Shown here in pieces: positions 1 through 64,000 of a stretch of DNA of 64,000 bases; the first letter of the stretch is position 1; the number at the start of each line of letters is the position of its first letter. The stretch is taken from contig VMSX01000009.1 of the NCBI GenBank assembly GCA_013791905.1, positions 1 through 64,000 on the forward strand. Direction: 5' to 3'. A program made the translations under genes and the position numbers. The notes under the pieces are model-generated. The model worked only from the letters and a program-made list of their open reading frames with translations. It did not search any database and was not told where the DNA came from. The DNA comes from Rhodocyclaceae bacterium (GTDB taxonomy: Bacteria; Pseudomonadota; Gammaproteobacteria; Burkholderiales; Rhodocyclaceae).

Positions 1-142
1 TGAGGCGTTCGCCGCCAAGAAGGATTGGGAAAATGCCAACCTGTGGGCCGAGCAAATCTGGCAATACCAGGTCAAGACCGCCGACCTCGGCCTGCGCGCC
101 AAAACCTATCTGGAACAGAATGGCGCTAAAAAAGTGAAGTAA
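1..142 (+). CDS. nosZ: 3' end of a gene, probably nosZ (nitrous oxide reductase)
   Basis: An open frame enters from the left edge and ends with TAA at 140-142, giving 46 codons. The encoded tail is charged and probably helical (it contains NLWAEQIWQYQVKTADLG and ends NGAKKVK). No CuA or CuZ motif falls in the visible part, so the identity rests on position: the nos accessory genes start 90 bases downstream in the same direction, and nosZ normally heads such clusters. The coding call is firm; the product name is an inference. It could also be a C-terminal extension after the cupredoxin domain or a different small nos-linked gene. Confidence 0.6.
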   Translation, partial: EAFAAKKDWENANLWAEQIWQYQVKTADLGLRAKTYLEQNGAKKVK

Positions 143-153
143 AGTTGAGTAAA

Positions 154-167
154 TTGATCTGATTCAA
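154..167 (+). promoter_or_regulatory. FNR/Dnr-like operator candidate
   Basis: TTGATCTGATTCAA matches the FNR-family palindrome TTGAT-N4-ATCAA at 9 of 10 defined positions. It lies 12 bases after the stop of the presumed nosZ and 64 bases before the start of the first cytochrome c gene. FNR/Dnr proteins commonly control denitrification genes under low oxygen or nitric oxide. No clear -10 or -35 box was identified, so this is a candidate for an internal promoter that would let the downstream genes be expressed without nosZ. Confidence 0.4.
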
Positions 168-231
168 GGAAGTGCGCGGGCGGGTGCGTAGACTGAACAC
201 ATCCGTCCCAATTCACAGCGAAAGGAAAATC

Positions 232-540
232 ATGAAGAACACCCTATTGATGGCCGCCGTACTTGCGGTTTCTGTTTCAGCCGCATATGCCGCCGATGGC
301 GCCAAGCTTTACCAGGAAAAGACTTGTGTCGCCTGCCATGGCAAGGATGCCAAAACACCGTTGTTGCCTGTCTATCCACGGCTTGCCGGCCAGAGTTCCG
401 CCTATGCCGAGGCACAGATGAAGGACATCAAGAGCGGCGCGCGCGCCAACGGCCAGAGCGCTGCAATGAAGGGTGTGATGCATCTGGTCAGCGACGCGGA
501 AATCAAGGCGCTCGCGGACTATCTTTCGAAGCTGAAGTAA
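232..540 (+). CDS. small periplasmic monohaem cytochrome c (NosC1-like)
   Basis: A 102-residue class I cytochrome c. Residues 1-20 form a Sec signal peptide ending AYA, followed by one haem motif, CVACH, at 32-36; a Met in the stretch around residues 75-82 could be the second axial ligand. The ATG at 232 is preceded by an AAAGGAAA ribosome site; an upstream in-frame start would add a tail before the signal peptide and is unlikely. In clade II nos clusters small cytochromes act as electron carriers between the quinol-oxidising NosGH module and NosZ. That role fits here but is inferred from context. Confidence 0.9.
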   Translation: MKNTLLMAAVLAVSVSAAYAADGAKLYQEKTCVACHGKDAKTPLLPVYPRLAGQSSAYAEAQMKDIKSGARANGQSAAMKGVMHLVSDAEIKALADYLSKLK

Positions 541-622
541 GGTACCGATTGGGTCATCCGAGTAGCATTCTTGACCCTTTCGACTACGATTGAACAACCA
601 ATCATATGGAGAGGATACGGTT

Positions 623-1354
623 ATGAAAAATATGCTTGCACTGGCCATGACCATTGCACTGTTACCTGCGGTAGCCTTCGCCGGCCCCCCGCCGCCCAAG
701 GCTGCGGGCATCGAGTCGAAAGACTATCAGTGGGGCAAGATGGAGGGCGAACTCAAAGAGGCGCTGGCCAAGAAGGGTGATGTCAAGCGCGGCAAGGAGA
801 CCTACGAGATCTGCGGCGCCTGCCACCTGCCCAACGGCGCCGGCCGCCCGGACGGCACTTTTCCGCAGCTCGCCGGCCAGCACACCACCGTGCTGATCAA
901 GCAGATGGCCGACATCCGCATGGGCCTGCGCGACAACCCGACCATGTACCCGTTCGCCAAGGAAATGCACGAGCCGCAGGATCTGGCCGATACTTCCGCT
1001 TATATCGAAAAGCTGTGCGTCCCCCTCGATCATGGCAAGTACGAAGGCAAGGACGCCGCTCTCCAGAACGCCAAGGGCAAGGAGCTTTACGAAAAGCAGT
1101 GCCTGGAATGCCATGGCAAGAACGGCGAGGGCAACAAGGAGAAGTTCTATCCGGTCATTGCAGGCCAGCACTACAAGTACCTGCTGCGTCAGATGACCGA
1201 GATTCGCGACGGCCATCGCCGCAACGCCAACCCGGACATGGTGAAGGTCATCAAGCCCTACACCAACGAGCAGTTGGTGGCGATTTCCGCCTATCAGGCA
1301 AGCCTCTCCATGCCAGGTGCGATGTGCAAGCCCAAGGCTGGCGCCAAGAAGTAG
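623..1354 (+). CDS. dihaem cytochrome c, c4-type (NosC2-like)
   Basis: A 243-residue exported protein. A signal peptide (about 1-20, ending AFA) is followed by two similar cytochrome domains with haem motifs CGACH (64-68) and CLECH (160-164). Each domain carries a PQLAGQ or PVIAGQ segment typical of cytochrome c4/c553 proteins. The ATG at 623 is chosen over a TTG at 590 because GGAGAGGA at 608-615 is well placed and the signal peptide then starts the protein. It sits 82 bases after the first cytochrome and is probably a second electron carrier to nitrous oxide reductase. Confidence 0.9.
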   Translation: MKNMLALAMTIALLPAVAFAGPPPPKAAGIESKDYQWGKMEGELKEALAKKGDVKRGKETYEICGACHLPNGAGRPDGTFPQLAGQHTTVLIKQMADIRMGLRDNPTMYPFAKEMHEPQDLADTSAYIEKLCVPLDHGKYEGKDAALQNAKGKELYEKQCLECHGKNGEGNKEKFYPVIAGQHYKYLLRQMTEIRDGHRRNANPDMVKVIKPYTNEQLVAISAYQASLSMPGAMCKPKAGAKK

Positions 1355-1441
1355 TAAGCTGAAGCAGGCAAGACCGTGTTGTAATCGACCCCGCGCGCCG
1401 ATCCGTCGGCCGCGGTTACGGTCCGAACAGAGATCCACACT

Positions 1442-2425
1442 ATGAAGCTCACAAACAGCCCCAACACCCCTGTCGCCGTCCTCACCCTGATCGCGCTGGT
1501 GGCCATGATTGCCGCCTTTTTCGCGCCGATCTGGTGGGTTTCGCTGACTGCGCCCAACTACCCGCCGGATGCGTTCCCCGACGGCATCCGCATCCACTTC
1601 CATTTCGATGGCGTCCAAAACGGCTGCAAAGTGGCCGGCAAGGGCACCCGCATGGCCGGCGAGATCCTCCAGAAGGACCTCTCGCACGAGGACGAGCGCT
1701 GGAATCCGATCCTCGACGCCAAGAAAAACGTCGATAAGGGCGCCGTAGGCCTCGACTGCGTCCATGAGATGAACACCATCAACCACTACGTCGGCATGTT
1801 TCCCATCGCCACCGGCGCCCCGGTGGAAAAACCGCTGGCCAAGTTCTTCTTCGCCTTCTTCGCGGTCATGCTGCTCGCCTTCGCCGTAGCGCAACAGAAA
1901 TTGCGTTTGCTGATTCTCGCGGCCGGCTTCGCCGCCGTGGCCGCCTGGATAATCGTCGACCAGTACGTGCTCGGCCATCTGGCCCGACATGTCGATGCCT
2001 ACGTGCGCGAGTCCGGCACCTACTTCAAGGAACCGGACAAGATCAAGCTGTGGGGCGACAACGTCATGCTGATCACCCACATCGTCATCGCCGGCCTGAT
2101 CGCTGTCATGGGCATTGTCGTGCTCGGCGTCTGGAAGTTCCGCCACTTCCAGCTGCTGCTGGCCGCTGTCCCAGCGCTGCTGCCGGTGTTCTTCGTCATC
2201 ACCTACGCCGGCTGGCTGTGGTTCTTCGGCCACAACCTGCACCCCTGGGGTGCCTTCACCGTCAAGCCCTTCATGCCGACGGTGTTTGGCGAGGGCAAAG
2301 TGGCGCAGTTTTCCACTTTCTCTTATCCACACTGGGGCTATGCCCTGCTGATGGTGGTCTTCGTGGCGCTGGCGCTGGCCATATTGATGCGGCGCAAGCA
2401 AATCCGCGAAGGCACGGCAGAATAA
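1442..2425 (+). CDS. nosB: nos-cluster membrane protein, NosB-like
   Basis: A 327-residue inner-membrane protein with about six hydrophobic segments (roughly 13-33, 133-150, 155-175, 205-230, 237-262 and 297-315). The loop between the first and second segments, about 100 residues, is soluble and contains two Cys and several His. It has no enzyme motif I recognise. Its place between the cytochromes and nosD matches the NosB gene of clade II nitrous oxide reductase clusters, whose exact role is unsettled. A part in electron transfer or in NosZ maturation is possible. The coding call is secure; the symbol is by position and topology. Confidence 0.7.
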   Translation: MKLTNSPNTPVAVLTLIALVAMIAAFFAPIWWVSLTAPNYPPDAFPDGIRIHFHFDGVQNGCKVAGKGTRMAGEILQKDLSHEDERWNPILDAKKNVDKGAVGLDCVHEMNTINHYVGMFPIATGAPVEKPLAKFFFAFFAVMLLAFAVAQQKLRLLILAAGFAAVAAWIIVDQYVLGHLARHVDAYVRESGTYFKEPDKIKLWGDNVMLITHIVIAGLIAVMGIVVLGVWKFRHFQLLLAAVPALLPVFFVITYAGWLWFFGHNLHPWGAFTVKPFMPTVFGEGKVAQFSTFSYPHWGYALLMVVFVALALAILMRRKQIREGTAE

Positions 2426-2453
2426 TTGGCCCCCCACGCTCGCAACCCCGGCT

Positions 2454-2508
2454 CGCTGCCCCCCACGGGGGGGCGCATGCCTCCTTGGGGCGGCCCGGCG
2501 GAGGCAGC
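2454..2508 (+). repeat. tandem-hairpin repeat, copy G, overlapping the nosD ribosome site
   Basis: A C-rich/G-rich hairpin is followed by a second hairpin at 2478-2506. The second has stem TGCCTCC/GGAGGCA and the 15-nt loop TTGGGGCGGCCCGGC. The right arm contains GGAGG, the only good Shine-Dalgarno for the nosD ATG at 2509. It is a copy of the family seen at 14236, 26388, 43320, 44396, 51188, 54460 and 60446, here in sense orientation after the NosB-like gene. Confidence 0.75.
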
Positions 2509-3903
2509 ATGAGCCTGCCACGCGCCCTGCTGCCGCTGCTGGCGCTGGGCATCTCGACGCTGCTGGTCGCGGCGGAGAGCGGCGGGGAGATTGGCTGGCG
2601 CGGGGTCACCGAACCGCAGACCGTGGTGCCGCAACCCGGCACGACAGCCGACATGGGCACCGCGCCGCGCGTCGACGTCGACCGGCCCAAACCTTTTTTC
2701 ATGCTGCGCGATCGAGACAAACGCGTGCATGGCCTCAAGCCTTTTCAGCAATTGGTCGATGCCGCACCGGCCGGTTCGGTGCTGAAGCCGCCACCGGGCA
2801 TCTATGCCGGCCCGGTGCTTGTCGATAAGCCGCTGACCATCGACGGCGGCGGCCGGGTCACCATCGATGCCGGCGACAAGGGCACGGTATTCGAGCTGCG
2901 GGCCGACGGCGCCGTGCTGCGCGGACTGCGCCTGACCGGTTCCGGCGAATCGCACGACACCGACGACAGTTGCCTCGACGTCCGGGGCCACAACAACCGC
3001 ATCGAAAACCTGGTCATCGACAACTGCCTGTTCGGCATCGATCTCAAGCAATCCAGCGACAGCACGCTGCGCGGCAACAAAATCAGATCAAAACCGTTCG
3101 ACCTCGGCATGCGTGGTGACGGCCTGCGCCTGTGGTACAGCCACCGCAACCTGATCGAGAATAACGAAGTAGTCGACACGCGCGACATGGTCGCGTGGTA
3201 TTCGAACGACAACATCTTTCGCGGTAATGTCGGCAAACGCAGCCGTTATTCCATCCACTTCATGTTTGCCAACAACAACATTGTCGAGAACAATCTCTTT
3301 CACGACAATGCCGTCGGCGTTTACTTCATGTACATGGAGGGCGGCGCCGCCCGCAACAACGTTATTTCCAACGCGACTGGCGCGGCCGGCATGGCTTTCG
3401 GCTTCAAGGAGTCGAGCAACATCGAGGTATCCGGCAACGAGATCATCTACTGCGCCGTCGGCGTCGGCTCTGATCTCTCGCCCTTTCAGCCCGACACCAC
3501 CATCCGCTTCAGCCGCAATCGCTTCGCCTACAACGGCATCGCCGTGCAGTTCACCAGCGAACTGGGCGGCAACGTGCTGACGGATAACGTCTTCGAGGGT
3601 AATCTGACCGACGTGTTTCAAGGCGGGCGTGGCAAAGGCGACAAGAACCGCTGGAGCGGCAACTACTACGATACCTATCAGGGCTTCGACCGCGACAACA
3701 ACGGGGTCGGTGACACGCCGCACGAGAACTACGCCTACGCCGACCGCCTGTGGATGGAAATTCCCGCCGCGCGCTTTTTCAGGACATCGCCGGTACTCGA
3801 ACTGCTCGATTTCCTGGAGCGCCTGGCACCCTTCTCCACGCCTGAAATGCAGATGCGCGACGCCAAACCGCGCTTCACCAAGCCGGAGATCGGACGCGCA
3901 TGA
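2509..3903 (+). CDS. nosD: NosD, periplasmic copper-site assembly protein
   Basis: A 464-residue exported protein with a signal peptide (about 1-21, ending VAA) and a long right-handed parallel beta-helix (carbohydrate-binding/sugar-hydrolysis, CASH, repeats rich in NN, GN and EN turns) from about residue 90 to 400. NosD works with the NosFY ABC transporter in building the copper-sulfide centre of NosZ in the periplasm. The frame is open far upstream, but only the ATG at 2509 gives a signal peptide, and it has GGAGG 3-8 bases before it. It overlaps nosG by four bases (ATGA). A clear paralogue lies at 12259. Confidence 0.93.
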   Translation: MSLPRALLPLLALGISTLLVAAESGGEIGWRGVTEPQTVVPQPGTTADMGTAPRVDVDRPKPFFMLRDRDKRVHGLKPFQQLVDAAPAGSVLKPPPGIYAGPVLVDKPLTIDGGGRVTIDAGDKGTVFELRADGAVLRGLRLTGSGESHDTDDSCLDVRGHNNRIENLVIDNCLFGIDLKQSSDSTLRGNKIRSKPFDLGMRGDGLRLWYSHRNLIENNEVVDTRDMVAWYSNDNIFRGNVGKRSRYSIHFMFANNNIVENNLFHDNAVGVYFMYMEGGAARNNVISNATGAAGMAFGFKESSNIEVSGNEIIYCAVGVGSDLSPFQPDTTIRFSRNRFAYNGIAVQFTSELGGNVLTDNVFEGNLTDVFQGGRGKGDKNRWSGNYYDTYQGFDRDNNGVGDTPHENYAYADRLWMEIPAARFFRTSPVLELLDFLERLAPFSTPEMQMRDAKPRFTKPEIGRA

Positions 3904-4844
3904 GCGACGACAAACGGCTCCCCGCCGACGCAACCCCGGCAGCCCCGGCAACCAACGGCGCGACCAAGAAAGTCGGCGCTGGCGGAACGCCGCCGCTGTC
4001 CAAGGAACGCCGCCAGCAGGCGCGGCGCCGCGTGCTGCGCACCATCCTGCTGACGGGCGGAGTCATGGGGGCGGCGCTGTCCGGTTTTCTGCCGCTGATC
4101 TATACGCAGAAGCAGCGGCTGCGGCCGCCCGGCGCGCTTGACGAGAAGGATTTTCTGTCGAGCTGCATCAAATGCGGCCAGTGCGTGCAGGTCTGCCCGG
4201 TATCGGCCATCAAGCTGGCCGACCTGGTGGATGGTATTGGCGTTGGTGCGCCCTACATCGACGCCCGTGCGCAAGCCTGCGATTTCTCCTGCGATGCCGT
4301 GCAATGCATCCTGGCCTGTCCGACCGGATCGCTGACTTACGAAAAACCGGACTTTCTGTCGGTACGCGCCGGCGCCGCGATGGCCACCAAACCGATTCTG
4401 CTGGCCAAGGAACAGGATGCCGAACCGACGCTCAACCTCGCCGAACGCATCGGCGTGGCGCGCCTGACGCGGCCTGAAATTTGTCTCGCTATCCAGGGCA
4501 AGGGGTTCAAGGGCCAGGCGCGTGGTTCCGCTTTCAAGGGTCGGCTGCGCTACATGGATGTGGACCGCTGGAAGCCGATCAAGGTTGCCGATCATCCCTA
4601 CGATGTCGCCGAATGCGACCTCTGCGTGCGCGAGTGTCCGGTCAAGGGCGCCATCTCCATCGAGACCGTCTTCGCCTCGGATGGTACCCAACGCAAGTCC
4701 CCGGTGGTGCATGAGCCCTGTGTCGGCTGTGGTGTCTGCGAGATGATCTGCCCGGTCGAGCCGGCCGCCATCGAAATCGTGCCCGGCGAAGTATGGAGAA
4801 CGGCGGCTTCAGAGAAGGCTAGCGTCGGAGCAAATAAATCATGA
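3900..4844 (+). CDS. nosG: NosG, NapG/MauM-type ferredoxin with four [4Fe-4S] motifs
   Basis: A 314-residue iron-sulfur protein. An N-terminal Arg-rich stretch and hydrophobic segment (about 42-68) suggest export or anchoring at the outer membrane face. Four cysteine sets follow: C89-C92-C95-C99, C127-C131-C136-C140, then CDLCVREC and CVGCGVCEMIC sets in the last third. NapG-type proteins pair with NapH-type membrane proteins, and NosGH is the proposed menaquinol-oxidising module of clade II nos systems. Residues 24-28 (KVGAG) are encoded by a copy of the dispersed AAAAGTCGGCGCTGG repeat, inside the variable N-terminus. It overlaps the genes on both sides by four bases. Confidence 0.9.
   Translation: MSDDKRLPADATPAAPATNGATKKVGAGGTPPLSKERRQQARRRVLRTILLTGGVMGAALSGFLPLIYTQKQRLRPPGALDEKDFLSSCIKCGQCVQVCPVSAIKLADLVDGIGVGAPYIDARAQACDFSCDAVQCILACPTGSLTYEKPDFLSVRAGAAMATKPILLAKEQDAEPTLNLAERIGVARLTRPEICLAIQGKGFKGQARGSAFKGRLRYMDVDRWKPIKVADHPYDVAECDLCVRECPVKGAISIETVFASDGTQRKSPVVHEPCVGCGVCEMICPVEPAAIEIVPGEVWRTAASEKASVGANKS
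3968..3994 (+). repeat. short dispersed repeat (AAAGTCGGCGCTGG core) inside nosG
   Basis: The core is followed by CGGAACGCCG and is read in frame as KVGAGGTPP near the NosG N-terminus, a region that varies between homologues. Related copies are at 6722, 16035, 30031, 36538, 50675, 55813, 56948 and 60608. Confidence 0.6.
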
Positions 4845-5824
4845 GCGACGTACTCAAGCGCCGCTTCCGCGAGCAGATCATGGTGATGTTCGGCCGCGAA
4901 CCGAAGAAGCCCGTGCAGATCGCCGAGCGGGCGGTGCGGGCGCATCAGCTCAAGCGCATGACCAACAAGGCCGACCTGCAGGCGACCAAGGCGCACATGC
5001 GAGCCCATGAGGTGAAATCGACCAAGTGGCGCAACCGCCGCTGGGCGACGCTGCTCATCTCCAATCTGCTGTTCACCGTTTCTTTCTACTTCGACATCCA
5101 GTTGCTCGAAGGCGCGCTGACCGCTTCGCGGTTTATCGGCTTTCACCTGATCGACCTCAACTCGGCGCTGCAGGTGATGCTGGCGCACAAACACATCATC
5201 ACCAACCTGCTGATCGGCACCGGCACGGTGCTGGTGCTGTGGATACTGCTCGGCGGACGCAGTTTCTGTTCATGGGTCTGCCCCTATCATTTGCTGGCGG
5301 AATGGGCCGAGAAGCTCCATCTCTACCTGGTGAAGAAAAAGCTGGTCACCGATCAGACCATCGACCGGCGCTTGCGCAGCGTGTTCTGGATCATCTTTGC
5401 CGTGCTCGCCGCGGCAACCGGTTACACGGTGTTCGAAGCGATTTCACCCACCGGCATCCTCTCGCGCGCCCTGATCTACGGCCCCGGCCTGGCGCTGCTG
5501 TGGGTGCTGGCGCTGCTGGTGTTCGAGGTGTTTTTCTCGAAGCGCGCCTGGTGCCGCTACGCCTGCCCGATCGGCCTGACCTACGGGGTGGTCGGCATCA
5601 TTTCGCCGCTGCGCATCAAGTACAAGCTTGACGGCTGTTTCCACGAAGGCGACTGCCGCAAGGTCTGCCTGGTGCCGCACGTGCTCGACGTCGTCATCAA
5701 GGGGCGCGCCGTCGATATCGAGGTGCCGATCGGTCCCGACTGCACGCGCTGCGGACTGTGTGTCGACACCTGCCCGACGGGCTCGCTGACCTTTGAGGTC
5801 AAGGGCTTATCTAAACTGCTTTGA
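4841..5824 (+). CDS. nosH: NosH, NapH-type membrane iron-sulfur protein
   Basis: A 327-residue polytopic protein with about four membrane helices (around 68-86, 118-138, 180-200 and 212-232). It carries the paired CxxxCP motifs of NapH/NosR-type proteins (C143-C147 and C238-C242), then cysteines at 266, 272 and 276 and a final [4Fe-4S] set at C301-C304-C307-C311. NapH-like proteins take electrons from quinol and hand them to NapG. Together with NosG it probably provides the quinol-to-cytochrome route to NosZ that NosR provides in clade I organisms. It begins four bases inside nosG. Confidence 0.9.
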   Translation: MSDVLKRRFREQIMVMFGREPKKPVQIAERAVRAHQLKRMTNKADLQATKAHMRAHEVKSTKWRNRRWATLLISNLLFTVSFYFDIQLLEGALTASRFIGFHLIDLNSALQVMLAHKHIITNLLIGTGTVLVLWILLGGRSFCSWVCPYHLLAEWAEKLHLYLVKKKLVTDQTIDRRLRSVFWIIFAVLAAATGYTVFEAISPTGILSRALIYGPGLALLWVLALLVFEVFFSKRAWCRYACPIGLTYGVVGIISPLRIKYKLDGCFHEGDCRKVCLVPHVLDVVIKGRAVDIEVPIGPDCTRCGLCVDTCPTGSLTFEVKGLSKLL

Positions 5825-5867
5825 ATCAAATGCGGATGGGGCGGATGCCCGTAAAATCTGCCTCATC

Positions 5868-6785
5868 ATGATCAAGTTCCAGAACGTCACCAAGACCTTC
5901 CGCCGCACCCGTGTCCTAGATGGCATCGATCTCGAGATCGGCCTAGGGGAGCGCGTTGCGCTGATCGGCTCCAACGGGGCCGGCAAGACCACGCTGATCC
6001 GCTGTCTGCTCGGCGAATACAACCACGCCGGTCTGGTCACCATCGAGGGCCGCTCGCCACGCGCCGAGCGTGCGGCCGTGCTCGGCATGATCGGTTTTGT
6101 ACCGCAACTGCCGCCACCGCTGAAAATGCCGGTGGGCCAGCTGATCGACTTTGCCGCCTCGCTGTGCAACAGCGATCCCCAGCGCATTTTCGATCTGGCC
6201 CGGCGCCTCGGCCTCGATGTCGATGGCGTGGTCTCGCGCCAGTTCGTCAAGCTCTCCGGCGGCATGAAACAGAAACTGCTGATCGCCATCGCGCTCGGCC
6301 GCGACGCAAAAGTGCTGGTGCTCGACGAGCCCGCCGCCAACCTCGACCCGGAGGCGCGCAAGATTTTCTTCGAGCTGCTCGCCGAGCGTGCGGCAACCGC
6401 GACCATGCTGATTTCCAGCCACCGCATCGACGAGGTATCGTCCCTGGTCAATCGCGTGATCGAACTTGACATGGGCAAGGTGGTGCTCGACGACCGCGTC
6501 GCCGACGATGTGTCGCTCTCCGGCCGACTCGACTGCCGCATTGCCGTCAAGCGCCCCGAACCCGCATTCGCCAAGGCCATGGCCGACTGGAATTTTACCG
6601 ATCGCGGTGACGGAATCGAATGGACGGGGGAAGTGGCGGGGCCGGATCGCCTGCGCTTCATGGGCATGACCTCGCGCTACGTCGCACTGATCAGCGCTAT
6701 CTCGCTGAAGGAAGTCGACGCAAAAGTCGGCGCTGGCGATACGGCGTCAGCCGCTGCCGCCGCGTTGCCGGGGACGGCGGCATGA
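5868..6785 (+). CDS. nosF: NosF, ABC transporter ATP-binding protein
   Basis: A 305-residue ATPase with Walker A GSNGAGKTT (34-42), signature LSGGMKQK (about 127) and Walker B VLVLDEPAA (about 147). NosF drives the NosY permease, which with NosD supplies sulfur for the CuZ centre. The ATG at 5868 begins the canonical MIKF start; there is no strong ribosome site, and the gene follows nosH by 43 bases. The last 21 residues (from KVGAG) are Ala-rich and come from the dispersed AAAAGTCGGCGCTGG repeat, a terminal extension unlikely to be functional. It overlaps nosL by four bases. Confidence 0.92.
   Translation: MIKFQNVTKTFRRTRVLDGIDLEIGLGERVALIGSNGAGKTTLIRCLLGEYNHAGLVTIEGRSPRAERAAVLGMIGFVPQLPPPLKMPVGQLIDFAASLCNSDPQRIFDLARRLGLDVDGVVSRQFVKLSGGMKQKLLIAIALGRDAKVLVLDEPAANLDPEARKIFFELLAERAATATMLISSHRIDEVSSLVNRVIELDMGKVVLDDRVADDVSLSGRLDCRIAVKRPEPAFAKAMADWNFTDRGDGIEWTGEVAGPDRLRFMGMTSRYVALISAISLKEVDAKVGAGDTASAAAAALPGTAA
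6722..6750 (+). repeat. short dispersed repeat forming the 3' end of nosF
   Basis: AAAAGTCGGCGCTGGCGATACGG is read in frame as KVGAGDTA at the end of NosF. It shares its first 19 bases, and the following ATACGGC, with the intergenic copy at 16035. Confidence 0.65.
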
Positions 6786-7255
6786 TGGATCGGCGCCGTT
6801 TTCTGGTGGCGACCGGACTTGCAGTGACCCCTTTGGCAGCACTGCTGTCCGCTTGCGGCAGCAAGGGGAATTGGCCAGAGGGCATGGCCGAGATCAAATG
6901 GGACCGCGACACCTGCGTCCGCTGCAACATGGTGATTTCCGACCGCCGTTTCGCTGCCGAGATGCGCGGCGGGCCGAAGAACACCGTGTTCAAGTTCGAC
7001 GACATTGGCTGCGCAGTATTCTGGATGCGCGACAAGCTGGCGAACTACCCGTGGATGAGCGAAGCGGATACGCGACTGTGGGTGGCCGATGCCACCAGCA
7101 GCGGCAACGAGGTGCGCTGGCTCGATGCGAAGCAAGCGCAATATTTCAGCAAGACCTCGCCGATGGGTTACAACCAGGCGGCGCTGGCACTGCCGCAGGC
7201 GGGATCGGCCGGGTTCGCCGAGATGAGCCAACACGTGCTCGCCAAAGGCAAATGA
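6782..7255 (+). CDS. nosL: NosL, copper-binding lipoprotein
   Basis: A 157-residue lipoprotein. An Arg-rich n-region (MMDRRRF) and hydrophobic segment lead to a lipobox LSAC with Cys25 as the likely lipidated residue. The copper-binding motif CVRCNM is at 45-50, followed by the conserved FDDIGC region. NosL is thought to deliver Cu(I) to apo-NosZ. It starts inside the nosF stop (ATGA) and is followed by nosY after 13 bases. The Arg-rich leader could permit Tat export, though ordinary Sec/lipoprotein export is equally plausible. Confidence 0.92.
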   Translation: MMDRRRFLVATGLAVTPLAALLSACGSKGNWPEGMAEIKWDRDTCVRCNMVISDRRFAAEMRGGPKNTVFKFDDIGCAVFWMRDKLANYPWMSEADTRLWVADATSSGNEVRWLDAKQAQYFSKTSPMGYNQAALALPQAGSAGFAEMSQHVLAKGK

Positions 7256-7268
7256 GGGCAAGCAAGCA

Positions 7269-8096
7269 ATGAAACAACTCTGGCTCACCGCCAAACTGGA
7301 TATCGTCGAATCACTGCGCGCGCGCTGGTTCCAGATCTATACGCTGGTATTTGGCGGCATCGTCGCCTTGCTGTTTCTGTTCGGCCTGACCGAATCGCGC
7401 GTGCTCGGCTTCATCGGCCTGTCGCGCCTCCTGGTCACCTACATCCAGCTCACCATGGCGATCCTGCCGATCTTCGTGCTGATCACCACCGTGCGCTCGG
7501 TCGCCGGTGACCGCGAGGCCGGCGTCTTCGAATACCTGCTCTCTCTGCCGGTTTCGCTCTCGGCCTGGTTCTGGGGCAAGATCCTCGGTCGCTACGTGGT
7601 CATCTTCACCCCGGTCTTCGCCGCCATGCTCGGCGCCGTGCTGTGGGCGCTGGTGGTCGGTATCGAGGTGCCGTGGGGCATGTTTGGTTACTACACGGCG
7701 CTGTTGGCCGTCATGGCCGCCTGCTTCCTCGGGCTTGGCATGCTGATCTCGGCGGTGGCGCGTGGTACCGACGTCGCCCAGGGCGCGGCCTTCTTTGTCT
7801 GGCTGACGTTGCTGCTGTTCCTCGACCTGATCCTGCTCGGTGTGATGATCCAGGGCAAGGTGGCACCCGAGTTGGCGGTCACCATCGCCCTCGCCAATCC
7901 GCTGCAGGTCTTCCGCACTGCGGCATTGGCCTTGTTCGATCCACAATTGATCGTGCTCGGCCCGTCCGCCTACGTAATTCTCGATCTCTTCGGCATCACC
8001 GGCTTCAAGATCTTTGCGCTCGTCTATCCTGCCGTGCTCGGCCTCGCGGCGGCGACGCTCGGCTACCATCTGTTTCGCCGCGGCGATCTGCCGTGA
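7269..8096 (+). CDS. nosY: NosY, ABC transporter permease for NosZ maturation
   Basis: A 275-residue inner-membrane protein with about six transmembrane helices and the ABC-2 type layout, including the cytoplasmic DREAGVFEYLLSLP element after the second helix that contacts the ATPase. It forms the transmembrane part of NosFY. The start ATG at 7269 has a GGCAAGCAAGC leader. Its TGA stop is shared with the GTG start of the next gene (GTGA), so translation is probably coupled. Confidence 0.93.
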   Translation: MKQLWLTAKLDIVESLRARWFQIYTLVFGGIVALLFLFGLTESRVLGFIGLSRLLVTYIQLTMAILPIFVLITTVRSVAGDREAGVFEYLLSLPVSLSAWFWGKILGRYVVIFTPVFAAMLGAVLWALVVGIEVPWGMFGYYTALLAVMAACFLGLGMLISAVARGTDVAQGAAFFVWLTLLLFLDLILLGVMIQGKVAPELAVTIALANPLQVFRTAALALFDPQLIVLGPSAYVILDLFGITGFKIFALVYPAVLGLAAATLGYHLFRRGDLP

Positions 8097-8593
8097 GGTA
8101 TTGGGCTGCCCTATTGTTGGTTTGGCTGGCTGGCACCAGCCTGTCCGCCGGCGCAGCAGGGAATCTGTCGAGCGCGCCCTTGTTCGCCGCGACGCTGTTC
8201 GATCTCGACAACAAACCAGTGGCTTTTGCCGCCTATAAAGGCCGGCCCCTGATTGTGAACTTCTGGGCGCGCTGGTGCCCGCCTTGCCGCGTCGAAATCC
8301 CGGATCTGGTGGACATCCAGACACGCTACAAGGCACGGGGCATTGAGGTCATCGGCCTGAACATCGAAACCGATCCGCTGCCGGTACGCGATTTCGCGAA
8401 GGCCTACGATATCAATTACCCGGTGCTGCTGACCAAAGACAAGGGCATCGCCCTGTTGCAGGCGCTGGGCAACAGCAAGGCCGGCCTGCCTTACACCGTC
8501 GTCATCAACCGGCAGGGTGAAATCGTCGCCAGCAAGCTGGGGGCGATGACCCGCGCCGAACTGGAAGCTGCCAGCGCGGCCGCGCTCAAATAG
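8093..8593 (+). CDS. TlpA/ResA-like thioredoxin, exported
   Basis: A 166-residue protein. An N-terminal hydrophobic segment (about 2-20) is followed by an AhpC/TSA-Redoxin fold with the active site WCPPC (Cys62, Cys65) and the cis-Pro segment GLPYT. The GTG start at 8093 overlaps the nosY stop. In this position it probably keeps cysteines of apo-cytochromes or of copper-site proteins (NosL, NosZ) reduced in the periplasm; the exact client is inferred. The 3' end is tandemly triplicated, as described separately at 8574-8629. Confidence 0.88.
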   Translation: MRYWAALLLVWLAGTSLSAGAAGNLSSAPLFAATLFDLDNKPVAFAAYKGRPLIVNFWARWCPPCRVEIPDLVDIQTRYKARGIEVIGLNIETDPLPVRDFAKAYDINYPVLLTKDKGIALLQALGNSKAGLPYTVVINRQGEIVASKLGAMTRAELEAASAAALK

Positions 8594-8629
8594 GCGGCTG
8601 CTCTCAAATAAACGGCCGCGCTCAAATAT
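8574..8629 (+). repeat. three tandem near-copies of the last codons of the thioredoxin gene
   Basis: The terminal GCGGCCGCGCTCAAATAG recurs as GCGGCTGCTCTCAAATAA and then ACGGCCGCGCTCAAATAT, so the AALK-stop unit appears three times in the same frame. Only the first is in the protein. It is a small local duplication between the gene and the UbiA-family gene at 8655. Confidence 0.7.
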
Positions 8630-8654
8630 CAACGCGTCAAACAAGGAAGCACCT

Positions 8655-9608
8655 ATGCCAAAACCGCTGGAACCGACCCTGGAGGCCCTTTCCAATCCGT
8701 TTTTGCGCTACTTTGCCGCTACGCGCCCCGCCTTCCTCTCGGTGACCTTTGTCGGCTGCCTGCTCGGCCTGGCGACGGCTAATTTTTCCGGTATTCAAGT
8801 CGGGCCGGCGCTGGCCACGGTGACACTGTTCTTTGCCCTGATGGCACATGCTGGCGCCAATGTCATCAATGACTACTACGACGCGCTGTCGGGTTGCGAC
8901 GCGGCCAACACGGAACGCCAGTTCCCGTTTACCGGCGGCAGCCGCTTCATCCAGAACGGCGTCCTGTCGCTGCGCGCCACGGCCATCTTCGGCTATGCCC
9001 TGCTGGCTGCGGTGATTCCCGCCGGCCTGTGGCTGACGGCCGTCAGTGCGCCGGGACTCATCCTGATCGGTCTGGCCGGCCTTATCGTGGGCTGGGCCTA
9101 TTCGGCGCCGCCGCTGAAGCTGCAAAGTCGGGGCCTGGGCGAATTCGCCATCACTGCCGGCTGGCTGCTGGTCGTCGTCGGCAGCGACTTCGTGCAGCGC
9201 CACGGCTTCTCCCATGTACCCGTCGTTGCCGGTCTGGGTTTTGCCCTGTTGGTGGCGAACGTGCTTTACATCAACCAGTTTCCGGACGTGAAGGCGGATG
9301 CCGGTGCGGGCAAGCGCACCCTGGTGGTGAAACTGGGCGTGGCACGGGCACGCTGGGGCTATGTGGCAATTGCCGCGCTAGCCTACGGCTGGCCGATGCT
9401 GATGGTGCTGCTGGGCGAACTTCCTGAGACGGCCTTGATCGCATTGCTGCCGGCGCTCGCCAGCCTGATGGCGGCGCGCCAGCTCTGGTCCGGCGCAGGG
9501 CAGCCCGCCACACTGATCCCGGCGCTCAAGCTGACCATTCTCGCTGCAAGCGCACACGGTCTGCTGCTGGCCATCATCCTGTGCCTGCCGTGGGGGCATC
9601 CAGTTTGA
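8655..9608 (+). CDS. UbiA-family prenyltransferase
   Basis: A 317-residue polytopic membrane protein with eight or so hydrophobic helices. It carries the two Asp-rich motifs of the UbiA superfamily: NDYYDALSGCD (D73, D77, D82) and FPDVKADAGAGKRT about 135 residues later. The FTGGSRFIQ segment after the first motif resembles MenA-type enzymes more than 4-hydroxybenzoate transferases. The ATG at 8655 has AAGGAAGC before it. Clustering with a UbiE-like methyltransferase and a second MenA (10458) indicates quinone biosynthesis. Which of the two prenylates dihydroxynaphthoate, and what this one uses, cannot be told from sequence alone. Confidence 0.85.
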   Translation: MPKPLEPTLEALSNPFLRYFAATRPAFLSVTFVGCLLGLATANFSGIQVGPALATVTLFFALMAHAGANVINDYYDALSGCDAANTERQFPFTGGSRFIQNGVLSLRATAIFGYALLAAVIPAGLWLTAVSAPGLILIGLAGLIVGWAYSAPPLKLQSRGLGEFAITAGWLLVVVGSDFVQRHGFSHVPVVAGLGFALLVANVLYINQFPDVKADAGAGKRTLVVKLGVARARWGYVAIAALAYGWPMLMVLLGELPETALIALLPALASLMAARQLWSGAGQPATLIPALKLTILAASAHGLLLAIILCLPWGHPV

Positions 9609-9636
9609 GCGCGCAGGACTGAAGTACGGCGTAGCA

Positions 9637-10461
9637 ATGCAGAGAAAGCTCGCCCTCGACGAAAGTTTCGGCAACCAGTCGGTAACCGCAGCAGAACGGC
9701 GTAAACGCATCAGCCTGGTGTTCAGTGCCGTAGCACCCCGCTACGACCTGATGAATGATTTGATGAGCTGTGGCATCCACCGCTTGTGGAAGCGCAAGCT
9801 GGCCGCGCGGGTAAAGCACGTGGGAGGTATTGCTGTCGATCTCGCCGGTGGCACCGGCGACGTGGCGCGCCTGCTTGCCGACGGGCAACGCCGGGTAGTG
9901 GTCTGCGACCCCAGCCTGCCGATGATGGTGGCGGGGCGCAAGCACGGGGACGCCGGCGTGGCATGGCTGGCCGGTGAGGCGGAAAAATTGCCGTTCGCCG
10001 ATGCCAGCGTGGATCTGCTGACGATTGCTTTCGGTTTGCGCAACACCACCAGTCTGCAACTGGCGCTGATCGAAATATTGCGTGTGCTGAAGCCCGGTGG
10101 CAGCTTTGTCTGCCTCGAATTCTCACGGCCCGCTGCCTGGCTAGCGCCGCTCTACGACCAGTATTCCTTCCGGGTCATTCCGCGTCTGGGCGCATGGGTG
10201 GCGCAGGAACCGCAGGCATATCAGTACCTGGTCGAATCGATACGGCGCTTTCCGAACCAACAGGATTTTGCCGACCTGATGCAGCAGGCGGGCTTTGGCA
10301 CAGTGCATTGGGAGAATGTGTCCTTTGGTGTTGCCTGCCTGCATTTCGGGCTTAAGCCCGCCATTCACACCCGGCAGGAAGACTCACTCCCCCCGGCCCC
10401 TTCTCTGGGAGAGGGGGCGACTAATTTGTCCGCCTTTGGCGGGAATTCACCCACCGCATGA
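9637..10461 (+). CDS. ubiE: UbiE/MenG-like quinone C-methyltransferase
   Basis: A 274-residue class I SAM-dependent methyltransferase. It has the family's N-terminal VFSAVAPRYDLMNDLMSCG signature (about 28-46), the SAM-binding motif DLAGGTGD (68-75) and the FGLRN motif near 130. It would methylate demethylmenaquinone or a ubiquinone precursor; adjacency to menA favours the menaquinone step. The conserved protein ends near LKPAIH, and about 28 further codons run through a C/G-rich intergenic-type hairpin (10385-10420) before the stop. That tail is probably an accidental extension. It overlaps menA by four bases. Confidence 0.87.
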   Translation: MQRKLALDESFGNQSVTAAERRKRISLVFSAVAPRYDLMNDLMSCGIHRLWKRKLAARVKHVGGIAVDLAGGTGDVARLLADGQRRVVVCDPSLPMMVAGRKHGDAGVAWLAGEAEKLPFADASVDLLTIAFGLRNTTSLQLALIEILRVLKPGGSFVCLEFSRPAAWLAPLYDQYSFRVIPRLGAWVAQEPQAYQYLVESIRRFPNQQDFADLMQQAGFGTVHWENVSFGVACLHFGLKPAIHTRQEDSLPPAPSLGEGATNLSAFGGNSPTA

Positions 10462-11372
10462 AACCCGAGTTGCCAACAGCTGTAGCCGCTGCGCCGCCAA
10501 CCGGCTGGCGCGTCTGGTGGACGGCGATGCGCCCGCGTACCCTGAGTATTGCCGCCACGCCGGTGCTGGTTGGCACCGCGCTGGCCTTGGCCGAGGGCGC
10601 TACGCCGGCCTGGCTGGCGATGCTGGCCGCGCTGGCTTGCGCTCTGTTGATCCAGGTCGGCACCAATCTGCATAACGATGCTGCAGATTTCGAACGTGGC
10701 ACCGATCGGCTTGACCGCATCGGGCCCTTGCGCGTTACTGCGGCGGGTTGGGTGAGCGCGGCAGCGGTGCGCCGCGCCGCTGCCATCAGCTTCGCACTGG
10801 CGCTACTGTTGGGCGCCTATCTGGTCGCTGTCGGCGGCTGGCCGATCCTGATCGCCGGTAGCGCATCGCTGCTGGCGGGATGGTCTTATTCAGGCGGGCG
10901 TCAGCCGATTTCCCATACGCCATTGGGCGAACTGTTTGTCCTGATATTTTTCGGGCTGGTCGCGGTTGCCGGCAGCCACTGGTTGCAGCTGGGCGCATGG
11001 TCGCCGCATGCGTGGCTGGCCGGGATGGTGGTTGGCATGCCGGCTGCGGCGGTGCTGCTGGTCAATAACTATCGCGACCTGAAGGATGACCTGCGCAGTG
11101 GCCGGCGCACCTTGATGGCGCTGGTCGGGCCGGGCAATGCGCGTCTGGTTTACGCCGCGCTGATGTTGGTGCCGTTTGCCATCCTGCTGCTGTTTGCCCT
11201 GCATGGAATGAAGGGCGCCCTGCTGGGCTTGCTGGCCTTGCCTTTCAGCTTGTTCCTCATTCGCCGGCTGTATCTCACGCCGACCGGGCCGCAACTGAAT
11301 GTGCTGCTGGCGGGAACGGCGCAGGCCGGATTCGCCCTCGGTGTGCTGCTATCGATCGGACTGCTGTCATGA
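10458..11372 (+). CDS. menA: MenA, 1,4-dihydroxy-2-naphthoate prenyltransferase
   Basis: A 304-residue membrane protein matching MenA. It starts with a RPRTLSIAATPVLVGTALAL-type first helix, has the first Asp-rich motif NLHNDAADFERGTDRLDRIG (D74, D77, D83, D86), the YSGGRQPI segment and the second motif NNYRDLKDDLRSGRRT. It attaches the isoprenoid tail that gives demethylmenaquinone. It is in an ATGA overlap chain with the methyltransferase before it and the transporter after it. Menaquinone would be the natural donor for the NosGH module encoded upstream. Confidence 0.9.
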   Translation: MKPELPTAVAAAPPTGWRVWWTAMRPRTLSIAATPVLVGTALALAEGATPAWLAMLAALACALLIQVGTNLHNDAADFERGTDRLDRIGPLRVTAAGWVSAAAVRRAAAISFALALLLGAYLVAVGGWPILIAGSASLLAGWSYSGGRQPISHTPLGELFVLIFFGLVAVAGSHWLQLGAWSPHAWLAGMVVGMPAAAVLLVNNYRDLKDDLRSGRRTLMALVGPGNARLVYAALMLVPFAILLLFALHGMKGALLGLLALPFSLFLIRRLYLTPTGPQLNVLLAGTAQAGFALGVLLSIGLLS

Positions 11373-12262
11373 ACCTGCCGGTGATCGAACTATTGCTGCC
11401 GCTGGCTCTGGCATTCATCATGTTCTCCCTTGGCCTGACGCTGGTGGTGAACGATTTCCGACGTGTCTTAGCCCGGCCGAAAGCCATGTTGATTGGCCTC
11501 GTCGGGCAGATGCTGCTGGTCCCGGCATTGGCCTATGTGGTTGTTTTGGTCTGGGGTCTGGCGCCCGAAATGGCGGTCGGCATGATGATTCTCGCCGCCT
11601 GTCCGGGTGGCGTCAGTTCAGGCCTGCTGACCTATCTGGCACGCGGCGATACCGCCCTGTCGATTTCCTTGACGGCGGTCACCAGCATTGCCGCCGTCAT
11701 CACGGTGCCGTTCATTGTTGATTTTGCCTTGCAGCAATTCATGCATACTGGGATGAGCGGAGACTTCCCGCTGTTGAAGATGGTGCGTGGCGTGTTCCTG
11801 CTGACCACCGTACCCGTGGTTCTGGGGATGAGCGTAAAGGCCTGGCGTCCGGCACTCGCCGCGCGTTTCGAACGTGCGGCGGGACGTCTGGCGACGATTC
11901 TGTTCGTGCTGATCGTGCTCGCCACTTTCTTCAGCCAGCGCCAGGTGTTGATCGACAATCTGGGCAGCATCGGCCCGGCCGCCATGCTGCTCAACCTGCT
12001 GGTCATTGCCGCGGGTTTTGCCATGGCGGTTGCGGCCGGTTTGCGGCAGCGCGATCAAATTGCCATTGCCACCGAATGCGGATTGCAGAACGCCGCTCTC
12101 GGCATTTTCATTGCCAGCAGCGTCTTGCAGTCCCCCGCCATGACTGTGCCCAGTGTGGTCTATGCGCTGTTGATGAACGTCGGTGCGCTCGGCATCGTGA
12201 TTTTGATGCGCGGCATTGCTTCTAACGCCAACAGTAAGTGCGTCAACCCCGCCAGTCGATGA
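11369..12262 (+). CDS. BASS-family (bile acid:sodium symporter-type) transporter
   Basis: A 297-residue protein with about ten hydrophobic segments and the BASS-family features ACPGGVSSGLLTYLARGD (a crossover motif) and ECGLQNAALGIF. The family exports or imports organic anions with sodium; the substrate here is unknown. It lies between menA and the second nosD, overlapping both by four bases, so it is co-translated with nos and quinone genes. A link to anaerobic respiration or to quinone-precursor transport is only a guess. Confidence 0.85.
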   Translation: MNLPVIELLLPLALAFIMFSLGLTLVVNDFRRVLARPKAMLIGLVGQMLLVPALAYVVVLVWGLAPEMAVGMMILAACPGGVSSGLLTYLARGDTALSISLTAVTSIAAVITVPFIVDFALQQFMHTGMSGDFPLLKMVRGVFLLTTVPVVLGMSVKAWRPALAARFERAAGRLATILFVLIVLATFFSQRQVLIDNLGSIGPAAMLLNLLVIAAGFAMAVAAGLRQRDQIAIATECGLQNAALGIFIASSVLQSPAMTVPSVVYALLMNVGALGIVILMRGIASNANSKCVNPASR

Positions 12263-13503
12263 AACTACCCGGTTATTTGCTGGCAGTGTGCGTCCTGCCG
12301 GCGCTGGCGGCGGCGCCCGTGCCTCTGCAGCCCCTGATCGACGCAACCCCGGCGGGCGGCACATTGCGCCTGGCGCCGGGTGCCTACGCCGGTCCGGCAG
12401 CGATCCATAAACCAATGACCCTGGATGGCGGGCGTCGGGCCGTCATCATTGGCGATGGCAAAAGCACGGTGTTGTCCGTCGCCACGAATGGCGCGACCCT
12501 GCGCGGCCTGCGCCTGACCGGCAGCGGGGACTCACATGACCGGGTCGACGCCGGCATTCTGCTGGAAGGCGACAATCACCGTGTCGAGGACAACGAAATT
12601 GACGATGTCCTGTTCGGCATCCATCTCAAGCAGGTCAATCACTCGCGGGTTGCCGCCAACCGGATTACCGGCAAGCCGCTTGATCTGGCCATGCGCGGTG
12701 ATGCCATTCGCGTTTGGTACAGCCGCCACAATCTCATTGAAGGCAATCACTTCACCCGCGCGCGCGACCTGACCTTTGCCAACTCGGCGGACAACCGGAT
12801 TGTCGGCAATCGTTTTACGGATGGGCGCTACGGCATGCAAATCATTTTTTCGCCACGCCTGCTGGTCGAAAACAACCGGCTGGCGCATACCGGCACCGGC
12901 ATCGTCGTGCTCTATTCGCCCGGCCTGATCCTGCGCGGCAACCATGTGGCCCACGCCCTCGGCGGCGGTGGCGGGGGCATTGTGTTCAAGGAGAGCGACG
13001 ACGCCCTGGTCGAGAACAACACAGTGCTGCACTGCACGGTGGGGCTCAAGGTCGATGCGCCGCCGCAGTCCGCCGGCGCGCTGACGGTCAGGAACAACCG
13101 CTTTGCACACAACATCATCGGCCTGTTCTTTTACGGCGAAGCGGGCGGCCATCGCTTCTTCGACAACCGGTTCGAGAACAACCTGAGCACGGTGGCGATC
13201 AGCGCACCGGGCGCCGGCAGTGCCAATGTCTGGCGCGGCAATTACTGGGATGACTATCAGGGCTTTGATCGCAATGGCGACGGCATTGGCGACACGCCGC
13301 ACGAGATATATCTGTTTGCCGACCGCATCTGGATGGAAACACCGATGGCGACCTTCTTTCGCAACTCGCCGGTACTGGAATTGCTGGATTTCCTGGAGCG
13401 GCTGGCGCCTTTTTCGGCACCCCACCGGGTCCTGATCGATCCGGTGCCGGATTTGCGCAGCCACTTTCCGCCCCCCCGCCACAAGGAGACCAAGGACCGA
13501 TGA
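12259..13503 (+). CDS. second NosD-like parallel beta-helix protein
   Basis: A 414-residue exported protein with a signal peptide (about 1-19, ending ALA) and CASH-type beta-helix repeats. It is a clear paralogue of NosD at 2509: both share the APGAYAGP/PPGIYAGP opening, the YQGFDR...DGIGDTPHE/GVGDTPHE segment and the near-identical NSPVLELLDFLERLAPFS tail. The ATG at 12259 overlaps the transporter stop; an upstream GTG is less likely because it would precede the signal peptide. No second nosF or nosY is near, so it would share the upstream ABC transporter or act on another copper or haem protein. Confidence 0.88.
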   Translation: MKLPGYLLAVCVLPALAAAPVPLQPLIDATPAGGTLRLAPGAYAGPAAIHKPMTLDGGRRAVIIGDGKSTVLSVATNGATLRGLRLTGSGDSHDRVDAGILLEGDNHRVEDNEIDDVLFGIHLKQVNHSRVAANRITGKPLDLAMRGDAIRVWYSRHNLIEGNHFTRARDLTFANSADNRIVGNRFTDGRYGMQIIFSPRLLVENNRLAHTGTGIVVLYSPGLILRGNHVAHALGGGGGGIVFKESDDALVENNTVLHCTVGLKVDAPPQSAGALTVRNNRFAHNIIGLFFYGEAGGHRFFDNRFENNLSTVAISAPGAGSANVWRGNYWDDYQGFDRNGDGIGDTPHEIYLFADRIWMETPMATFFRNSPVLELLDFLERLAPFSAPHRVLIDPVPDLRSHFPPPRHKETKDR

Positions 13504-14237
13504 AACGCACCACATTCCGCGCAGGATTTGCACCGTTGCGCCTGCTCGGCGTTGCCGCAAGCGCCCTGCTGCTCGGCACTGCCACCACGAACGGCGCCGA
13601 ACTCCCCGGCCAGCAAGACAGCGGCAAGGAAATCAACGGCCCGTGCGCCGCCTGTCACGGCGACCAGGGGCAAGGGGGGAAGCGTGGCGAGTATCCCCGA
13701 CTGGCCGGGCAGCGCGCGGCTTATCTCGAAGATTCACTGAAAAAATTTCGCACCCGTGAGCGCCTCAACCTGCCCATGCTGCCCTACACACAGGAACGTG
13801 AACTGTCGGACACGGATATCAAGCTGGTTTCGGCCTATCTGGCGGGCATCACCCTGCAAACCACGTTTCCCGACTTCAAGGATACCGACGATGCGCTGAC
13901 GCGTCTGGAAGCGATGGAAAAGGTCATGATCATCCCGAAGCTGGAGGGCGACCTGGACAACGGCAAGACGATCTACGAGAAAGAGTGCGCCGATTGTCAT
14001 GGCAAAACCGGCAAGGGCACCTGGCGTTATCCAATGCTGGTCGGGCAATACACAAATTACCTGCAACGGCAGATGGATGCCTATCTCAGGGGCGAACGGG
14101 CCCACGACATGGACGCCGACGAGGCAGATGAAGTAGAAAAACTCAAGGCCAAACCCATAGAGGTCGGTGTACTCGGCCGGCTGACGAAAAAAGACATCGA
14201 CGACATCCTTGCCTACATTACCCGACTGCAGGACTAA
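13500..14237 (+). CDS. dihaem cytochrome c, c4-type
   Basis: A 245-residue exported protein with a signal peptide (about 1-32) and two haem motifs, CAACH (about 50-54) and CADCH (about 163-167), each followed by GKxG and a YPRLAGQ or YPMLVGQ element as in cytochrome c4. Its layout parallels the dihaem cytochrome at 623. It overlaps the second nosD by four bases, so a nosD plus dihaem cytochrome pair occurs twice in the cluster. It is probably a periplasmic electron carrier; its partner is unknown. Confidence 0.9.
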   Translation: MKRTTFRAGFAPLRLLGVAASALLLGTATTNGAELPGQQDSGKEINGPCAACHGDQGQGGKRGEYPRLAGQRAAYLEDSLKKFRTRERLNLPMLPYTQERELSDTDIKLVSAYLAGITLQTTFPDFKDTDDALTRLEAMEKVMIIPKLEGDLDNGKTIYEKECADCHGKTGKGTWRYPMLVGQYTNYLQRQMDAYLRGERAHDMDADEADEVEKLKAKPIEVGVLGRLTKKDIDDILAYITRLQD

Positions 14238-14430
14238 CTTTCATGATGCGGGGGCGTAGCCCCCGCATCATGAAAGACCCCCGCCCCCCTTCGCCCCCCT
14301 CGCGGGGTGTTCTAGACGGCTCGCTGCGCTCGGCTATCACGGGGCGCGGTGATTCGGGGTCGGAGCGGATTGCGGCTTTCGCCGCGTGCCGCGTTTGCTT
14401 GGGGCGGCCCGGCGCAAACGCTGCGTTTTC
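14236..14430 (+). repeat. tandem-hairpin repeat, copy A
   Basis: Non-coding stretch between convergent genes. It contains the C-rich CCCCCTCGCGGGG block, TCGCTGCGCTCG and ATCACGGGG blocks, hairpin GCGGC-TTTC-GCCGC, linker GTGCC, then a hairpin at 14391-14421 with stem GCGTTTGC/GCAAACGC and loop TTGGGGCGGCCCGGC. It is in sense orientation to the upstream cytochrome gene. Confidence 0.8.
14238..14276 (+). terminator. long perfect hairpin ending the nos/quinone cluster
   Basis: Arms CTTTCATGATGCGGGGGC and GCCCCCGCATCATGAAAG pair over 18 bases around a GTA loop, starting directly after the TAA of the last gene. It has no long T run, but a stem this strong is likely to end or protect the transcript. 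A related imperfect hairpin with the same outer arms follows the ferredoxin gene at 26390. Confidence 0.7.
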
Positions 14431-14444
14431 ACGCTAAGATGAAA

Positions 14445-15329
14445 TCAATGCTGGCGCATCGACAGGGCCGCGCCGAGCCAGCCCAACAGCGCGGCGCCGC
14501 CCAGCAGCACGGCGCTTTCCGCTGCCGTCGGCAGCGTCAGCATGAGATCCAGCCCGTACAGGCGGGCGATTTCGGCCACCGGCAAGCGCAGCCAGAGCGT
14601 GGCGGCGCTGACGATCAGCCAGGCCATGGCCCCGCCCAGCAGGCCCAGCATTCCGCCGTACCAGAGGAAGGGGCGGCGAATGAAGGCGTCGGTGGCGCCC
14701 AGCAGGCGACTGACCTCCACCTCGCTCTGGCGCGACAGTACCTGCAGGCGGATGGTGTTGAAGGTAATGGTGACGAGACCGATGCCAAGCAGCGTGGCGA
14801 GCAACAGTACGCCGGTATTCGCCAGTCTGACCAGTGCATGCAGCCGGCGTGCCCAGTCGGCATCGATCTGCACATGTTCAACATCGCGCCATTGGCGCAC
14901 GATGGTGGCCAGACGTTCGATGGCGGCAGGACTGTCGTCGGCAGGCGTGACAACAATCGCATCGGGGAAGGGGTTTTTCGGCAGCGCCGCTATCGCATCG
15001 GCCAGTCCCTCGGTTGCCTTCATGCGCGTGAGCGTGTCCTCGCGGGCGAGCATTTGCGTTTTGGCGACCCCCGACAAACCCTGCAAGCGCAGCTCTACCC
15101 CCTGCGACAGCTTGCGCTCGGCGTCGACCGCAAGAAAGACGGTCACTTGGGGGGTTGGCGAGGCGCTCCGGGTCAGGGCGCTCAGATGCGTCAGCAACAA
15201 GTGGCCGCCGGCTGGCAATGCCAGGGCGACCCCGATCCCCAGCAGTGCCAGCAGGGTATTCAGGGGGGCCGCTGCCAGACGTGCCAAAGCGCGGCGACAG
15301 GCGTTCCAGTGGGCGAAAAGCCAGTTCAT
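14445..15329 (-). CDS. ftsX: FtsX, cell-division ABC transporter membrane protein
   Basis: A 294-residue membrane protein. One N-terminal helix follows MNWLFAHWNACRRALARL, then comes a periplasmic loop (FtsX extracellular domain) and three C-terminal helices. FtsX works with FtsE to activate peptidoglycan amidases at the septum. An upstream in-frame start would add 28 residues that belong to the ftsE-ftsX junction; the ATG at 15329 gives the family's usual beginning. It follows ftsE by 22 bases. Confidence 0.9.
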   Translation of the reverse strand: MNWLFAHWNACRRALARLAAAPLNTLLALLGIGVALALPAGGHLLLTHLSALTRSASPTPQVTVFLAVDAERKLSQGVELRLQGLSGVAKTQMLAREDTLTRMKATEGLADAIAALPKNPFPDAIVVTPADDSPAAIERLATIVRQWRDVEHVQIDADWARRLHALVRLANTGVLLLATLLGIGLVTITFNTIRLQVLSRQSEVEVSRLLGATDAFIRRPFLWYGGMLGLLGGAMAWLIVSAATLWLRLPVAEIARLYGLDLMLTLPTAAESAVLLGGAALLGWLGAALSMRQH

Positions 15330-15351
15330 AGCGGAACCGCAGGGCAGGCGC

Positions 15352-16005
15352 TCACACCAGCCTCCCATGATCGAGATGAATGCGCCGCGCACCGGGAAAC
15401 AGGCTGTCGTCATAGGTGGCGACTAGCACGGTAACACCGACGCGATGGAACTCAAGAAAGATGCTGGCCACATCCCGTGCTGTGTCGGGGTCGAGATAGG
15501 CGGTGGGCTCGTCGGCCAGCAACAGGCTGGGGCGATGCACCACGGCACGGGCAATCGCCAGCCGCTGCTGCTCGCCACCCGAGAGGGCAATCGGCAAGGC
15601 GCGGGCGCGTTTCAGCAGGCCTACCTTGTCGAGCGCGGCTTCGGCACGGCGCTGCGCGTCCTTGCGCGAAAAGCCGGTAATTTCAAGGGGCAGCAGCACA
15701 TTCGCCAAGGCGGTGCGATCGAACAGCAATTTCTGGTCCTGAAACACCAGCCCGATATTCCGCCGCAAAAAGGGTAATGCCTTGCGACCGAGCGCCCCAA
15801 CGTTCTGACCGCTCACCAGTACCGCACCGCTGGTGGGGCGTTCAATGGCGGGAATCAGCTTGAGCAGTGTCGACTTTCCGGCGCCTGAGTGGCCGACTAT
15901 GGTGACCAGTTCCCCGGCGGCAATCTCGGCGCTGACGTCAATCAGTGCCGAGATGTCGGGCGGGTAGCGTTTGGCAATCGAGTCGAAGCGGATCATTGGC
16001 GTCAT
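15352..16005 (-). CDS. ftsE: FtsE, cell-division ATP-binding protein
   Basis: A 217-residue ABC ATPase. It has Walker A GHSGAGKST (about 38-46), the FQDQKLLFDRT Q-loop typical of FtsE, signature LSGGEQQR (about 140) and Walker B LLLADEPTAYLDP. It pairs with FtsX and starts the ftsEX operon. The start may be three codons further in (ATG at 15996, MIRFDS), which is the more usual FtsE beginning; the two cannot be separated here. Confidence 0.93.
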   Translation of the reverse strand: MTPMIRFDSIAKRYPPDISALIDVSAEIAAGELVTIVGHSGAGKSTLLKLIPAIERPTSGAVLVSGQNVGALGRKALPFLRRNIGLVFQDQKLLFDRTALANVLLPLEITGFSRKDAQRRAEAALDKVGLLKRARALPIALSGGEQQRLAIARAVVHRPSLLLADEPTAYLDPDTARDVASIFLEFHRVGVTVLVATYDDSLFPGARRIHLDHGRLV

Positions 16006-16034
16006 CTTGGGCGGCGCCAGTGTAGCTCAGGACG

Positions 16035-16060
16035 AAAAAGTCGGCGCTGGCGATACGGCA
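16035..16060 (+). repeat. short dispersed repeat (AAAAGTCGGCGCTGG core), intergenic copy
   Basis: AAAAAGTCGGCGCTGGCG followed by ATACGGC lies between the ftsE start and the chemoreceptor stop. It matches the copy at the 3' end of nosF (6722) across the whole segment. Confidence 0.65.
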
Positions 16061-16092
16061 CTACCGCATTACCGCGGGGAAAACGCTTGCCG

Positions 16093-16129
16093 GGCAAGCC
16101 CCATCCCGACCCGGGATGGGGTGTTTGCC
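16093..16129 (-). terminator. hairpin after the chemoreceptor gene
   Basis: CCCCATCCC (16099-16107) pairs with GGGATGGGG (16113-16121) around GACCC, with outer GGCAA/TTGCC arms. It lies 13 bases past the stop of the - strand chemoreceptor gene. On that strand it is followed by a short CGTTTTCCC stretch, so a terminator is plausible. Confidence 0.5.
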
Positions 16130-16141
16130 TGAGATGGGGCT

Positions 16142-18223
16142 TCAGGCCTGGAACTGTGCCGCCAGCGACTTCAGTTTGGTGGCCAGAGCGCCAATCTGCT
16201 GCGCTTCGTCGGCGGATCGCTGCGCGGTACGGGTACCCGCTTCGGCACCCTGGGAAATGCGTTCCATATTGCCGGCGATGTCGCGGGTGGCGGCGCTGCT
16301 TTCCGCCAGCGCATCGCTGATCATCTGCACGGAGTGGCTGGCCTGGGTGACCGAGGTCTCGACCGAGGCGGCCACCTCGCCCGCCGCGCGGGCGCTCTTG
16401 GCACCTTCGCCGACGCCCTGGCTGCTGGCCGCCACCTCTTTGGCAACGGCGCGGCTGACAGACTGGATGCGCTGGATCATGGCGGCGATTTCCTGGGTCG
16501 AATTGCCGGTGCGCTCGGCCAGTTTGCGCACCTCGTCGGCAACCACGGCAAAGCCGCGCCCCTGCTCGCCGGCGCGCGCGGCCTCGATGGCGGCGTTCAG
16601 GGCGAGCAGATTGGTCTGGTCGGCAATTTCCTTGATCACCAGCACCACGCGGCTGATTTCCTCCGACATGGTGGCCAGTTCGGCGATGCGCTGTTCGGAG
16701 CCAGCCACGACCTGTGCGGCGGAGGCGATGTGGTCGGCGGCCTTGCGGCTGATGGTGGCGCTTTCGCGGGTGGCTTGGGTGGAGGCATTGGTGGCCGCCA
16801 TGGCGTCGTGGGCATTGCTGCTCATCTCGTCGGAGGCGGTGGACAACTCTTCCACGGCAGCCGCAACGCTCGAAATGCTGGCTGACTGCGCCTGGGTTGC
16901 CTGCACGGTTTCCGCGCTGACCGCTGCCAGCTTCAGACTTGACTGGCCCAAAGTACGGGCACTCTGGTGGACCATGCTGATGGCTTCGTGCAAGCGATTT
17001 CTCAGTATTGCTACACGCGTCAGGATCGCGCCGAATTCATCTTTGCCGCCAGCGCGAATGACTTGCGACAGATTACCGCCGGCAACTGCCGCGGCAAGCG
17101 ATTCGGCTTTCCGGGCTTCGCGGGAAATGCGGGACAGTAACGCAGCAGCCAGCAGAATGCCGAGCAGTACCGCGCCGGCAGCCAGCGCCATGTCTTGTTT
17201 GCGTGCTGCTGCCGATTCCGCGTTGAGTTGGGCCAGCCGTTTGGGGGCTAGTTCGTCCAGACGCTTGACTTCGCCCAGCATGGCGTCGCGCATTTCGCGC
17301 CACTTCGGCGTTTCCTGTTTGTTGAGTGATTCTTTGGCTGCATCAGGCTGCCCAGCCTTGACCAGGCTGAAGATGTGCTCGTGCATGGTTTTCAGTTCGG
17401 CGCGCAGCACCTTGATCTTTTCGGGCAGGCCGGACTTGAGAACTTTCGCATCGCGCTGCTGCGCTTCCTCAACCGCCTTGTCGAAGGCCGCCGCGGCGTT
17501 GTCGTAGTTCTCGTAGGCGCGCTTGTTCTCGGGGTTGAGAATGATGTTGCGCAAGGCCTGGCCCATTTGCAGACCCTGTGCGTAAACGGCATAAAAGTCG
17601 CTGCGCCGTGCCGCATCGTTTTCGATGTAATCGCGATATTCCGTTTCGACCACGCTGGCCGAATACAGGCTGTTGGCGAGCACGCCGACCAGCAGCGCCA
17701 TCACCAGTGCCATCACTGCCATGAGGCGGCGCCCGATGCGCATGTTGTCGAGCCAGCCCAGAGCACCCTGCACCAAACCGCCCAAACCGCGTTTAACTTC
17801 CTCGCCTTCGTGCAGGCGGATCGACGGGTCCTGGCGCATGCGCTGATAGAGTGCCTCCGCCCCATTCACCTCTTCCCGCGTGGGCTTGACGCGCACCGAC
17901 ATGAAGCCGCCGTCGTTCTTGGGGGTTGTCGAGGCGCGCACCCAGTAATGGTCGCCGTTCTTGCAGCGGTTCTTGACGATGCCCGTCCAAGGGCGACCGT
18001 TTTGCACTGTCTCCCACAGGTCGCGGAAGGCTTCGGCCGGCATGTCGGGATGGCGTACCAGGTTTTGCGGCTGGCCGATCAGTTCTTCGCTTGTGTAACC
18101 ACTCACCTCAACGAAATCGTCATTGACGAAGGTAATCAGCCCCTTGGCGTCGGTGTGGGAGATGATGGCGATATCGGCAGCAAAGTTGTGCTCTGAGTTG
18201 GTGACGGGTTGATTGTTGCGCAT
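16142..18223 (-). CDS. PAS-containing methyl-accepting chemotaxis protein (Aer-like)
   Basis: A 693-residue receptor. An N-terminal PAS domain (about 15-110; it has the Aer-type WVRASTTP segment) is followed by a membrane helix (about 165-190), a four-helix periplasmic ligand domain, a second membrane helix (about 350-370), a HAMP linker and a long signalling domain. Its hairpin tip reads [20 protein letters not shown]. Having both a cytoplasmic PAS and a periplasmic domain suggests it senses redox state together with an outside ligand. No che genes are nearby. It has its own promoter region with an inverted repeat (18236-18265). Confidence 0.9.
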
Positions 18224-18235
18224 GTCGATTTCCCT

Positions 18236-18265
18236 GGCTGATAATTATCTTTAGTATTATCAGCC
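18236..18265. promoter_or_regulatory. perfect inverted repeat upstream of the chemoreceptor
   Basis: GGCTGATAAT and ATTATCAGCC are perfect 10-base inverted arms separated by 10 bases, only 13 bases from the chemoreceptor ATG, in an AT-rich patch of an otherwise GC-rich region. The symmetry and the spacing, about two helical turns centre to centre, suggest a dimeric regulator site overlapping the promoter; an mRNA hairpin in the leader is the alternative. Confidence 0.45.
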
Positions 18266-18364
18266 AAGAATAGTAATTAACCAATAATACATGGCGTCGC
18301 GAAGCATCATCTGTTGCGGCGGCGCAAAAATATGGTGCCGCCAGAGGCCTGACGGATCCGACGC

Positions 18365-19381
18365 TTACACGCGCAGCAAGGCAATTTTCAGCGGCGGCTG
18401 GTCGTCATGGCTGGGGAAGTCGGCTTCCGGTGTGATCCATTCGACTGCGCGGATCGGCCGGTCGATCTTTCTGGCGCTGCGTTCCAGTTGATCGAGCCAG
18501 ACTTCGCGCGCTACCTGGGCGACGTTGTTGCAACAGATCAGCGTGCCGCCGGGGGCCGTGCACAGCAGTGCCGGCTTGAACAGGGCCGGGTAGTCGTTGA
18601 TCAGATCGACCACGCCGAAGGGGCTCCTGGCATAGCGCGGCGGGTCGAGGAACACCAGATCGAAAGTGCGCGCCTCCAGTGGCGGGAAGGCGGGCATGCG
18701 TTTGCCGCGCACCATCTTGGCTTGGCCCAGGCCGGCCAACTGGCGCAGGGCCGCAAACACATCGCTCTGCACAAAGCGGGGGCGGACCGCCAGCTCATTC
18801 AGCCGGGCGTTTTCCCTGCCCACGGCCAGGCTCGAAGCGGCGAAATCCACATTGACGACATGGCGTGCACCGGCGTGTGCGGCGGCAATGCCAACGCCGC
18901 AGGTGTAGGCGAACAGGTTGAGCAGCGACTTGCCCGGCGCTTCCTGCATGACTCGCCGCCGCCCCGCCCGTAGGTCGAGAAACAGCCAGGGGTCTTGACC
19001 ATCGTGGCGACCCTGAATCCGGTAATTCACCCCCAGTTCCCGCACCGTGCGCGGCGCCACGGCCTGCGCCAGCTGTTCTGGCGGCAACGGATTGCCGATG
19101 CGCGAGTGGGCGGCACTGCGGTCGTTGTAGAGCGGGATTAATTCTGGCCAGGTCCGGGCATAAAAGTCCTCCAGCGCGGCCAGTTGTGCGGGCGGCAGGG
19201 GGCTGTGAAAGGTCTGGATCAGCAATAGCTCGCCATAGCGGTCCACCGTCAGGCCGGGCTGGCCTTCGACGCTGCCATGAAACAGGCGGTAGGCGTCGGT
19301 CTCTTCGGTGTGCAGCTGCCGCAACAGTGCGGCGCGGGAATCGAGCGCGGCGGCGAGTGACTGGATGAGGTTGGCGGACAT
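18365..19381 (-). CDS. class I SAM-dependent methyltransferase, RlmI-like
   Basis: A 338-residue enzyme of the RlmI/RlmK (COG1092) type. An N-terminal region with LTVDRYGE and a central beta-hairpin domain lead into a Rossmann methyltransferase with NLFAYTCGVGIAAA (SAM binding) and the catalytic LDPPRYARS. The family methylates cytosine-5 in 23S rRNA, but no PUA domain is obvious at the N-terminus, so the exact target is uncertain. The ATG at 19381 is preferred over one nine codons upstream because it matches the usual start region. Confidence 0.8.
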   Translation of the reverse strand: MSANLIQSLAAALDSRAALLRQLHTEETDAYRLFHGSVEGQPGLTVDRYGELLLIQTFHSPLPPAQLAALEDFYARTWPELIPLYNDRSAAHSRIGNPLPPEQLAQAVAPRTVRELGVNYRIQGRHDGQDPWLFLDLRAGRRRVMQEAPGKSLLNLFAYTCGVGIAAAHAGARHVVNVDFAASSLAVGRENARLNELAVRPRFVQSDVFAALRQLAGLGQAKMVRGKRMPAFPPLEARTFDLVFLDPPRYARSPFGVVDLINDYPALFKPALLCTAPGGTLICCNNVAQVAREVWLDQLERSARKIDRPIRAVEWITPEADFPSHDDQPPLKIALLRV

Positions 19382-19428
19382 GGCGCGGCACGTTACCATG
19401 GTTGCCAAACTTTCCCGGACTTCCCGCC

Positions 19429-19656
19429 ATGACCGACACCAGTTTTACGCTGACCAGCGAATTCATCGAACTCAATGCTCTGCTCAAGGTGCTGGGGCTG
19501 GCCAGTTCCGGCGGCGCGGCCAAGGTAATGATCGGCGCGGGGCTGGTGCAGGTAGACGATCAGGTGGAAACCCGCATTCGGCGCAAGCTGCGCGGCGGCG
19601 AGGTGGTGCGGGTTGGCGATGAACGAGTCAGGCTGGTGCGCGGTGGTGCTGCGTGA
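19429..19656 (+). CDS. small S4-domain RNA-binding protein (YbcJ-like)
   Basis: A 75-residue protein that is essentially one S4 domain (FIELNALLKVLGLASSGGAA ... GLVQVDDQVETRIRRKLRGG), matching the YbcJ/RlbA family of small RNA-binding proteins linked to ribosome work. It starts at the ATG at 19429. A TTG 27 bases upstream would only add an atypical leader. Its last 29 bases overlap the 3' end of the convergent FAD-protein gene. Confidence 0.88.
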   Translation: MTDTSFTLTSEFIELNALLKVLGLASSGGAAKVMIGAGLVQVDDQVETRIRRKLRGGEVVRVGDERVRLVRGGAA

Positions 19657-21262
19657 TGTCTAGTGCAACGGCCTCGGCCGCCTCGATGCCATCGACGCCC
19701 GCCGACAGGATACCGCCGGCGTAACCTGCGCCCTCGCCGGCCGGGTAGAGGCCCTTCACGTTCACGCTCTGGCCGTCCGCGCCGCGTGTGATGCGCAGCG
19801 GTGAGGAGGTGCGGGTTTCCACCCCGGTGAGCAGCGCATCGGCCATGGCAAAGCCGCGAATCTGTTTGTCGAAGGCCGGCAGTGCCTCACGGATGGCGGC
19901 GATGGCATAGTCGGGCAGCGCGGTCGACAGGTCAGTGGGCCTGACGCCAGGCTGATACGAGGGGATGACTTCTCCGACTGCGGTGCTGGGCTGACCGGCG
20001 AGAAAGTCGCCGACCCGTTGCACCGGGGCGTCGTAATTGCCGCCGCCGAGTTCGAAGGCGCGCGTCTCCCACTGGCGCTGGAAGGCGATGCCGGCCAGCG
20101 GAAAGTCGGGATCGCCCGGCTTGCCGGGAAAATCGGCGGTTGTGACGCCGACGACGATGCCGGCGTTGGCGTTCCGTTCATTGCGCGAATACTGGCTCAT
20201 GCCATTGGTGACGACGCAGCCGGGTTCCGAGGTAGCGGCGACCACCGTGCCGCCGGGGCACATACAGAAGCTGTAGGCCGAGCGGCCGTTCTGGGCGTGG
20301 TGCACCAGCTTGTAGTCGGCGGCGCCGAGCAGGGCATTGCCGGCGTTTCTGCCGAAGCGGGCGCGGTCGATCAGGGATTGCGGATGTTCGATGCGGAAGC
20401 CGACCGAGAACGGCTTGGCTTCCATGAAGACGCCGCGGGCGTGGAGCATGGCGAAGGTGTCGCGCGCGCTGTGGCCGAGGGCGAGAATGACCTGGTCGGC
20501 GCGGATATCCGTGCCGTCGGCGAGCACCACGCCGCGCACGTGGCCCGCCTCGATGCGCAGATCGGCGACGCGCGCCTGAAAGCGGATTTCGCCGCCGAGC
20601 GCCTCGATCTCGGCGCGCATCTTCTCGACCATCGCTACGAGCCGAAATGTGCCGATGTGCGGCTTGCTGACGTAAAGGATCTCTTCCGGCGCCCCCGCCT
20701 TGACGAACTCGGTGAGCACCTTGCGGGCGAGGTGGCGCGGGTCCTTGATCTGGCTGTACAGCTTGCCGTCCGAGAAGGTGCCGGCGCCGCCTTCGCCGAA
20801 CTGCACGTTCGAATCGGGATGCAGGGTGTGCTTGCGCCACAGGTCCCAAGTGTCCTTCGTGCGCTCGCGCACCTGCTTGCCGCGCTCCAGCACCAGTGGC
20901 TTGAAACCCATCTGCGCAAGGATCAGTGCGGCGAAGATGCCCGCCGGGCCGAAGCCGACCACGACCGGGCGCAGCAACTGCCCGGCCGGGGCCTGCGCCA
21001 CGGGCCGGTACGTCATGTCCGGCGTCGGCTTGACATGCATGTCCCCTGCACAGCGTGCCAGCACGGCGGCCTCGTCGGCGAGCTCCAGATCCAGGCTATA
21101 GACGAACTGCAGGGCGTCCTTTTTGCGTGCGTCCTGGCTGCGCTTGTGGATATGCAGCTTGAGCAAGTCGGCCGGTACCAGCTGCAGCCGCTGCAACACG
21201 GCCGCAGTCAGTTGTTCGGGCGTATGTTCGAGCGGCAGGCGCAGCTCGGTAAGGCGGATCAT
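19628..21262 (-). CDS. NAD(P)/FAD-dependent protein, COG2509 type
   Basis: A 544-residue protein. An N-terminal domain of about 95 residues (LRLPLEHTPEQL...LKLHIHKRSQDARKK) is followed by an FAD-binding Rossmann motif VVVGFGPAGIFAAL and the VLERGKQVRERTKDTWDLW segment characteristic of this dehydrogenase group. A C-terminal GLYPAGEGAGYAGGI motif closes the FAD site. The family's physiological substrate is not established. It is followed on the - strand by nothing related; the S4 gene overlaps its end from the other strand. Confidence 0.82.
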   Translation of the reverse strand: MIRLTELRLPLEHTPEQLTAAVLQRLQLVPADLLKLHIHKRSQDARKKDALQFVYSLDLELADEAAVLARCAGDMHVKPTPDMTYRPVAQAPAGQLLRPVVVGFGPAGIFAALILAQMGFKPLVLERGKQVRERTKDTWDLWRKHTLHPDSNVQFGEGGAGTFSDGKLYSQIKDPRHLARKVLTEFVKAGAPEEILYVSKPHIGTFRLVAMVEKMRAEIEALGGEIRFQARVADLRIEAGHVRGVVLADGTDIRADQVILALGHSARDTFAMLHARGVFMEAKPFSVGFRIEHPQSLIDRARFGRNAGNALLGAADYKLVHHAQNGRSAYSFCMCPGGTVVAATSEPGCVVTNGMSQYSRNERNANAGIVVGVTTADFPGKPGDPDFPLAGIAFQRQWETRAFELGGGNYDAPVQRVGDFLAGQPSTAVGEVIPSYQPGVRPTDLSTALPDYAIAAIREALPAFDKQIRGFAMADALLTGVETRTSSPLRITRGADGQSVNVKGLYPAGEGAGYAGGILSAGVDGIEAAEAVALDITQHHRAPA

Positions 21263-21277
21263 TTCAGGATTGCTGCA

Positions 21278-22270
21278 TTATTGACCGAACAGCGCCTCGG
21301 CGAATTCGCGCGCCCGGAACGGCTGCAGATCGTCGATGCCCTCGCCGACGCCGATGAAGCGCACCGGTTTCGGACACTGGCGCGCGATGGCGGCGAGCAC
21401 GCCGCCCTTGGCGGTGCCGTCGAGCTTGGTGACGATCAGGCCGGTGACATTGATGCGCCTGTCGAAGGCCTTGACCTGGGCGATGGCGTTCTGGCCGATG
21501 TTGGCATCGAGCACCAGCAGCACTTCGTGCGGCCCGGTCGGCTCGGCCTTCTGGATGACGCGCCGTACCTTGGCGATTTCTTCCATCAGGTTCAATTGGG
21601 TCGGCAGGCGCCCCGCCGTGTCGGCGATCATCACGTCGATGCCGCGCGCGCGCGCCGCGCTGATGGCATCGAAGATCACGGCGGCCGAATCGCCGGATTC
21701 CTGGGCGATCACCGTCACCTCGTTCCGGCGCCCCCATTCGGCCAGCTGCTCGCGCGCGGCCGCGCGGAAGGTGTCGCCGGCGGCGAGTAGCACGCCGTGG
21801 CCTTCCTGCTGGAAGCGTTTGGCGAGCTTGCCGATCGAGGTCGTCTTGCCCGCGCCATTCACGCCGGCCAGCATGATGATGTAGGGGCGCTGATTCTGCG
21901 ATGGGTGATTCAGGTCGAGCGGCTGTTCGAGCGGCGTCAGCAGGCGGGTCAGCAGTTCGATCAGGGCCTCACGCAATGCGGCAGGCGCCTCGATGCGCTC
22001 CTTTTTCACCTTGGTGCGCAGTTCGGTCAGCAGCCACTGTGTGGCATCGACACCGCAATCGGCCATCAGCAGGGTGGATTCGAGCTCTTCCAGCAACTCG
22101 TCGTCGATCTTGCCGCGCGCAAACAATTCGCCGAGCGGCGTATTGAGGGTGGCGCGTGTGCGTGAAAGCCCGGCTTTCAGCCGTTCGGCCCACGACAGCC
22201 TGGTGGGCGCAACTTTCTCGACGGCTGCGGGCGGCGCATCCGCAGCATTTTTCTTCAGGAAACCAAACAT
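21278..22270 (-). CDS. ftsY: FtsY, signal recognition particle receptor
   Basis: A 330-residue SRP GTPase. It has a short acidic/variable N-terminus, the four-helix N domain (about 30-120) and the NG GTPase with G1 GVNGAGKTT (136-144), DTAGRLPT (about 217) and TKLDGTAKGG (about 280). It docks ribosomes translating membrane proteins at the inner membrane. The A domain is very short compared with E. coli FtsY, as is common in betaproteobacteria. It is divergent from the M16 protease pair, with a 102-base shared upstream region. Confidence 0.95.
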   Translation of the reverse strand: MFGFLKKNAADAPPAAVEKVAPTRLSWAERLKAGLSRTRATLNTPLGELFARGKIDDELLEELESTLLMADCGVDATQWLLTELRTKVKKERIEAPAALREALIELLTRLLTPLEQPLDLNHPSQNQRPYIIMLAGVNGAGKTTSIGKLAKRFQQEGHGVLLAAGDTFRAAAREQLAEWGRRNEVTVIAQESGDSAAVIFDAISAARARGIDVMIADTAGRLPTQLNLMEEIAKVRRVIQKAEPTGPHEVLLVLDANIGQNAIAQVKAFDRRINVTGLIVTKLDGTAKGGVLAAIARQCPKPVRFIGVGEGIDDLQPFRAREFAEALFGQ

Positions 22271-22372
22271 GGGATGGGGTGTCGTAGGGAGCTTGCCCGC
22301 ACGGTATGATGCGTGCGAACCATTCTAGCAAAGCCCTGCAACACAGAGGCTACCCACCAGACAGAGCGAGAC

Positions 22373-23764
22373 ATGCAGACACCCAGATTGATTCCATCCC
22401 TCCTGGCCGCGGCAGCCAGCGTATTTATCGCCGTCCTGCCAGCGCCGACTTTGGCCAGCGCCGAAACCACCTTTGAAAAGACGCTTGCCAATGGCCTGCG
22501 CGTCATCGTCAAGGAAGATCATCGCGCACCGACCGTCGTCCACATGGTCTGGTACCGCGCTGGGGCGATGGACGAGAAGGACGGCACCTCGGGCGTCGCC
22601 CATGTGCTGGAACACATGATGTTCAAGGGCACCAAGACACTGAAACCCGGCGAGTTCAACAAGCGCGTGGCGGAGGCGGGCGGGCGCGACAACGCCTTCA
22701 CCAGCCTTGATTACACCGCCTATTTCCAGATCGTGCCGAAGGGCGCCCTGCCCGAGATGATGCGGCTCGAAGCTGACCGCATGGCCAACCTGCAACTGCA
22801 GCCCGAGGCATTTGCCGCCGAGATCCAGGTGGTGATGGAAGAACGGCGCCTGCGTACCGACGACAATCCGCAGTCCCGCGTCTATGAGTCGCTCAATGCG
22901 GCGGCCTTCACCGCCCACCCCTATCGCCGGCCGGTTATCGGCTGGATGGACGACCTGAAGAACATGAACTGGCAGGATGCCCGCGACTGGTATCGCGCCT
23001 GGTATGCACCCAACAATGCCTACGTAGTGGTGGCGGGCGATGTCGATCATCGCGAAGTGTTCCGCCTCGCCGAGCAGACCTATGGCAAGCACAAGGCCCA
23101 GCCGCTGCCGACCCGCAAGCCGCAGAACGAACCGCAGCAGACGGGTCTGCGGCGCGTCACGGTGAAGGCCCCGGCGCAACTGCCGTACATTTTGATGGCA
23201 TGGAAGGCGCCCAAGCTCAAGAACATCGATGAAGATCGCGACCCGTATGCGCTCGAAGTGCTGGCATCGCTGCTCGCTGGCAACGATGCGGCGCGCTTCC
23301 CCAAGCGCTTGGTGCGTGGCGAAAAACTCGCCCAGTCGGCAAGCGCCGGATATGACGCCACGCTGCGCGGCGAGTCGCTGTTTATCCTCGCCGGCCAGCC
23401 GGCAAACGGCAAGTCCATTGCGGAACTGGAGACGGCTCTGAAAGCGGAAATTCGCCGCATTCAGGAGGACGGGGTCACCGCGGAAGAGTTGAAGCGCGTC
23501 AAGACGCAGACCATCGCCGCACAGGTGTACAAGCGCGATTCATTGATGGCGCAGGCGATGGAAATCGGTTTTGCCGAAGCCACGGGGGTGCATTGGCGGA
23601 ACATCGACAAACTGCTGGAAAAGATTCGCAGCGTGACGGCCGCAGAGGTTCAGGCGGTGGCGCAGCGTTACTTCAGCGACGATACGCTGACGGTGTCGGT
23701 GCTCGATCCGCAGCCGATTGATCCAGCAGCGCAGCACAAGCCCGCATTCGCGGTGCGTCATTGA
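22373..23764 (+). CDS. M16 zinc metallopeptidase, catalytic subunit
   Basis: A 463-residue exported protease with a signal peptide (about 1-30, ending ASA). The inverted zinc motif HVLEH (77-81) has the distal Glu in the EIQVVMEERR region (about 157), so it looks active. It precedes a related gene lacking the motif; such pairs form active/inactive heterodimers. The ATG at 22373 is chosen to start with the signal peptide. The signal region includes CAGCGCCGACTTT, the reverse complement of the dispersed repeat core. Confidence 0.92.
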   Translation: MQTPRLIPSLLAAAASVFIAVLPAPTLASAETTFEKTLANGLRVIVKEDHRAPTVVHMVWYRAGAMDEKDGTSGVAHVLEHMMFKGTKTLKPGEFNKRVAEAGGRDNAFTSLDYTAYFQIVPKGALPEMMRLEADRMANLQLQPEAFAAEIQVVMEERRLRTDDNPQSRVYESLNAAAFTAHPYRRPVIGWMDDLKNMNWQDARDWYRAWYAPNNAYVVVAGDVDHREVFRLAEQTYGKHKAQPLPTRKPQNEPQQTGLRRVTVKAPAQLPYILMAWKAPKLKNIDEDRDPYALEVLASLLAGNDAARFPKRLVRGEKLAQSASAGYDATLRGESLFILAGQPANGKSIAELETALKAEIRRIQEDGVTAEELKRVKTQTIAAQVYKRDSLMAQAMEIGFAEATGVHWRNIDKLLEKIRSVTAAEVQAVAQRYFSDDTLTVSVLDPQPIDPAAQHKPAFAVRH

Positions 23765-23775
23765 GGAAGCCCGCC

Positions 23776-25073
23776 ATGCGTATATTTATTGCGTTGCTGC
23801 TTGTCGCATTGTCCGGTTTTGCCCAGGCCGGCCCGCAAATCCAGCACTGGGTCGCGCCATCCGGGGCGAAGGTGTATTTCGTCGAAAGCCGCGGACTGCC
23901 GATTCTAGATGTGCAGATCGATTTCGTCGCCGGCAGTGCGCGCGATCCCGCCGAGAAATCCGGTGTCGCCAGCCTGGCCGCCGGTCTGCTGGAGTCAGGC
24001 GCGGGCGAGGGCGCCGGGGCGCTGGATGAGGAGCAGATTTCCGGACGGCTGGTCGATCTGGCCGCACACTTGTCTTCATCCGCCGATCATGATCGCTCCA
24101 GCCTGGTGTTGCGCACCCTGTCCTCTGCCGAGGAGAAAACCGGCGCGCTGGCCTTGCTGAACGCCGTCCTGTCAGCGCCGACTTTTCCCGAGGGTGCATT
24201 GGCGCGCGAAAAATCGCGCGCCATCGAGGCGCTCAAGGAAGCCGCCACCCGCCCCGACAGCATCGCCGCCAAACGCTTCGCCGCCGCCATCTATCCGGGT
24301 CACCCCTACGGCAACGTGGCCACGCCGGAAAGCGTGGCGCGCGTCACGCGCGATGATCTGGTGGCCTTTTACAAGACGCACTACACGTCCCGCGACGCGG
24401 TGGTGTCGATCATCGGTGATGTCTCGAAAGACGAAGCCGCCGCCATCGCCCAGCAGCTGACCGCCACCCTGCCGGCGGGTATCGAGACGGTCGCGCTGCC
24501 CGTCATCACCCTGCCGCAGCGCGACACCGTCAAGGTGGCCCATCCGGCCACCCAGTCGCATATCAATATCGGCCTGCCGGGGATGAGCCGCACCGATCCC
24601 GATTACTTTGCCCTGCTGGTTGGCAACTACACGCTCGGCGGCGGCGGCTTCGTTTCGCGGCTGATGAAAGAGGTGCGCGAAAAGCGGGGCTATGCCTACA
24701 GCGTCTATTCCTACTTCGCCCCGCGCGTGCAGGCCGGGCCGTTCCAGATCGGCCTGCAGACCAAGCGCGAGCAGGCGCAGGATGCCTTGAAGGTGGTCGA
24801 TGAGGTGCTGACGAAATTCCTTGCCGAGGGCCCGACCGCACAGGAACTCGCCGCCGCCAAGAAAAACCTCATCGACGGCCAGGCGCTCAGAATCGACAGC
24901 AACGCCAAGCTGCTGGGTTATCTGTCGCTGATCGGCTTTTATGGCTTGCCGCTCGATTACCTCGACCAGTTCCCGCGCAAGGTGGGTGCAATTACCCGCG
25001 ACGACGTCAAGGCAGCGTTCCAGCGGCACGTGAAACCCGAAAACCTTGTGACGGTGGTCGTTGCCGCCGACTG

Positions 25074-25074
<1 letters not shown>
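23776..25074 (+). CDS. M16 peptidase-like protein, non-catalytic partner
   Basis: A 432-residue exported protein with a signal peptide (1-20, ending AQA) and the M16 fold. The zinc motif is replaced by SLAAGLLESGAG, so it cannot bind zinc in the normal way. A C-terminal region with GGGFVSRLMKEVREKRGYAYSVYS is the conserved M16C substrate-binding segment. It is probably the structural partner of the upstream protease. The ATG at 23776 follows the previous stop by 11 bases. It overlaps rsmD by one base (TGATG). Confidence 0.9.
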
Positions 25075-26387
<1,313 letters not shown>

Positions 26388-26389
<2 letters not shown>

Positions 26390-26582
26390 CTTTCATGATG
26401 CGCAGGCTATGCCTCCGATCATGAAAGACGCCCATCCCCCCTTCGCCCCCCTCGCGGGGGGTTCTAAACGGCTCGCTACACTCGTTTATCACGGGACGCA
26501 GTATTGTGCTTGGGTGCGGATTGCGGCTGGCGCCGCGTGCCGCGTTTGCTTGGGGCGGCCCGGCGCAAACGCTGCGTTTTTA
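26388..26582 (+). repeat. tandem-hairpin repeat, copy B
   Basis: Between the convergent ferredoxin and mutM genes. It has the same block order as copy A: C-rich block, CGCTACACTCG, ATCACGGG, hairpin GCGGC-TGGC-GCCGC, GTGCC, then a hairpin at 26542-26572 with stem GCGTTTGC/GCAAACGC and loop TTGGGGCGGCCCGGC. It is in sense orientation to the ferredoxin gene. Confidence 0.8.
26390..26427 (+). terminator. hairpin at the ferredoxin stop
   Basis: CTTTCATGATGCGCAGGC pairs imperfectly with GCCTCCGATCATGAAAG around TAT. The outer arms are the same as those of the hairpin at 14238, and both begin right after a TAA stop. Confidence 0.6.
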
Positions 26583-26610
26583 ACGTTAAGCGGCGCCTGA
26601 TTTTCCTCAA

Positions 26611-27477
26611 TCAGCGCTGACAGCGCGGGCAGTAAAAGCTTGAGCGCTGCCCTTGTCGAATCGCCCTGATCGGGCTGCCGCAGTTCAGACAGGGCTCCCC
26701 CGCCCGGTCATAAACCTTGTGGCGGGTCTGGAAGTCGCCCATGCCGCCATCGGTCCCACGAAAATCTCGCAGGGTGCTGCCACCGGCCCGGATGGCGGCG
26801 CGCAGCGTTGTTTGAATGGCGGGCACCAGGCGGCCCAGACGCTTGAGGGACACCCGGCCGGCAGGCGTACGCGGGTCGATGCCGGCGTCGAACAGGCTTT
26901 CCGCTGCATAGATGTTGCCAACGCCGACGACCAGGCCGGAATCCATCAGCGCCGGCTTGATTGCCAAGCTGCGGCCCTTGAGTGCCTGCTGCAGCCAGCC
27001 CGGCGTAAATGCGCGCGACAAGGGTTCGATGCCCAGCTTGGCGATCAGCGGATGCGCCAGCGGATCGCCGGCCAGCCACAACAATGCACCAAACCGGCGC
27101 GGATCAGTGAGCCGCAGCACCTGTTTGCCGAAGACGAAATCGGCATGGTCGTGTTTTTCCGGTGGGGTGCCGGGCACGACGAAGCGCAGGCTGCCCGACA
27201 TGCCCAGATGAATCAGCAGGTGGCCGTTGTCAAAACGAAGTTTCAGAGAAGACTCATGCCCGCTTGCGGGCGTGATGGCGGAACTAAAATCGAGCAACAG
27301 GTACTTGCCGCGCCGTTTTGCCTCGACCAGCGTGCGGCCTGCGAGGTTACGGGCCAAGCCGGCGGGTATCGGATAACGCAAAGCCGGCGTTCGCAGGACG
27401 GCGCGATCGATCCTGGCACCCTCAACCCGTTGGGCAATGCCCCGGCGCGTGACTTCGACCTCAGGCAGCTCGGGCAT
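26611..27477 (-). CDS. mutM: MutM, formamidopyrimidine-DNA glycosylase
   Basis: A 288-residue base-excision repair enzyme. It begins MPELPEVEVTRRGI, with the catalytic Pro2 and Glu3; the central MDSGLVVGVGNIYAAESLF and a C-terminal zinc finger (CLNCG ... FYCPRCQR) are present. It removes 8-oxoguanine and cleaves the strand. It is divergent from the TPR gene, with a 71-base shared upstream region. Confidence 0.96.
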   Translation of the reverse strand: MPELPEVEVTRRGIAQRVEGARIDRAVLRTPALRYPIPAGLARNLAGRTLVEAKRRGKYLLLDFSSAITPASGHESSLKLRFDNGHLLIHLGMSGSLRFVVPGTPPEKHDHADFVFGKQVLRLTDPRRFGALLWLAGDPLAHPLIAKLGIEPLSRAFTPGWLQQALKGRSLAIKPALMDSGLVVGVGNIYAAESLFDAGIDPRTPAGRVSLKRLGRLVPAIQTTLRAAIRAGGSTLRDFRGTDGGMGDFQTRHKVYDRAGEPCLNCGSPIRAIRQGQRSSFYCPRCQR

Positions 27478-27548
27478 GGTGTGGATTGGAAACTGCTAAC
27501 ATGCCTCCATTGTAGGCACAAGCCTTTACTTATCGAGTGTCCGCGCCC

Positions 27549-29282
27549 ATGAAACCGATTTTCACCCTGCTGATCATTGCTGCGATCCTGTCCAGCGGCA
27601 GCCTGCGTGCCGAGGTACCCGCTCCCGAGGCGCCAGCCGCGGAGACAGACGAGGCCGCCAAGCAGGAAGAGGCTGCCATTGCCGGTTTGCCGAACGTCGA
27701 GCTGACGCCCCGGCTGCTCTACCAGTTTCTGCTTGCCGAGATTGCCGGCCAGCGTGGCCAGTTCGTCGACTCGGCCGAGCTTTATCTCGACATGGCCAAG
27801 CGAACGCGTGATCCGCGCCTGGCTCGCCGCGCCACCGAAATTGCTGCGCATGGCCGGCGCATGGAGATCGCCCAGCAGAGTGCGCAGCTTTGGCTCGACA
27901 TCGAGCCGGCATCACTGCAGGCGCATCTGACATTCATCAATGTACTGGTGGCGCAGGGTCGCTATGAAGAACTCAAGACCGCGACGGCGGCGCTGCTGGC
28001 GCTGGCACCTCAGCATATCGGGCAAAATCTGCTGCGCCTTAACCGCCTGTTCGCCCGCGGCGAAGACCGCAAGGCAGTTCGCGATCTCATTGGGGCGGTG
28101 ACCGCTCCGTACCTGCAATTGCCCGAAGCGCATTATGTGCGCGCCGTGGCCGCTTTCGATGCGCGTGACCTCGCCGCCGCCCGCGAGGACATTCAGCAAG
28201 CGCTCAAACTCAAGCCGGATTGGGAAGCCGCCGTGTTGCTGCTGGCCCAGATGAGTGAAAAAAACGAGGCATTTTCAGCACTGGAAGCATTCATTGCGGC
28301 CAATCCGCAGGCACGCGATGTGCGTTTGACCTACGCGCGCGCGCTGGTTGCTGACAAGCGCTACACGGAAGGACGACGCCATTTCGGCGTACTCCTCGAA
28401 CAAAGCGATGATCCGGCCAAGAGCGGCGACGTCCTGTTTGCCGTTGCCGTGCTGTCCCTGCAACTCAACGACAAGGCCGATGCCGAAATCCATCTGCGCA
28501 AACTGGCCGAAATCGGTCACGCCGAAGCAGACAAGGCACACTTTTACCTTGGTCAGATCGCCGCGGACAGCAATCGCCGGGACGAAGCCCTGCAGTGGTT
28601 TGGCAAGGTCGGCCGCGGCGAACAGTATTTGCCTGCCCGCCTGCAAGCCGCCAATGTGCTGGTCAAACAGGGCAAGCTTGAGGAGGCGCGCCAGCACCTT
28701 GCTGCGAGCGAGGTCGCCGATCCCCGCGAGCGTGCCCAGCTCCTGATCGGCGAAGTGCAAATCCTGCGCGAAGCCGGCCGGATGGCCGACGCTCATGCCG
28801 TAATGGAAGCAGGCCTGGAGCGCCAGCCCGACCAGCCCGAGCTGCTGTATGAAGCCGCGATGATCGCGGAGAAGCTGGGGCGCCACGCCGAGGTTGAGCG
28901 TCGTCTGCGCCGCCTGATCGAGCTAATGCCGGATCACGCCCATGCGCACAACGCGCTGGGCTATTCGTTCGCCGACCGCAATGTCAATCTTGCCGAAGCA
29001 TTTGCGCTGATCGAGCGGGCGCTGCAACTGGCGCCCAACGATCCCCTTATCCTCGACAGCAAGGGCTGGACGCTGTTCCGCATGGGCGACACACCAGCGG
29101 CGCTCGATGTCCTCGGCGCGGCATTCCGCATGCGCCCCGATCCGGAGATTGCCGCGCATCTCGGCGAGGTGCTGTGGTCGCTCGGCCGTCAGGACGAAGC
29201 ACGCCAGACCTGGGAAAAGGCCCGTGTCGAGCACCCCGCCAATGAGGTGCTGACCGAAACCATCAAGCGCCTTGCGCCCTGA
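27549..29282 (+). CDS. exported TPR-repeat protein
   Basis: A 577-residue protein with a signal peptide (about 1-22, ending LRA) followed by helical tetratricopeptide repeats across most of its length, clearest at the C-terminus (HAHNALGYSFADRNVNLAEA ... LDSKGWTLFRMGDTPAALDVL). It stands directly before lolB, as in many betaproteobacteria. A role in outer-membrane assembly or lipoprotein handling is possible but unproven. The ATG at 27549 is preferred to a GTG four codons upstream, since it starts the signal peptide. Confidence 0.85.
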   Translation: MKPIFTLLIIAAILSSGSLRAEVPAPEAPAAETDEAAKQEEAAIAGLPNVELTPRLLYQFLLAEIAGQRGQFVDSAELYLDMAKRTRDPRLARRATEIAAHGRRMEIAQQSAQLWLDIEPASLQAHLTFINVLVAQGRYEELKTATAALLALAPQHIGQNLLRLNRLFARGEDRKAVRDLIGAVTAPYLQLPEAHYVRAVAAFDARDLAAAREDIQQALKLKPDWEAAVLLLAQMSEKNEAFSALEAFIAANPQARDVRLTYARALVADKRYTEGRRHFGVLLEQSDDPAKSGDVLFAVAVLSLQLNDKADAEIHLRKLAEIGHAEADKAHFYLGQIAADSNRRDEALQWFGKVGRGEQYLPARLQAANVLVKQGKLEEARQHLAASEVADPRERAQLLIGEVQILREAGRMADAHAVMEAGLERQPDQPELLYEAAMIAEKLGRHAEVERRLRRLIELMPDHAHAHNALGYSFADRNVNLAEAFALIERALQLAPNDPLILDSKGWTLFRMGDTPAALDVLGAAFRMRPDPEIAAHLGEVLWSLGRQDEARQTWEKARVEHPANEVLTETIKRLAP

Positions 29283-29285
29283 ACC

Positions 29286-29801
29286 TTGATTCGGACAATT
29301 CTTGGCTGGGCATTGGCCCTGGCAATATTGTCAGGCTGCGCAAGCGCTCCGCAATTCCCGGCACGCCCACCTGCCGCGCAGATCGAGCAGTTTGCCTTCA
29401 GCGGCCGGATTGCCGTGCGCCAGGGCGAAGTTCGCCACAATGCCAGAGTCGACTGGCGCCATGCGACCGGCCGCGACGAGATTCTGCTGACCACGCCGTT
29501 TGGTCAGGGCGTGGCGGAATTGACCCGCGACGCCAGCGGTGCCCGGCTGGTACTCGCCGATCAACGCCGCTTCGTGGCGGATGACTGGAGCACGCTGGCG
29601 CAACAGGTATTCGGCTTTCCGCTGCCGCTCGGGACTTCCGCACGCTGGCTGCTCGGCGATGTTGCCGATACCGAAGGCTGGCGCGTGACGATAGTCGAGC
29701 GCGAAAGCGCTGCTGTCGATGCACTGCCCACAGTGTTCGAACTGGAACGCGACGACATTGCCGTGCGACTGAAGATCGATGAGTGGATTGAGGTGAAATG
29801 A
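29286..29801 (+). CDS. lolB: LolB, outer-membrane lipoprotein receptor
   Basis: A 171-residue lipoprotein with a TTG start at 29286, lipobox ILSGC (Cys about 18), then FAFSGRIAVRQGE and a LolB-type beta-barrel fold. LolB receives lipoproteins from LolA and inserts them into the outer membrane. It follows the TPR gene by three bases and overlaps ispE by four (ATGA). The lolB-ispE-tRNA-prs order supports the call. Confidence 0.88.
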   Translation: MIRTILGWALALAILSGCASAPQFPARPPAAQIEQFAFSGRIAVRQGEVRHNARVDWRHATGRDEILLTTPFGQGVAELTRDASGARLVLADQRRFVADDWSTLAQQVFGFPLPLGTSARWLLGDVADTEGWRVTIVERESAAVDALPTVFELERDDIAVRLKIDEWIEVK

Positions 29802-30697
29802 CGGCCTGGGATCGCGAATGGCTTGCCCCGGCCAAACTCAATCTGTTCCTGCATGTCGTTGGCCGTCGCGCTGATGGCTACCATCTGCTGCAGACGGTGT
29901 TTCGCTTCATCGACCTGGCCGACACCCTGCGTTTCGAGTCGCGCCGCGATGGCCGTATCGTGCTGGCCACGCCGACTGCCGGTGTGCCGCCGGAACAGGA
30001 TCTGGTGGTGCGTGCAGCCGAGGCGCTGCTAAAAGTCGGCGCTGGCGGGATGAAATGCCCCGCATGGGGTACGGCGTCAGCCGGAGCCGCCGCCAATATG
30101 GGTACGACGTCTGGCGCCACCATCCATCTGAAAAAGTGCATTCCCATGGGCGGCGGGCTGGGTGGCGGCAGTTCGGATGCCGCGACCACCCTGATAGCGC
30201 TCAATCATCTGTGGGGCTGCGGGCTGTCGCGTGCCGAGTTGCAGAGCATCGGCCTTGCGCTGGGTGCCGATGTGCCGATTTTCATCCATGGCCGGAACGC
30301 TTTTGCCGAGGGTGTTGGCGAGCGCTTCACCGATGTGGCGGTGCCCGACAGCTGGTATTTGCTGACCATGCCGGGGGTGGCGGTGCCGACGCTGGAAATA
30401 TTCCGCTCCCCCGAACTCAAGCGCGACACGCCGGCCATCCGGCCTGCCGACTGGCAGCCGGACTTCGGCCATAACGACCTTGAGCCGGTGGCCTGTGCGC
30501 GCCATCCGGAAATCCTGCGCTACCTCGAGTGGCTGCGCCAGCACGGCGCTGCGCGCATGACCGGATCGGGCGCCTGTTGCTTTGTGGCGTTTCAGAATGA
30601 GGCAGCGGCGCGGGCTGTGCAAGTGTCGCTACCGGACAACATGCGCGGACAAATTGTGCGCGGACTGGCAGCGCATCCGTTGTTTGCATTGACATGA
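29798..30697 (+). CDS. ispE: IspE, 4-diphosphocytidyl-2-C-methyl-D-erythritol kinase
   Basis: A 299-residue GHMP kinase of the MEP isoprenoid pathway. It has AKLNLFLHVVGRRADGYHLL at the start, the ATP-binding PMGGGLGGGSSDAA (about 117-130) and a C-terminal RMTGSGACCFVAF. Between VVRAAEALL and GATIHL, where most IspE proteins have about 10-15 residues, there is a longer Gly/Ala-rich segment (from KVGAGG) that is exactly the in-frame translation of a dispersed repeat at 30031-30076. The frame is intact and the motifs are unchanged, so the enzyme is probably still active. Confidence 0.94.
   Translation: MTAWDREWLAPAKLNLFLHVVGRRADGYHLLQTVFRFIDLADTLRFESRRDGRIVLATPTAGVPPEQDLVVRAAEALLKVGAGGMKCPAWGTASAGAAANMGTTSGATIHLKKCIPMGGGLGGGSSDAATTLIALNHLWGCGLSRAELQSIGLALGADVPIFIHGRNAFAEGVGERFTDVAVPDSWYLLTMPGVAVPTLEIFRSPELKRDTPAIRPADWQPDFGHNDLEPVACARHPEILRYLEWLRQHGAARMTGSGACCFVAFQNEAAARAVQVSLPDNMRGQIVRGLAAHPLFALT
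30031..30076 (+). repeat. 46-bp dispersed repeat inserted in ispE
   Basis: It runs from AAAAGTCGGCGCTGG through ATGAAATGCCCCG to ACGGCG. It matches the thiL copy (56948-56993) at 42 of 46 positions, and its first part matches the other family members. It is read in frame as KVGAGGMKCPAWGTA. Confidence 0.8.
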
Positions 30698-30758
30698 TTT
30701 CGTAAAACGCGGAAAATTCGCGTCCTTTCGGCGTGCTGACACTTTAGCGCACCGACCT

Positions 30759-30835
30759 TGGGGAGTCGCCAAGCTGGTTAAGGCACTGGATTTTGATTCC
30801 AGCATGCGAAGGTTCGAATCCTTCCTCCCCAGCCA
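30759..30835 (+). tRNA. tRNA-Gln (anticodon TTG)
   Basis: A full cloverleaf: acceptor TGGGGAG pairs with CTCCCCA, discriminator G and an encoded CCA end. The D arm is around CCAAGCTGGTTAAGG, the anticodon stem CTGGA/TCCAG has loop TTTTGAT (anticodon TTG at 30793-30795), and the T arm contains GGTTCGAATCC. It lies between ispE and prs, the conserved position in betaproteobacteria. Confidence 0.97.
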
Positions 30836-30904
30836 GATTTCTTTCGGGCAGTCGCAGCGCACCTGTGGCTGCCCCGTTTTGCTTTCAATAAAGAAGACGC
30901 GCGC

Positions 30905-31855
30905 ATGGCCTACGACAGTCTGATGGTCTTCACCGGCAACGCCAACCCCAAGTTGGCGGCCGACGTTGCCAAGCGCCTGAGCATCTCGCCGGGCCGCTGC
31001 ACCGTGGGGCGATTTTCCGACGGCGAAAGCAATGTCGAACTGCTCGAAAACGTCCGTGGCAAGGATGCCTTCATTCTCCAGCCCACCTGTGCGCCGGCCA
31101 ACGACAACCTGATGGAGCTGATCATCCTCGCCGATGCGCTGAAACGCGCCTCGGCCGGACGCATCACCGCTGCCGTACCCTATTTCGGCTATGCCCGCCA
31201 GGATCGCCGGCCGCGCTCCGCGCGCGTGCCCATTGCGGCGAAAGTGGTGGCCAACATGCTGCAGGCCGCCGGCGTGCAGCGCCTGCTGACGGTTGACCTG
31301 CACGCCGATCAGATCCAGGGCTTCTTCGACATCCCGGTCGATAACATCTATGCCACACCGATCCTGCTGGGCGACATCTGGAAGCAGCGCCACGAAGATC
31401 TGCTGGTCGTTTCGCCCGACGTCGGCGGCGTGTTGCGTGCCCGCGCCGCCGCGAAACGCCTCGAAACCGATCTGGCCATCATCGACAAGCGCCGCCCGCG
31501 CGCCAACGTTTCCGAGGTGATGCACATCATCGGCGATGTCGAGGGCCGCAGTTGCGTCATCATGGACGACATCGTCGATACCTCCGGCACACTGTGCAAG
31601 GCGGCCCGTGCGCTCAAGGAGCATGGCGCGAAACGCGTCATGGCCTATTGCACCCATCCGGTATTGTCCGGCGGCGCCATCGAGCGCATCGCCGAATCCG
31701 ATCTCGACGAAGTAGTCGTCACCGACACGATCCCGCTGAGCCAGGAAGCCATGGCCTGCGACCGTATTCGCGTGGTGTCGATCGCCGGTCTGCTGGCCGA
31801 AACCATCATCCGCATCAGCAATGAAGAGTCGGTGTCCTCGCTCTTCATGGAATAA
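30905..31855 (+). CDS. prs: Prs, ribose-phosphate pyrophosphokinase
   Basis: A 316-residue PRPP synthase. It has [19 protein letters not shown] at the start, the catalytic flexible loop [15 protein letters not shown], the divalent metal site [11 protein letters not shown] and the PRPP loop [13 protein letters not shown]. It makes the PRPP used for nucleotides, His and Trp. It is followed by rplY and pth in the usual order. Confidence 0.97.
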
Positions 31856-31907
31856 GTTTTATAACCGCTCTGTCTGGTCGCGGACAGGGCACATTCTGGA
31901 GTAAATC

Positions 31908-32579
31908 ATGCAATTTGAAATCAACGCCAACAAACGCGAACTGCAGGGATCGAGTGCGAGCCGCCGCCTGCGTCGTGCCGGCCGGGTTCCCGGCATCATC
32001 TATGGCGGCCCTACCGCTCCGCAAATGATCGAGTTCGAGCACAACGTCATTTTCCAGGCGCTGCGCAAGGAAGCCTTCCGCTCTTCGGTCGTCAACATGA
32101 GCATCGACGGCAAAGTGGAAATGTGCCTGCTGCGCGACGTGCAGATGCATGCCTTCAAGCTGCAGATCAAGCACGTCGATTTCCAGCGCATCGATGCCAC
32201 TCACGAAATTCACCAGAAGGTGCCGCTGCACTTCATCAATGCCGAAATCGCTCCGGGCGTCAAACTCGGCGGCGGCATGGCGCACCATGGCATGAACGAA
32301 CTCGATGTCACCTGCCTGCCCAAGGATCTGCCTACGTTCATCGAGGTCGACCTCAAGGATCTGAACGTTGGCGAATCGGTCTACCTCTCCCAAATCAAGC
32401 TGCCTGCCGGTGTGACGGCGGCATTCCATGGCGAGGGCGACCCCGTTGTGGCCGGCATCGTCATGGTTGGCGCCACTACCACGGAGGAAGTGGAGACCGA
32501 AGCTGCACCGATTGAAACCCAGGTCACCACTGAGAAGAAACCGGCGGCAGAAGCCGAGAAGAAAGCCGAGAAGAAGTAA
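31908..32579 (+). CDS. rplY: ribosomal protein bL25, CTC (long) form
   Basis: A 223-residue protein. The N-terminal 5S rRNA-binding domain (SSASRRLRRAGRVPGIIYGG) is followed by the C-terminal beta domain of the long TL5/CTC form (KVPLHFINAEIAPGVKLGGG). It ends in a Lys/Glu/Ala-rich tail with KKAEKK. The ATG at 31908 is preceded by CTGGAG. Confidence 0.96.
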   Translation: MQFEINANKRELQGSSASRRLRRAGRVPGIIYGGPTAPQMIEFEHNVIFQALRKEAFRSSVVNMSIDGKVEMCLLRDVQMHAFKLQIKHVDFQRIDATHEIHQKVPLHFINAEIAPGVKLGGGMAHHGMNELDVTCLPKDLPTFIEVDLKDLNVGESVYLSQIKLPAGVTAAFHGEGDPVVAGIVMVGATTTEEVETEAAPIETQVTTEKKPAAEAEKKAEKK

Positions 32580-32632
32580 TGCTGCCGCAGGGCCGTCCCA
32601 CGGCGGCCCGGTTGCCGAGCGAGGCGCGATAA

Positions 32633-33265
32633 TTGGCTGTTCCTCTCAAGCTTATTGTCGGACTCGGCAATCCGGGGCCCGACTACTCGAAAACCCGGCA
32701 CAACGCCGGGTTTTGGTTTTGTGAGCGGCTGGCTGCCGAATTGGGGGCCGCCTTCTCGCACGAGTCACGCTATCACGGCCGGGTGGCCAACGCCCGCCTC
32801 GCTGGCGTGCCCGGCGGCGTCTGGCTGCTCATGCCGCAAACCTTCATGAACCGCTCCGGCCAGTCGGTGCAGGCGCTGGCCAATTTTTATCGCATCGAGC
32901 CAGCCGAAATGCTCGTGGTGCATGACGAACTCGACATCCCGCCCGGCCAGTTGCGGCTCAAGTTTGGCGGTGGGCTGGGCGGCCACAACGGCCTGAAAGA
33001 CATCACTAGCCACCTCGGCACCCAGGATTATTGGCGGCTGCGCATCGGCATCGGCCATCCGGGCGACCGGAACGAGGTAGTCAATTATGTGCTGAAGCCG
33101 CCGCGCAAGGAAGAGTCGGGCGAAATCGACGCCGCCATCGACCGCGCGCTGCTGGCCTGGCCGCTCCTCGCTAACAGCGACTTCAACGCCGCGACCCAGC
33201 GCATCAACGCCAAGCCAACTCCTCCCGCACCACCCAGGACAGAAGAACCAAAGGAAACGCCGTGA
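32633..33265 (+). CDS. pth: Pth, peptidyl-tRNA hydrolase
   Basis: A 210-residue enzyme with a TTG start at 32633. It has [20 protein letters not shown] (the catalytic His is in TRHNAG), [13 protein letters not shown] and [20 protein letters not shown]. The last 20 residues are Pro/Thr/Glu-rich. It releases tRNA from peptidyl-tRNA. Its stop is shared with the GTG start of a broken ychF copy. Confidence 0.95.
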
Positions 33266-33375
33266 GCCGCAAATGCGGCATCGCCGGCAAGTCCGCGCTG
33301 TTCAATGTCCTGTCCAGTGCGGCCGTTTATGCGCATTACAAGATGCCGGAGCCGGAATCGTTCCGGGCGCATTGA
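33262..33375 (+). pseudogene. truncated ychF 5' fragment after pth
   Basis: GTG at 33262 overlaps the pth stop. The reading [17 protein letters not shown] aligns with the start of intact YchF ([16 protein letters not shown], 35434), but LPNVG is missing, which removes the GTP/ATP-binding P-loop. Similarity is lost after about 20 codons, and the frame stops at 33375. It is a decayed duplicate of the ychF start at the normal ychF position next to pth. The intact gene lies 2.1 kb downstream beyond a chemoreceptor gene. Confidence 0.8.
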
Positions 33376-33448
33376 ACATTCCGGGTGACATCACACTGCT
33401 TGTTAAGCCTTGAGCAGCGCTCACGACTCAACAAGTCTTCACTCTCCG

Positions 33449-35101
33449 TTAACTCACCCGAAAATCCGCAATCGATCGGGACAGATCATCTGCGGCACTG
33501 TTTAGTCGGCCGGCAGAATCGTGCATCTGCGATGCCACATTGCTGGCTTCCTCGGCGGATACCGAGATCTTTTCGATATTCTGGGCGATTTCCGTGCTTG
33601 CGGATTTCTGCTCCTTTATGGAGCCCGCAATCTCCTCGATCCCGCGACTGGCACTTTCTACGGATTGGCGAGCATCGTTCAAGGCTGCTTCGACATTGTT
33701 AACCAGCCCCGACGAGCGCTCCACCGACCGCTTTCCTGCGTCTATGGTTGTGCGCACTTCGTCGGTCTGGTGCATGATGGAATTGGCGACAGTATCAATT
33801 TCGGTGGCGGATTTTGCCGACTTTTCGGCAAGCTTCCTGACTTCATCGGCAACCACCGCGAAGCCCCGACCCTGTTCGCCTGCGCGCGCCGCCTCGATGG
33901 CGGCATTCAGGGCGAGCAGGTTGGTTTGGTCGGCAATTTCCCGTACTTCTTGCGTCATGTTCGTGATGGTTCCGGTGCTGCGGACGAAGCTGTCGACCGC
34001 ATCCGTTATCTTGGCGACGGCGGACTCGATATTGCGGATTTCACCAACCAATTCCACCAGCTTCGCGTGGCCTGCGTTGGTCATGGCGACGCTATGCTCG
34101 GACCTGCCGCTAACGTTCTCGGCCGAATCGGTGACGGTGGCGATGGAAACTGTCAGTTGCTCGATGGAGGCCGCATTCGCGGCAATGTACGTGGATTGGT
34201 CGTGCACCGCCGATTGCAGCGATTCGGCGGTTCCGGACAGGTCGCTGGCGGCCGTGCTGACCGAGCGGGCAGAATGGGCGACCTGGGCAACCAGGCTTTC
34301 CATCTTGGCGACCATCGCGTTGAAGGCGTTGGCCATGTTGCCAATTTCATCCTTGGCCTTGCTCTTCACGCGAAGCGTCAGGTCGTTGGTCGCGGCGATC
34401 CGCGCCATGATGTTCTCAAGGTTGCCGATCGGGCGCGTAATGGAGCTAAAGATCAGCCAGGACAAAGCGGCCAGCACGGCGACAGCACCGCAAGAAAATA
34501 GCAGGAGCATGATCTTTGTCGTCGCATATTGATGCCTGGCCGTTGCTTGATCCGCGACCGAGATTTCGTTTGCCAAGGTTCGGAGTTCGGCCGCCAATCC
34601 GTCGATCCGCTTTGTCGGCTCGCGGTCCATGCCCTTGACCAGTTTATCGACAGTGGTAGCCGGGTCGGCCTGGCTGCGGTCGTAAGATTTCAAAGCTTCG
34701 AGATAGGCAGGACCGAGTGCCTGGAACGCGGCGATGACTTCATCGATCTTGAGGCGGTCGGTGACGCCCAATTCCTTGGCAAGGCCTTTGACATCACCGA
34801 GCCGCTCCAGCACGACCTTGCTTTCCGCAAGAAATCCATCTCGATGCTTGTCGAAGGCGGCCGGGTCCTTGCCGCGCAGGAGGATGTTTTTCCATTCCTG
34901 CACCTGGGTCTTGAAGCGGACTTGCGCCTCGCGACCTCTATCGACCGCATTGAGCAGCTTCTCGTGCTGTTCGGCCGCCCGGATGAATTGGTCGTTGAGG
35001 CCGCTCACCTGATACAACCCGAATCCGCCCACAAGGAAGAGCGCAACAATGGTGACGCCGAAGAGGGCGACAAGTTTGCTGCGGATCGTAAGGTTTTTCA
35101 T
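33449..35101 (-). CDS. methyl-accepting chemotaxis protein, inserted between pth and ychF
   Basis: A 550-residue receptor. It has an N-terminal helix (about 10-30), a periplasmic four-helix-type ligand domain of about 160 residues, a second helix (about 195-215), HAMP and a signalling domain with the [20 protein letters not shown] hairpin tip. It interrupts the pth-ychF pair on the opposite strand. Its upstream region (35102 on) is AT-rich, unlike its neighbours. There is no associated transposase. Confidence 0.92.
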
Positions 35102-35433
35102 ATGCCATCACCTGGTTTGATAATTTTGTTTGTATTGAAATAGAATTGATATGGAACAAATTCATACCCCGATTACATATTACCCGAATAAAACCATTAG
35201 GTTGCCATGGCTTTGAATGCGCTGACAGCATGGAGCAAAGCCTCGGTGAAGGTTACAATTGCCGCTTTTCCACGACAAAAGTGATACAAGAGCGTTGAAA
35301 AAAACGCCCCGGTTTTGCTGTTTTGCCGCAACCCCCTTCACCATTCACCATCGGCTGACAATTCCGCGCGGGCCAGGCGGGCCGTCGCCGTCGACATTCG
35401 GCTCGATGGTGTATTGAAAGTAAAAGGAAAATC
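35102..35433. other. AT-rich divergent intergenic region
   Basis: 332 bases with no gene I can support. The part next to the chemoreceptor (35110-35200) is much richer in A/T than the rest of the window (TTGATAATTTTGTTTG and similar) and probably carries its promoter. GCGTTGAAAAAAACGC at about 35292-35307 can form a short hairpin. AAAAGGA just before 35434 is the ychF ribosome site. Short open frames here lack start context and similarity. Confidence 0.4.
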
Positions 35434-36528
35434 ATGAGCCTCAAATGCGGCATCGTCGGCCTGCCCAACGTCGGCAAGTCCACCCTCTTCAACGCCCTGA
35501 CCAAGTCGGGTATCGCGGCGGAGAACTATCCCTTCTGCACCATCGAGCCGAATGTCGGCATCGTCGAGGTGCCTGATCCGCGTCTCGCCGCAATCGCCGC
35601 AATCGCCAAGCCGCAAAAAATCCTGCCGGCCATTGTCGAGTTTGTCGACATCGCCGGCCTCGTCGCCGGCGCGAGCAAGGGCGAGGGCCTCGGCAACAAA
35701 TTCCTCGCCAACATCCGCGAAACCGACGCCATCGTCCATGTGGTGCGCTGCTTCGCCGACGAGAATGTCGTGCATGTGGCCGGCAAGATCGACCCGCTCT
35801 CCGACATCGAGGTCATCGACACCGAACTTGCGCTGGCCGACATGGCCACCGTTGAAAAGGCTCTCAATCGCTACACCAAGCAGGCCAAGTCGGGCGGCGA
35901 CAAGGAGGCCAAGCTGTTGGCGGACGTGCTGGAAAAATGCCTGGCGCAGTTGAACCAGGCCAAACCGGTGCGGGCGCTGGATCTTTCGAAAGAGGAATGG
36001 GCCAACCTCAAGCCGTTCTTCCTGATCACCGCCAAGCCGGTGCTCTACGTCGCCAACGTCATGGAAAATGGCTTCGAGAACAATCCGCACCTCGACGCGG
36101 TGCGTGCCCACGCGAAAAATGAAAAGGCCGAGGTGGTGGCCGTCTGCGCCGCCATCGAGTCCGAGATTGCTGAGCTTGAAGACGACGAGAAGCAGTTGTT
36201 CCTTGCCGACATGGGCCTGACCGAACCGGGCCTCAACCGCCTGATCCGCGCCGCCTACGATCTGCTTGGCCTGCAAACCTACTTCACCGCCGGCCCGAAG
36301 GAAGTGCGCGCCTGGACCATCCACGTCGGCGACACCGCGCCGCAGGCGGCGGGCGTGATCCACACCGATTTCGAGCACGGCTTCATCCGCGCCCAGACCA
36401 TCGCCTACGCCGACTTCATCGCCTGCAAGGGCGAGCAGGGGGCGAAGGAAGCCGGCAAGATGCGCGCCGAAGGCAAGGAATATGTCGTCAAGGATGGCGA
36501 CGTGATGAACTTCCTGTTCAACGTCTAA
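35434..36528 (+). CDS. ychF: YchF/OLA1-type redox-regulated ATPase
   Basis: A 364-residue Obg-related P-loop protein. It begins [20 protein letters not shown] and has the [18 protein letters not shown] switch region, [17 protein letters not shown], the ATP-specific NVMENG motif in place of NKxD and a C-terminal TGS domain ([14 protein letters not shown] ... [12 protein letters not shown]). It binds ribosomes and prefers ATP. It is intact, with an ATG start and AAAAGGA ribosome site. Its broken 5' copy is at 33262. Confidence 0.97.
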
Positions 36529-36537
36529 GCAAGCAGA

Positions 36538-36592
36538 AAAAGTCGGCGCTGGCGGGACGGCGTACCCCGCATAGGGTGCGCCGTCCCGCCAA
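36538..36592 (+). repeat. dispersed repeat forming a strong hairpin after ychF
   Basis: The AAAAGTCGGCGC core runs into TGGCGGGACGGCGTACCC, which pairs with the following GGGTGCGCCGTCCCGCCA over 18 base pairs (one G-T) around CGCATA (36550-36591). This copy keeps the longest stem of the family and probably also works as the ychF terminator. Confidence 0.75.
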
Positions 36593-36730
36593 CCTGGATG
36601 CCCCAGCCGCTTGATCGCCTGAACTGCGGAAGCGGTTTTCATGCCATACGTCGTCAGTGGGTATATGATTATTGGGCATGAGACTTCTATTGCGAAAGAC
36701 ATTGCGGCCATCTGCCGCCCCGGACTGATT

Positions 36731-37567
36731 ATGAAAACCTTTTTGGCCCTGATCCTGACGCTATTTTTTATCGCGCCGGCGCTGGCCGGCAAGGATCTGC
36801 CAGCGAGTGGGGGCGAGCGGGCCTATACATTCGGCATCGTGCCGCATTACGAGGCGCGGCGGTTGTTTGCCATCTGGCGCCCGATCCTCGACGCGCTGCA
36901 GCAGGAGACGGGCCTGCGCTTCAGCGCGCGCATCGGCAATTCGAGTGCCGCCTTCGAGCAGGAGGTCATCGGCGGCCAGTTCGACTTCGCCTACATGGGG
37001 CCGTACCATCAGGTCATGTCCGAGAAGTCCGCTGGCTACCTGCCACTGGTGCGCGATGTCGGTGCCAACATTTATGGCATCCTGGTCGTGCGCAAGGACG
37101 ACCCGATCAGCGACGTGAAGGAGCTCGATGGCAAGGTGGTGGCGTTGCCTGCCCCCAATGCCTTGGTCGCTGCGATGATGATTCGCGCCGACCTCGAAAA
37201 CAAATTCGGCATCAAGATCGTGCCCCGCTATGTGCACACGCACGACTCGGTCTATCTCAACGTCGTGCTCGGGCAGGCCGCCGCCGGCGGCGGCCAGCAG
37301 AAGACCCTGGCCGAAATGCAGCCGGCGATTCGGGATCAGTTGCGCGTGCTCTACCGGACGGCGGATGTGACGGCTCATCCCGTTTCCGCCCATCCGCGCG
37401 TGCCGGCCGCCGTGCGCAAACAGGTGCAGGATGCTTTTCTGCGCCTGGGCGAGACGCCGCAGGGCAAGGCGCTGCTCGCCACGATTCCCTACAAGCAGGT
37501 CGGTGTGGCCAACCTGGCAGACTATGAACCGATCCGCCGCATGGGGCTGCATCGCTTTACCGAGTGA
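36731..37567 (+). CDS. PhnD-like periplasmic binding protein 1
   Basis: A 278-residue exported protein with a signal peptide (about 1-21, ending ALA) and a PhnD/SsuA-type periplasmic binding fold (COG3221). It has FGIVPHYEARRLFAIWRPIL, then GGQFDFAYMGPYH and HTHDSVYLNVVLGQ. The family binds phosphonate, phosphite or similar oxyanions, but no permease or ATPase is nearby. A related protein follows after 10 bases and a hybrid kinase follows that, so sensing is more likely than uptake. The ATG at 36731 starts the signal peptide; upstream starts add unrelated residues. Confidence 0.85.
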   Translation: MKTFLALILTLFFIAPALAGKDLPASGGERAYTFGIVPHYEARRLFAIWRPILDALQQETGLRFSARIGNSSAAFEQEVIGGQFDFAYMGPYHQVMSEKSAGYLPLVRDVGANIYGILVVRKDDPISDVKELDGKVVALPAPNALVAAMMIRADLENKFGIKIVPRYVHTHDSVYLNVVLGQAAAGGGQQKTLAEMQPAIRDQLRVLYRTADVTAHPVSAHPRVPAAVRKQVQDAFLRLGETPQGKALLATIPYKQVGVANLADYEPIRRMGLHRFTE

Positions 37568-37577
37568 GCACGCGAAC

Positions 37578-38429
37578 ATGATGAAGACCAGAAAATTGAT
37601 CAGCCTTCTCGCGGGACTGCTCTTGCTGGCGGGAACAAGCCTGGCCGCCGAGCGTGGCGATCGGCCGGCCCCGGCAGGCAAGCAGGAATATGTCGTGGGC
37701 GTCACCCCGCAATTCGAGGCGAGCAAGCTGTTCGGCATCTGGCGGCCGCTCCTCGATGCCCTGGAGAAGGAAACCGGCCTCGACTTCACGTTGCGCGGTG
37801 CACCGGCCATCAACGATTTCGAGCAGCAATATGGGGCAGGCATGTTCGATTTTGCCTACGCCAATCCTTTTTTTGTCGGCGTCCGCAATTATCAAGGTTA
37901 TCTGCCGCTGGTCCGCGATCATGGCGCCCGCCTGGCCGGGGTTGTCGTCGTGGCCAAGGACAGCCCAATCAACAGCGTGCGTGAGCTTGACGGCCAGACG
38001 GTCGCATTTCCGGCGGCCAACTCGCTGGCCGGCTCCCTGGCCATCCGCGCGCAACTGGAGGACGAATTCGGCGTCCGCGTTGTGCCCAAGTTCGTGCGGA
38101 CACACGATTCCAGCTTTCTCAATGTGGCGGTCGGGACCGTTGTTGCGGGCGGCGGCGTGCGATCGACACTGGAACAACAGAGCCCCGAGATACGTGATCG
38201 GCTGCGCGTCCTCTACACGACGCGGGAATTGCCCCCCCTGCCCATCGTCGCGCATCCGCGCGTGCCGGAGGCGGTGCGGCAGCGGGTAAAGGCAGCCCTG
38301 CTGAAGCTAGGCGCATCGCCCGAAGGCAAGGAATTGCTGGCCAAGGTGCCCATCAAACAAGTCGGCGCTGCCGCACCTGCCGATTACGAAGCTTTACGCC
38401 GGATGCGGCTCGAGCGCTACGAGAATTGA
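37578..38429 (+). CDS. PhnD-like periplasmic binding protein 2
   Basis: A 283-residue exported protein, paralogous to its neighbour: VGVTPQFEASKLFGIWRPLL, FDFAYANPFFVG, RTHDSSFLNVAVGTVVAGGG and a C-terminal IKQVGAAAPADYEALRRM matching YKQVGVANLADYEPIRRM. The signal peptide is about 1-24, ending LAA. The start could be either ATG of ATGATG (37578 or 37581). Differences in the central binding residues (NPFFVG against GPYHQV) suggest a different or broader ligand. It is nine bases before the kinase gene. Confidence 0.85.
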   Translation: MMKTRKLISLLAGLLLLAGTSLAAERGDRPAPAGKQEYVVGVTPQFEASKLFGIWRPLLDALEKETGLDFTLRGAPAINDFEQQYGAGMFDFAYANPFFVGVRNYQGYLPLVRDHGARLAGVVVVAKDSPINSVRELDGQTVAFPAANSLAGSLAIRAQLEDEFGVRVVPKFVRTHDSSFLNVAVGTVVAGGGVRSTLEQQSPEIRDRLRVLYTTRELPPLPIVAHPRVPEAVRQRVKAALLKLGASPEGKELLAKVPIKQVGAAAPADYEALRRMRLERYEN

Positions 38430-38438
38430 GGCATATCC

Positions 38439-41378
38439 ATGCGACTGCGCGCCAAGCTGATCACCCCCTTCCTGCTCGCCTACGGGCTGCTGCTGGCGCT
38501 GATGCACCTGTTCTGGCTGCCAGCGGCGCTTGAGCATGAAAAAGAGGATTTCATGCAGGCGCAATCCCTCCACCTGCGCACGCTGGAGCCGGATCTCGCC
38601 CGCTCCCTGCTCGCCGGCGACCTGGGTGCGCTCTACGGCACGCTCGACCGCCAGATGGAAATTCATGGGGATGCCTGGCGCGACCTCGAGGTGATCGGCG
38701 CCGACGGCTTACGTTTATATCCCCTGTTGCCACCGGTCGCAGAGGGGCGTTCGGTGGTTGCGCTGGAGAAAATCGAGCACCTCATCACCTGGGAGGGTAA
38801 CCCCGTGGCCGGCCTGAGCATGCAAGTGAACTGGTCGGAGAAAAGGGCGGAGCACGTCCGCTTTCTCTACATGCTGGAAGCCCTGATGCTGGTGGTGTTC
38901 GGCCTGTTGATCGCCGCCGCCGCTGCCTGGCAGCAGCGCCTGGTGCGCCTGCCCGTGCTGCGCCTGGCCGAAGCGTCGTCCCGGGTGGCCGTGGGGGATT
39001 TCAGCGCACCCCTGCCACGGCCCAGCGACGATGAAATTGGCGAGTTGACGCGGACCTTCGACGGCATGCGCAGCGCCCTGCTGCGTGCCCACGCAGAACT
39101 GCAGGAAAGCAAGGAGCGTTACCAGTTGTTGTTGCAGCATTCGCCAGCGGGAATTTTTCACTACGGCAGCGACCTGGTGATTTCCTACTGCAACGATCGG
39201 TTTGCGCAGATTCTGAGTGCGCCGCTGGACAAGCTGATCGGGTTAGACATGCACCAGGTCATCGATCAGCGCGTCCTGACCGCCTTGCGCGCCGCACTCG
39301 ATGGCCAGGTCGGTTCTTACGAAGGTGAATACCGGTCGATCGTGAGCCAGTCGCAAATTGGCGTTACCCTGATCTGCGAGCCCTTCCGGGATTTCGCCGG
39401 CCAGGTCACGGGGGGGATCGGGATTCTCGCCGACATTAGCGAGCGCATGCTGCGCGAGGCTGACGCTGCCTATCTTCGCGAAGGCGGTGAACTCAAGTTT
39501 CGCGTTGCAGCCGCCCTGCAGGAAGCGGGTGTACCGCTCGACCAGCGGCTCGCCAACGCGCTGAGTTTGCTCTCGGCCATGTCCGGCGTCGGGGCCGAGC
39601 GGGGCGCCAAGCTGGTCTTTGAGAACGAGCAGGGCGAACAGCAGACGCTGCATCATGGCTTGCCGTTGTGGCAGCGCCCCGCACCGGAACTGTGTGGCGA
39701 CGCGGTCCAGACCGTGCGGTATTGCGAACTGGCCGCCCCTCCCCACGGCCACTATTTCGTGCCGCTGACCCACGGTACCGAGCACCTCGGTGTACTGATC
39801 ATCGACACCGCGCCTGCGCCGCCAGAGAACGCCGGACGGATCGAGAGTCTCAAGGCGATCGGCGAAAGTATTGCCATCGCCCTCCTGAACGGGCGCGCGC
39901 TGCAGCTGCTGCATGCCGCCACTGTCCAGGCCGAAGCGGCGAATCAGGCGAAGAGCCGCTTCCTGGCAACGATGTCGCACGAAATCCGTACGCCCATGAA
40001 TGGCATTCTGGGCATGGCACAGATGCTCCTGATGCCGAATTTGCAGGCGGGGGAGCGGCAGGATTATGCGCGGACCATCTTGACGTCTGGCCAGACGCTG
40101 CTCAGCCTGCTCAACGATATCCTCGATCTATCAAAAGTCGAGGCGGGGAAAATCCAGCTTGACGCCACGGTATTCGAGCCCGCTCAGCTCATGCACGAGT
40201 CGCAAGCGCTGTTTGGCGAATCCGCCCGGCAAAAGGGACTCGGCCTTGAGTCGTCCTGGCGTGGCCCGGCCAGCCAGCGCTATCTGGCCGATTCCCACCG
40301 CCTGCGTCAGATGATCTTCAATCTGGTGGGCAACGCCATCAAGTTCACCGCAAAGGGTAATGTCCATATCGAGGCAGCCGAGGTCGGCAACGATGGCACA
40401 GCGGCCGTGCTCGAGTTTTCCGTCACCGATACCGGCATCGGGATTCCGGCAGAGCAGCTGGAGCGCCTGTACCAGCCCTTTTCGCAAGCCGATAGCTCGA
40501 CCACCCGACAGTTTGGCGGCACCGGCCTCGGCCTGTCAATCGTTCGCAGCCTCGCCAGAATCATGGGGGGCGATGTCGGTGTCGAGAGCGAACCCGGCAA
40601 AGGATCCCGGTTCTGGTTCCACATTCGCGCCGGTATCGTTCCCGCCGGCGAAAACGGCCGTTACGCGGAACGGGCAGCGAGTGGGATGGACTTGCCTGCC
40701 ACCTCATCCTCACGGCTCAGTGGCCGCGTCCTGGTGGTGGAGGACAATCTAACCAACCGCAAGGTCATCGATGCCATGCTGACAGAGATCGGCGTGACGG
40801 TCATGACGGCCGAAGATGGCCAACAGGCGGTGGACGCGGTCATCCAGGGTGAGACGCCTGACCTTATCCTGATGGATCTGCAAATGCCCGTGCTGGACGG
40901 CTATGCTGCCACCGAGCGGATTCGCCGCTGGGAAGCGGAACATGGCCACCCGCGCCTGCCGATCATCGCCGTGACGGCCGATGTCTTCGGAGAATCGCGC
41001 CAGGATTGCCTAACGGTGGGCATGGACGACTTCCTGAGCAAGCCGATCTCGGTCGCCGATGTTTTGGCCATACTGAAAAAATGGCTGCCCCAGTCGGCGG
41101 CGCCCCCGCATGAGGCGCCGCTGCAGGCCGCTGCTGCCAAACCGGTGGATAGCCAGCGGTTTGCAGCACTGGCGGATGAGATCACCCCCTTGCTGGCGCA
41201 GCACAAATTTGATGCCTTGGTCCGCTTCAGGGATTTGCAGGCCTTGGTGGCGGGGACTGCCCTTGCGCTCGAAGTCGAGGAGCTTGGCCGGATGGTGGCG
41301 GCATTCCGCTTCGACGTGGCGCTGGAGCGTTTGCAGCGTCTGGCAGCGGCGGTCCAGGATTTGAAAGGCACGCCATGA
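38439..41378 (+). CDS. hybrid sensor histidine kinase (HAMP-PAS-HisKA-HATPase-REC)
   Basis: A 979-residue kinase. It has a membrane helix (about 8-28), a periplasmic segment of about 115 residues, a second helix (about 145-170), HAMP, a PAS domain (about 225-335) and a GAF-like stretch. The HisKA box [15 protein letters not shown] follows with phospho-acceptor His514, then an HATPase with [18 protein letters not shown] and a receiver with Asp813 (MDLQMP). The final 90 residues are helical but lack an HPt histidine. It overlaps the GGDEF protein by four bases and follows two PhnD-like proteins, which probably report ligand to its periplasmic domain. Confidence 0.92.
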
Positions 41379-43075
41379 CCGATCCGCGGCACCGGATTCT
41401 GGCTATCGACGATACGCCGGAAAATCTGCTGACCTTAGGCGCGGCGCTGGCCACCGAGTTCGATCTGCAGGTCGCCACCTCCGGGGCGATGGGGCTCGCC
41501 CTGGCCCAAGAGACAGCCCCGGACCTGATCCTGCTCGACGTGATGATGCCCGGGATGGATGGCTTCGAGACCTGTCGCCGGCTGAAGGACGATCCGGGGC
41601 TGCGCAACGTCCCGGTAATTTTTGTGACGGCGCTGGCGGAAGTTGGCGCGGAATCGACGGGCCTCGCGTTGGGGGCGGCGGACTACATCACCAAGCCGAT
41701 CAATGTCGAAATTGCCAGGCAGCGTATCCGCAATCTGCTCGATCGGGAAAATTTTCGCAAGGCGGTCGAGGCACAGCATAGCCAGCTGGAAACCCGCCTG
41801 GCCGAGCGCACGCTGGCCGAGGATGCGCTGCGCCGCAGCGAACAGAAACTGCGGATGCTGTTGGACAACGCCGCGGATGCGGTATTCATCGCCGGTACGG
41901 AGGAGCGCTGGACCTACGTCAACGCGCAGGCCGTCGCCCTCCTCGGCTATCGTCGGGAAGAGCTCCTCGGCATGTCCATCTACGACCTCGTGCCGCCGTC
42001 CTACCGCGAGCGCTATCGGCAGGAATTCGCCAAGCTGAGCAGCTGCGACAAAGTGTGGGCGCGCGAACTGCGGCTGATCAGGAAGGATGGCAGCAGAATC
42101 CCCGTGGAGATGAATGCCGTCCAGCTTCCGGACGGCAGCATCTACGGTTCCTGTCGCAACATCAGCAAGCGCAAGCAGGCCGAAGAAGACCAGCGCATCG
42201 CCGCCATCGCCTTCGAGACCCAAGAAGGCATCCTGGTCACGGACAGCGCGGGCAGGATTCTGCGCGTCAACCATGCCTTCACAAAACTGACCGGCTACAG
42301 TGCCAAGGAAGCGATCGGCAATTCCCCGGCCATGCTCAGGTCAGGGCGCCAGGACGAGGAGTTCTACCGTAAGCTCTGGGCGACGCTGCTGGCAGACAAG
42401 TACTGGGAAGGCGAAGTCTGGAACCGGCGCAAAACCGGCGAGATCTATCCGCAATGGCTGACTATCACGGCGGTTTCCCGGCCGGACGGCAAGGTTACCC
42501 ATTACGTCGCCGTATTTTCCGACATCACCGAGCGCAAGGCTACGGAGGAGCAGATTCACCGCCTGGCGTTCTGCGATCCCCTGACCAACCTGCCGAATCG
42601 GCGTCTGTTGTACGACCGCTGCGAGCAGGCGTTGCGCGTCTGTGCGCGCCACATGAATCATGGGGCACTACTGTTCCTCGACCTCGACCGCTTCAAAACC
42701 CTCAACGACACCTGGGGTCATGACGTCGGCGATCTGCTGCTGATCGAAGTGGCGCGTCGCCTGCTTGCCAGCGTGCGTGCCGAGGACACCGTGGCACGCA
42801 TGGGCGGCGACGAATTCGTCGTGCTGCTGGCAGAACTCAGCCCGGAAGCGCCAGTTGCCACGGCGCAGGCCCGGGAAGTGGGGGAAAAGATCCGGGCGGC
42901 GATCAATGCCCCGTATTCGCTGAATGGTCTGGCTCACAACAGCTCACCCAGCATCGGCATCTGTCTCTTCGACAGCAACGAAACCCCCGTCAAGGAACTT
43001 CTCATGCATGCCGACCAGGCCATGTATCACGCCAAGGCTGCCGGCCGCAACGCGGTGCGGGTGTTTGGCGAATGA
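41375..43075 (+). CDS. response regulator diguanylate cyclase (REC-PAS-PAS-GGDEF)
   Basis: A 566-residue protein. The receiver domain has Asp55 (LLDVMMP) and is followed by a coiled-coil linker (about 125-155). Two PAS domains lie at about 150-270 and 275-395, and the GGDEF domain has an intact active site GGDEF at 477-481. No EAL domain follows. It should make cyclic di-GMP when the receiver is phosphorylated by the kinase encoded just upstream (four-base overlap). Output is probably motility or biofilm control. Confidence 0.93.
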
Positions 43076-43548
43076 TCGCCGCAGCCCAGAATATGCCACG
43101 GTGGGTAACCGCAGCGTAAAAATCGCGTAGCACCCGGTTCCTGCAGTGCGCCTACCCAAACGCACTGAAAGGAGAACCGGCCATGGCGTTCCGGAATGAA
43201 GTTTAGCCGCAAGCCGCGGCCCACCGCCAGCCGCGCGCCAAGCTGCAAGTTGTCCTGGCAACGAGCGCATCCGAAATACTCGCGGCGCAGAAACTGCGCT
43301 GGCGGGACGACGCCCATCAGCAAACCCCGCAGTCTCGCCGCCGGGCCGCCCCAAGGCGAGACGGCACGCGGCGAAAGCCGCAATCCGCTCCCAAGCATGA
43401 ACGGGGCTCCCCGTAACAAACGAGCGCAGCGACAACAAGCGACGCAGTCGCGCTGTTGCGGCGAAGGCTAATGCCGGCCTGGCCGGCGTTAAGCCGCACA
43501 GCGGCGGCCGGAGGCAAAAACCAAATTATCCCCGGGAGGGGGCGGGCC
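43076..43548. other. intergenic region between the GGDEF gene and apaH
   Basis: 473 bases without a supportable gene. A ribosome site and ATG at 43179 open only seven codons (MAFRNEV). 43320-43431 is copy E of the tandem-hairpin repeat. GCGCTGGCGGGACGACGCC near 43299 resembles part of the other dispersed repeat. Open frames on the - strand run through the repeat and have no recognisable product. Confidence 0.5.
43320..43431 (-). repeat. tandem-hairpin repeat, copy E
   Basis: Read on the - strand it has CGCTGCGCTCG, TTACGGGG, hairpin GCGGC-TTTC-GCCGC, GTGCC, then a hairpin at 43332-43362 with stem GTCTCGCC/GGCGAGAC and loop TTGGGGCGGCCCGGC. It is in sense orientation to apaH, whose stop is at 43549. 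Confidence 0.8.
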
Positions 43549-44385
43549 TTACTGCCAGCCCGTTGGTCTGGACAGTTGTCCGCATGGCATCTGGAAGACC
43601 CGGCGGTCCTCGAGCCGCACTGCCGTCAGGCTGCCGCCCCACAGGCAGCCGGTATCCAGCGCCAGCAGCGCGTCGGTCTGTCTGAAACCGAGGGCGGACC
43701 AGTGGCCGCAGACGATGGTGTGATCGGCACTTTTGCGGCCGGGTGCGTCGAACCACGGCACGCAGTCCGCTGGGCCGCGCTCCGGCGGCCCCTTGGCGCC
43801 AGGCGCGCGAAATTCCATGCGGCCGTCGGCGGTGACGAAGCGCATGCGCGTCATGGCATTCACCACCACGCGCAGCCGGTCCCAGCCGGCGAGGTCGTCG
43901 CGCCAGCCGTCCGGCTCGGAGCCCCACATATTGGCCAGAAACTCGCGATAGTCGGGCGAGGAGAGTGCTGCCGAGGCTTCGTCCGACAGTGCCTGCGCCT
44001 GCGCGACATCCCATCCTGGCAGCAGCCCGGCATGCACCATGGCCATGCTTCCTTCGACATGAAACAGCGGGAGCGCGCGTAACCAGTCCATCAGTTCATC
44101 GCGGTCGGGTGCCGCCAGAATGGGGTCGAGCGTGTCTTCCTTGCTGGCCTTGCCGTATCCCGCGGATTGCATGAGCAGATGCAGGTCGTGATTGCCGAGC
44201 ACGCTGACCGCCGCGTTGCCGAGCCCCTTGACGAAGCGCAACACCTCCAGCGATTGCGGGCCGCGATTCACCAGGTCGCCGACAAACCAGAGCCGATCCG
44301 CTGCGGGGGAAAAATCCAGGTAGTCGAGCAGGCTGGCCAGCGGGTCGTAGCAGCCCTGCAAATCGCCGATTGCGTAGGTGGCCAT
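43549..44385 (-). CDS. apaH: ApaH, symmetrical diadenosine tetraphosphatase
   Basis: A 278-residue metallophosphatase. It has [14 protein letters not shown] (GDxxG), [14 protein letters not shown] (GDxxxRG), [10 protein letters not shown] (GNHD) and [10 protein letters not shown] near the end. It splits Ap4A into two ADP. The ATG at 44385 is taken as the start because MATYAIGDL is the family beginning; the frame is open eight codons further. A decayed tandem-hairpin repeat (44396) sits in its leader. Confidence 0.95.
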
Positions 44386-44395
44386 GTGCTCAGCC

Positions 44396-44446
44396 GCTCG
44401 CCGGGGCACCCCAAGGGAGGCGACGCCCCCCTGTGGGGGGCAGCAA
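44396..44446 (-). repeat. tandem-hairpin repeat, copy H (decayed) in the apaH leader
   Basis: On the - strand CCCCCC-ACA-GGGGGG is followed by TTGGGGTGCCCCGGC, the family loop with changes. The stem around the loop is only partly paired. Like copy G before nosD, it ends a few bases before a start codon, and it is in sense orientation to both yggT upstream and apaH. Confidence 0.6.
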
Positions 44447-44475
44447 AATGAATGGATGAGCGCGCGGGGTCATTC

Positions 44476-45042
44476 TTAGGGACTGAACATCAGCGCCGGC
44501 TGCAGGCTGGCCAGCACGACGAGCGCCACTTGCAGCAGCAGCAGCACGACCAGCGGCGAGAGGTCGACGCCGCCCAGCGTCGGCAGCAGGCGGCGCACCG
44601 GATTCAGCAGCGGGCGGGCGAGCGCGTCGAACAGGGGGGCGAAGGGCGAGTAGGGGTTGATCCACGACAGCAGCGCGGCGATGATCACCACGCCCATCAG
44701 CAGATAAACGGCCATGCGCAGCACGGCGAGAAATGACAGCCAGAGCAAGCCCGGAATGATGTCCGGCCCCGCTGCCAGCATACCGGTCAGGCCCGCCATC
44801 ACCGCGAAATAGACGATTTGCGTCAGCCAGGCGGCAAACACGCTGGCCAGGTCGATGCCGAACAGCCCGGGGATCACGCGCCGCAACGGCAGGACCGCCC
44901 AGTTGGTCAGTGCCGTGATGAACTGGCCGACCGGATTGCGAAACGGCGCGCGCGTCAGCTGCAGCAGGGTGCGGGCCAGGAAGGCGGTGGTCAGCAGGCC
45001 GGCGGCGGTGCCCAGCAGCAGGGAAACGATTTGCGCCAGCAT
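44476..45042 (-). CDS. yggT: YggT-family membrane protein
   Basis: A 188-residue inner-membrane protein with two YGGT domains, each with paired helices and the motifs RNPVGQFITALTNWAVLPLRR and LNPVRRLLPTLGGVDLSP. It follows proC with a one-base overlap (TGATG), a conserved pairing. Functions proposed for the family include osmotic tolerance and septation, but none is settled. Confidence 0.92.
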   Translation of the reverse strand: MLAQIVSLLLGTAAGLLTTAFLARTLLQLTRAPFRNPVGQFITALTNWAVLPLRRVIPGLFGIDLASVFAAWLTQIVYFAVMAGLTGMLAAGPDIIPGLLWLSFLAVLRMAVYLLMGVVIIAALLSWINPYSPFAPLFDALARPLLNPVRRLLPTLGGVDLSPLVVLLLLQVALVVLASLQPALMFSP

Positions 45043-45854
45043 CAGTTCTGCCCCAGTTGGTCACACATTTCGCGGCCGCGTGCGGCTGCGGCATCAACCC
45101 CTTTGGCAATGTCCGCTGCGATGTTCGCTGCGGCAAAGGCATCGAGTGCGGCAGCGGTGGTGCCACCCTTGGAGGTGACGCGCTCGCGCAGCACGCTGAC
45201 CGGGTCGCCGCTGGTTTCAGCCAGCCGCGCCGCGCCCAGAAAGGTCTCGACCGCCAGCAGGCGGGCGGTTTCAGGGGGCAGTCCCAGTGCCGTGCCGGCG
45301 TTTTGCAGCGACTCGATGAAGTAGAACACGTAGGCGGGGCCGCTGCCCGAAACGGCGGTGACCACGTCCATCAGTGCCTCTTCCTCGATCCAGAGCGTGC
45401 GGCCGACGGCGGCGAGAATCTTTTCCGCAACGAGGCGTCCCTCGCGGTCGACGGTCGGATCGGCGTAAAGGCCGGTGATGCCGACCCCGATCAAAGCCGG
45501 AGTATTGGGCATGGCACGGATCAGGCGCGTGTAATCGCCCAGCCAGCGGCCGATGTCGGCCAGCCGCAGGCCGGCGGCGATGCTGATGACCAGTTGGTTG
45601 CTGAGCTTGCCGGTGGCCGGCGCCAAAGCCGCCTTCATTTGCTGTGGTTTGACCGCCAGCATCAGCACCTCGCAACTGAGCGCCGCCGCATCGATGGTCG
45701 GCGTGCAGCGCACCCCGAACGATTCCGTAAGTTGCTCGCGCGCTTCCGCGACGGGTTCGACAACCTGGATGCCGGCGACCGAAAAGCCCTGCTTCTTCAG
45801 TCCGCCGATCAGGGCAGTGGCCATGTTGCCGCCGCCAATGAATGTGATTTTCAT
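45042..45854 (-). CDS. proC: ProC, pyrroline-5-carboxylate reductase
   Basis: A 270-residue enzyme with the NAD(P) motif FIGGGNMATALIGGL at the start, MPNTPALIGVGITGLY and the C-terminal signature VTSKGGTTAAALDAF. It makes the last step of proline synthesis. It lies after yggS and before yggT in a typical three-gene group. Confidence 0.96.
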   Translation of the reverse strand: MKITFIGGGNMATALIGGLKKQGFSVAGIQVVEPVAEAREQLTESFGVRCTPTIDAAALSCEVLMLAVKPQQMKAALAPATGKLSNQLVISIAAGLRLADIGRWLGDYTRLIRAMPNTPALIGVGITGLYADPTVDREGRLVAEKILAAVGRTLWIEEEALMDVVTAVSGSGPAYVFYFIESLQNAGTALGLPPETARLLAVETFLGAARLAETSGDPVSVLRERVTSKGGTTAAALDAFAAANIAADIAKGVDAAAARGREMCDQLGQN

Positions 45855-45887
45855 GATGTTTTCCCTAACAGAAGGACTCGTCGTGGT

Positions 45888-46577
45888 TCATGTTGCGCTT
45901 CTTTCGCCAAAGATCGCGGTGCCGACTCGCACGATGGTCGCGCCTTCCATGATGGCCGCTTCCAAATCATGGCTCATGCCCATCGACAGTGTATCGAGTG
46001 CCAGTCCTTCTGCGACCAGCGTCTCCTTCATTTCGCGCAAGACAGCGAAACGTAGTCTTGCCAGATTTGCGTCCTCGGTCGGCTCGGGAATCGCCATCAG
46101 GCCACGCAGCCGCAACCGGGGCAGTGCCGCGATGGCCTGGCACAGGGGCGCAGCCGCTGCTGGCGCGCAACCACTTTTGCTCGATTCGCCGCTGACATTC
46201 ACCTGCACGCAGACATTGAGTGGCGGCAAATGCGCTGGCCGCTGATCAGATAGTCGCTCGGCAATTTTCAAACGTTCCACCGAATGCACCCAGGCGAAGT
46301 GTTCCGCCACCGGCCGGGTCTTGTTGCTTTGCAGGGGGCCGATGAAATGCCACTCCAGCGCGAGGTCGGCCAGTTCGGCCTGCTTGGCCAGCGCTTCCTG
46401 CACATAGCTTTCGCCAAAGGCGCGCTGGCCGGCTTCTGCGGCGGCGCGCACCGCGCTGGCCGGCCAGGTTTTGGTCACCGCCAGCAGGGTGACTGTGGCC
46501 GGGGCGCGTCGCGCCGCGGCGCAGGCAGCGGCGATGCGCATGTTCAGGGCCTGCAGGTTGGCGGGAATTGTTATCAT
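45888..46577 (-). CDS. yggS: YggS-family PLP-homeostasis protein
   Basis: A 229-residue single-domain PLP-binding protein (PLPBP). It has LLAVTKTWPASAVRAAAEAG with the PLP lysine in AVTK, FGESYVQEA, HFIGPLQSNKTRPVA and the C-terminal LSMGMSHDLEAAIMEGATIVRVGTAIFGERS phosphate-binding region. It keeps free pyridoxal phosphate in balance. It is divergent from pilT, with 53 bases between starts, a conserved arrangement. Confidence 0.95.
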   Translation of the reverse strand: MITIPANLQALNMRIAAACAAARRAPATVTLLAVTKTWPASAVRAAAEAGQRAFGESYVQEALAKQAELADLALEWHFIGPLQSNKTRPVAEHFAWVHSVERLKIAERLSDQRPAHLPPLNVCVQVNVSGESSKSGCAPAAAAPLCQAIAALPRLRLRGLMAIPEPTEDANLARLRFAVLREMKETLVAEGLALDTLSMGMSHDLEAAIMEGATIVRVGTAIFGERSAT

Positions 46578-46630
46578 AGGGCGGCTTCAACTCGTCGTTC
46601 AGTATACCCAAGCCACCCCCGGAGACGCCC

Positions 46631-47674
46631 ATGGACATTACCGAATTGCTCGCTTTCGTCGTCAAGAACAAGGCGTCCGACCTGCACCTGTCTGCCGGCC
46701 TGCCTCCGATGATCCGCGTGCATGGCGACATCCGGCGCATCAACCTGCCGCCGATGGAACACAAGGATGTACATAGCATGATCTATGACATCATGAACGA
46801 CGGCCAGCGCAAGCATTATGAAGAAAACCTGGAGTGCGATTTCTCGTTCGCCGTGCCCAATCTGGCGCGCTTCCGGGTCAACGCCTACGTGCAGAATCGC
46901 GGCGCAGCGGCTGTGATGCGGACGATTCCCTCCAAGGTGCTGACCCTCGAGCAACTCAACGCACCGAAGATCTTCAAGGAAATAGCCAAACAGCCGCGCG
47001 GCATCGTGCTGGTGACCGGCCCGACCGGCTCGGGCAAGTCGACCACGCTGGCGGCGATGGTCGACGACATCAACGAAACCGAATACGGTCACATCCTGAC
47101 CGTCGAGGACCCGATCGAATTTGTCCACGAATCGAAGAAATGCCTGATCAACCAGCGTGAAGTCGGCCCGCACACCTTGTCGTTTTCCAATGCCCTGCGC
47201 TCGGCTCTGCGCGAAGACCCGGACGTGATCCTGGTCGGTGAAATGCGCGACCTCGAAACCATCCGCCTCGCCCTGACCGGCGCGGAAACCGGTCACCTGG
47301 TGTTCGGTACCCTGCACACCTCGTCGGCAGCCAAGACCATCGACCGGATCGTCGACGTCTTTCCGGCGGCCGAGAAGGAAATGGTGCGCGCGATGCTGTC
47401 CGAATCGCTGCGTGCGGTCATTTCACAGACCCTGCTGAAGACCAAGGATGGCAACGGCCGCGTTGCCGCGCACGAAATCATGCTCGGCACGCCGGCCATT
47501 CGCAACCTGATCCGCGAAAACAAGATTGCCCAGATGTATTCAGCGATCCAGACCGGCCAGCAGTTCGGCATGCAGACGCTCGACCAGAACCTGCAGGAAT
47601 TGGTCAAGCGCAATGTCGTGGCTGCCTCGGAAGCGCGCAACAAGGCGGCGAACAAGGATAATTTTGCGGGCTGA
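46631..47674 (+). CDS. pilT: PilT, type IV pilus retraction ATPase
   Basis: A 347-residue secretion-type ATPase. It begins MDITELLAFVVKNKASDLHLS, has Walker A GPTGSGKSTT, an Asp box with ILTVEDPIEFVH, Walker B VILVGEMRDLETIRLA and the His box with HLVFGTLHT. The C-terminal AIRNLIRENK (retraction motif) is present. It powers pilus retraction and twitching and is followed by pilU. Confidence 0.97.
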   Translation: MDITELLAFVVKNKASDLHLSAGLPPMIRVHGDIRRINLPPMEHKDVHSMIYDIMNDGQRKHYEENLECDFSFAVPNLARFRVNAYVQNRGAAAVMRTIPSKVLTLEQLNAPKIFKEIAKQPRGIVLVTGPTGSGKSTTLAAMVDDINETEYGHILTVEDPIEFVHESKKCLINQREVGPHTLSFSNALRSALREDPDVILVGEMRDLETIRLALTGAETGHLVFGTLHTSSAAKTIDRIVDVFPAAEKEMVRAMLSESLRAVISQTLLKTKDGNGRVAAHEIMLGTPAIRNLIRENKIAQMYSAIQTGQQFGMQTLDQNLQELVKRNVVAASEARNKAANKDNFAG

Positions 47675-47744
47675 TGCCGCAAAACTTTTCCAGCAATATT
47701 GCGGTGCCCGCTAAGCACCCAGGGCGATCAACCAAGGACTGACC

Positions 47745-48881
47745 ATGGAACGCGACGAAGCATTGAAATTTATGCACCAGCTCCTTGCGATGATGGTGCA
47801 GAAAAAAGGGTCCGACCTTTTCATCACCGCCGGATTCCCGCCCGCCATCAAGGTCGACGGCAAGATGACCCCTGTCACGGCGCAAATGCTGATGCCGCAA
47901 CACACCATCGAACTGGCGCGGTCGGTGATGAACGACCGGCAGGCCGCCGAGTTCGAGGCGACCAAGGAATGCAACTTCGCCATCAGCCCGACCGGCATCG
48001 GCCGTTTTCGCGTCAGCGCCTTCATCCAGCAGGGACGTACCGGCCTGGTCATGCGCACCATCAATACCTCGATCCCGAAATTCGAAGACCTTGGTCTGCC
48101 CCCGGTACTGAGAGACGTCGCCATGACCAAACGCGGTCTGGTGCTGTTCGTGGGCGCCACCGGCTCGGGCAAATCGACCTCGCTGGCCGCCATGATCGGT
48201 TATCGCAACGAAAACAGCCAGGGCCACATCGTTACCATCGAAGACCCGGTCGAGTTCGTGCATGAGCACAAAAACTGCATCGTCACCCAGCGCGAGGTGG
48301 GCGTCGATACCGATTCCTGGGAGGTGGCGCTGAAGAACACCTTGCGGCAGGCACCGGATGTCATCCTGATCGGCGAGATCCGCGAACGCGAAGTCATGGA
48401 ACATGCCATCGCCTTCGCCGAAACCGGCCACCTGGCGCTGGGCACGTTGCACGCCAACAACGCCAACCAGGCAATGGACCGTGTCATCAACTTCTTCCCC
48501 GAAGAGCGCCGCCCGCAGCTGTTGATGGACCTTTCGCTCAACCTGAAGGCCGTCATTTCGCAGCGACTGATCCCGCTGAAAACGGGTAAAGGACGTGTTG
48601 CCGCCATTGAGATTCTTCTCAACTCGCCGTTAATCTCTGATCTCATCGGCAAGGGCGATGTGCATGAAATCAAGGAGATCATGAAAAAGTCGCGCGAATT
48701 GGGCATGCAGTCCTTCGACCAGGCGCTGTTCGATCTCTACGAAGCCGACAAGATCAGCTACGAAGATGCCTTGCGCTTTGCCGACTCGATGAACGAGGTA
48801 CGCCTGTCAATCAAGCTGCATGGCAAGGAAATGTCCGACCGGGATTTGCAGGGTGGTATCCGGCATCTCGATATCGTCTAA
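47745..48881 (+). CDS. pilU: PilU, accessory pilus retraction ATPase
   Basis: A 378-residue PilT paralogue with KKGSDLFITAGFPPAIKVDG, Walker A GATGSGKSTS, the IVTIEDPVEFVHEHKNC Asp box, VILIGEIREREVMEHA and LALGTLHANN. It ends with LHGKEMSDRD. PilU supports PilT-dependent retraction under load. It is followed after 21 bases by an unknown gene. Confidence 0.96.
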   Translation: MERDEALKFMHQLLAMMVQKKGSDLFITAGFPPAIKVDGKMTPVTAQMLMPQHTIELARSVMNDRQAAEFEATKECNFAISPTGIGRFRVSAFIQQGRTGLVMRTINTSIPKFEDLGLPPVLRDVAMTKRGLVLFVGATGSGKSTSLAAMIGYRNENSQGHIVTIEDPVEFVHEHKNCIVTQREVGVDTDSWEVALKNTLRQAPDVILIGEIREREVMEHAIAFAETGHLALGTLHANNANQAMDRVINFFPEERRPQLLMDLSLNLKAVISQRLIPLKTGKGRVAAIEILLNSPLISDLIGKGDVHEIKEIMKKSRELGMQSFDQALFDLYEADKISYEDALRFADSMNEVRLSIKLHGKEMSDRDLQGGIRHLDIV

Positions 48882-48902
48882 CTTAGTTCAAACTGCCAGA
48901 CC

Positions 48903-49424
48903 ATGAATGCACCACAACCTGATGCCGATGCCTGCCCGCTGGAATCGATCGGCCACCTGAAACAAAAGGTCTGCCTGATGTGGGGCAGCGCGGAGCTCGA
49001 CATTTTTATCGGCCGCCTGCTGATGGATTCTCGTGACGGCGCGCGCAAGGGACTGCCGATGCCGGTCGGCGCCGATTTGCTCTTCCTCGCCAAGACCAAT
49101 AAGATCATTCGCGCCATCGACCTGATGCGCAGCGAGAAAATCCAGTTCAAGGACGCTTTCCGAATCGTCGATGAGGGCGACCAGAAGCGCCTCGAGGCCG
49201 ATGAATTCGACAATCCGCTGGTTTCGCGCGATACCGTGGTCAAGGTGCGCAATGAAGAGCTTCGCGCCACGCGGGCGCAGCGACCGGCGCCAAAACCTGA
49301 CGGCTTTGCTGCCAGGATCGGTCATTTGGTGTTTACGGTACTGACCAGCAAGGCGGTCCTTTTTTTGATCGCCGTGGCTCTGACCGTAAAGCTACTCTGG
49401 CCGTTCTTCATGGCCGGAAAATGA
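48903..49424 (+). CDS. unknown protein with a C-terminal membrane anchor, after pilU
   Basis: A 173-residue protein I do not recognise. Residues 1-125 are soluble and mixed charge, with LGS-free but conserved-looking stretches (QKVCLMWGSAELDIFIGRLL and RKGLPMPVGADLLFLAKTN). A basic, Pro-containing linker follows, then one helix (about 145-168). The short gap to pilU suggests co-expression. It could be a cytoplasmic protein tail-anchored to the inner membrane, perhaps acting in pilus regulation; that is context only. Confidence 0.75.
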   Translation: MNAPQPDADACPLESIGHLKQKVCLMWGSAELDIFIGRLLMDSRDGARKGLPMPVGADLLFLAKTNKIIRAIDLMRSEKIQFKDAFRIVDEGDQKRLEADEFDNPLVSRDTVVKVRNEELRATRAQRPAPKPDGFAARIGHLVFTVLTSKAVLFLIAVALTVKLLWPFFMAGK

Positions 49425-49440
49425 TGCGGCAGGTGTGCCG

Positions 49441-50724
49441 TCAGCCGGGGGGCGCGCCCTTCGGCGAACGGGCGCTGCCGGCGACCATCGGGAACCCGTA
49501 TAAGCGGCACTCGAGCGCACCGTTGTAAAGCGGGGTGCGGCGGGCTGGCTTGAGTCCGATCAGTTTGGGCAGATGCGGGTCGGCCGAAAGAAACCAGCAG
49601 TGCCAGCCGGCAAAGCGCTTTTTCAGGGCATCGCCCAGTTGCGGATAAAAGGCGTCAAGCGAGGTGGCTTCACCCAGTCGCTCGCCATAGGGCGGGTTGG
49701 CGATCAGGATGCCGCCGCTGTTGCCAACAATTGTTGGCGGGTCGATTTCCAGCAGATCGGCGCGGCGCACCTCGATCAGATCGTCGAGGCCGGCATGCGC
49801 CAGATTTTGCCGGGTGCGCGCCACCGCATCATCGTCAATGTCGCTGCCCCAGATCTGCAGGCGGGGTGGGGCGGGCACGCGCCGTTCAGCGGCTGCCATG
49901 CACAGCTTGCGCCACAGCGCCGGTTGGTAATTGGCGAGTCGGGTAAACCCGAAATCCTGCATGTCGCGCGCCAGTCCTGGCGCGTCGCCGAGCGTCATGC
50001 CGGCCGCCTCGAGCAATAGCGTGCCGGAGCCGCACATCGGGTCGAGCAGGGGTTGTCCGGGCGTCCAGCCCGCCAGCCGCAGTATGCCGGCAGCGAGATT
50101 TTCCTTGAGTGGCGCGGCCACCTTGGCAATCTTCTGGCCGCGCAGCCACAGCGGCTCGCCCGAAGTGTCAAGGTAGAGCGTGGCGGTCTTTTCGGTGACA
50201 AACAGATGGATGCGTACCGCCGGGTCTGCGGTATTCACGTCTGGCCGCCGGCCGCAATCGGCGCGGAAACGGTCGCAAACGGCATCCTTGACCTTCAGCG
50301 TGATGAACTCGATGCTCTTGAATGGCGCGCGCACGGCCGTGACATAGACGCGGATGCTGTAGTCAACATTGAACAACTTTGGCCACGCCACGCCATGGGT
50401 CAACGCGTATACATCGGCTTCGTTGCGATAGTCTCCACTGGCGACGCGCCACAACACGCGCGTGGCGATGCGCGATTCCAGATTTACCCGATAGCAGGTC
50501 TCCCAGTTTCCAGAAAAACTTGCGCCGCCCGGTGTTGCCGCCACCTGCTGGCCGCCGGCTGCACCGATATCCTCGACCAGCAATTCCTCAAGTCCGCGCG
50601 GGCAGGTCGCAAAGAATGCTTCGCCGCGCGGGCCGTGCGATTGCACTGCCGCGTGCGCTTCACGTGGTTGACGGGAAAATCGGCGCTGGTGGGACGGCGG
50701 CGGAGCGGGAGTAGCGGGCTTCAA
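49441..50724 (-). CDS. THUMP-domain RNA methyltransferase, RlmL-like
   Basis: A 427-residue enzyme. After a Pro/Arg-rich N-terminus (1-35) come a THUMP-type domain (FFATCPRGLEELLVEDI ... about 36-150), a methyltransferase domain with LLDPMCGSGTLLLEAA and the catalytic ILIANPPYGERLG. It corresponds to the RlmL half of E. coli RlmKL (23S rRNA G2445 N2-methylation). The TTG at 50724 is the furthest start; a later GTG near residue 27 is possible, since the first residues are partly a copy of the dispersed repeat (SHQRRFS region). The TTG overlaps the stop of the HemJ gene. Confidence 0.85.
   Translation of the reverse strand: MKPATPAPPPSHQRRFSRQPREAHAAVQSHGPRGEAFFATCPRGLEELLVEDIGAAGGQQVAATPGGASFSGNWETCYRVNLESRIATRVLWRVASGDYRNEADVYALTHGVAWPKLFNVDYSIRVYVTAVRAPFKSIEFITLKVKDAVCDRFRADCGRRPDVNTADPAVRIHLFVTEKTATLYLDTSGEPLWLRGQKIAKVAAPLKENLAAGILRLAGWTPGQPLLDPMCGSGTLLLEAAGMTLGDAPGLARDMQDFGFTRLANYQPALWRKLCMAAAERRVPAPPRLQIWGSDIDDDAVARTRQNLAHAGLDDLIEVRRADLLEIDPPTIVGNSGGILIANPPYGERLGEATSLDAFYPQLGDALKKRFAGWHCWFLSADPHLPKLIGLKPARRTPLYNGALECRLYGFPMVAGSARSPKGAPPG
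50675..50699 (-). repeat. dispersed repeat copy near the RlmL-like N-terminus
   Basis: On the + strand GAAAATCGGCGCTGGTGGGACGGCG matches the family core with one base lost from AAAAGTCGG. In the gene it is read in the reverse direction and encodes part of the variable N-terminal PSHQRRF. Confidence 0.5.
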
Positions 50725-51143
50725 TACGGTTTCACCACGACGAGGATGCAGATGGCTATCAGCGCCAGCACCGGCACCTCATTGAAGAAGCGGAACCAGA
50801 CATGGGAATGCCGGTTCTTTCCGGCGACAAACGCTTTCAGCAGCCAGCCGCAATACAGGTGGTAGGCTATCAGCCCGGTCACCAGCGCGATCTTGGTATT
50901 CAGCCAGCCGCCGGCGAAACCGTAGCCGAGCCACAGCCACAGGCCGCCAGCAACTGCCAATACGCCGAGCGGTGTGACGAAGCCGTAGAGCTTCCGCGCC
51001 ATCACCAGCAAGCGCTCGTGCTCTGCGCTGCTGTTGTCAGGCACCATCGCCAGGTTGACAAAGATGCGCGGCAGATAGAACAGTCCGGCAAACCAGCCGA
51101 CGACAAAGAAGATGTGAAAGGCTTTCACCCAGAGCATGAGCAT
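50721..51143 (-). CDS. hemJ: HemJ-type protoporphyrinogen IX oxidase
   Basis: A 140-residue membrane protein with four helices. It begins MLMLWVKAFHIFFVVGWFAGLFYLPR, with the conserved His (AFHIF), and has the YGFVTPLGVLAVAGGLWLW and RFFNEVPVLAL helices typical of HemJ (UPF0093). It oxidises protoporphyrinogen to protoporphyrin in haem synthesis. The ATG at 51143 gives the family start; the frame extends upstream through a repeat. It overlaps the methyltransferase gene by four bases. Confidence 0.9.
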   Translation of the reverse strand: MLMLWVKAFHIFFVVGWFAGLFYLPRIFVNLAMVPDNSSAEHERLLVMARKLYGFVTPLGVLAVAGGLWLWLGYGFAGGWLNTKIALVTGLIAYHLYCGWLLKAFVAGKNRHSHVWFRFFNEVPVLALIAICILVVVKPY

Positions 51144-51187
51144 GCTTTTTTCCTCAAAGTGACGCAGCAGAGCAGCCGCCGATTCTA

Positions 51188-51345
51188 CCCCCAGTAGTCT
51201 CGCCGCCGGGCCGCCCCAAGGCGAGACGGCACGCGGCGTTAGCCGCAAGCCGCGCCACAGCCGATACGAAGCCGCCCGTAACAGACGAGCGCAGCGAGCC
51301 ACAGTCACCTCCCCTGCGAGGGGGAGGATGGGATGGGGAGGGTGT
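51188..51345 (-). repeat. tandem-hairpin repeat, copy F
   Basis: Read on the - strand: CCCCCTCGCAGGGG block, CGCTGCGCTCG, TTACGGG, hairpin GCGGC-TAAC-GCCGC, GTGCC, then a hairpin at 51197-51227 with stem GTCTCGCC/GGCGAGAC and loop TTGGGGCGGCCCGGC. It follows the epimerase-like gene (ends at 51346) in sense orientation and precedes hemJ. Confidence 0.8.
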
Positions 51346-52260
51346 CTACTCCCGCGCGGGAGGGGTTGGTGGAGAACGGGCCACAACAGCGTCGGCGATG
51401 CCGATATCCACCGTCGGGTAACGCAGCCGCAATTTTAGCTCGCGCTTCATGCGCGTGTTTTCCAGCCGCCGCGACTCGCCCATGAACGAAAGCAGCATGG
51501 GTGACAGTTGCGCGCGCACCTCCTCGCGCGTGGCGCGTGGTGGCCGGGGCAGGGCGAAGGCATCGGCCAGCTTGTCGAACCAGTCGCCCATCAGCAAGGC
51601 CGAGTCGTCGCAGATGTTGTAGGCGCGATTGGCGCCGCCGCGTTCCAGCGCCACGACGCAGGCATGGGCCAAATCCTCGGCATGAATGTGATTGGTAAAG
51701 ACGTCAGCGCCCGGCACCAGCAGCGGGTCGCCACGGCGGATGCGTTCAAGCGGCAGGCGGTCGGCGGCATAGATGCCGGGTGCGCGCAGGATGCTGATCT
51801 GCGTCCGGCTGCGCCGGCCGAAGCCACGCAACAGTCCTTCGGCAGCAACGCGGCGCCGCGCGCGGGCGGTGGTGGCAGCCAGCGGTCGCGTTTCGGGCAC
51901 GTGGGCGCCGCCACAATTGCCATACACCCCGGTGGTGCTGATGTAGACAATGCGGCGTGGTAAGCTTCGCGCGTTTGCCAGCGTCGCCAGCAGACGTTGT
52001 GTACGCGGGTCGCCGCTGCCGGTTCCGGGCGGTGGGGCGCTGTGTAGCACAGCGTGCGCCAGCCCTGCCAGACGACGCAGGGTAGCGGGTTGGTCAAGGT
52101 CGCCACAGATTTGTTTCACGCCCAGGATATGCAGGGCCGGGTCGAGTTCACGCACCAGCGCGAAGACCCGCCAGTGGCGCGTCAAGGCAGGCAGCGCGCG
52201 ACGTACGACGTCGCCGCAACCCACGATCAACAAGCTTCTCGGCAACCTTCTTTTTTTCAC
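51346..52260 (-). CDS. NAD-dependent epimerase-like protein (YeeZ-type SDR)
   Basis: A 304-residue extended short-chain dehydrogenase-type protein. Its Rossmann start is LLIVGCGDVVRRALPAL, it has YISTTGVYGNCGG (the Ser/Tyr catalytic region) and a mid-protein FTNHIHAEDLAHACV. It resembles YeeZ-type proteins, whose substrate is unknown. The last ten residues run into the neighbouring repeat. It is divergent from the reductase at 52275, with only 14 bases between starts. Confidence 0.82.
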   Translation of the reverse strand: MKKRRLPRSLLIVGCGDVVRRALPALTRHWRVFALVRELDPALHILGVKQICGDLDQPATLRRLAGLAHAVLHSAPPPGTGSGDPRTQRLLATLANARSLPRRIVYISTTGVYGNCGGAHVPETRPLAATTARARRRVAAEGLLRGFGRRSRTQISILRAPGIYAADRLPLERIRRGDPLLVPGADVFTNHIHAEDLAHACVVALERGGANRAYNICDDSALLMGDWFDKLADAFALPRPPRATREEVRAQLSPMLLSFMGESRRLENTRMKRELKLRLRYPTVDIGIADAVVARSPPTPPARE

Positions 52261-52274
52261 CGGATGATTATCGC

Positions 52275-53288
52275 ATGCCCTATCAAGTCACCCTGCAGCC
52301 CAGCGGCCACACTTTCAACGTCGCTGCCGACACCGCAATTCTCGATGCCGCGCTCGATGCGGGTTTCAACCTGCCGTACGGCTGCAAGGATGGCGCCTGC
52401 GGAACCTGCAAGGGCAAGGTGCTGAGCGGCCAGGTCGATTTGGGTACGGCGCAGGATGAAGCGCTGTCCGCCGCGGAACGCGCAGCCGGCATGGCGCTGT
52501 TCTGTTGCGCCAGGCCACTGTCAGATCTCAGCATCGAAGTGCGCGAAATCGACGCGGTGCGCGACATCCCGGTCAGGACCCTGCCCTGCCGGGTGCAAAA
52601 GCTGCAGAAGCTTGCCGACGACGTGATGGCAATCAGCCTCAAACTGCCGGCTAACGAGCGGCTGCAATTTCTGGCCGGTCAGTACATCGAATTTCTGCTC
52701 AAGGATGGCAAGCGCCGCGCCTTTTCGCTGGCCAGTCCGCCGCATGCCGACGAATTTCTCGAAATTCACGTCCGCCGCGTCCCCGGCGGCAACTTTACCG
52801 ACCACGTCTTCACCCAGATGAAAGAGCGCGACATCATGCGCATCGAAGGCCCGCTCGGCAGTTTCTTCCTGCGCGAAAATTCGAGCAAACCGATCATCCT
52901 GCTGGCTGGCGGTACGGGTATTGCCCCGATCAAGGGGCTGATCGAGCATGCACTGCACATCGGCATCAAACGCCCGATACAGCTCTACTATGGCGCAAAA
53001 GACCGCGCCGGCCTCTATCTCAACGGTCTCGCCGAACAATGGGCCGCCGCGCACCCGCACATTACTTACATACCAGTGTTGTCGGAGCCGGCGGCCGACG
53101 ACGCCTGGACCGGTCGCACCGGCCTGGTCCATGAGGCGGTGCTGGCCGATCATGCCGACCTGTCGGCCTGGCAGGTGTATGCCTGTGGCGCGCCAGCCAT
53201 GTGCGAAGCTGCCAAGGGCGATTTCACCGCACGCGGCCTGCCGCCGGAGGAATTTTTTGCCGACGTGTTTTCCTTCGCCCCGCGCTGA
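52275..53288 (+). CDS. [2Fe-2S] ferredoxin-NAD(P)H reductase (CDP-glucoseen reductase-like)
   Basis: A 337-residue electron-transfer protein. An N-terminal plant-type ferredoxin (about 1-90; CKDGACGTCKGK and a later Cys in FCCARP) is fused to an FAD-binding domain (RAFSLASPPH) and an NAD domain with LLAGGTGIAPIKGLIEH and the CGAPAMCEAA end. Annotations for this family often read CDP-6-deoxy-3,4-glucoseen reductase, but in non-glycan settings it is likely a general oxygenase or reductase partner. The partner is not visible here. Confidence 0.87.
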   Translation: MPYQVTLQPSGHTFNVAADTAILDAALDAGFNLPYGCKDGACGTCKGKVLSGQVDLGTAQDEALSAAERAAGMALFCCARPLSDLSIEVREIDAVRDIPVRTLPCRVQKLQKLADDVMAISLKLPANERLQFLAGQYIEFLLKDGKRRAFSLASPPHADEFLEIHVRRVPGGNFTDHVFTQMKERDIMRIEGPLGSFFLRENSSKPIILLAGGTGIAPIKGLIEHALHIGIKRPIQLYYGAKDRAGLYLNGLAEQWAAAHPHITYIPVLSEPAADDAWTGRTGLVHEAVLADHADLSAWQVYACGAPAMCEAAKGDFTARGLPPEEFFADVFSFAPR

Positions 53289-53310
53289 GCGAAGACGCAC
53301 GAGCTTCCTC

Positions 53311-54447
53311 ATGGCAGACACGGCCTTCATTCGCCGCGAGCCGGTTATCAACCGGCACCGGGAGATCATCGCCACCCGGCTGATCGTCCATGCCGACAGC
53401 GCGGCTGCAGCAGCAGCGGCCCTTGGCCAACTAGACAAAGTCTGGCCACCGGTGCGTAGCGTGATGGTGGCGCTGGATGGTTGTTTGCCTACTTCCGATT
53501 TGCTGGCCTGGACGCCGCCCGCCAATGTGATGATCGAAATCCCCGTCCCCGCGCTGGAACAACCGGCGACCCGGGATCTGGTCGCGCGCCTCCACGCCGA
53601 CGGGGTTGCGCTTAGTTTGTCGGGATACGATGGGCGGGCCACCCTGCCGGACGAACCCTTTCGTTTTCTGCTGGCCGACTTCGTGACGCAGCCGCGCTTT
53701 GACGATCCGCCGGCCCTGCCTCTGGCACAGCATCTGGCCGATCTGCCCGCCTTCGACAGCGCGATTGCCAACGGCTATGCCGGTGCAACCGGCTGGTTTT
53801 TCCTGCGCGGCCAACCCGCCTGGGGGCCGCTGAAAACCAGTCACGCCAACACCGTGCGCGTGCTCAATCTGGTGCGCCGGAATGCCGCGGTCGGTGAAAT
53901 CGAGGCGGCCTTGAAGCAGGATGTCACGCTGTCCTTCAAATTGCTCAAATACATCAACTCCCCTGCCTTCGGTCTCGGCAAGGAAATCCAGTCATTCCGC
54001 CACGCCGTCACCTTGCTGGGCTACGACAAGCTCAACAAGTGGCTGTCGCTGCTGCTGGTTACCGCCAGCAAGAGCCCGACCGCTCCGGCCTTGATGCAGA
54101 CGGCTATCGCGCGCGGTCGTTTCATGGAAACCATTGGCGCCGGCCGTTTCGATGCGGGCCAGCGCGACAGCCTGTTCATCGCGGGCGCCTTTTCGCTGCT
54201 CGACATGCTGCTGGCGGCGCGCATGGACGATATCCTCGCCGCAATGCAACTCCCCGCCGTCATCACGGACGCGTTGATCGGTCGCACGGGGGAGTTCGCG
54301 CCCTACCTGGCCCTGGCGCTGGCCTGCGAGAATGAAAACCCCGCCTTACTGATCGAGCTGGCTGGCCAGCTCGATTTGTCGGCGACGACGGTGAATCGCG
54401 CTCAGCTGGAGGCACTGGCCTTCGCCGACGGATTGCAGCTCGACTGA
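53311..54447 (+). CDS. EAL-like/HDOD domain signalling protein (YuxH type)
   Basis: A 378-residue protein. The N-terminal half resembles a degenerate EAL-fold domain (FIRREPVINRHREIIATRLIV ... no EAL catalytic motif seen). The C-terminal half is an HDOD domain (AVGEIEAALKQDVTLSFKLLKYINSP ... FRHAVTLLGYDKLNKWLSLLL). Such YuxH-type proteins are signalling regulators without c-di-GMP hydrolysis. The start is set at the ATG at 53311, 22 bases after the reductase; the open frame extends into that gene. Confidence 0.88.
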   Translation: MADTAFIRREPVINRHREIIATRLIVHADSAAAAAAALGQLDKVWPPVRSVMVALDGCLPTSDLLAWTPPANVMIEIPVPALEQPATRDLVARLHADGVALSLSGYDGRATLPDEPFRFLLADFVTQPRFDDPPALPLAQHLADLPAFDSAIANGYAGATGWFFLRGQPAWGPLKTSHANTVRVLNLVRRNAAVGEIEAALKQDVTLSFKLLKYINSPAFGLGKEIQSFRHAVTLLGYDKLNKWLSLLLVTASKSPTAPALMQTAIARGRFMETIGAGRFDAGQRDSLFIAGAFSLLDMLLAARMDDILAAMQLPAVITDALIGRTGEFAPYLALALACENENPALLIELAGQLDLSATTVNRAQLEALAFADGLQLD

Positions 54448-54459
54448 GCCAAAAAAACA

Positions 54460-54606
54460 CCCGCCCCCCTTCGCCCCCCTCGCGGTGGGTTCTGTATGGT
54501 TCGCTACGCTCGGCTGTCACGGGGCGCGGTGGTTCAAGGTCGGCGCGGATTGCGGCTGGCGCCGCGTGCCGCGTTTGCTTGGGGCGGCCCAGCGCAAGCG
54601 CTACAG
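54460..54606 (+). repeat. tandem-hairpin repeat, copy C
   Basis: C-rich CCCCCTCGCGGTGGG block, CGCTACGCTCG, GTCACGGGG, hairpin GCGGC-TGGC-GCCGC, GTGCC, then a hairpin at 54571-54601 with stem GCGTTTGC/GCAAGCGC (one G-T) and loop TTGGGGCGGCCCAGC. It lies between the convergent HDOD and recA genes, in sense orientation to the HDOD gene. Confidence 0.8.
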
Positions 54607-54625
54607 TGTCTTTCGCATTAACGCT

Positions 54626-55702
<1,077 letters not shown>

Positions 55703-55713
55703 GATGTTCCCTC

Positions 55714-56223
55714 TTATAAGTTGTTCGATTGCGGTATTTCTCTGATGTGTTCCTGCAGGCCGGCCAGCGCATGAATCACTGATTGACGCCGGATAGATTC
55801 CCGGTCGCCGCTAAAAAGTCGGCTCTGGCAGGACGGCGCCCGACCTTTGATGCACCAGCCAAAGCAGACGGTGCCCACCGGCTTGTCCGGCGAGCCGCCC
55901 GTGGGACCGGCAATGCCGGTAATCGCCAGGGAGATCGCCGCGCGCGAGTTTTCCAGTGCGCCTTGCGCCATTTCGCCTGCAGTTTCCGGGCTGACCGCAC
56001 CGAATTGAGTGATGGTGTTCATACGGACACCAAGCATATCCGTTTTCGAATCGTTTGTGTAAGTAATAAAGCCGCGCTCGAACCATGCGGAACTGCCGGG
56101 GGTGTGCGTGATCACCTGCGCCGCCCAGCCGCCGGTGCAGGATTCGGCCGTGGCAATCAGCAACTTGCGGGCGCGGCAGGCTGAGCCGACCGCCTCCGAC
56201 AGGGCGACGAGTTCTGGTTCCAT
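55714..56223 (-). CDS. cinA: CinA C-terminal type nicotinamide-nucleotide amidase
   Basis: A 169-residue single-domain PncC/CinA amidase. It has [19 protein letters not shown] with the catalytic Ser in [40 protein letters not shown] and [13 protein letters not shown]. It converts NMN to nicotinate mononucleotide. The ATG at 56223 overlaps the pgpA stop. The segment [11 protein letters not shown] before FSGDR is the reverse reading of a dispersed repeat (55813-55839). It keeps the frame, so the enzyme may still be active. Confidence 0.93.
55813..55839 (-). repeat. dispersed repeat copy inside cinA
   Basis: On the + strand AAAAAGTCGGCTCTGGCAGG plus ACGGCG matches the family with a few substitutions. 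In the gene it is read backwards and encodes [10 protein letters not shown], in a loop region before the conserved FSGDR. Confidence 0.6.
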
Positions 56224-56732
56224 CAGGTCAGGCGATCCACGATGACCTTGAAAAGCGCCAGCGTCAGTACTGTGTAAGCGGCGGCGATGGCGTCGTCCAT
56301 CATCACGCCGAAGCCGTTCTTGACCTGCTTGTCGAAATAATCCGCCGGCGACGGCTTGATGATGTCGTAGAAGCGGAACCACAGAAATGCCGCCAGTTGC
56401 CAGTACCACTCTTCCGGTGTCAGCATCAGCACAGCCCAGAACGGCACGATCTCGTCCCAGACGATGCTGCCGTGGTCGGTTACGCCGAGCGCGCGGCCGG
56501 TAATCTGGCAGGCGGTGACGCCGAGGGCGAAACACAGCAGCAGCAACACGGCGAAAGCCGTCTCATCCGGAAACATGCCGCGCAGCAGTGGGTAGGTCGC
56601 CCACGCGAACAACGTGCCGGCCGTGCCGGGCGCGAAGGGCGACAAGCCGCTGCCGAAACCGCAGGCCACCAGATGGGCCGGGTGGCGCAACAGAAATGAA
56701 AGCGGGGGAGCGGGGGATTTTGGTTTGATCAT
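56223..56732 (-). CDS. pgpA: PgpA, phosphatidylglycerophosphatase A
   Basis: A 169-residue membrane protein with HLVACGFGSGLSPFAPGTAG at the start (GxGxxPxAPGTxG), GVTDHGSIVWDEIVPFWAVL and FRFYDIIKPSPADYFDKQVKNG. It dephosphorylates phosphatidylglycerophosphate. It overlaps thiL by four bases and cinA by one. Confidence 0.96.
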   Translation of the reverse strand: MIKPKSPAPPLSFLLRHPAHLVACGFGSGLSPFAPGTAGTLFAWATYPLLRGMFPDETAFAVLLLLCFALGVTACQITGRALGVTDHGSIVWDEIVPFWAVLMLTPEEWYWQLAAFLWFRFYDIIKPSPADYFDKQVKNGFGVMMDDAIAAAYTVLTLALFKVIVDRLT

Positions 56733-57685
56733 GAGAAATGGTCGTAGCCGCGTCGCGCGATGTCAATCGGCTGGCCGGTGGGGTCAAGGACAGTCAATTG
56801 GCCGGGTATGCCGGCCGCAATGTTGCCGAGGCAGTGGAGCGGCAGCACCAGGCTTGCGCCCAGCGCTTCGACTTGGGCGCGTAGCGCCGGCGGCGCCGTG
56901 AAAACAAGTTCATAGTCGTCGCCGCCCGCGAGATAGCACTCTCTTTCAAAAGTCGGCGTTGGCAGGATGAAATGCCCCGAATGGGGGACGGCGGTTTGCA
57001 AGACTGCGGTTTTCCCAGACGCTGTGAGGATGTGACCGAGGTCGGCGAGCAGTCCATCGGAGACATCGATGGCCGCTGTCGCCAGACCGCGCAAGGCCAG
57101 CCCCAGCGCCACGCGCGGCTGCGGGCGCTGCAGGGCGGCGAGGCAGTCGGTGAGCGCTGGCTCACTGAGTGCGGTGCGTCCTTGCAGGTGGGCTAGCGCC
57201 AGTGCGGCGCGGCCGGGCATGCCGGACACCCAGATTTCGTCGCCGGCTTGCGCGCCCGAGCGCAGCAGGGCCTGACCCGCCGGCACCTCGCCGAAAATCG
57301 TCACGCAGAAATTGCGCGGCCCCTTGGTGGTGTCGCCACCAATGACATCGATGTCGAACGCGTCCGCGCAGGCGAAAAAGCCATCCGCAAATTTTTCGAT
57401 CCACGCTTCATTGGCTTCGGGCAAGGCTGCCGCCAGCAGTGCCCAGCGCGGTTGCGCGCCCATCGCGGCCAGGTCCGAGACATTGACGGCCAATGTCTTC
57501 CAGCCGAGATCAGTCGGCTCGGTGGCGGCCAGGAAATGGGTGCCGGCCACCAGCATGTCGGTGGAGATCACCAGTTCGCAGCCGGCGCTCGGGCGCACAA
57601 TGGCGCCGTCATCGCCGATGCCGAGCACGGTGTGCCGGCTACCACGACGGAAATAGCGGTCGATCAGGGCAAACTCGGAGGGCAC
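56729..57685 (-). CDS. thiL: ThiL, thiamine-monophosphate kinase
   Basis: A 318-residue kinase beginning PSEFALIDRYF, with GIGDDGAIV (metal/ATP), VISTDMLVAGTHF, VNVSDLAAMGAQPRW and LAGGDDYELVFTAP. It makes thiamine diphosphate. The GTG at 57685 is preferred because it gives the family start 13 bases after nusB; a TTG 24 bases upstream would overlap nusB. Before LAGGDDYEL the segment SGHFILPTPTFERECY is the reverse reading of a 46-bp repeat (56948-56993), an insertion that keeps the frame. Confidence 0.93.
   Translation of the reverse strand: MPSEFALIDRYFRRGSRHTVLGIGDDGAIVRPSAGCELVISTDMLVAGTHFLAATEPTDLGWKTLAVNVSDLAAMGAQPRWALLAAALPEANEAWIEKFADGFFACADAFDIDVIGGDTTKGPRNFCVTIFGEVPAGQALLRSGAQAGDEIWVSGMPGRAALALAHLQGRTALSEPALTDCLAALQRPQPRVALGLALRGLATAAIDVSDGLLADLGHILTASGKTAVLQTAVPHSGHFILPTPTFERECYLAGGDDYELVFTAPPALRAQVEALGASLVLPLHCLGNIAAGIPGQLTVLDPTGQPIDIARRGYDHFS
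56948..56993 (-). repeat. 46-bp dispersed repeat inserted in thiL
   Basis: On the + strand it reads AAAAGTCGGCGTTGG, then ATGAAATGCCCCG, ending ACGGCG, matching the ispE copy (30031-30076) at 42 of 46 bases. It is on the opposite strand relative to its host gene. It encodes the AVPHSGHFILPTPTF part of ThiL. Confidence 0.8.
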
Positions 57686-57698
57686 GCCGCGCCTGACC

Positions 57699-58181
57699 TT
57701 ACTTTGCAACTATTTCGTGTGGCCGCAATTCCGGCACCAGCTTGTCGATGACGCCATTGACGAACTTGTGACCATCGGTGCCACCGTAGGATTTGGTCAG
57801 TTCGATGGCTTCGTTGATGACGACCCGGTAGGGCGTTTCGGGGTGGTGCTTCAACTCGCAGGCGGCGATCAGCAGGATGCCGCGCTCGATCGGCGAGACC
57901 TCCGCCCAAGGCCGCTCGATGTGCGGTTCAAGCAGTGCCTGCAGGGCGGCGGCGTCGGTCAGCACGCCATCGAGCAGGCTGTCGTAAAGCTCGCGATTGA
58001 CCCGGTCGAACCCGGCGACGGATTCGGACTGGGCGATGATGGCCGCCGCATCCTGACCACCGACCAGATGCTGATAAAGCCCCTGGACGACAAATTCGCG
58101 CGCGCGATGACGCGGCGAACTGGGCGGCTTGCCGCTGCCGCCCTTGCTGCGCTGCGCCTTGGCCGTGACGTCCGCGCTCAC
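57699..58181 (-). CDS. nusB: NusB, transcription antitermination factor
   Basis: A 160-residue all-helical protein. Its N-terminal 20 residues are basic and probably disordered, followed by [42 protein letters not shown] and [19 protein letters not shown]. It helps antitermination in rRNA operons. The GTG at 58181 overlaps the ribH stop (GTGA) and is preferred over a GTG 13 codons further upstream. Confidence 0.95.
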
Positions 58182-58684
58182 TTGACTGCTTTCAACAGAT
58201 TCGCCATTTCGACCGCGCACTGGGCGGCTTCCATGCCCTTCTGGTGCATGCGCACCAGCGCCTGGTCGTCGTTCTCGACGGTCAGCACGGCGTTGGCAAT
58301 CGGAATGCCGGTGGTCAGCTGCACATCGGTAACGCCGCGCGCCGCTTCGTTCGAGACGATTTCAAAATGGTAGGTCTCGCCGCGAATCACGCAGCCCAGC
58401 GCCACCAGCGCTTTGAACTTGCCGCTTTGCGCCATCGTCTGCAGCGTCAGCGGGATTTCCAGCGCGCCGGGCACATTGACCAGCGTGACATCGGTCGCGG
58501 CCACCCCGAGGCGGCGCAATTCCTGGCAGCAACCCGCCAGCAGGCCCTCGCCCACTTCGCGGTTGAAGCGCGCCATGACGACGCCAATGGTGAGCCCGGT
58601 GCCGCTCAGGTCGGACTCGATCTCGGTGAGGTCGGCGCAGCGTTCGCTGGGCGCGGGGGCGCTGGTATTCGGGGTATGGGTCAT
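58178..58684 (-). CDS. ribH: RibH, lumazine synthase
   Basis: A 168-residue enzyme. Its N-terminal 30 residues are extended and variable, followed by [56 protein letters not shown] and [17 protein letters not shown]. It makes 6,7-dimethyl-8-ribityllumazine. Its ATG overlaps the stop of a short reading frame that looks like the beginning of ribB (58681-58779). Confidence 0.96.
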
Positions 58685-58779
58685 GGCAAGTCCTTAAGAT
58701 TCAAGAATATCACCCTGCGGCCGGTACGCATGGCGGCAACGATGTCTGGTGGAGAGTAGATGGTCACGGCGGGCCCCAT
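58681..58779 (-). pseudogene. possible remnant of a ribB/ribBA start before ribH
   Basis: 32 codons on the - strand (ATG at 58779) end in a TGA shared with the ribH start (ATGA). The part IYSPPDIVAAMRTGRRVIF has the spacing and key residues of the RibB start (I-S-x(3)-I-x-A-x(2)-R-x-GR-x-VI). ribB/ribBA usually precedes ribH in related bacteria. Only about 26 residues match, too few to be certain, and the RibB catalytic region is missing. It may still serve to couple translation into ribH. Confidence 0.4.
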
Positions 58780-58954
58780 TTGAGAGACGCGCATTTTACG
58801 CTGCCAAAGGATGTGGCGACGGATAGCGTCTCCTGCTGCCGAAGGGCACCTGAAAATTGGCGTGACCGGAGGGAATCCCTGTGGAGCTGGCGGGAAGAAG
58901 TGCCCGGCAGTGGGATGGCGTGCCGCCATGCATCATGCATCGCCAGTGCCGCGA

Positions 58955-58971
58955 TGCACATTCTCCGTGCA
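58955..58971 (+). promoter_or_regulatory. NtrC-type enhancer site upstream of urtA
   Basis: TGCAC-N7-GTGCA (TGCACATTCTCCGTGCA) matches the NtrC consensus GCAC-N7-GTGC exactly in both half sites and in spacing. It lies about 125 bases upstream of the -24/-12 promoter, a usual distance for a looping activator. Urea uptake is typically nitrogen-controlled, so this fits its gene. Confidence 0.6.
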
Positions 58972-59092
58972 TAGGTCACGTCGCCGCCCCAAAAGAGGGC
59001 GTACCAGATGCGTCCCTGCCAGCGCCTGTCAATGGCGGGCATTGCCGCTCTGCAAGGGGCTTCAGGATAATTTAAAAGTTCCAGGATGCGCC

Positions 59093-59108
59093 TGGCACGG
59101 AATTCGCT
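59093..59108 (+). promoter_or_regulatory. sigma-54 (-24/-12) promoter of urtABCD
   Basis: TGGCACGGAATTCGCT matches the sigma-54 consensus TGGCACG-N4-TTGCW at all positions but one, with the GG and GC elements exactly ten bases apart. Transcription would begin near 59119, giving a leader of about 58 bases before the urtA ATG. An AT-rich patch (59065-59081) between it and the NtrC-type site could bind IHF. Confidence 0.7.
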
Positions 59109-59176
59109 CATCAGTTCCCCGTAGCCCACTGCGCAACCGCGCCAACTTCTTCTCATCCTCATAAGGGAGCCCATTT

Positions 59177-60445
59177 ATGCATCGTCGCAACTTCGTCAAG
59201 GCCACCGCCGTTACCGTTGCACTCGCCGTTGCCGGTTTCATTTCAGCACCTGCGCTTGCCGCCGACACCATCAAGGTCGGCATCCTCCACTCGCTGTCGG
59301 GCACGATGGCAATTTCCGAAACCGCGCTCAAAGAAACGGCGCTGATGACCATTGCGGAAATCAACGCCAAGGGCGGGGTAATGGGCAAACAGCTGGAGGC
59401 GGTAGTCGTCGATCCGGCCTCGAACTGGCCGTTGTTCGCCGAAAAGTCGCGCCAGCTGCTGACGCAGGACAAGGTGGCGGTCGTCTTCGGCTGCTGGACC
59501 TCGGTGTCGCGCAAGTCGGTGAATCCGGTGTTCAAGGAACTCAATGGCCTGCTGTTCTATCCCGTGCAGTATGAAGGCGAGGAACTCGAGAAGAACGTTT
59601 TCTACACCGGTGCCGCGCCCAACCAGCAGGCGATTCCCGCTGTCGAATATCTGATGAGCAAGGACGGCGGCTCGGCCAAGCGCTTCGTGCTGCTCGGTAC
59701 CGACTACGTCTATCCGCGCACCACCAACAAGATCCTGCGCGCCTTCCTGAAGTCGAAGGGCGTTGCCGATGCCGACATCATGGAGGACTACACGCCATTC
59801 GGCCACAGCGATTACCAGACCATCATCGCCAAGATCAAGAAATTCGCTTCCGAGGGCAAGAAGACGGCGGTGATCTCGACCATCAACGGCGACTCCAACG
59901 TGCCCTTCTACAAGGAACTGGGTAATGCCGGCCTGAAGGCCACCGACGTGCCGGTGGTCGCCTTCTCGGTGGGCGAGGAGGAACTGCGCGGCGTCGACAC
60001 CAAGCCGCTGGTGGGCCACCTGGCTGCCTGGAATTATTTCCAGTCGGTGAAGAACCCGACCAACGATGCGTTCATCAAGATGTACCGGGACTGGGCGAAG
60101 AAGCAGAAGCTGCCGAATGCCGACACGGCGGTGACCAACGACCCGATGGAAGCCACCTACGTCGGCATTCACATGTGGAAGCAGGCGGTCGAGAAGGCCA
60201 AGAGCACCGATGTGGACAAGGTCATTGCAGCAATGGGCGGGCAGACCTTCAAGGCGCCATCCGGCTTCGAAATCAAGATGGACGAGAAGAACCACCATCT
60301 GCACAAGCCGGTGCTGATCGGCGAAGTGAAGGCCGACGGGCAGTTCAATGTGGTGTGGAAGACCAAGGGCCCGATCAAGGCCGCACCGTGGTCGCCCTAC
60401 ATTCCCGGCAACGACAAGAAGAAGGGCGAGCCCGAAGGTAAGTAA
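59177..60445 (+). CDS. urtA: UrtA, urea ABC transporter substrate-binding protein
   Basis: A 422-residue periplasmic protein. The signal peptide (1-28, MHRRNFVKAT...PALAA) resembles a weak Tat leader. The mature part has VGILHSLSGTMAISE, ASNWPLFAEKSRQLL, VFGCWTSVSRKSVNPVF, LLFYPVQYEGEE and FSVGEEELRG, the marks of urea-specific UrtA rather than amide or amino-acid binding proteins. It starts after AAGGGAG. It leads the urt operon under a probable sigma-54/NtrC promoter. A tandem-hairpin repeat sits between it and urtB. Confidence 0.96.
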   Translation: MHRRNFVKATAVTVALAVAGFISAPALAADTIKVGILHSLSGTMAISETALKETALMTIAEINAKGGVMGKQLEAVVVDPASNWPLFAEKSRQLLTQDKVAVVFGCWTSVSRKSVNPVFKELNGLLFYPVQYEGEELEKNVFYTGAAPNQQAIPAVEYLMSKDGGSAKRFVLLGTDYVYPRTTNKILRAFLKSKGVADADIMEDYTPFGHSDYQTIIAKIKKFASEGKKTAVISTINGDSNVPFYKELGNAGLKATDVPVVAFSVGEEELRGVDTKPLVGHLAAWNYFQSVKNPTNDAFIKMYRDWAKKQKLPNADTAVTNDPMEATYVGIHMWKQAVEKAKSTDVDKVIAAMGGQTFKAPSGFEIKMDEKNHHLHKPVLIGEVKADGQFNVVWKTKGPIKAAPWSPYIPGNDKKKGEPEGK

Positions 60446-60604
60446 GCCCGCCCTCCCCCAGCCCCTCCCTCGCGGGAGGGGAGGCTTGGTGCTCGCTGCG
60501 CTCGTCTGTTACGGGGAGGATTGATTGGATGGCGGAGCGGTTGCGCCTTCGGCGCGTGCCGTTTCGCCTTGGGACGGCCCGGCGGCGAAACTGCGGTGTT
60601 TCTC
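60446..60604 (+). repeat. tandem-hairpin repeat, copy D, between urtA and urtB
   Basis: CTCCCTCGCGGGAGGG block, CGCTGCGCTCG, TTACGGGG, hairpin GCGCC-TTC-GGCGC, GTGCC, then a hairpin at 60561-60591 with stem GTTTCGCC/GGCGAAAC and loop TTGGGACGGCCCGGC. It lies inside an operon, unlike most other copies, in sense orientation to urtA. It could reduce transcript passage into urtB, giving more binding protein than permease. Confidence 0.8.
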
Positions 60605-60607
60605 GCC

Positions 60608-60632
60608 GTGCCACCAGCGCCGACTTTTCACG
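60608..60632 (-). repeat. dispersed repeat copy just upstream of urtB
   Basis: On the - strand CGTGAAAAGTCGGCGCTGGTGG contains the family core. It lies 8-32 bases before the urtB ATG, so it forms part of the urtB ribosome-binding region. Confidence 0.55.
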
Positions 60633-60639
60633 ACCAGAA

Positions 60640-62151
60640 ATGAAGACCATGCGCCATCTTTTCATCACACTTTTCTGCTGGCTGAGTTTCTCTGCCCACG
60701 CTGCCGTTGATCCGGCGCTGCTGGCGCAGCTTGCCGCCGAAGAGTCCGATGACAAGATCGCCGCGATCCAGGCCATCGCTGCCAGCGCCGACCCTGCGGC
60801 GCTGCAAATCCTTCAGTCGCTGTCCGCCGGCACGCTCACCGCGCCGGACGGCGGCGAAATCATGCTCAACAACCGCATCCGCGCCGAACTGGCGAATGCG
60901 CTGGCCGGCCTGCGTCTCGTCGATGCCGACCCCGCCGTCCGGCGTGCTGCGGCACAGGAACTGCAATCGAACGTCGGCCTCGAAATGGCCCCGCTGCTGG
61001 CGCGTGCGCTGGAAAAGGAAAGTGATGCGGAAATCCACGCGTTGCTGACCGCTGCTTATGCCCAGGCCAGCCTGACCAGCCCCGATCCTGCTGTGCGTCT
61101 TGCCGCCGTCACGGCGCTCGGCGCCAGCCCGAGCCGCAGTGCGCGCAACCTGCTGCTGCCACTCACCACGGCAAGCGGCGAGCCGGACAAAGGGGTGCGC
61201 AGCGCCGCCAGCCAGTCGCTCAAGGCCGTCGAGGCGAAACTTGCCATCGGCGAAACGCTCGGCCGCATCTTCACCGGCCTCAGCCTGGGCAGCATCCTGC
61301 TGCTGGCGGCCCTCGGGCTGGCCATCACCTATGGCGTGATGGGGGTGATCAACATGGCGCACGGCGAACTGCTGATGGTCGGCGCCTATGCCACCTATGC
61401 CGTGCAGGGCCTGTTCCGCACCTACCTGCCCGGCTGGGTGGATGCCTATGTGATCGCCGCCATTCCGGTGGCCTTCTTCGCCGCTGCTGCGGTCGGCATC
61501 CTGCTCGAACGCACGGTAATCCGTCATCTCTACGGCCGGCCGCTGGAAACCCTGCTGGCCACCTGGGGCCTGTCGCTGATCCTGATTCAGGCGGCACGGG
61601 TGATCTTCGGTGCGCAAAACGTCGAACTCGCCAATCCATCCTGGATGTCCGGTGGCGTCACGCTGATGGCCGGGCTGGTGCTGCCCTGGAACCGCATCGC
61701 CATCATCGGCTTCTCGCTCTTCGTGCTGGCGCTGGTCTGGCTGTTGATGAACCGGACGCGCCTCGGCATGTTCGTGCGCGCCGTGACGCAGAATCGACCG
61801 ATGGCCGGTTGTGTCGGCGTGCCCACGGCGCGCATTGATACGCTCGCCTTCGGCCTCGGCGCTGGCATCGCCGGCCTCGGCGGCGTGGCGCTCTCACAGA
61901 TCGCCAACGTCGGTCCCGACATGGGTCAAGGCTACATCGTTGACTCTTTCATGGTCGTCGTGCTCGGCGGCGTCGGCCAGTTGGCCGGTGCGGTGTGGGC
62001 TGCACTGGGTCTCGGCGTCGTCACCAAGTTCCTCGAAGGCTGGTCGGGCGCGGTGATCGCGAAAATCGCCGTGCTGGTGTTCATCATCGTCTTCATCCAG
62101 AAGCGTCCGCAGGGCCTGTTTGCCCTCAAGGGCCGGTTTGTAGAAAGCTGA
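60640..62151 (+). CDS. urtB: UrtB, urea ABC transporter permease
   Basis: A 503-residue protein. A signal peptide (about 1-23) and an N-terminal HEAT-like helical region (about 25-210; AAxALGASPS...SAASQSLKAVE) precede a LivH-type permease domain with eight or so helices (LAITYGVMGVINMAHGELLM ...). The N-terminal extension is usual for UrtB. The start is ATG 60640, with ATG 60649 as an alternative; the frame extends upstream into repeat sequence. It is one base before urtC. Confidence 0.94.
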   Translation: MKTMRHLFITLFCWLSFSAHAAVDPALLAQLAAEESDDKIAAIQAIAASADPAALQILQSLSAGTLTAPDGGEIMLNNRIRAELANALAGLRLVDADPAVRRAAAQELQSNVGLEMAPLLARALEKESDAEIHALLTAAYAQASLTSPDPAVRLAAVTALGASPSRSARNLLLPLTTASGEPDKGVRSAASQSLKAVEAKLAIGETLGRIFTGLSLGSILLLAALGLAITYGVMGVINMAHGELLMVGAYATYAVQGLFRTYLPGWVDAYVIAAIPVAFFAAAAVGILLERTVIRHLYGRPLETLLATWGLSLILIQAARVIFGAQNVELANPSWMSGGVTLMAGLVLPWNRIAIIGFSLFVLALVWLLMNRTRLGMFVRAVTQNRPMAGCVGVPTARIDTLAFGLGAGIAGLGGVALSQIANVGPDMGQGYIVDSFMVVVLGGVGQLAGAVWAALGLGVVTKFLEGWSGAVIAKIAVLVFIIVFIQKRPQGLFALKGRFVES

Positions 62152-62152
62152 C

Positions 62153-63262
62153 ATGACCCGCACCCCATTCGTCATCCGCTTCTGCAACGCCACGCCAAAA
62201 TCCGGCTGGATCGCCTTGGGGATCTTCGCCGCCATCGCCATGCTGTTGCTGCCGGCCTTGCATCTTGTCTTGCCGCCGGAGCATCCCTTGCATGTTTCGG
62301 CCTATGTCATCACGCTGGGCGGCAAGATCATGTGCTACGCCATCGTCGCCGTGGCCATGGACCTGATCTGGGGCCACGCCGGCATTCTTTCGCTCGGCCA
62401 CGGCCTGTTCTTCGCCCTTGGCGGCTACGTCTTCGGCATGTACCTGATGCGCCAGATCGGCCGCGACGGCTCATATCAATCCGATCTGCCCGACTTCATG
62501 GTCTTCCTCGACTGGAAGGAACTACCCTGGTACTGGGCGGGTTCGGACTCCTTCCTCTGGTCACTGGCGCTGGTCCTGATTGTGCCGGCGTTGATTGCCT
62601 ATGTCTTCGGTTACTTCGCCTTTCGTTCGCGCATCAAGGGCGTGTATTTCTCGATCATCACCCAGGCGCTCACCTTTGCTGCGATGCTGCTGTTCTTCCG
62701 CAACGAGACTGGCTTCGGCGGCAACAACGGCTTCACGGACTTCAAGCGCATCCTCGGCTATGGCGTTACCACACCGGAAATGCGCGTGACGCTGTTCGCC
62801 CTCACCGCGCTGGTGTTGATGGCCACCCTGCTGCTTGGTCGCTATCTCGTCACCGCCAAGTTCGGCCGGGTGCTGGCGGCGATCCGCGACTCTGAATCAC
62901 GCGTCATGTTCCTCGGCTACAACCCGCTGCATTACAAGCTCGCCATCTGGACGCTCTCGGCCATGCTGTGCGCCGTCGCCGGCGCGCTCTATGTGCCGCA
63001 GGTCGGCATCATCAACCCGGGCGAGATGTCGCCGGCCAACTCCATCGAGATTGCCATCTGGGTTGCCGTCGGCGGGCGCGGCACGCTGATCGGCCCGGTG
63101 ATCGGCGCCGCCATCGTCAACCTGTCGAAGAGCTACTTCACCATGGCCTTCCCGGAATACTGGCTGTTCTTCCTCGGCGCCCTGTTCGTCGGCGTGACCC
63201 TCTGGCTACCCGACGGCGTGGTCGGATTGTGGAAGCGCATTCAGGCGCGGAGAGTGGCATGA
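62153..63262 (+). CDS. urtC: UrtC, urea ABC transporter permease
   Basis: A 369-residue LivM-type permease with about ten helices. It has MDLIWGHAGILSLGHGLFFALGG, the cytoplasmic ABC-contact loop with AIRDSESRVMFLGYNPLHYKL and VGGRGTLIGPVIGAAIVN. It forms the transport pore with UrtB. It overlaps urtD by four bases. Confidence 0.96.
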   Translation: MTRTPFVIRFCNATPKSGWIALGIFAAIAMLLLPALHLVLPPEHPLHVSAYVITLGGKIMCYAIVAVAMDLIWGHAGILSLGHGLFFALGGYVFGMYLMRQIGRDGSYQSDLPDFMVFLDWKELPWYWAGSDSFLWSLALVLIVPALIAYVFGYFAFRSRIKGVYFSIITQALTFAAMLLFFRNETGFGGNNGFTDFKRILGYGVTTPEMRVTLFALTALVLMATLLLGRYLVTAKFGRVLAAIRDSESRVMFLGYNPLHYKLAIWTLSAMLCAVAGALYVPQVGIINPGEMSPANSIEIAIWVAVGGRGTLIGPVIGAAIVNLSKSYFTMAFPEYWLFFLGALFVGVTLWLPDGVVGLWKRIQARRVA

Positions 63263-64000
63263 ACGCCGTCACCGAAAACCGCCATGACCAGGAGTGGCTG
63301 GGCGGCACCTCGATCGGCCACCTCAAACGGCATGGCGAGGTCGATCTCTCGCACCGGGTCATTCTCTATCTGGAGGACATCTCAGTCAGCTTCGACGGTT
63401 TCAAGGCGCTCAATAATCTCCATCTGACCATCGACGCCGGCGAGCTGCGCTGCATCATCGGCCCCAACGGTGCCGGCAAGACAACGATGATGGATGTCAT
63501 CACCGGCAAGACGCGATCTGACGCGGGGCGCTGCTTCTTCGGCCAGACGATCGACCTGAGCACGCTGAGCGAGGCCGAGATCGCCCATGCCGGCATTGGC
63601 CGCAAGTTCCAGAAGCCGACCATTTTCGAAAACCTCAGTGTCTTCGAGAACCTCGAACTGGCGCTGAAGACGGACAAGCGCGCCCGCGTGAGCCTGTTTG
63701 CCTGGCTCGGCGACGATCAGCGCGACAAGATCACCGACACGCTCAAGCAAATCCGCCTCGACAAAGGAGTCGGAGGGGCCGACCGTCCCGCCGGCCTGCT
63801 CTCGCATGGCCAGAAGCAGTGGCTGGAGATCGGCATGCTGCTGATGCAGGACCCCAAGCTGCTGTTGCTCGACGAGCCGGTGGCGGGCATGACCGACGAC
63901 GAAACCGAGCGTACCGCCGAGCTGTTCAAGTCGCTCGCCGGCAAGCACAGTCTGGTGGTGGTCGAGCACGACATGGCCTTCATCGAGCAGCTGGGCGGCA
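63259..64000 (+). CDS. urtD: UrtD, urea ABC transporter ATP-binding protein (cut by window edge)
   Basis: The open frame runs from the ATG at 63259 past the right edge, 247 codons visible. It has Walker A GPNGAGKTT (68-76), a KFQKPTIFENLSVFENL segment, signature LSHGQKQWLEIG (about 182) and Walker B LLLLDEPVAGMTDDE. It is a LivG-type ATPase of the urea transporter. urtE probably follows outside the window. Its N-terminal 35 residues are longer than in LivG, as usual for UrtD. Confidence 0.95.
   Translation, partial: MNAVTENRHDQEWLGGTSIGHLKRHGEVDLSHRVILYLEDISVSFDGFKALNNLHLTIDAGELRCIIGPNGAGKTTMMDVITGKTRSDAGRCFFGQTIDLSTLSEAEIAHAGIGRKFQKPTIFENLSVFENLELALKTDKRARVSLFAWLGDDQRDKITDTLKQIRLDKGVGGADRPAGLLSHGQKQWLEIGMLLMQDPKLLLLDEPVAGMTDDETERTAELFKSLAGKHSLVVVEHDMAFIEQLGG

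Follow-up and report, generated by a model that had tools for sequence, protein, structure and literature searches.

The hairpin-bearing copies that recur in the 64,000-nt window (the whole stretch of DNA analysed) could best be explained as members of a small mobile repeat, palindromic and non-autonomous, that resembles BRE (Beta-proteobacterial repeat element) in kind and became numerous in this lineage. To this reading we give a probability of roughly two in three. On this explanation, insertions would be made by a machinery recognizing a fixed core, selection would remove the insertions that break genes and so leave copies at gene junctions together with in-frame survivors, and the outer arms would be kept as a DNA palindrome rather than as sense-strand RNA, whether by the mover itself, by template-switch correction, or by a 3′ arm derived partly from the target. 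Across the whole genome (3.64 Mb, 30 contigs), the core was found at 240 places with at most one mismatch, compared with 4 for the reversed pattern. The repeat looks mobile and appears to have reached over 150 sites of the genome, most of them between adjacent genes and some within genes that it leaves unbroken. By parting tightly packed genes at many junctions, maybe equipping some of them with a ribosome site carried on a hairpin, and lying in frame within essential enzymes, such a repeat would strongly shape operon structure and protein sequence.

The unit opens with a C-rich start, continues with a body of one or two hairpins, and closes with a terminal hairpin, in which the inner part CTTGGGRCGGCCCRGCG is almost fixed and the outer arms are variable yet complementary. 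In the window, the core TTGGGRCGGCCCRGC is found together with a paired stem at 2485, 14399, 26550, 54579, and 60569 on the + strand and at 43354 and 51219 on the − strand, and each of these seven hairpins, which are themselves among the 42 training sequences of the hairpin covariance model, matched that model at E ≤ 4.5e-11. Eight hairpin copies had been claimed in the first-pass annotation; seven are present, and the one at 44396 proved to be degenerate, having two core mismatches and being absent from the 14 model matches that the window holds at E ≤ 1. A search of the window against Rfam at gathering score returned tRNA only and left the repeat unmatched. The copies, named after subfamilies A to D, are as follows:

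2426..2506, + strand: subfamily B, with gene 1442-2425 on one side and gene 2509-3903 (nosD, NCBIfam) on the other; terminal hairpin 2478-2506, core 2485-2499, 3′ arm GGAGGCA directly before the ATG at 2509
14277..14421 (5′ end approximate), + strand: subfamily A, flanked by 13500-14237 and 14445-15329, two convergent genes; hairpin 14391-14421, core 14399-14413
26428..26572 (5′ end approximate), + strand: subfamily A copy between the YfhL-type ferredoxin gene (end 26389) and mutM (26611-27477, − strand); hairpin 26542-26572, core 26550-26564
43332..43433 (far end approximate), − strand: subfamily A copy without the C-rich start; hairpin 43332-43362, core 43340-43354
44386..44475, − strand: degenerate B-like copy at the junction of 44476-45042 and 43549-44385 (apaH); core-like stretch 44400-44414 with two mismatches, stem not intact
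51197..51342, − strand: subfamily A, flanked by genes 51346-52155 and 50721-51143 (each on the − strand); hairpin 51197-51227, core 51205-51219
54458..54601 (5′ end approximate), + strand: subfamily A, flanked by 53311-54447 and by recA (54626-55702, − strand); hairpin 54571-54601, core 54579-54593
60446..60591, + strand: subfamily A copy between urtA (end 60445) and urtB (start 60640); hairpin 60561-60591, core 60569-60583

The mobility of the repeat is suggested by empty sites in relatives. At none of 30 sites where the same two neighbours are adjacent in a relative (32 comparisons, at most two mismatches allowed) did the relative carry the core; 29 of these sites were set against the same-genus genome G150 and one against G187 only, so that some of the empty sites could be losses in G150. 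The median gap at the compared sites was 176.5 nt here and 8.5 nt in the relative, seven of the 32 compared gaps being 4-nt overlaps, and the neighbouring proteins shared 30 to 96% identity, while 228 element-free junctions differed by a median of 2 nt. Within the window, the G150 counterpart of the 2426..2506 junction is 1 nt long and holds no element, the ferredoxin/mutM gap of G187 is 6 nt with the element absent, and the neighbours of the 51197..51342 copy overlap in both G150 and G020 with no element between them. The ftsX, urtA, and most mutM loci were non-syntenic in relatives. Reverse cases, with the core in the relative and absent here at no more than one mismatch, numbered four, one of which (window 32580-32632) still gives a weak model match in this genome. 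Copies also occur inside genes. Relative to G150, subfamily D copies lie in frame in valyl-tRNA synthetase (27 additional amino acids) and glucose-6-phosphate isomerase (26 additional amino acids), and a subfamily B copy adds 27 amino acids to a PgeF/YfiH-family gene (all NCBIfam names).

Copy number varies widely within the genus. The 19 genomes of the genus hold at least 150, 149, 147, 101, 54, 39, 28, 21, 19, 19, 12, 10, 9, 2, 2, 1, 0, 0, and 0 model matches, these counts being lower bounds because 150 candidates were scored per genome and some assemblies are 76-90% complete. A spread this wide inside a single genus, from no copies to at least 150, puts the mover within reach of species comparison. 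The exact 15-mer was present in 66 of 399 genomes of the order and in 46 of 158 genera, many of them with single copies that could be chance, and 21 genomes of the order carried ten or more exact copies, with up to 148 outside this genome. The 17-nt core was found in 3 of 274 class-level genomes, all three in this order and including the present one, and the repeat is thus confined to one bacterial order in the tested samples. Hosts among the matches listed include Achromobacter, Bordetella, Castellaniella, Alcaligenes, and Pusillimonas, the search pattern having been written to favour this group.

The first-pass annotation did not recognize the repeat as a named family; its architecture, hosts, and lexA locus place it with BRE. 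In the account of small RNAs of B. pertussis by Hot et al. (2011, PMC3110155), the element is described as about 90 bp long and tandem, with units of 75-91 bp in Bordetella that are mostly intergenic and also lie at ORF ends or inside coding sequences; two repeats are reported between BP1793 and lexA in B. pertussis, a pair that B. avium lacks, and the text on the element leaves its function open. Among our Bordetella loci, 6 of 13 had tandem copies, five spaced 74-77 nt and the sixth (L121) spaced 120 and 143 nt. A 4.0-Mb genome of the Bordetella genus (G409) has, at locus L229, two core copies 83 nt apart directly past the lexA stop, and this finding together with the published BRE description is the ground on which the repeat is placed with BRE. 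We infer that G409 is B. pertussis; of 14 lexA loci in the set of Bordetella-genus genomes, this one had the pair, which was absent from the others and from the first seven Bordetella and Achromobacter genomes checked. The best reading is that the copies represent a highly amplified BRE variant, with identity judged from position, architecture, and taxa rather than from alignment with the published BRE; if membership holds, the core string TTGGGGCGGCCCGGC should be expected in BRE. The resemblance to BRE as published extends to tandem arrays, mostly intergenic positions, some copies in coding sequences, overlapping host taxa, and the lexA pair. Unlike BRE, for which the maximum per genome listed from Hot et al.'s own search is 29 copies, this genome carries 240 core places, and the bodies of its subfamilies A and C are different, with A measuring about 140 nt. 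In section 14 of PMC3110155, the text says nothing of a hairpin fold, a core motif, covarying stems, niches at starts and stops, or in-frame fusions. Literature searches for core sequence strings gave either nothing or papers unrelated by title, and among the papers searched no other used the name BRE.

The terminal hairpin had been described as a stem closing a 15-nt loop. Folding instead gave 8-10 outer pairs, then one bulged C, and further in a UUGGG/CCCGG stem that carries a GCGG loop. The 15 nt thus mostly fold into this inner stem and its loop and do not form an open loop; in the same folding run, a Bordetella 76-nt unit as a whole folded differently. The proposal that the loop is the recognized part holds to the extent that the fixed core is probably recognized, not as an open loop: the core is fixed across subfamilies and high-copy genomes while the arms are free, which suggests that the arms may need only to pair. 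The reported covariation of the stem withstood statistical tests. Among 67 distinct stems of this genome, obtained from 86 copies with an exact core that were picked irrespective of pairing and containing 43 different 7-nt arms, 94% of the cells at positions 1-7 were paired, compared with 53.5% when whole arms were shuffled. In a favourable sample of 42 hairpins (40 distinct), hand-picked for differing stems, 97.5% of cells were paired versus 71.3% after shuffling and 39-52% after sliding, and both-side changes occurred in 140 cells versus 41.7 shuffled; in the 40 distinct hairpins, covariation is seen at each of the eight outer pairs and at none of the five inner ones. The second hairpin upstream likewise keeps its pairing, as had been proposed, with GCGGC/GCCGC, GCGCC/GGCGC, or GTGGC/GCCAC in 46 of the 50 subfamily A copies caught by pattern.

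The first-pass annotation attributed this covariation to selection on RNA, that is, to a cis-acting 3′ end, stabilizer, or protein-binding hairpin selected in the sense of the preceding gene, an explanation that we consider unlikely despite the covariation. Selection on sense-strand RNA predicts more G.U than A.C among mispairs, and imperfect stem pairs comprised 37 G.T and 50 A.C on the sense strand (binomial p 0.2; 167 stems, 23 of 190 having been left out for fewer than 5 of 8 Watson-Crick pairs), so that the palindrome looks to be maintained at the DNA level. Head-to-tail tandem units, which speak for a mobile repeat, are spaced 60 to 122 nt. The arms of adjacent tandem units differed in 46 of 85 pairs, at 9 compensated and 92 uncompensated positions (some arms being degenerate), which also argues against an RNA element. 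So do the 30 empty sites, as the positions are not common to the species. The case is also a warning that a dispersed repeat may have covarying stems and lie in the sense of genes without being a functional RNA.

The positions of the copies bear on the RNA explanation in both directions. They were analysed in a context sample of 99 copies on 859,040 bases (24% of the genome), in which some stretches were picked for holding copies and 710 unrefined genes were called with a home-made caller; subfamilies were assigned by patterns, with nine copies then re-filed by hand, so that 50 copies fell to A, 16 to B, 13 to C, and 18 to D, the remaining 2 being left aside. Subfamily A had 20 copies tandem sense, 2 tandem antisense, 26 convergent, none divergent, and 2 in called genes, and started 0-12 nt past the stop in 29 of 39 measurable copies; of the others, four appeared 30-35 nt before the stop (the called gene entering the copy), while the distance was 41-42 nt for three and more than 300 nt for another three. 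Subfamily B, lying directly before starts, had 12 copies tandem sense, none antisense, and 4 inside genes. This post-stop position of A, with its sense bias and lack of divergent copies, and the 12 sense copies of B would fit a transcript-borne element, as would two sites at which, by eye, a copy comes after the stop and ahead of what looks like an older terminator. In subfamily C, 5 copies were sense, 4 antisense, 1 convergent, 2 divergent, and 1 inside a gene, and in D, 2 were sense, 3 antisense, 2 divergent, and 11 of 18 inside called genes; the neutral orientation of C and D, and the frequent occurrence of D within coding sequences, speak against it. The statement that copies lie after a gene's stop thus remains valid for subfamily A, which is strictly post-stop, and fails for B before starts, C and D in both orientations, and the 18 copies in called genes, while "always sense" does not survive the lack of orientation preference in C and D (97 classified copies, 24% of the genome). 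The odds of 1 in 256 offered for eight of eight copies in one orientation do not apply either, since the genes on the two sides converge at 14399, 26550, 54579, and 43354, and a copy at such a junction is in sense with the gene before it whichever way it points, so that four of the eight are uninformative; the 2485 copy and the degenerate 44396 site also end directly before a start codon.

Most subfamily A hairpins, examined by eye, are without a directly adjoining T-run, which counts against a transcript 3′ end and for which the intrinsic terminator was rejected as a candidate; the GCGTTTGC type has TTTT(T) some nucleotides beyond the hairpin (by eye). A Shine-Dalgarno-like motif followed the core in 13 of 18 sense copies ending within 25 nt of a start, including 10 of 14 B/C copies, a count biased upward because the gene caller rewards such motifs when picking starts, and copies directly before starts may provide the next gene with a Shine-Dalgarno sequence within their 3′ arm.

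Covariation of the arms could also come mainly from template-switch correction rather than from selection on structure, which is compatible with a mobile repeat and which we regard as possible, though doubtful. Template switching is a known source of multibase compensatory changes and can make them without RNA selection (PMC8794818). The mispairs without G.U bias are consistent with it, and so is the tandem array L080, in which four pairs were altered together in one step. Tandem neighbours, however, differ mostly on one side, and the inner T.G mismatches persist, core position 13 being G in 93, A in 2, and T in 4 of 99 copies with at most one core mismatch, so that correction must be rare or opposed.

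As for the mover, a search limited to Y1 transposases identified none. It seems quite improbable that the copies are REP sequences moved by a RAYT-type Y1 transposase, although they share with REP a palindromic, abundant, and mostly intergenic hairpin, and the ends of IS200/IS605 elements have a guide-hairpin-target layout that the repeat resembles. A Y1_Tnp match was present in 17 of 21 genomes with at least ten exact copies and in 243 of 399 overall, an enrichment that is not significant (Fisher p 0.066). Four of the 21 high-copy genomes (G118, with 64 copies, G138, G237, and G352) had no Y1 match, and the only Y1 gene of this genome is flanked by another repeat, on which grounds RAYT was rejected as a necessary mover; unlike REP, moreover, the arms here are not conserved. 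The mobile BRE-kind repeat also has likenesses among other known systems. Rickettsia palindromic elements (RPE) are described as palindromic repeats in frame in protein genes (PMC10969869), the comparison being by description and not by sequence, and differ in being about 150 bp long. Miniature elements of the MITE type (ERIC, Correia, RUP), as treated in PMC3110155 and PMC10969869, are similarly short, dispersed, and mobile by comparison; the present repeat differs in that direct flanking repeats appear in part of the copies only and no terminal inverted repeats were seen by eye.

Direct repeats at the insertion borders gave a mixed picture. In a shuffle test, subfamilies A, B, and D of this genome were within the range of 300 shuffles, and single copies from other genomes (n=68) were above it. 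When the arm was included, the observed value was reached by 31 of 2000 shuffles for B (n=13), 1200 of 2000 for D (n=8), and 1491 of 2000 for A (n=32), with zero copies of subfamily C fitting the start pattern of this test; A and D thus show no flanking direct repeats by shuffling. For the other-genome singles (n=64, many being degenerate tandems), no shuffle of 2000 reached the observed value, and a cleaned set (n=42; 146 dropped for neighbours, 79 for lacking a start motif, 27 for lying at an edge, and 3 as duplicates) gave 0 of 5000, and 109 and 690 of 5000 when split by arm type. Some B copies appear to have flanking direct repeats, most clearly that at C1 120256, where the relative's gene has a single GCCGACTTT and this genome has GCCGAGTTT before the element and GCCGACTTT opening its 3′ side. 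The GCCGAC of the duplicated GCCGACTTT pairs with the 5′ arm GTCGGC, so that the duplicated target forms the 3′ arm, which suggests target-templated hairpins, in which the element would end at the core, the 5′ arm would act as the guide, and the target duplication would make the 3′ arm out of host DNA. The wider test was mixed. A likeness to the 5′ flank is seen in the imperfect 3′ arms of L085 and L198. We hold this reading to be rather unlikely; if true, it would make the covariation a footprint of target choice and not of RNA selection.

In the genome under study, some A copies of the hairpin element, which belong to the subfamily lying just after stop codons, are separated from the stop codon by a 38-39 nt palindrome, CTTTCATGATGCG...CATGAAAG, which looks like a small repeat distinct from the A element itself. 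It was seen at the following places (C labels denote studied stretches of this genome):

window 14238-14276, palindrome
window 26390-26427, palindrome
C4a, palindrome ahead of the A copy at 33282
C4b, palindrome ahead of the A copy at 22704

In two cases, a single convergent junction holds two A copies in opposite orientation, approximately 100 nt apart:

C4b 39325/39424, opposed A pair
C6a 37626/37738, opposed A pair

A called gene of 465 aa begins with two tandem copies of subfamily D (C1 354053 and 354137, locus L026), both in frame, and a peptide ending KKHLGRPGVFL is repeated through the pair. The covariance model also gave a weak match at window 32577-32611 (-) (18.8 bits, E 0.0053), perhaps a decayed element copy, and the relative G020 carries the element at this junction.

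A dispersed repeat other than the hairpin element, built around AAAGTCGGCGCTGGCGGGACGGCG, lies near genes in this genome and in its congener G150:

L049:219-260, dispersed repeat
L048 junction, dispersed repeat
C6a junction, dispersed repeat

In comparison with G150, one gene alignment (L037) contained a repeat of this type, as an 18-aa stretch that G150 lacks. Places assigned to this dispersed repeat also include window 60616-60626 and eight others with AGCGCCGACTT. A single Y1 transposase gene turned up in this genome (L049:1147-1866, -), and it is bordered by a repeat of its own, AAAACCGTGGTCTGACCCC, which is unlike the hairpin element.
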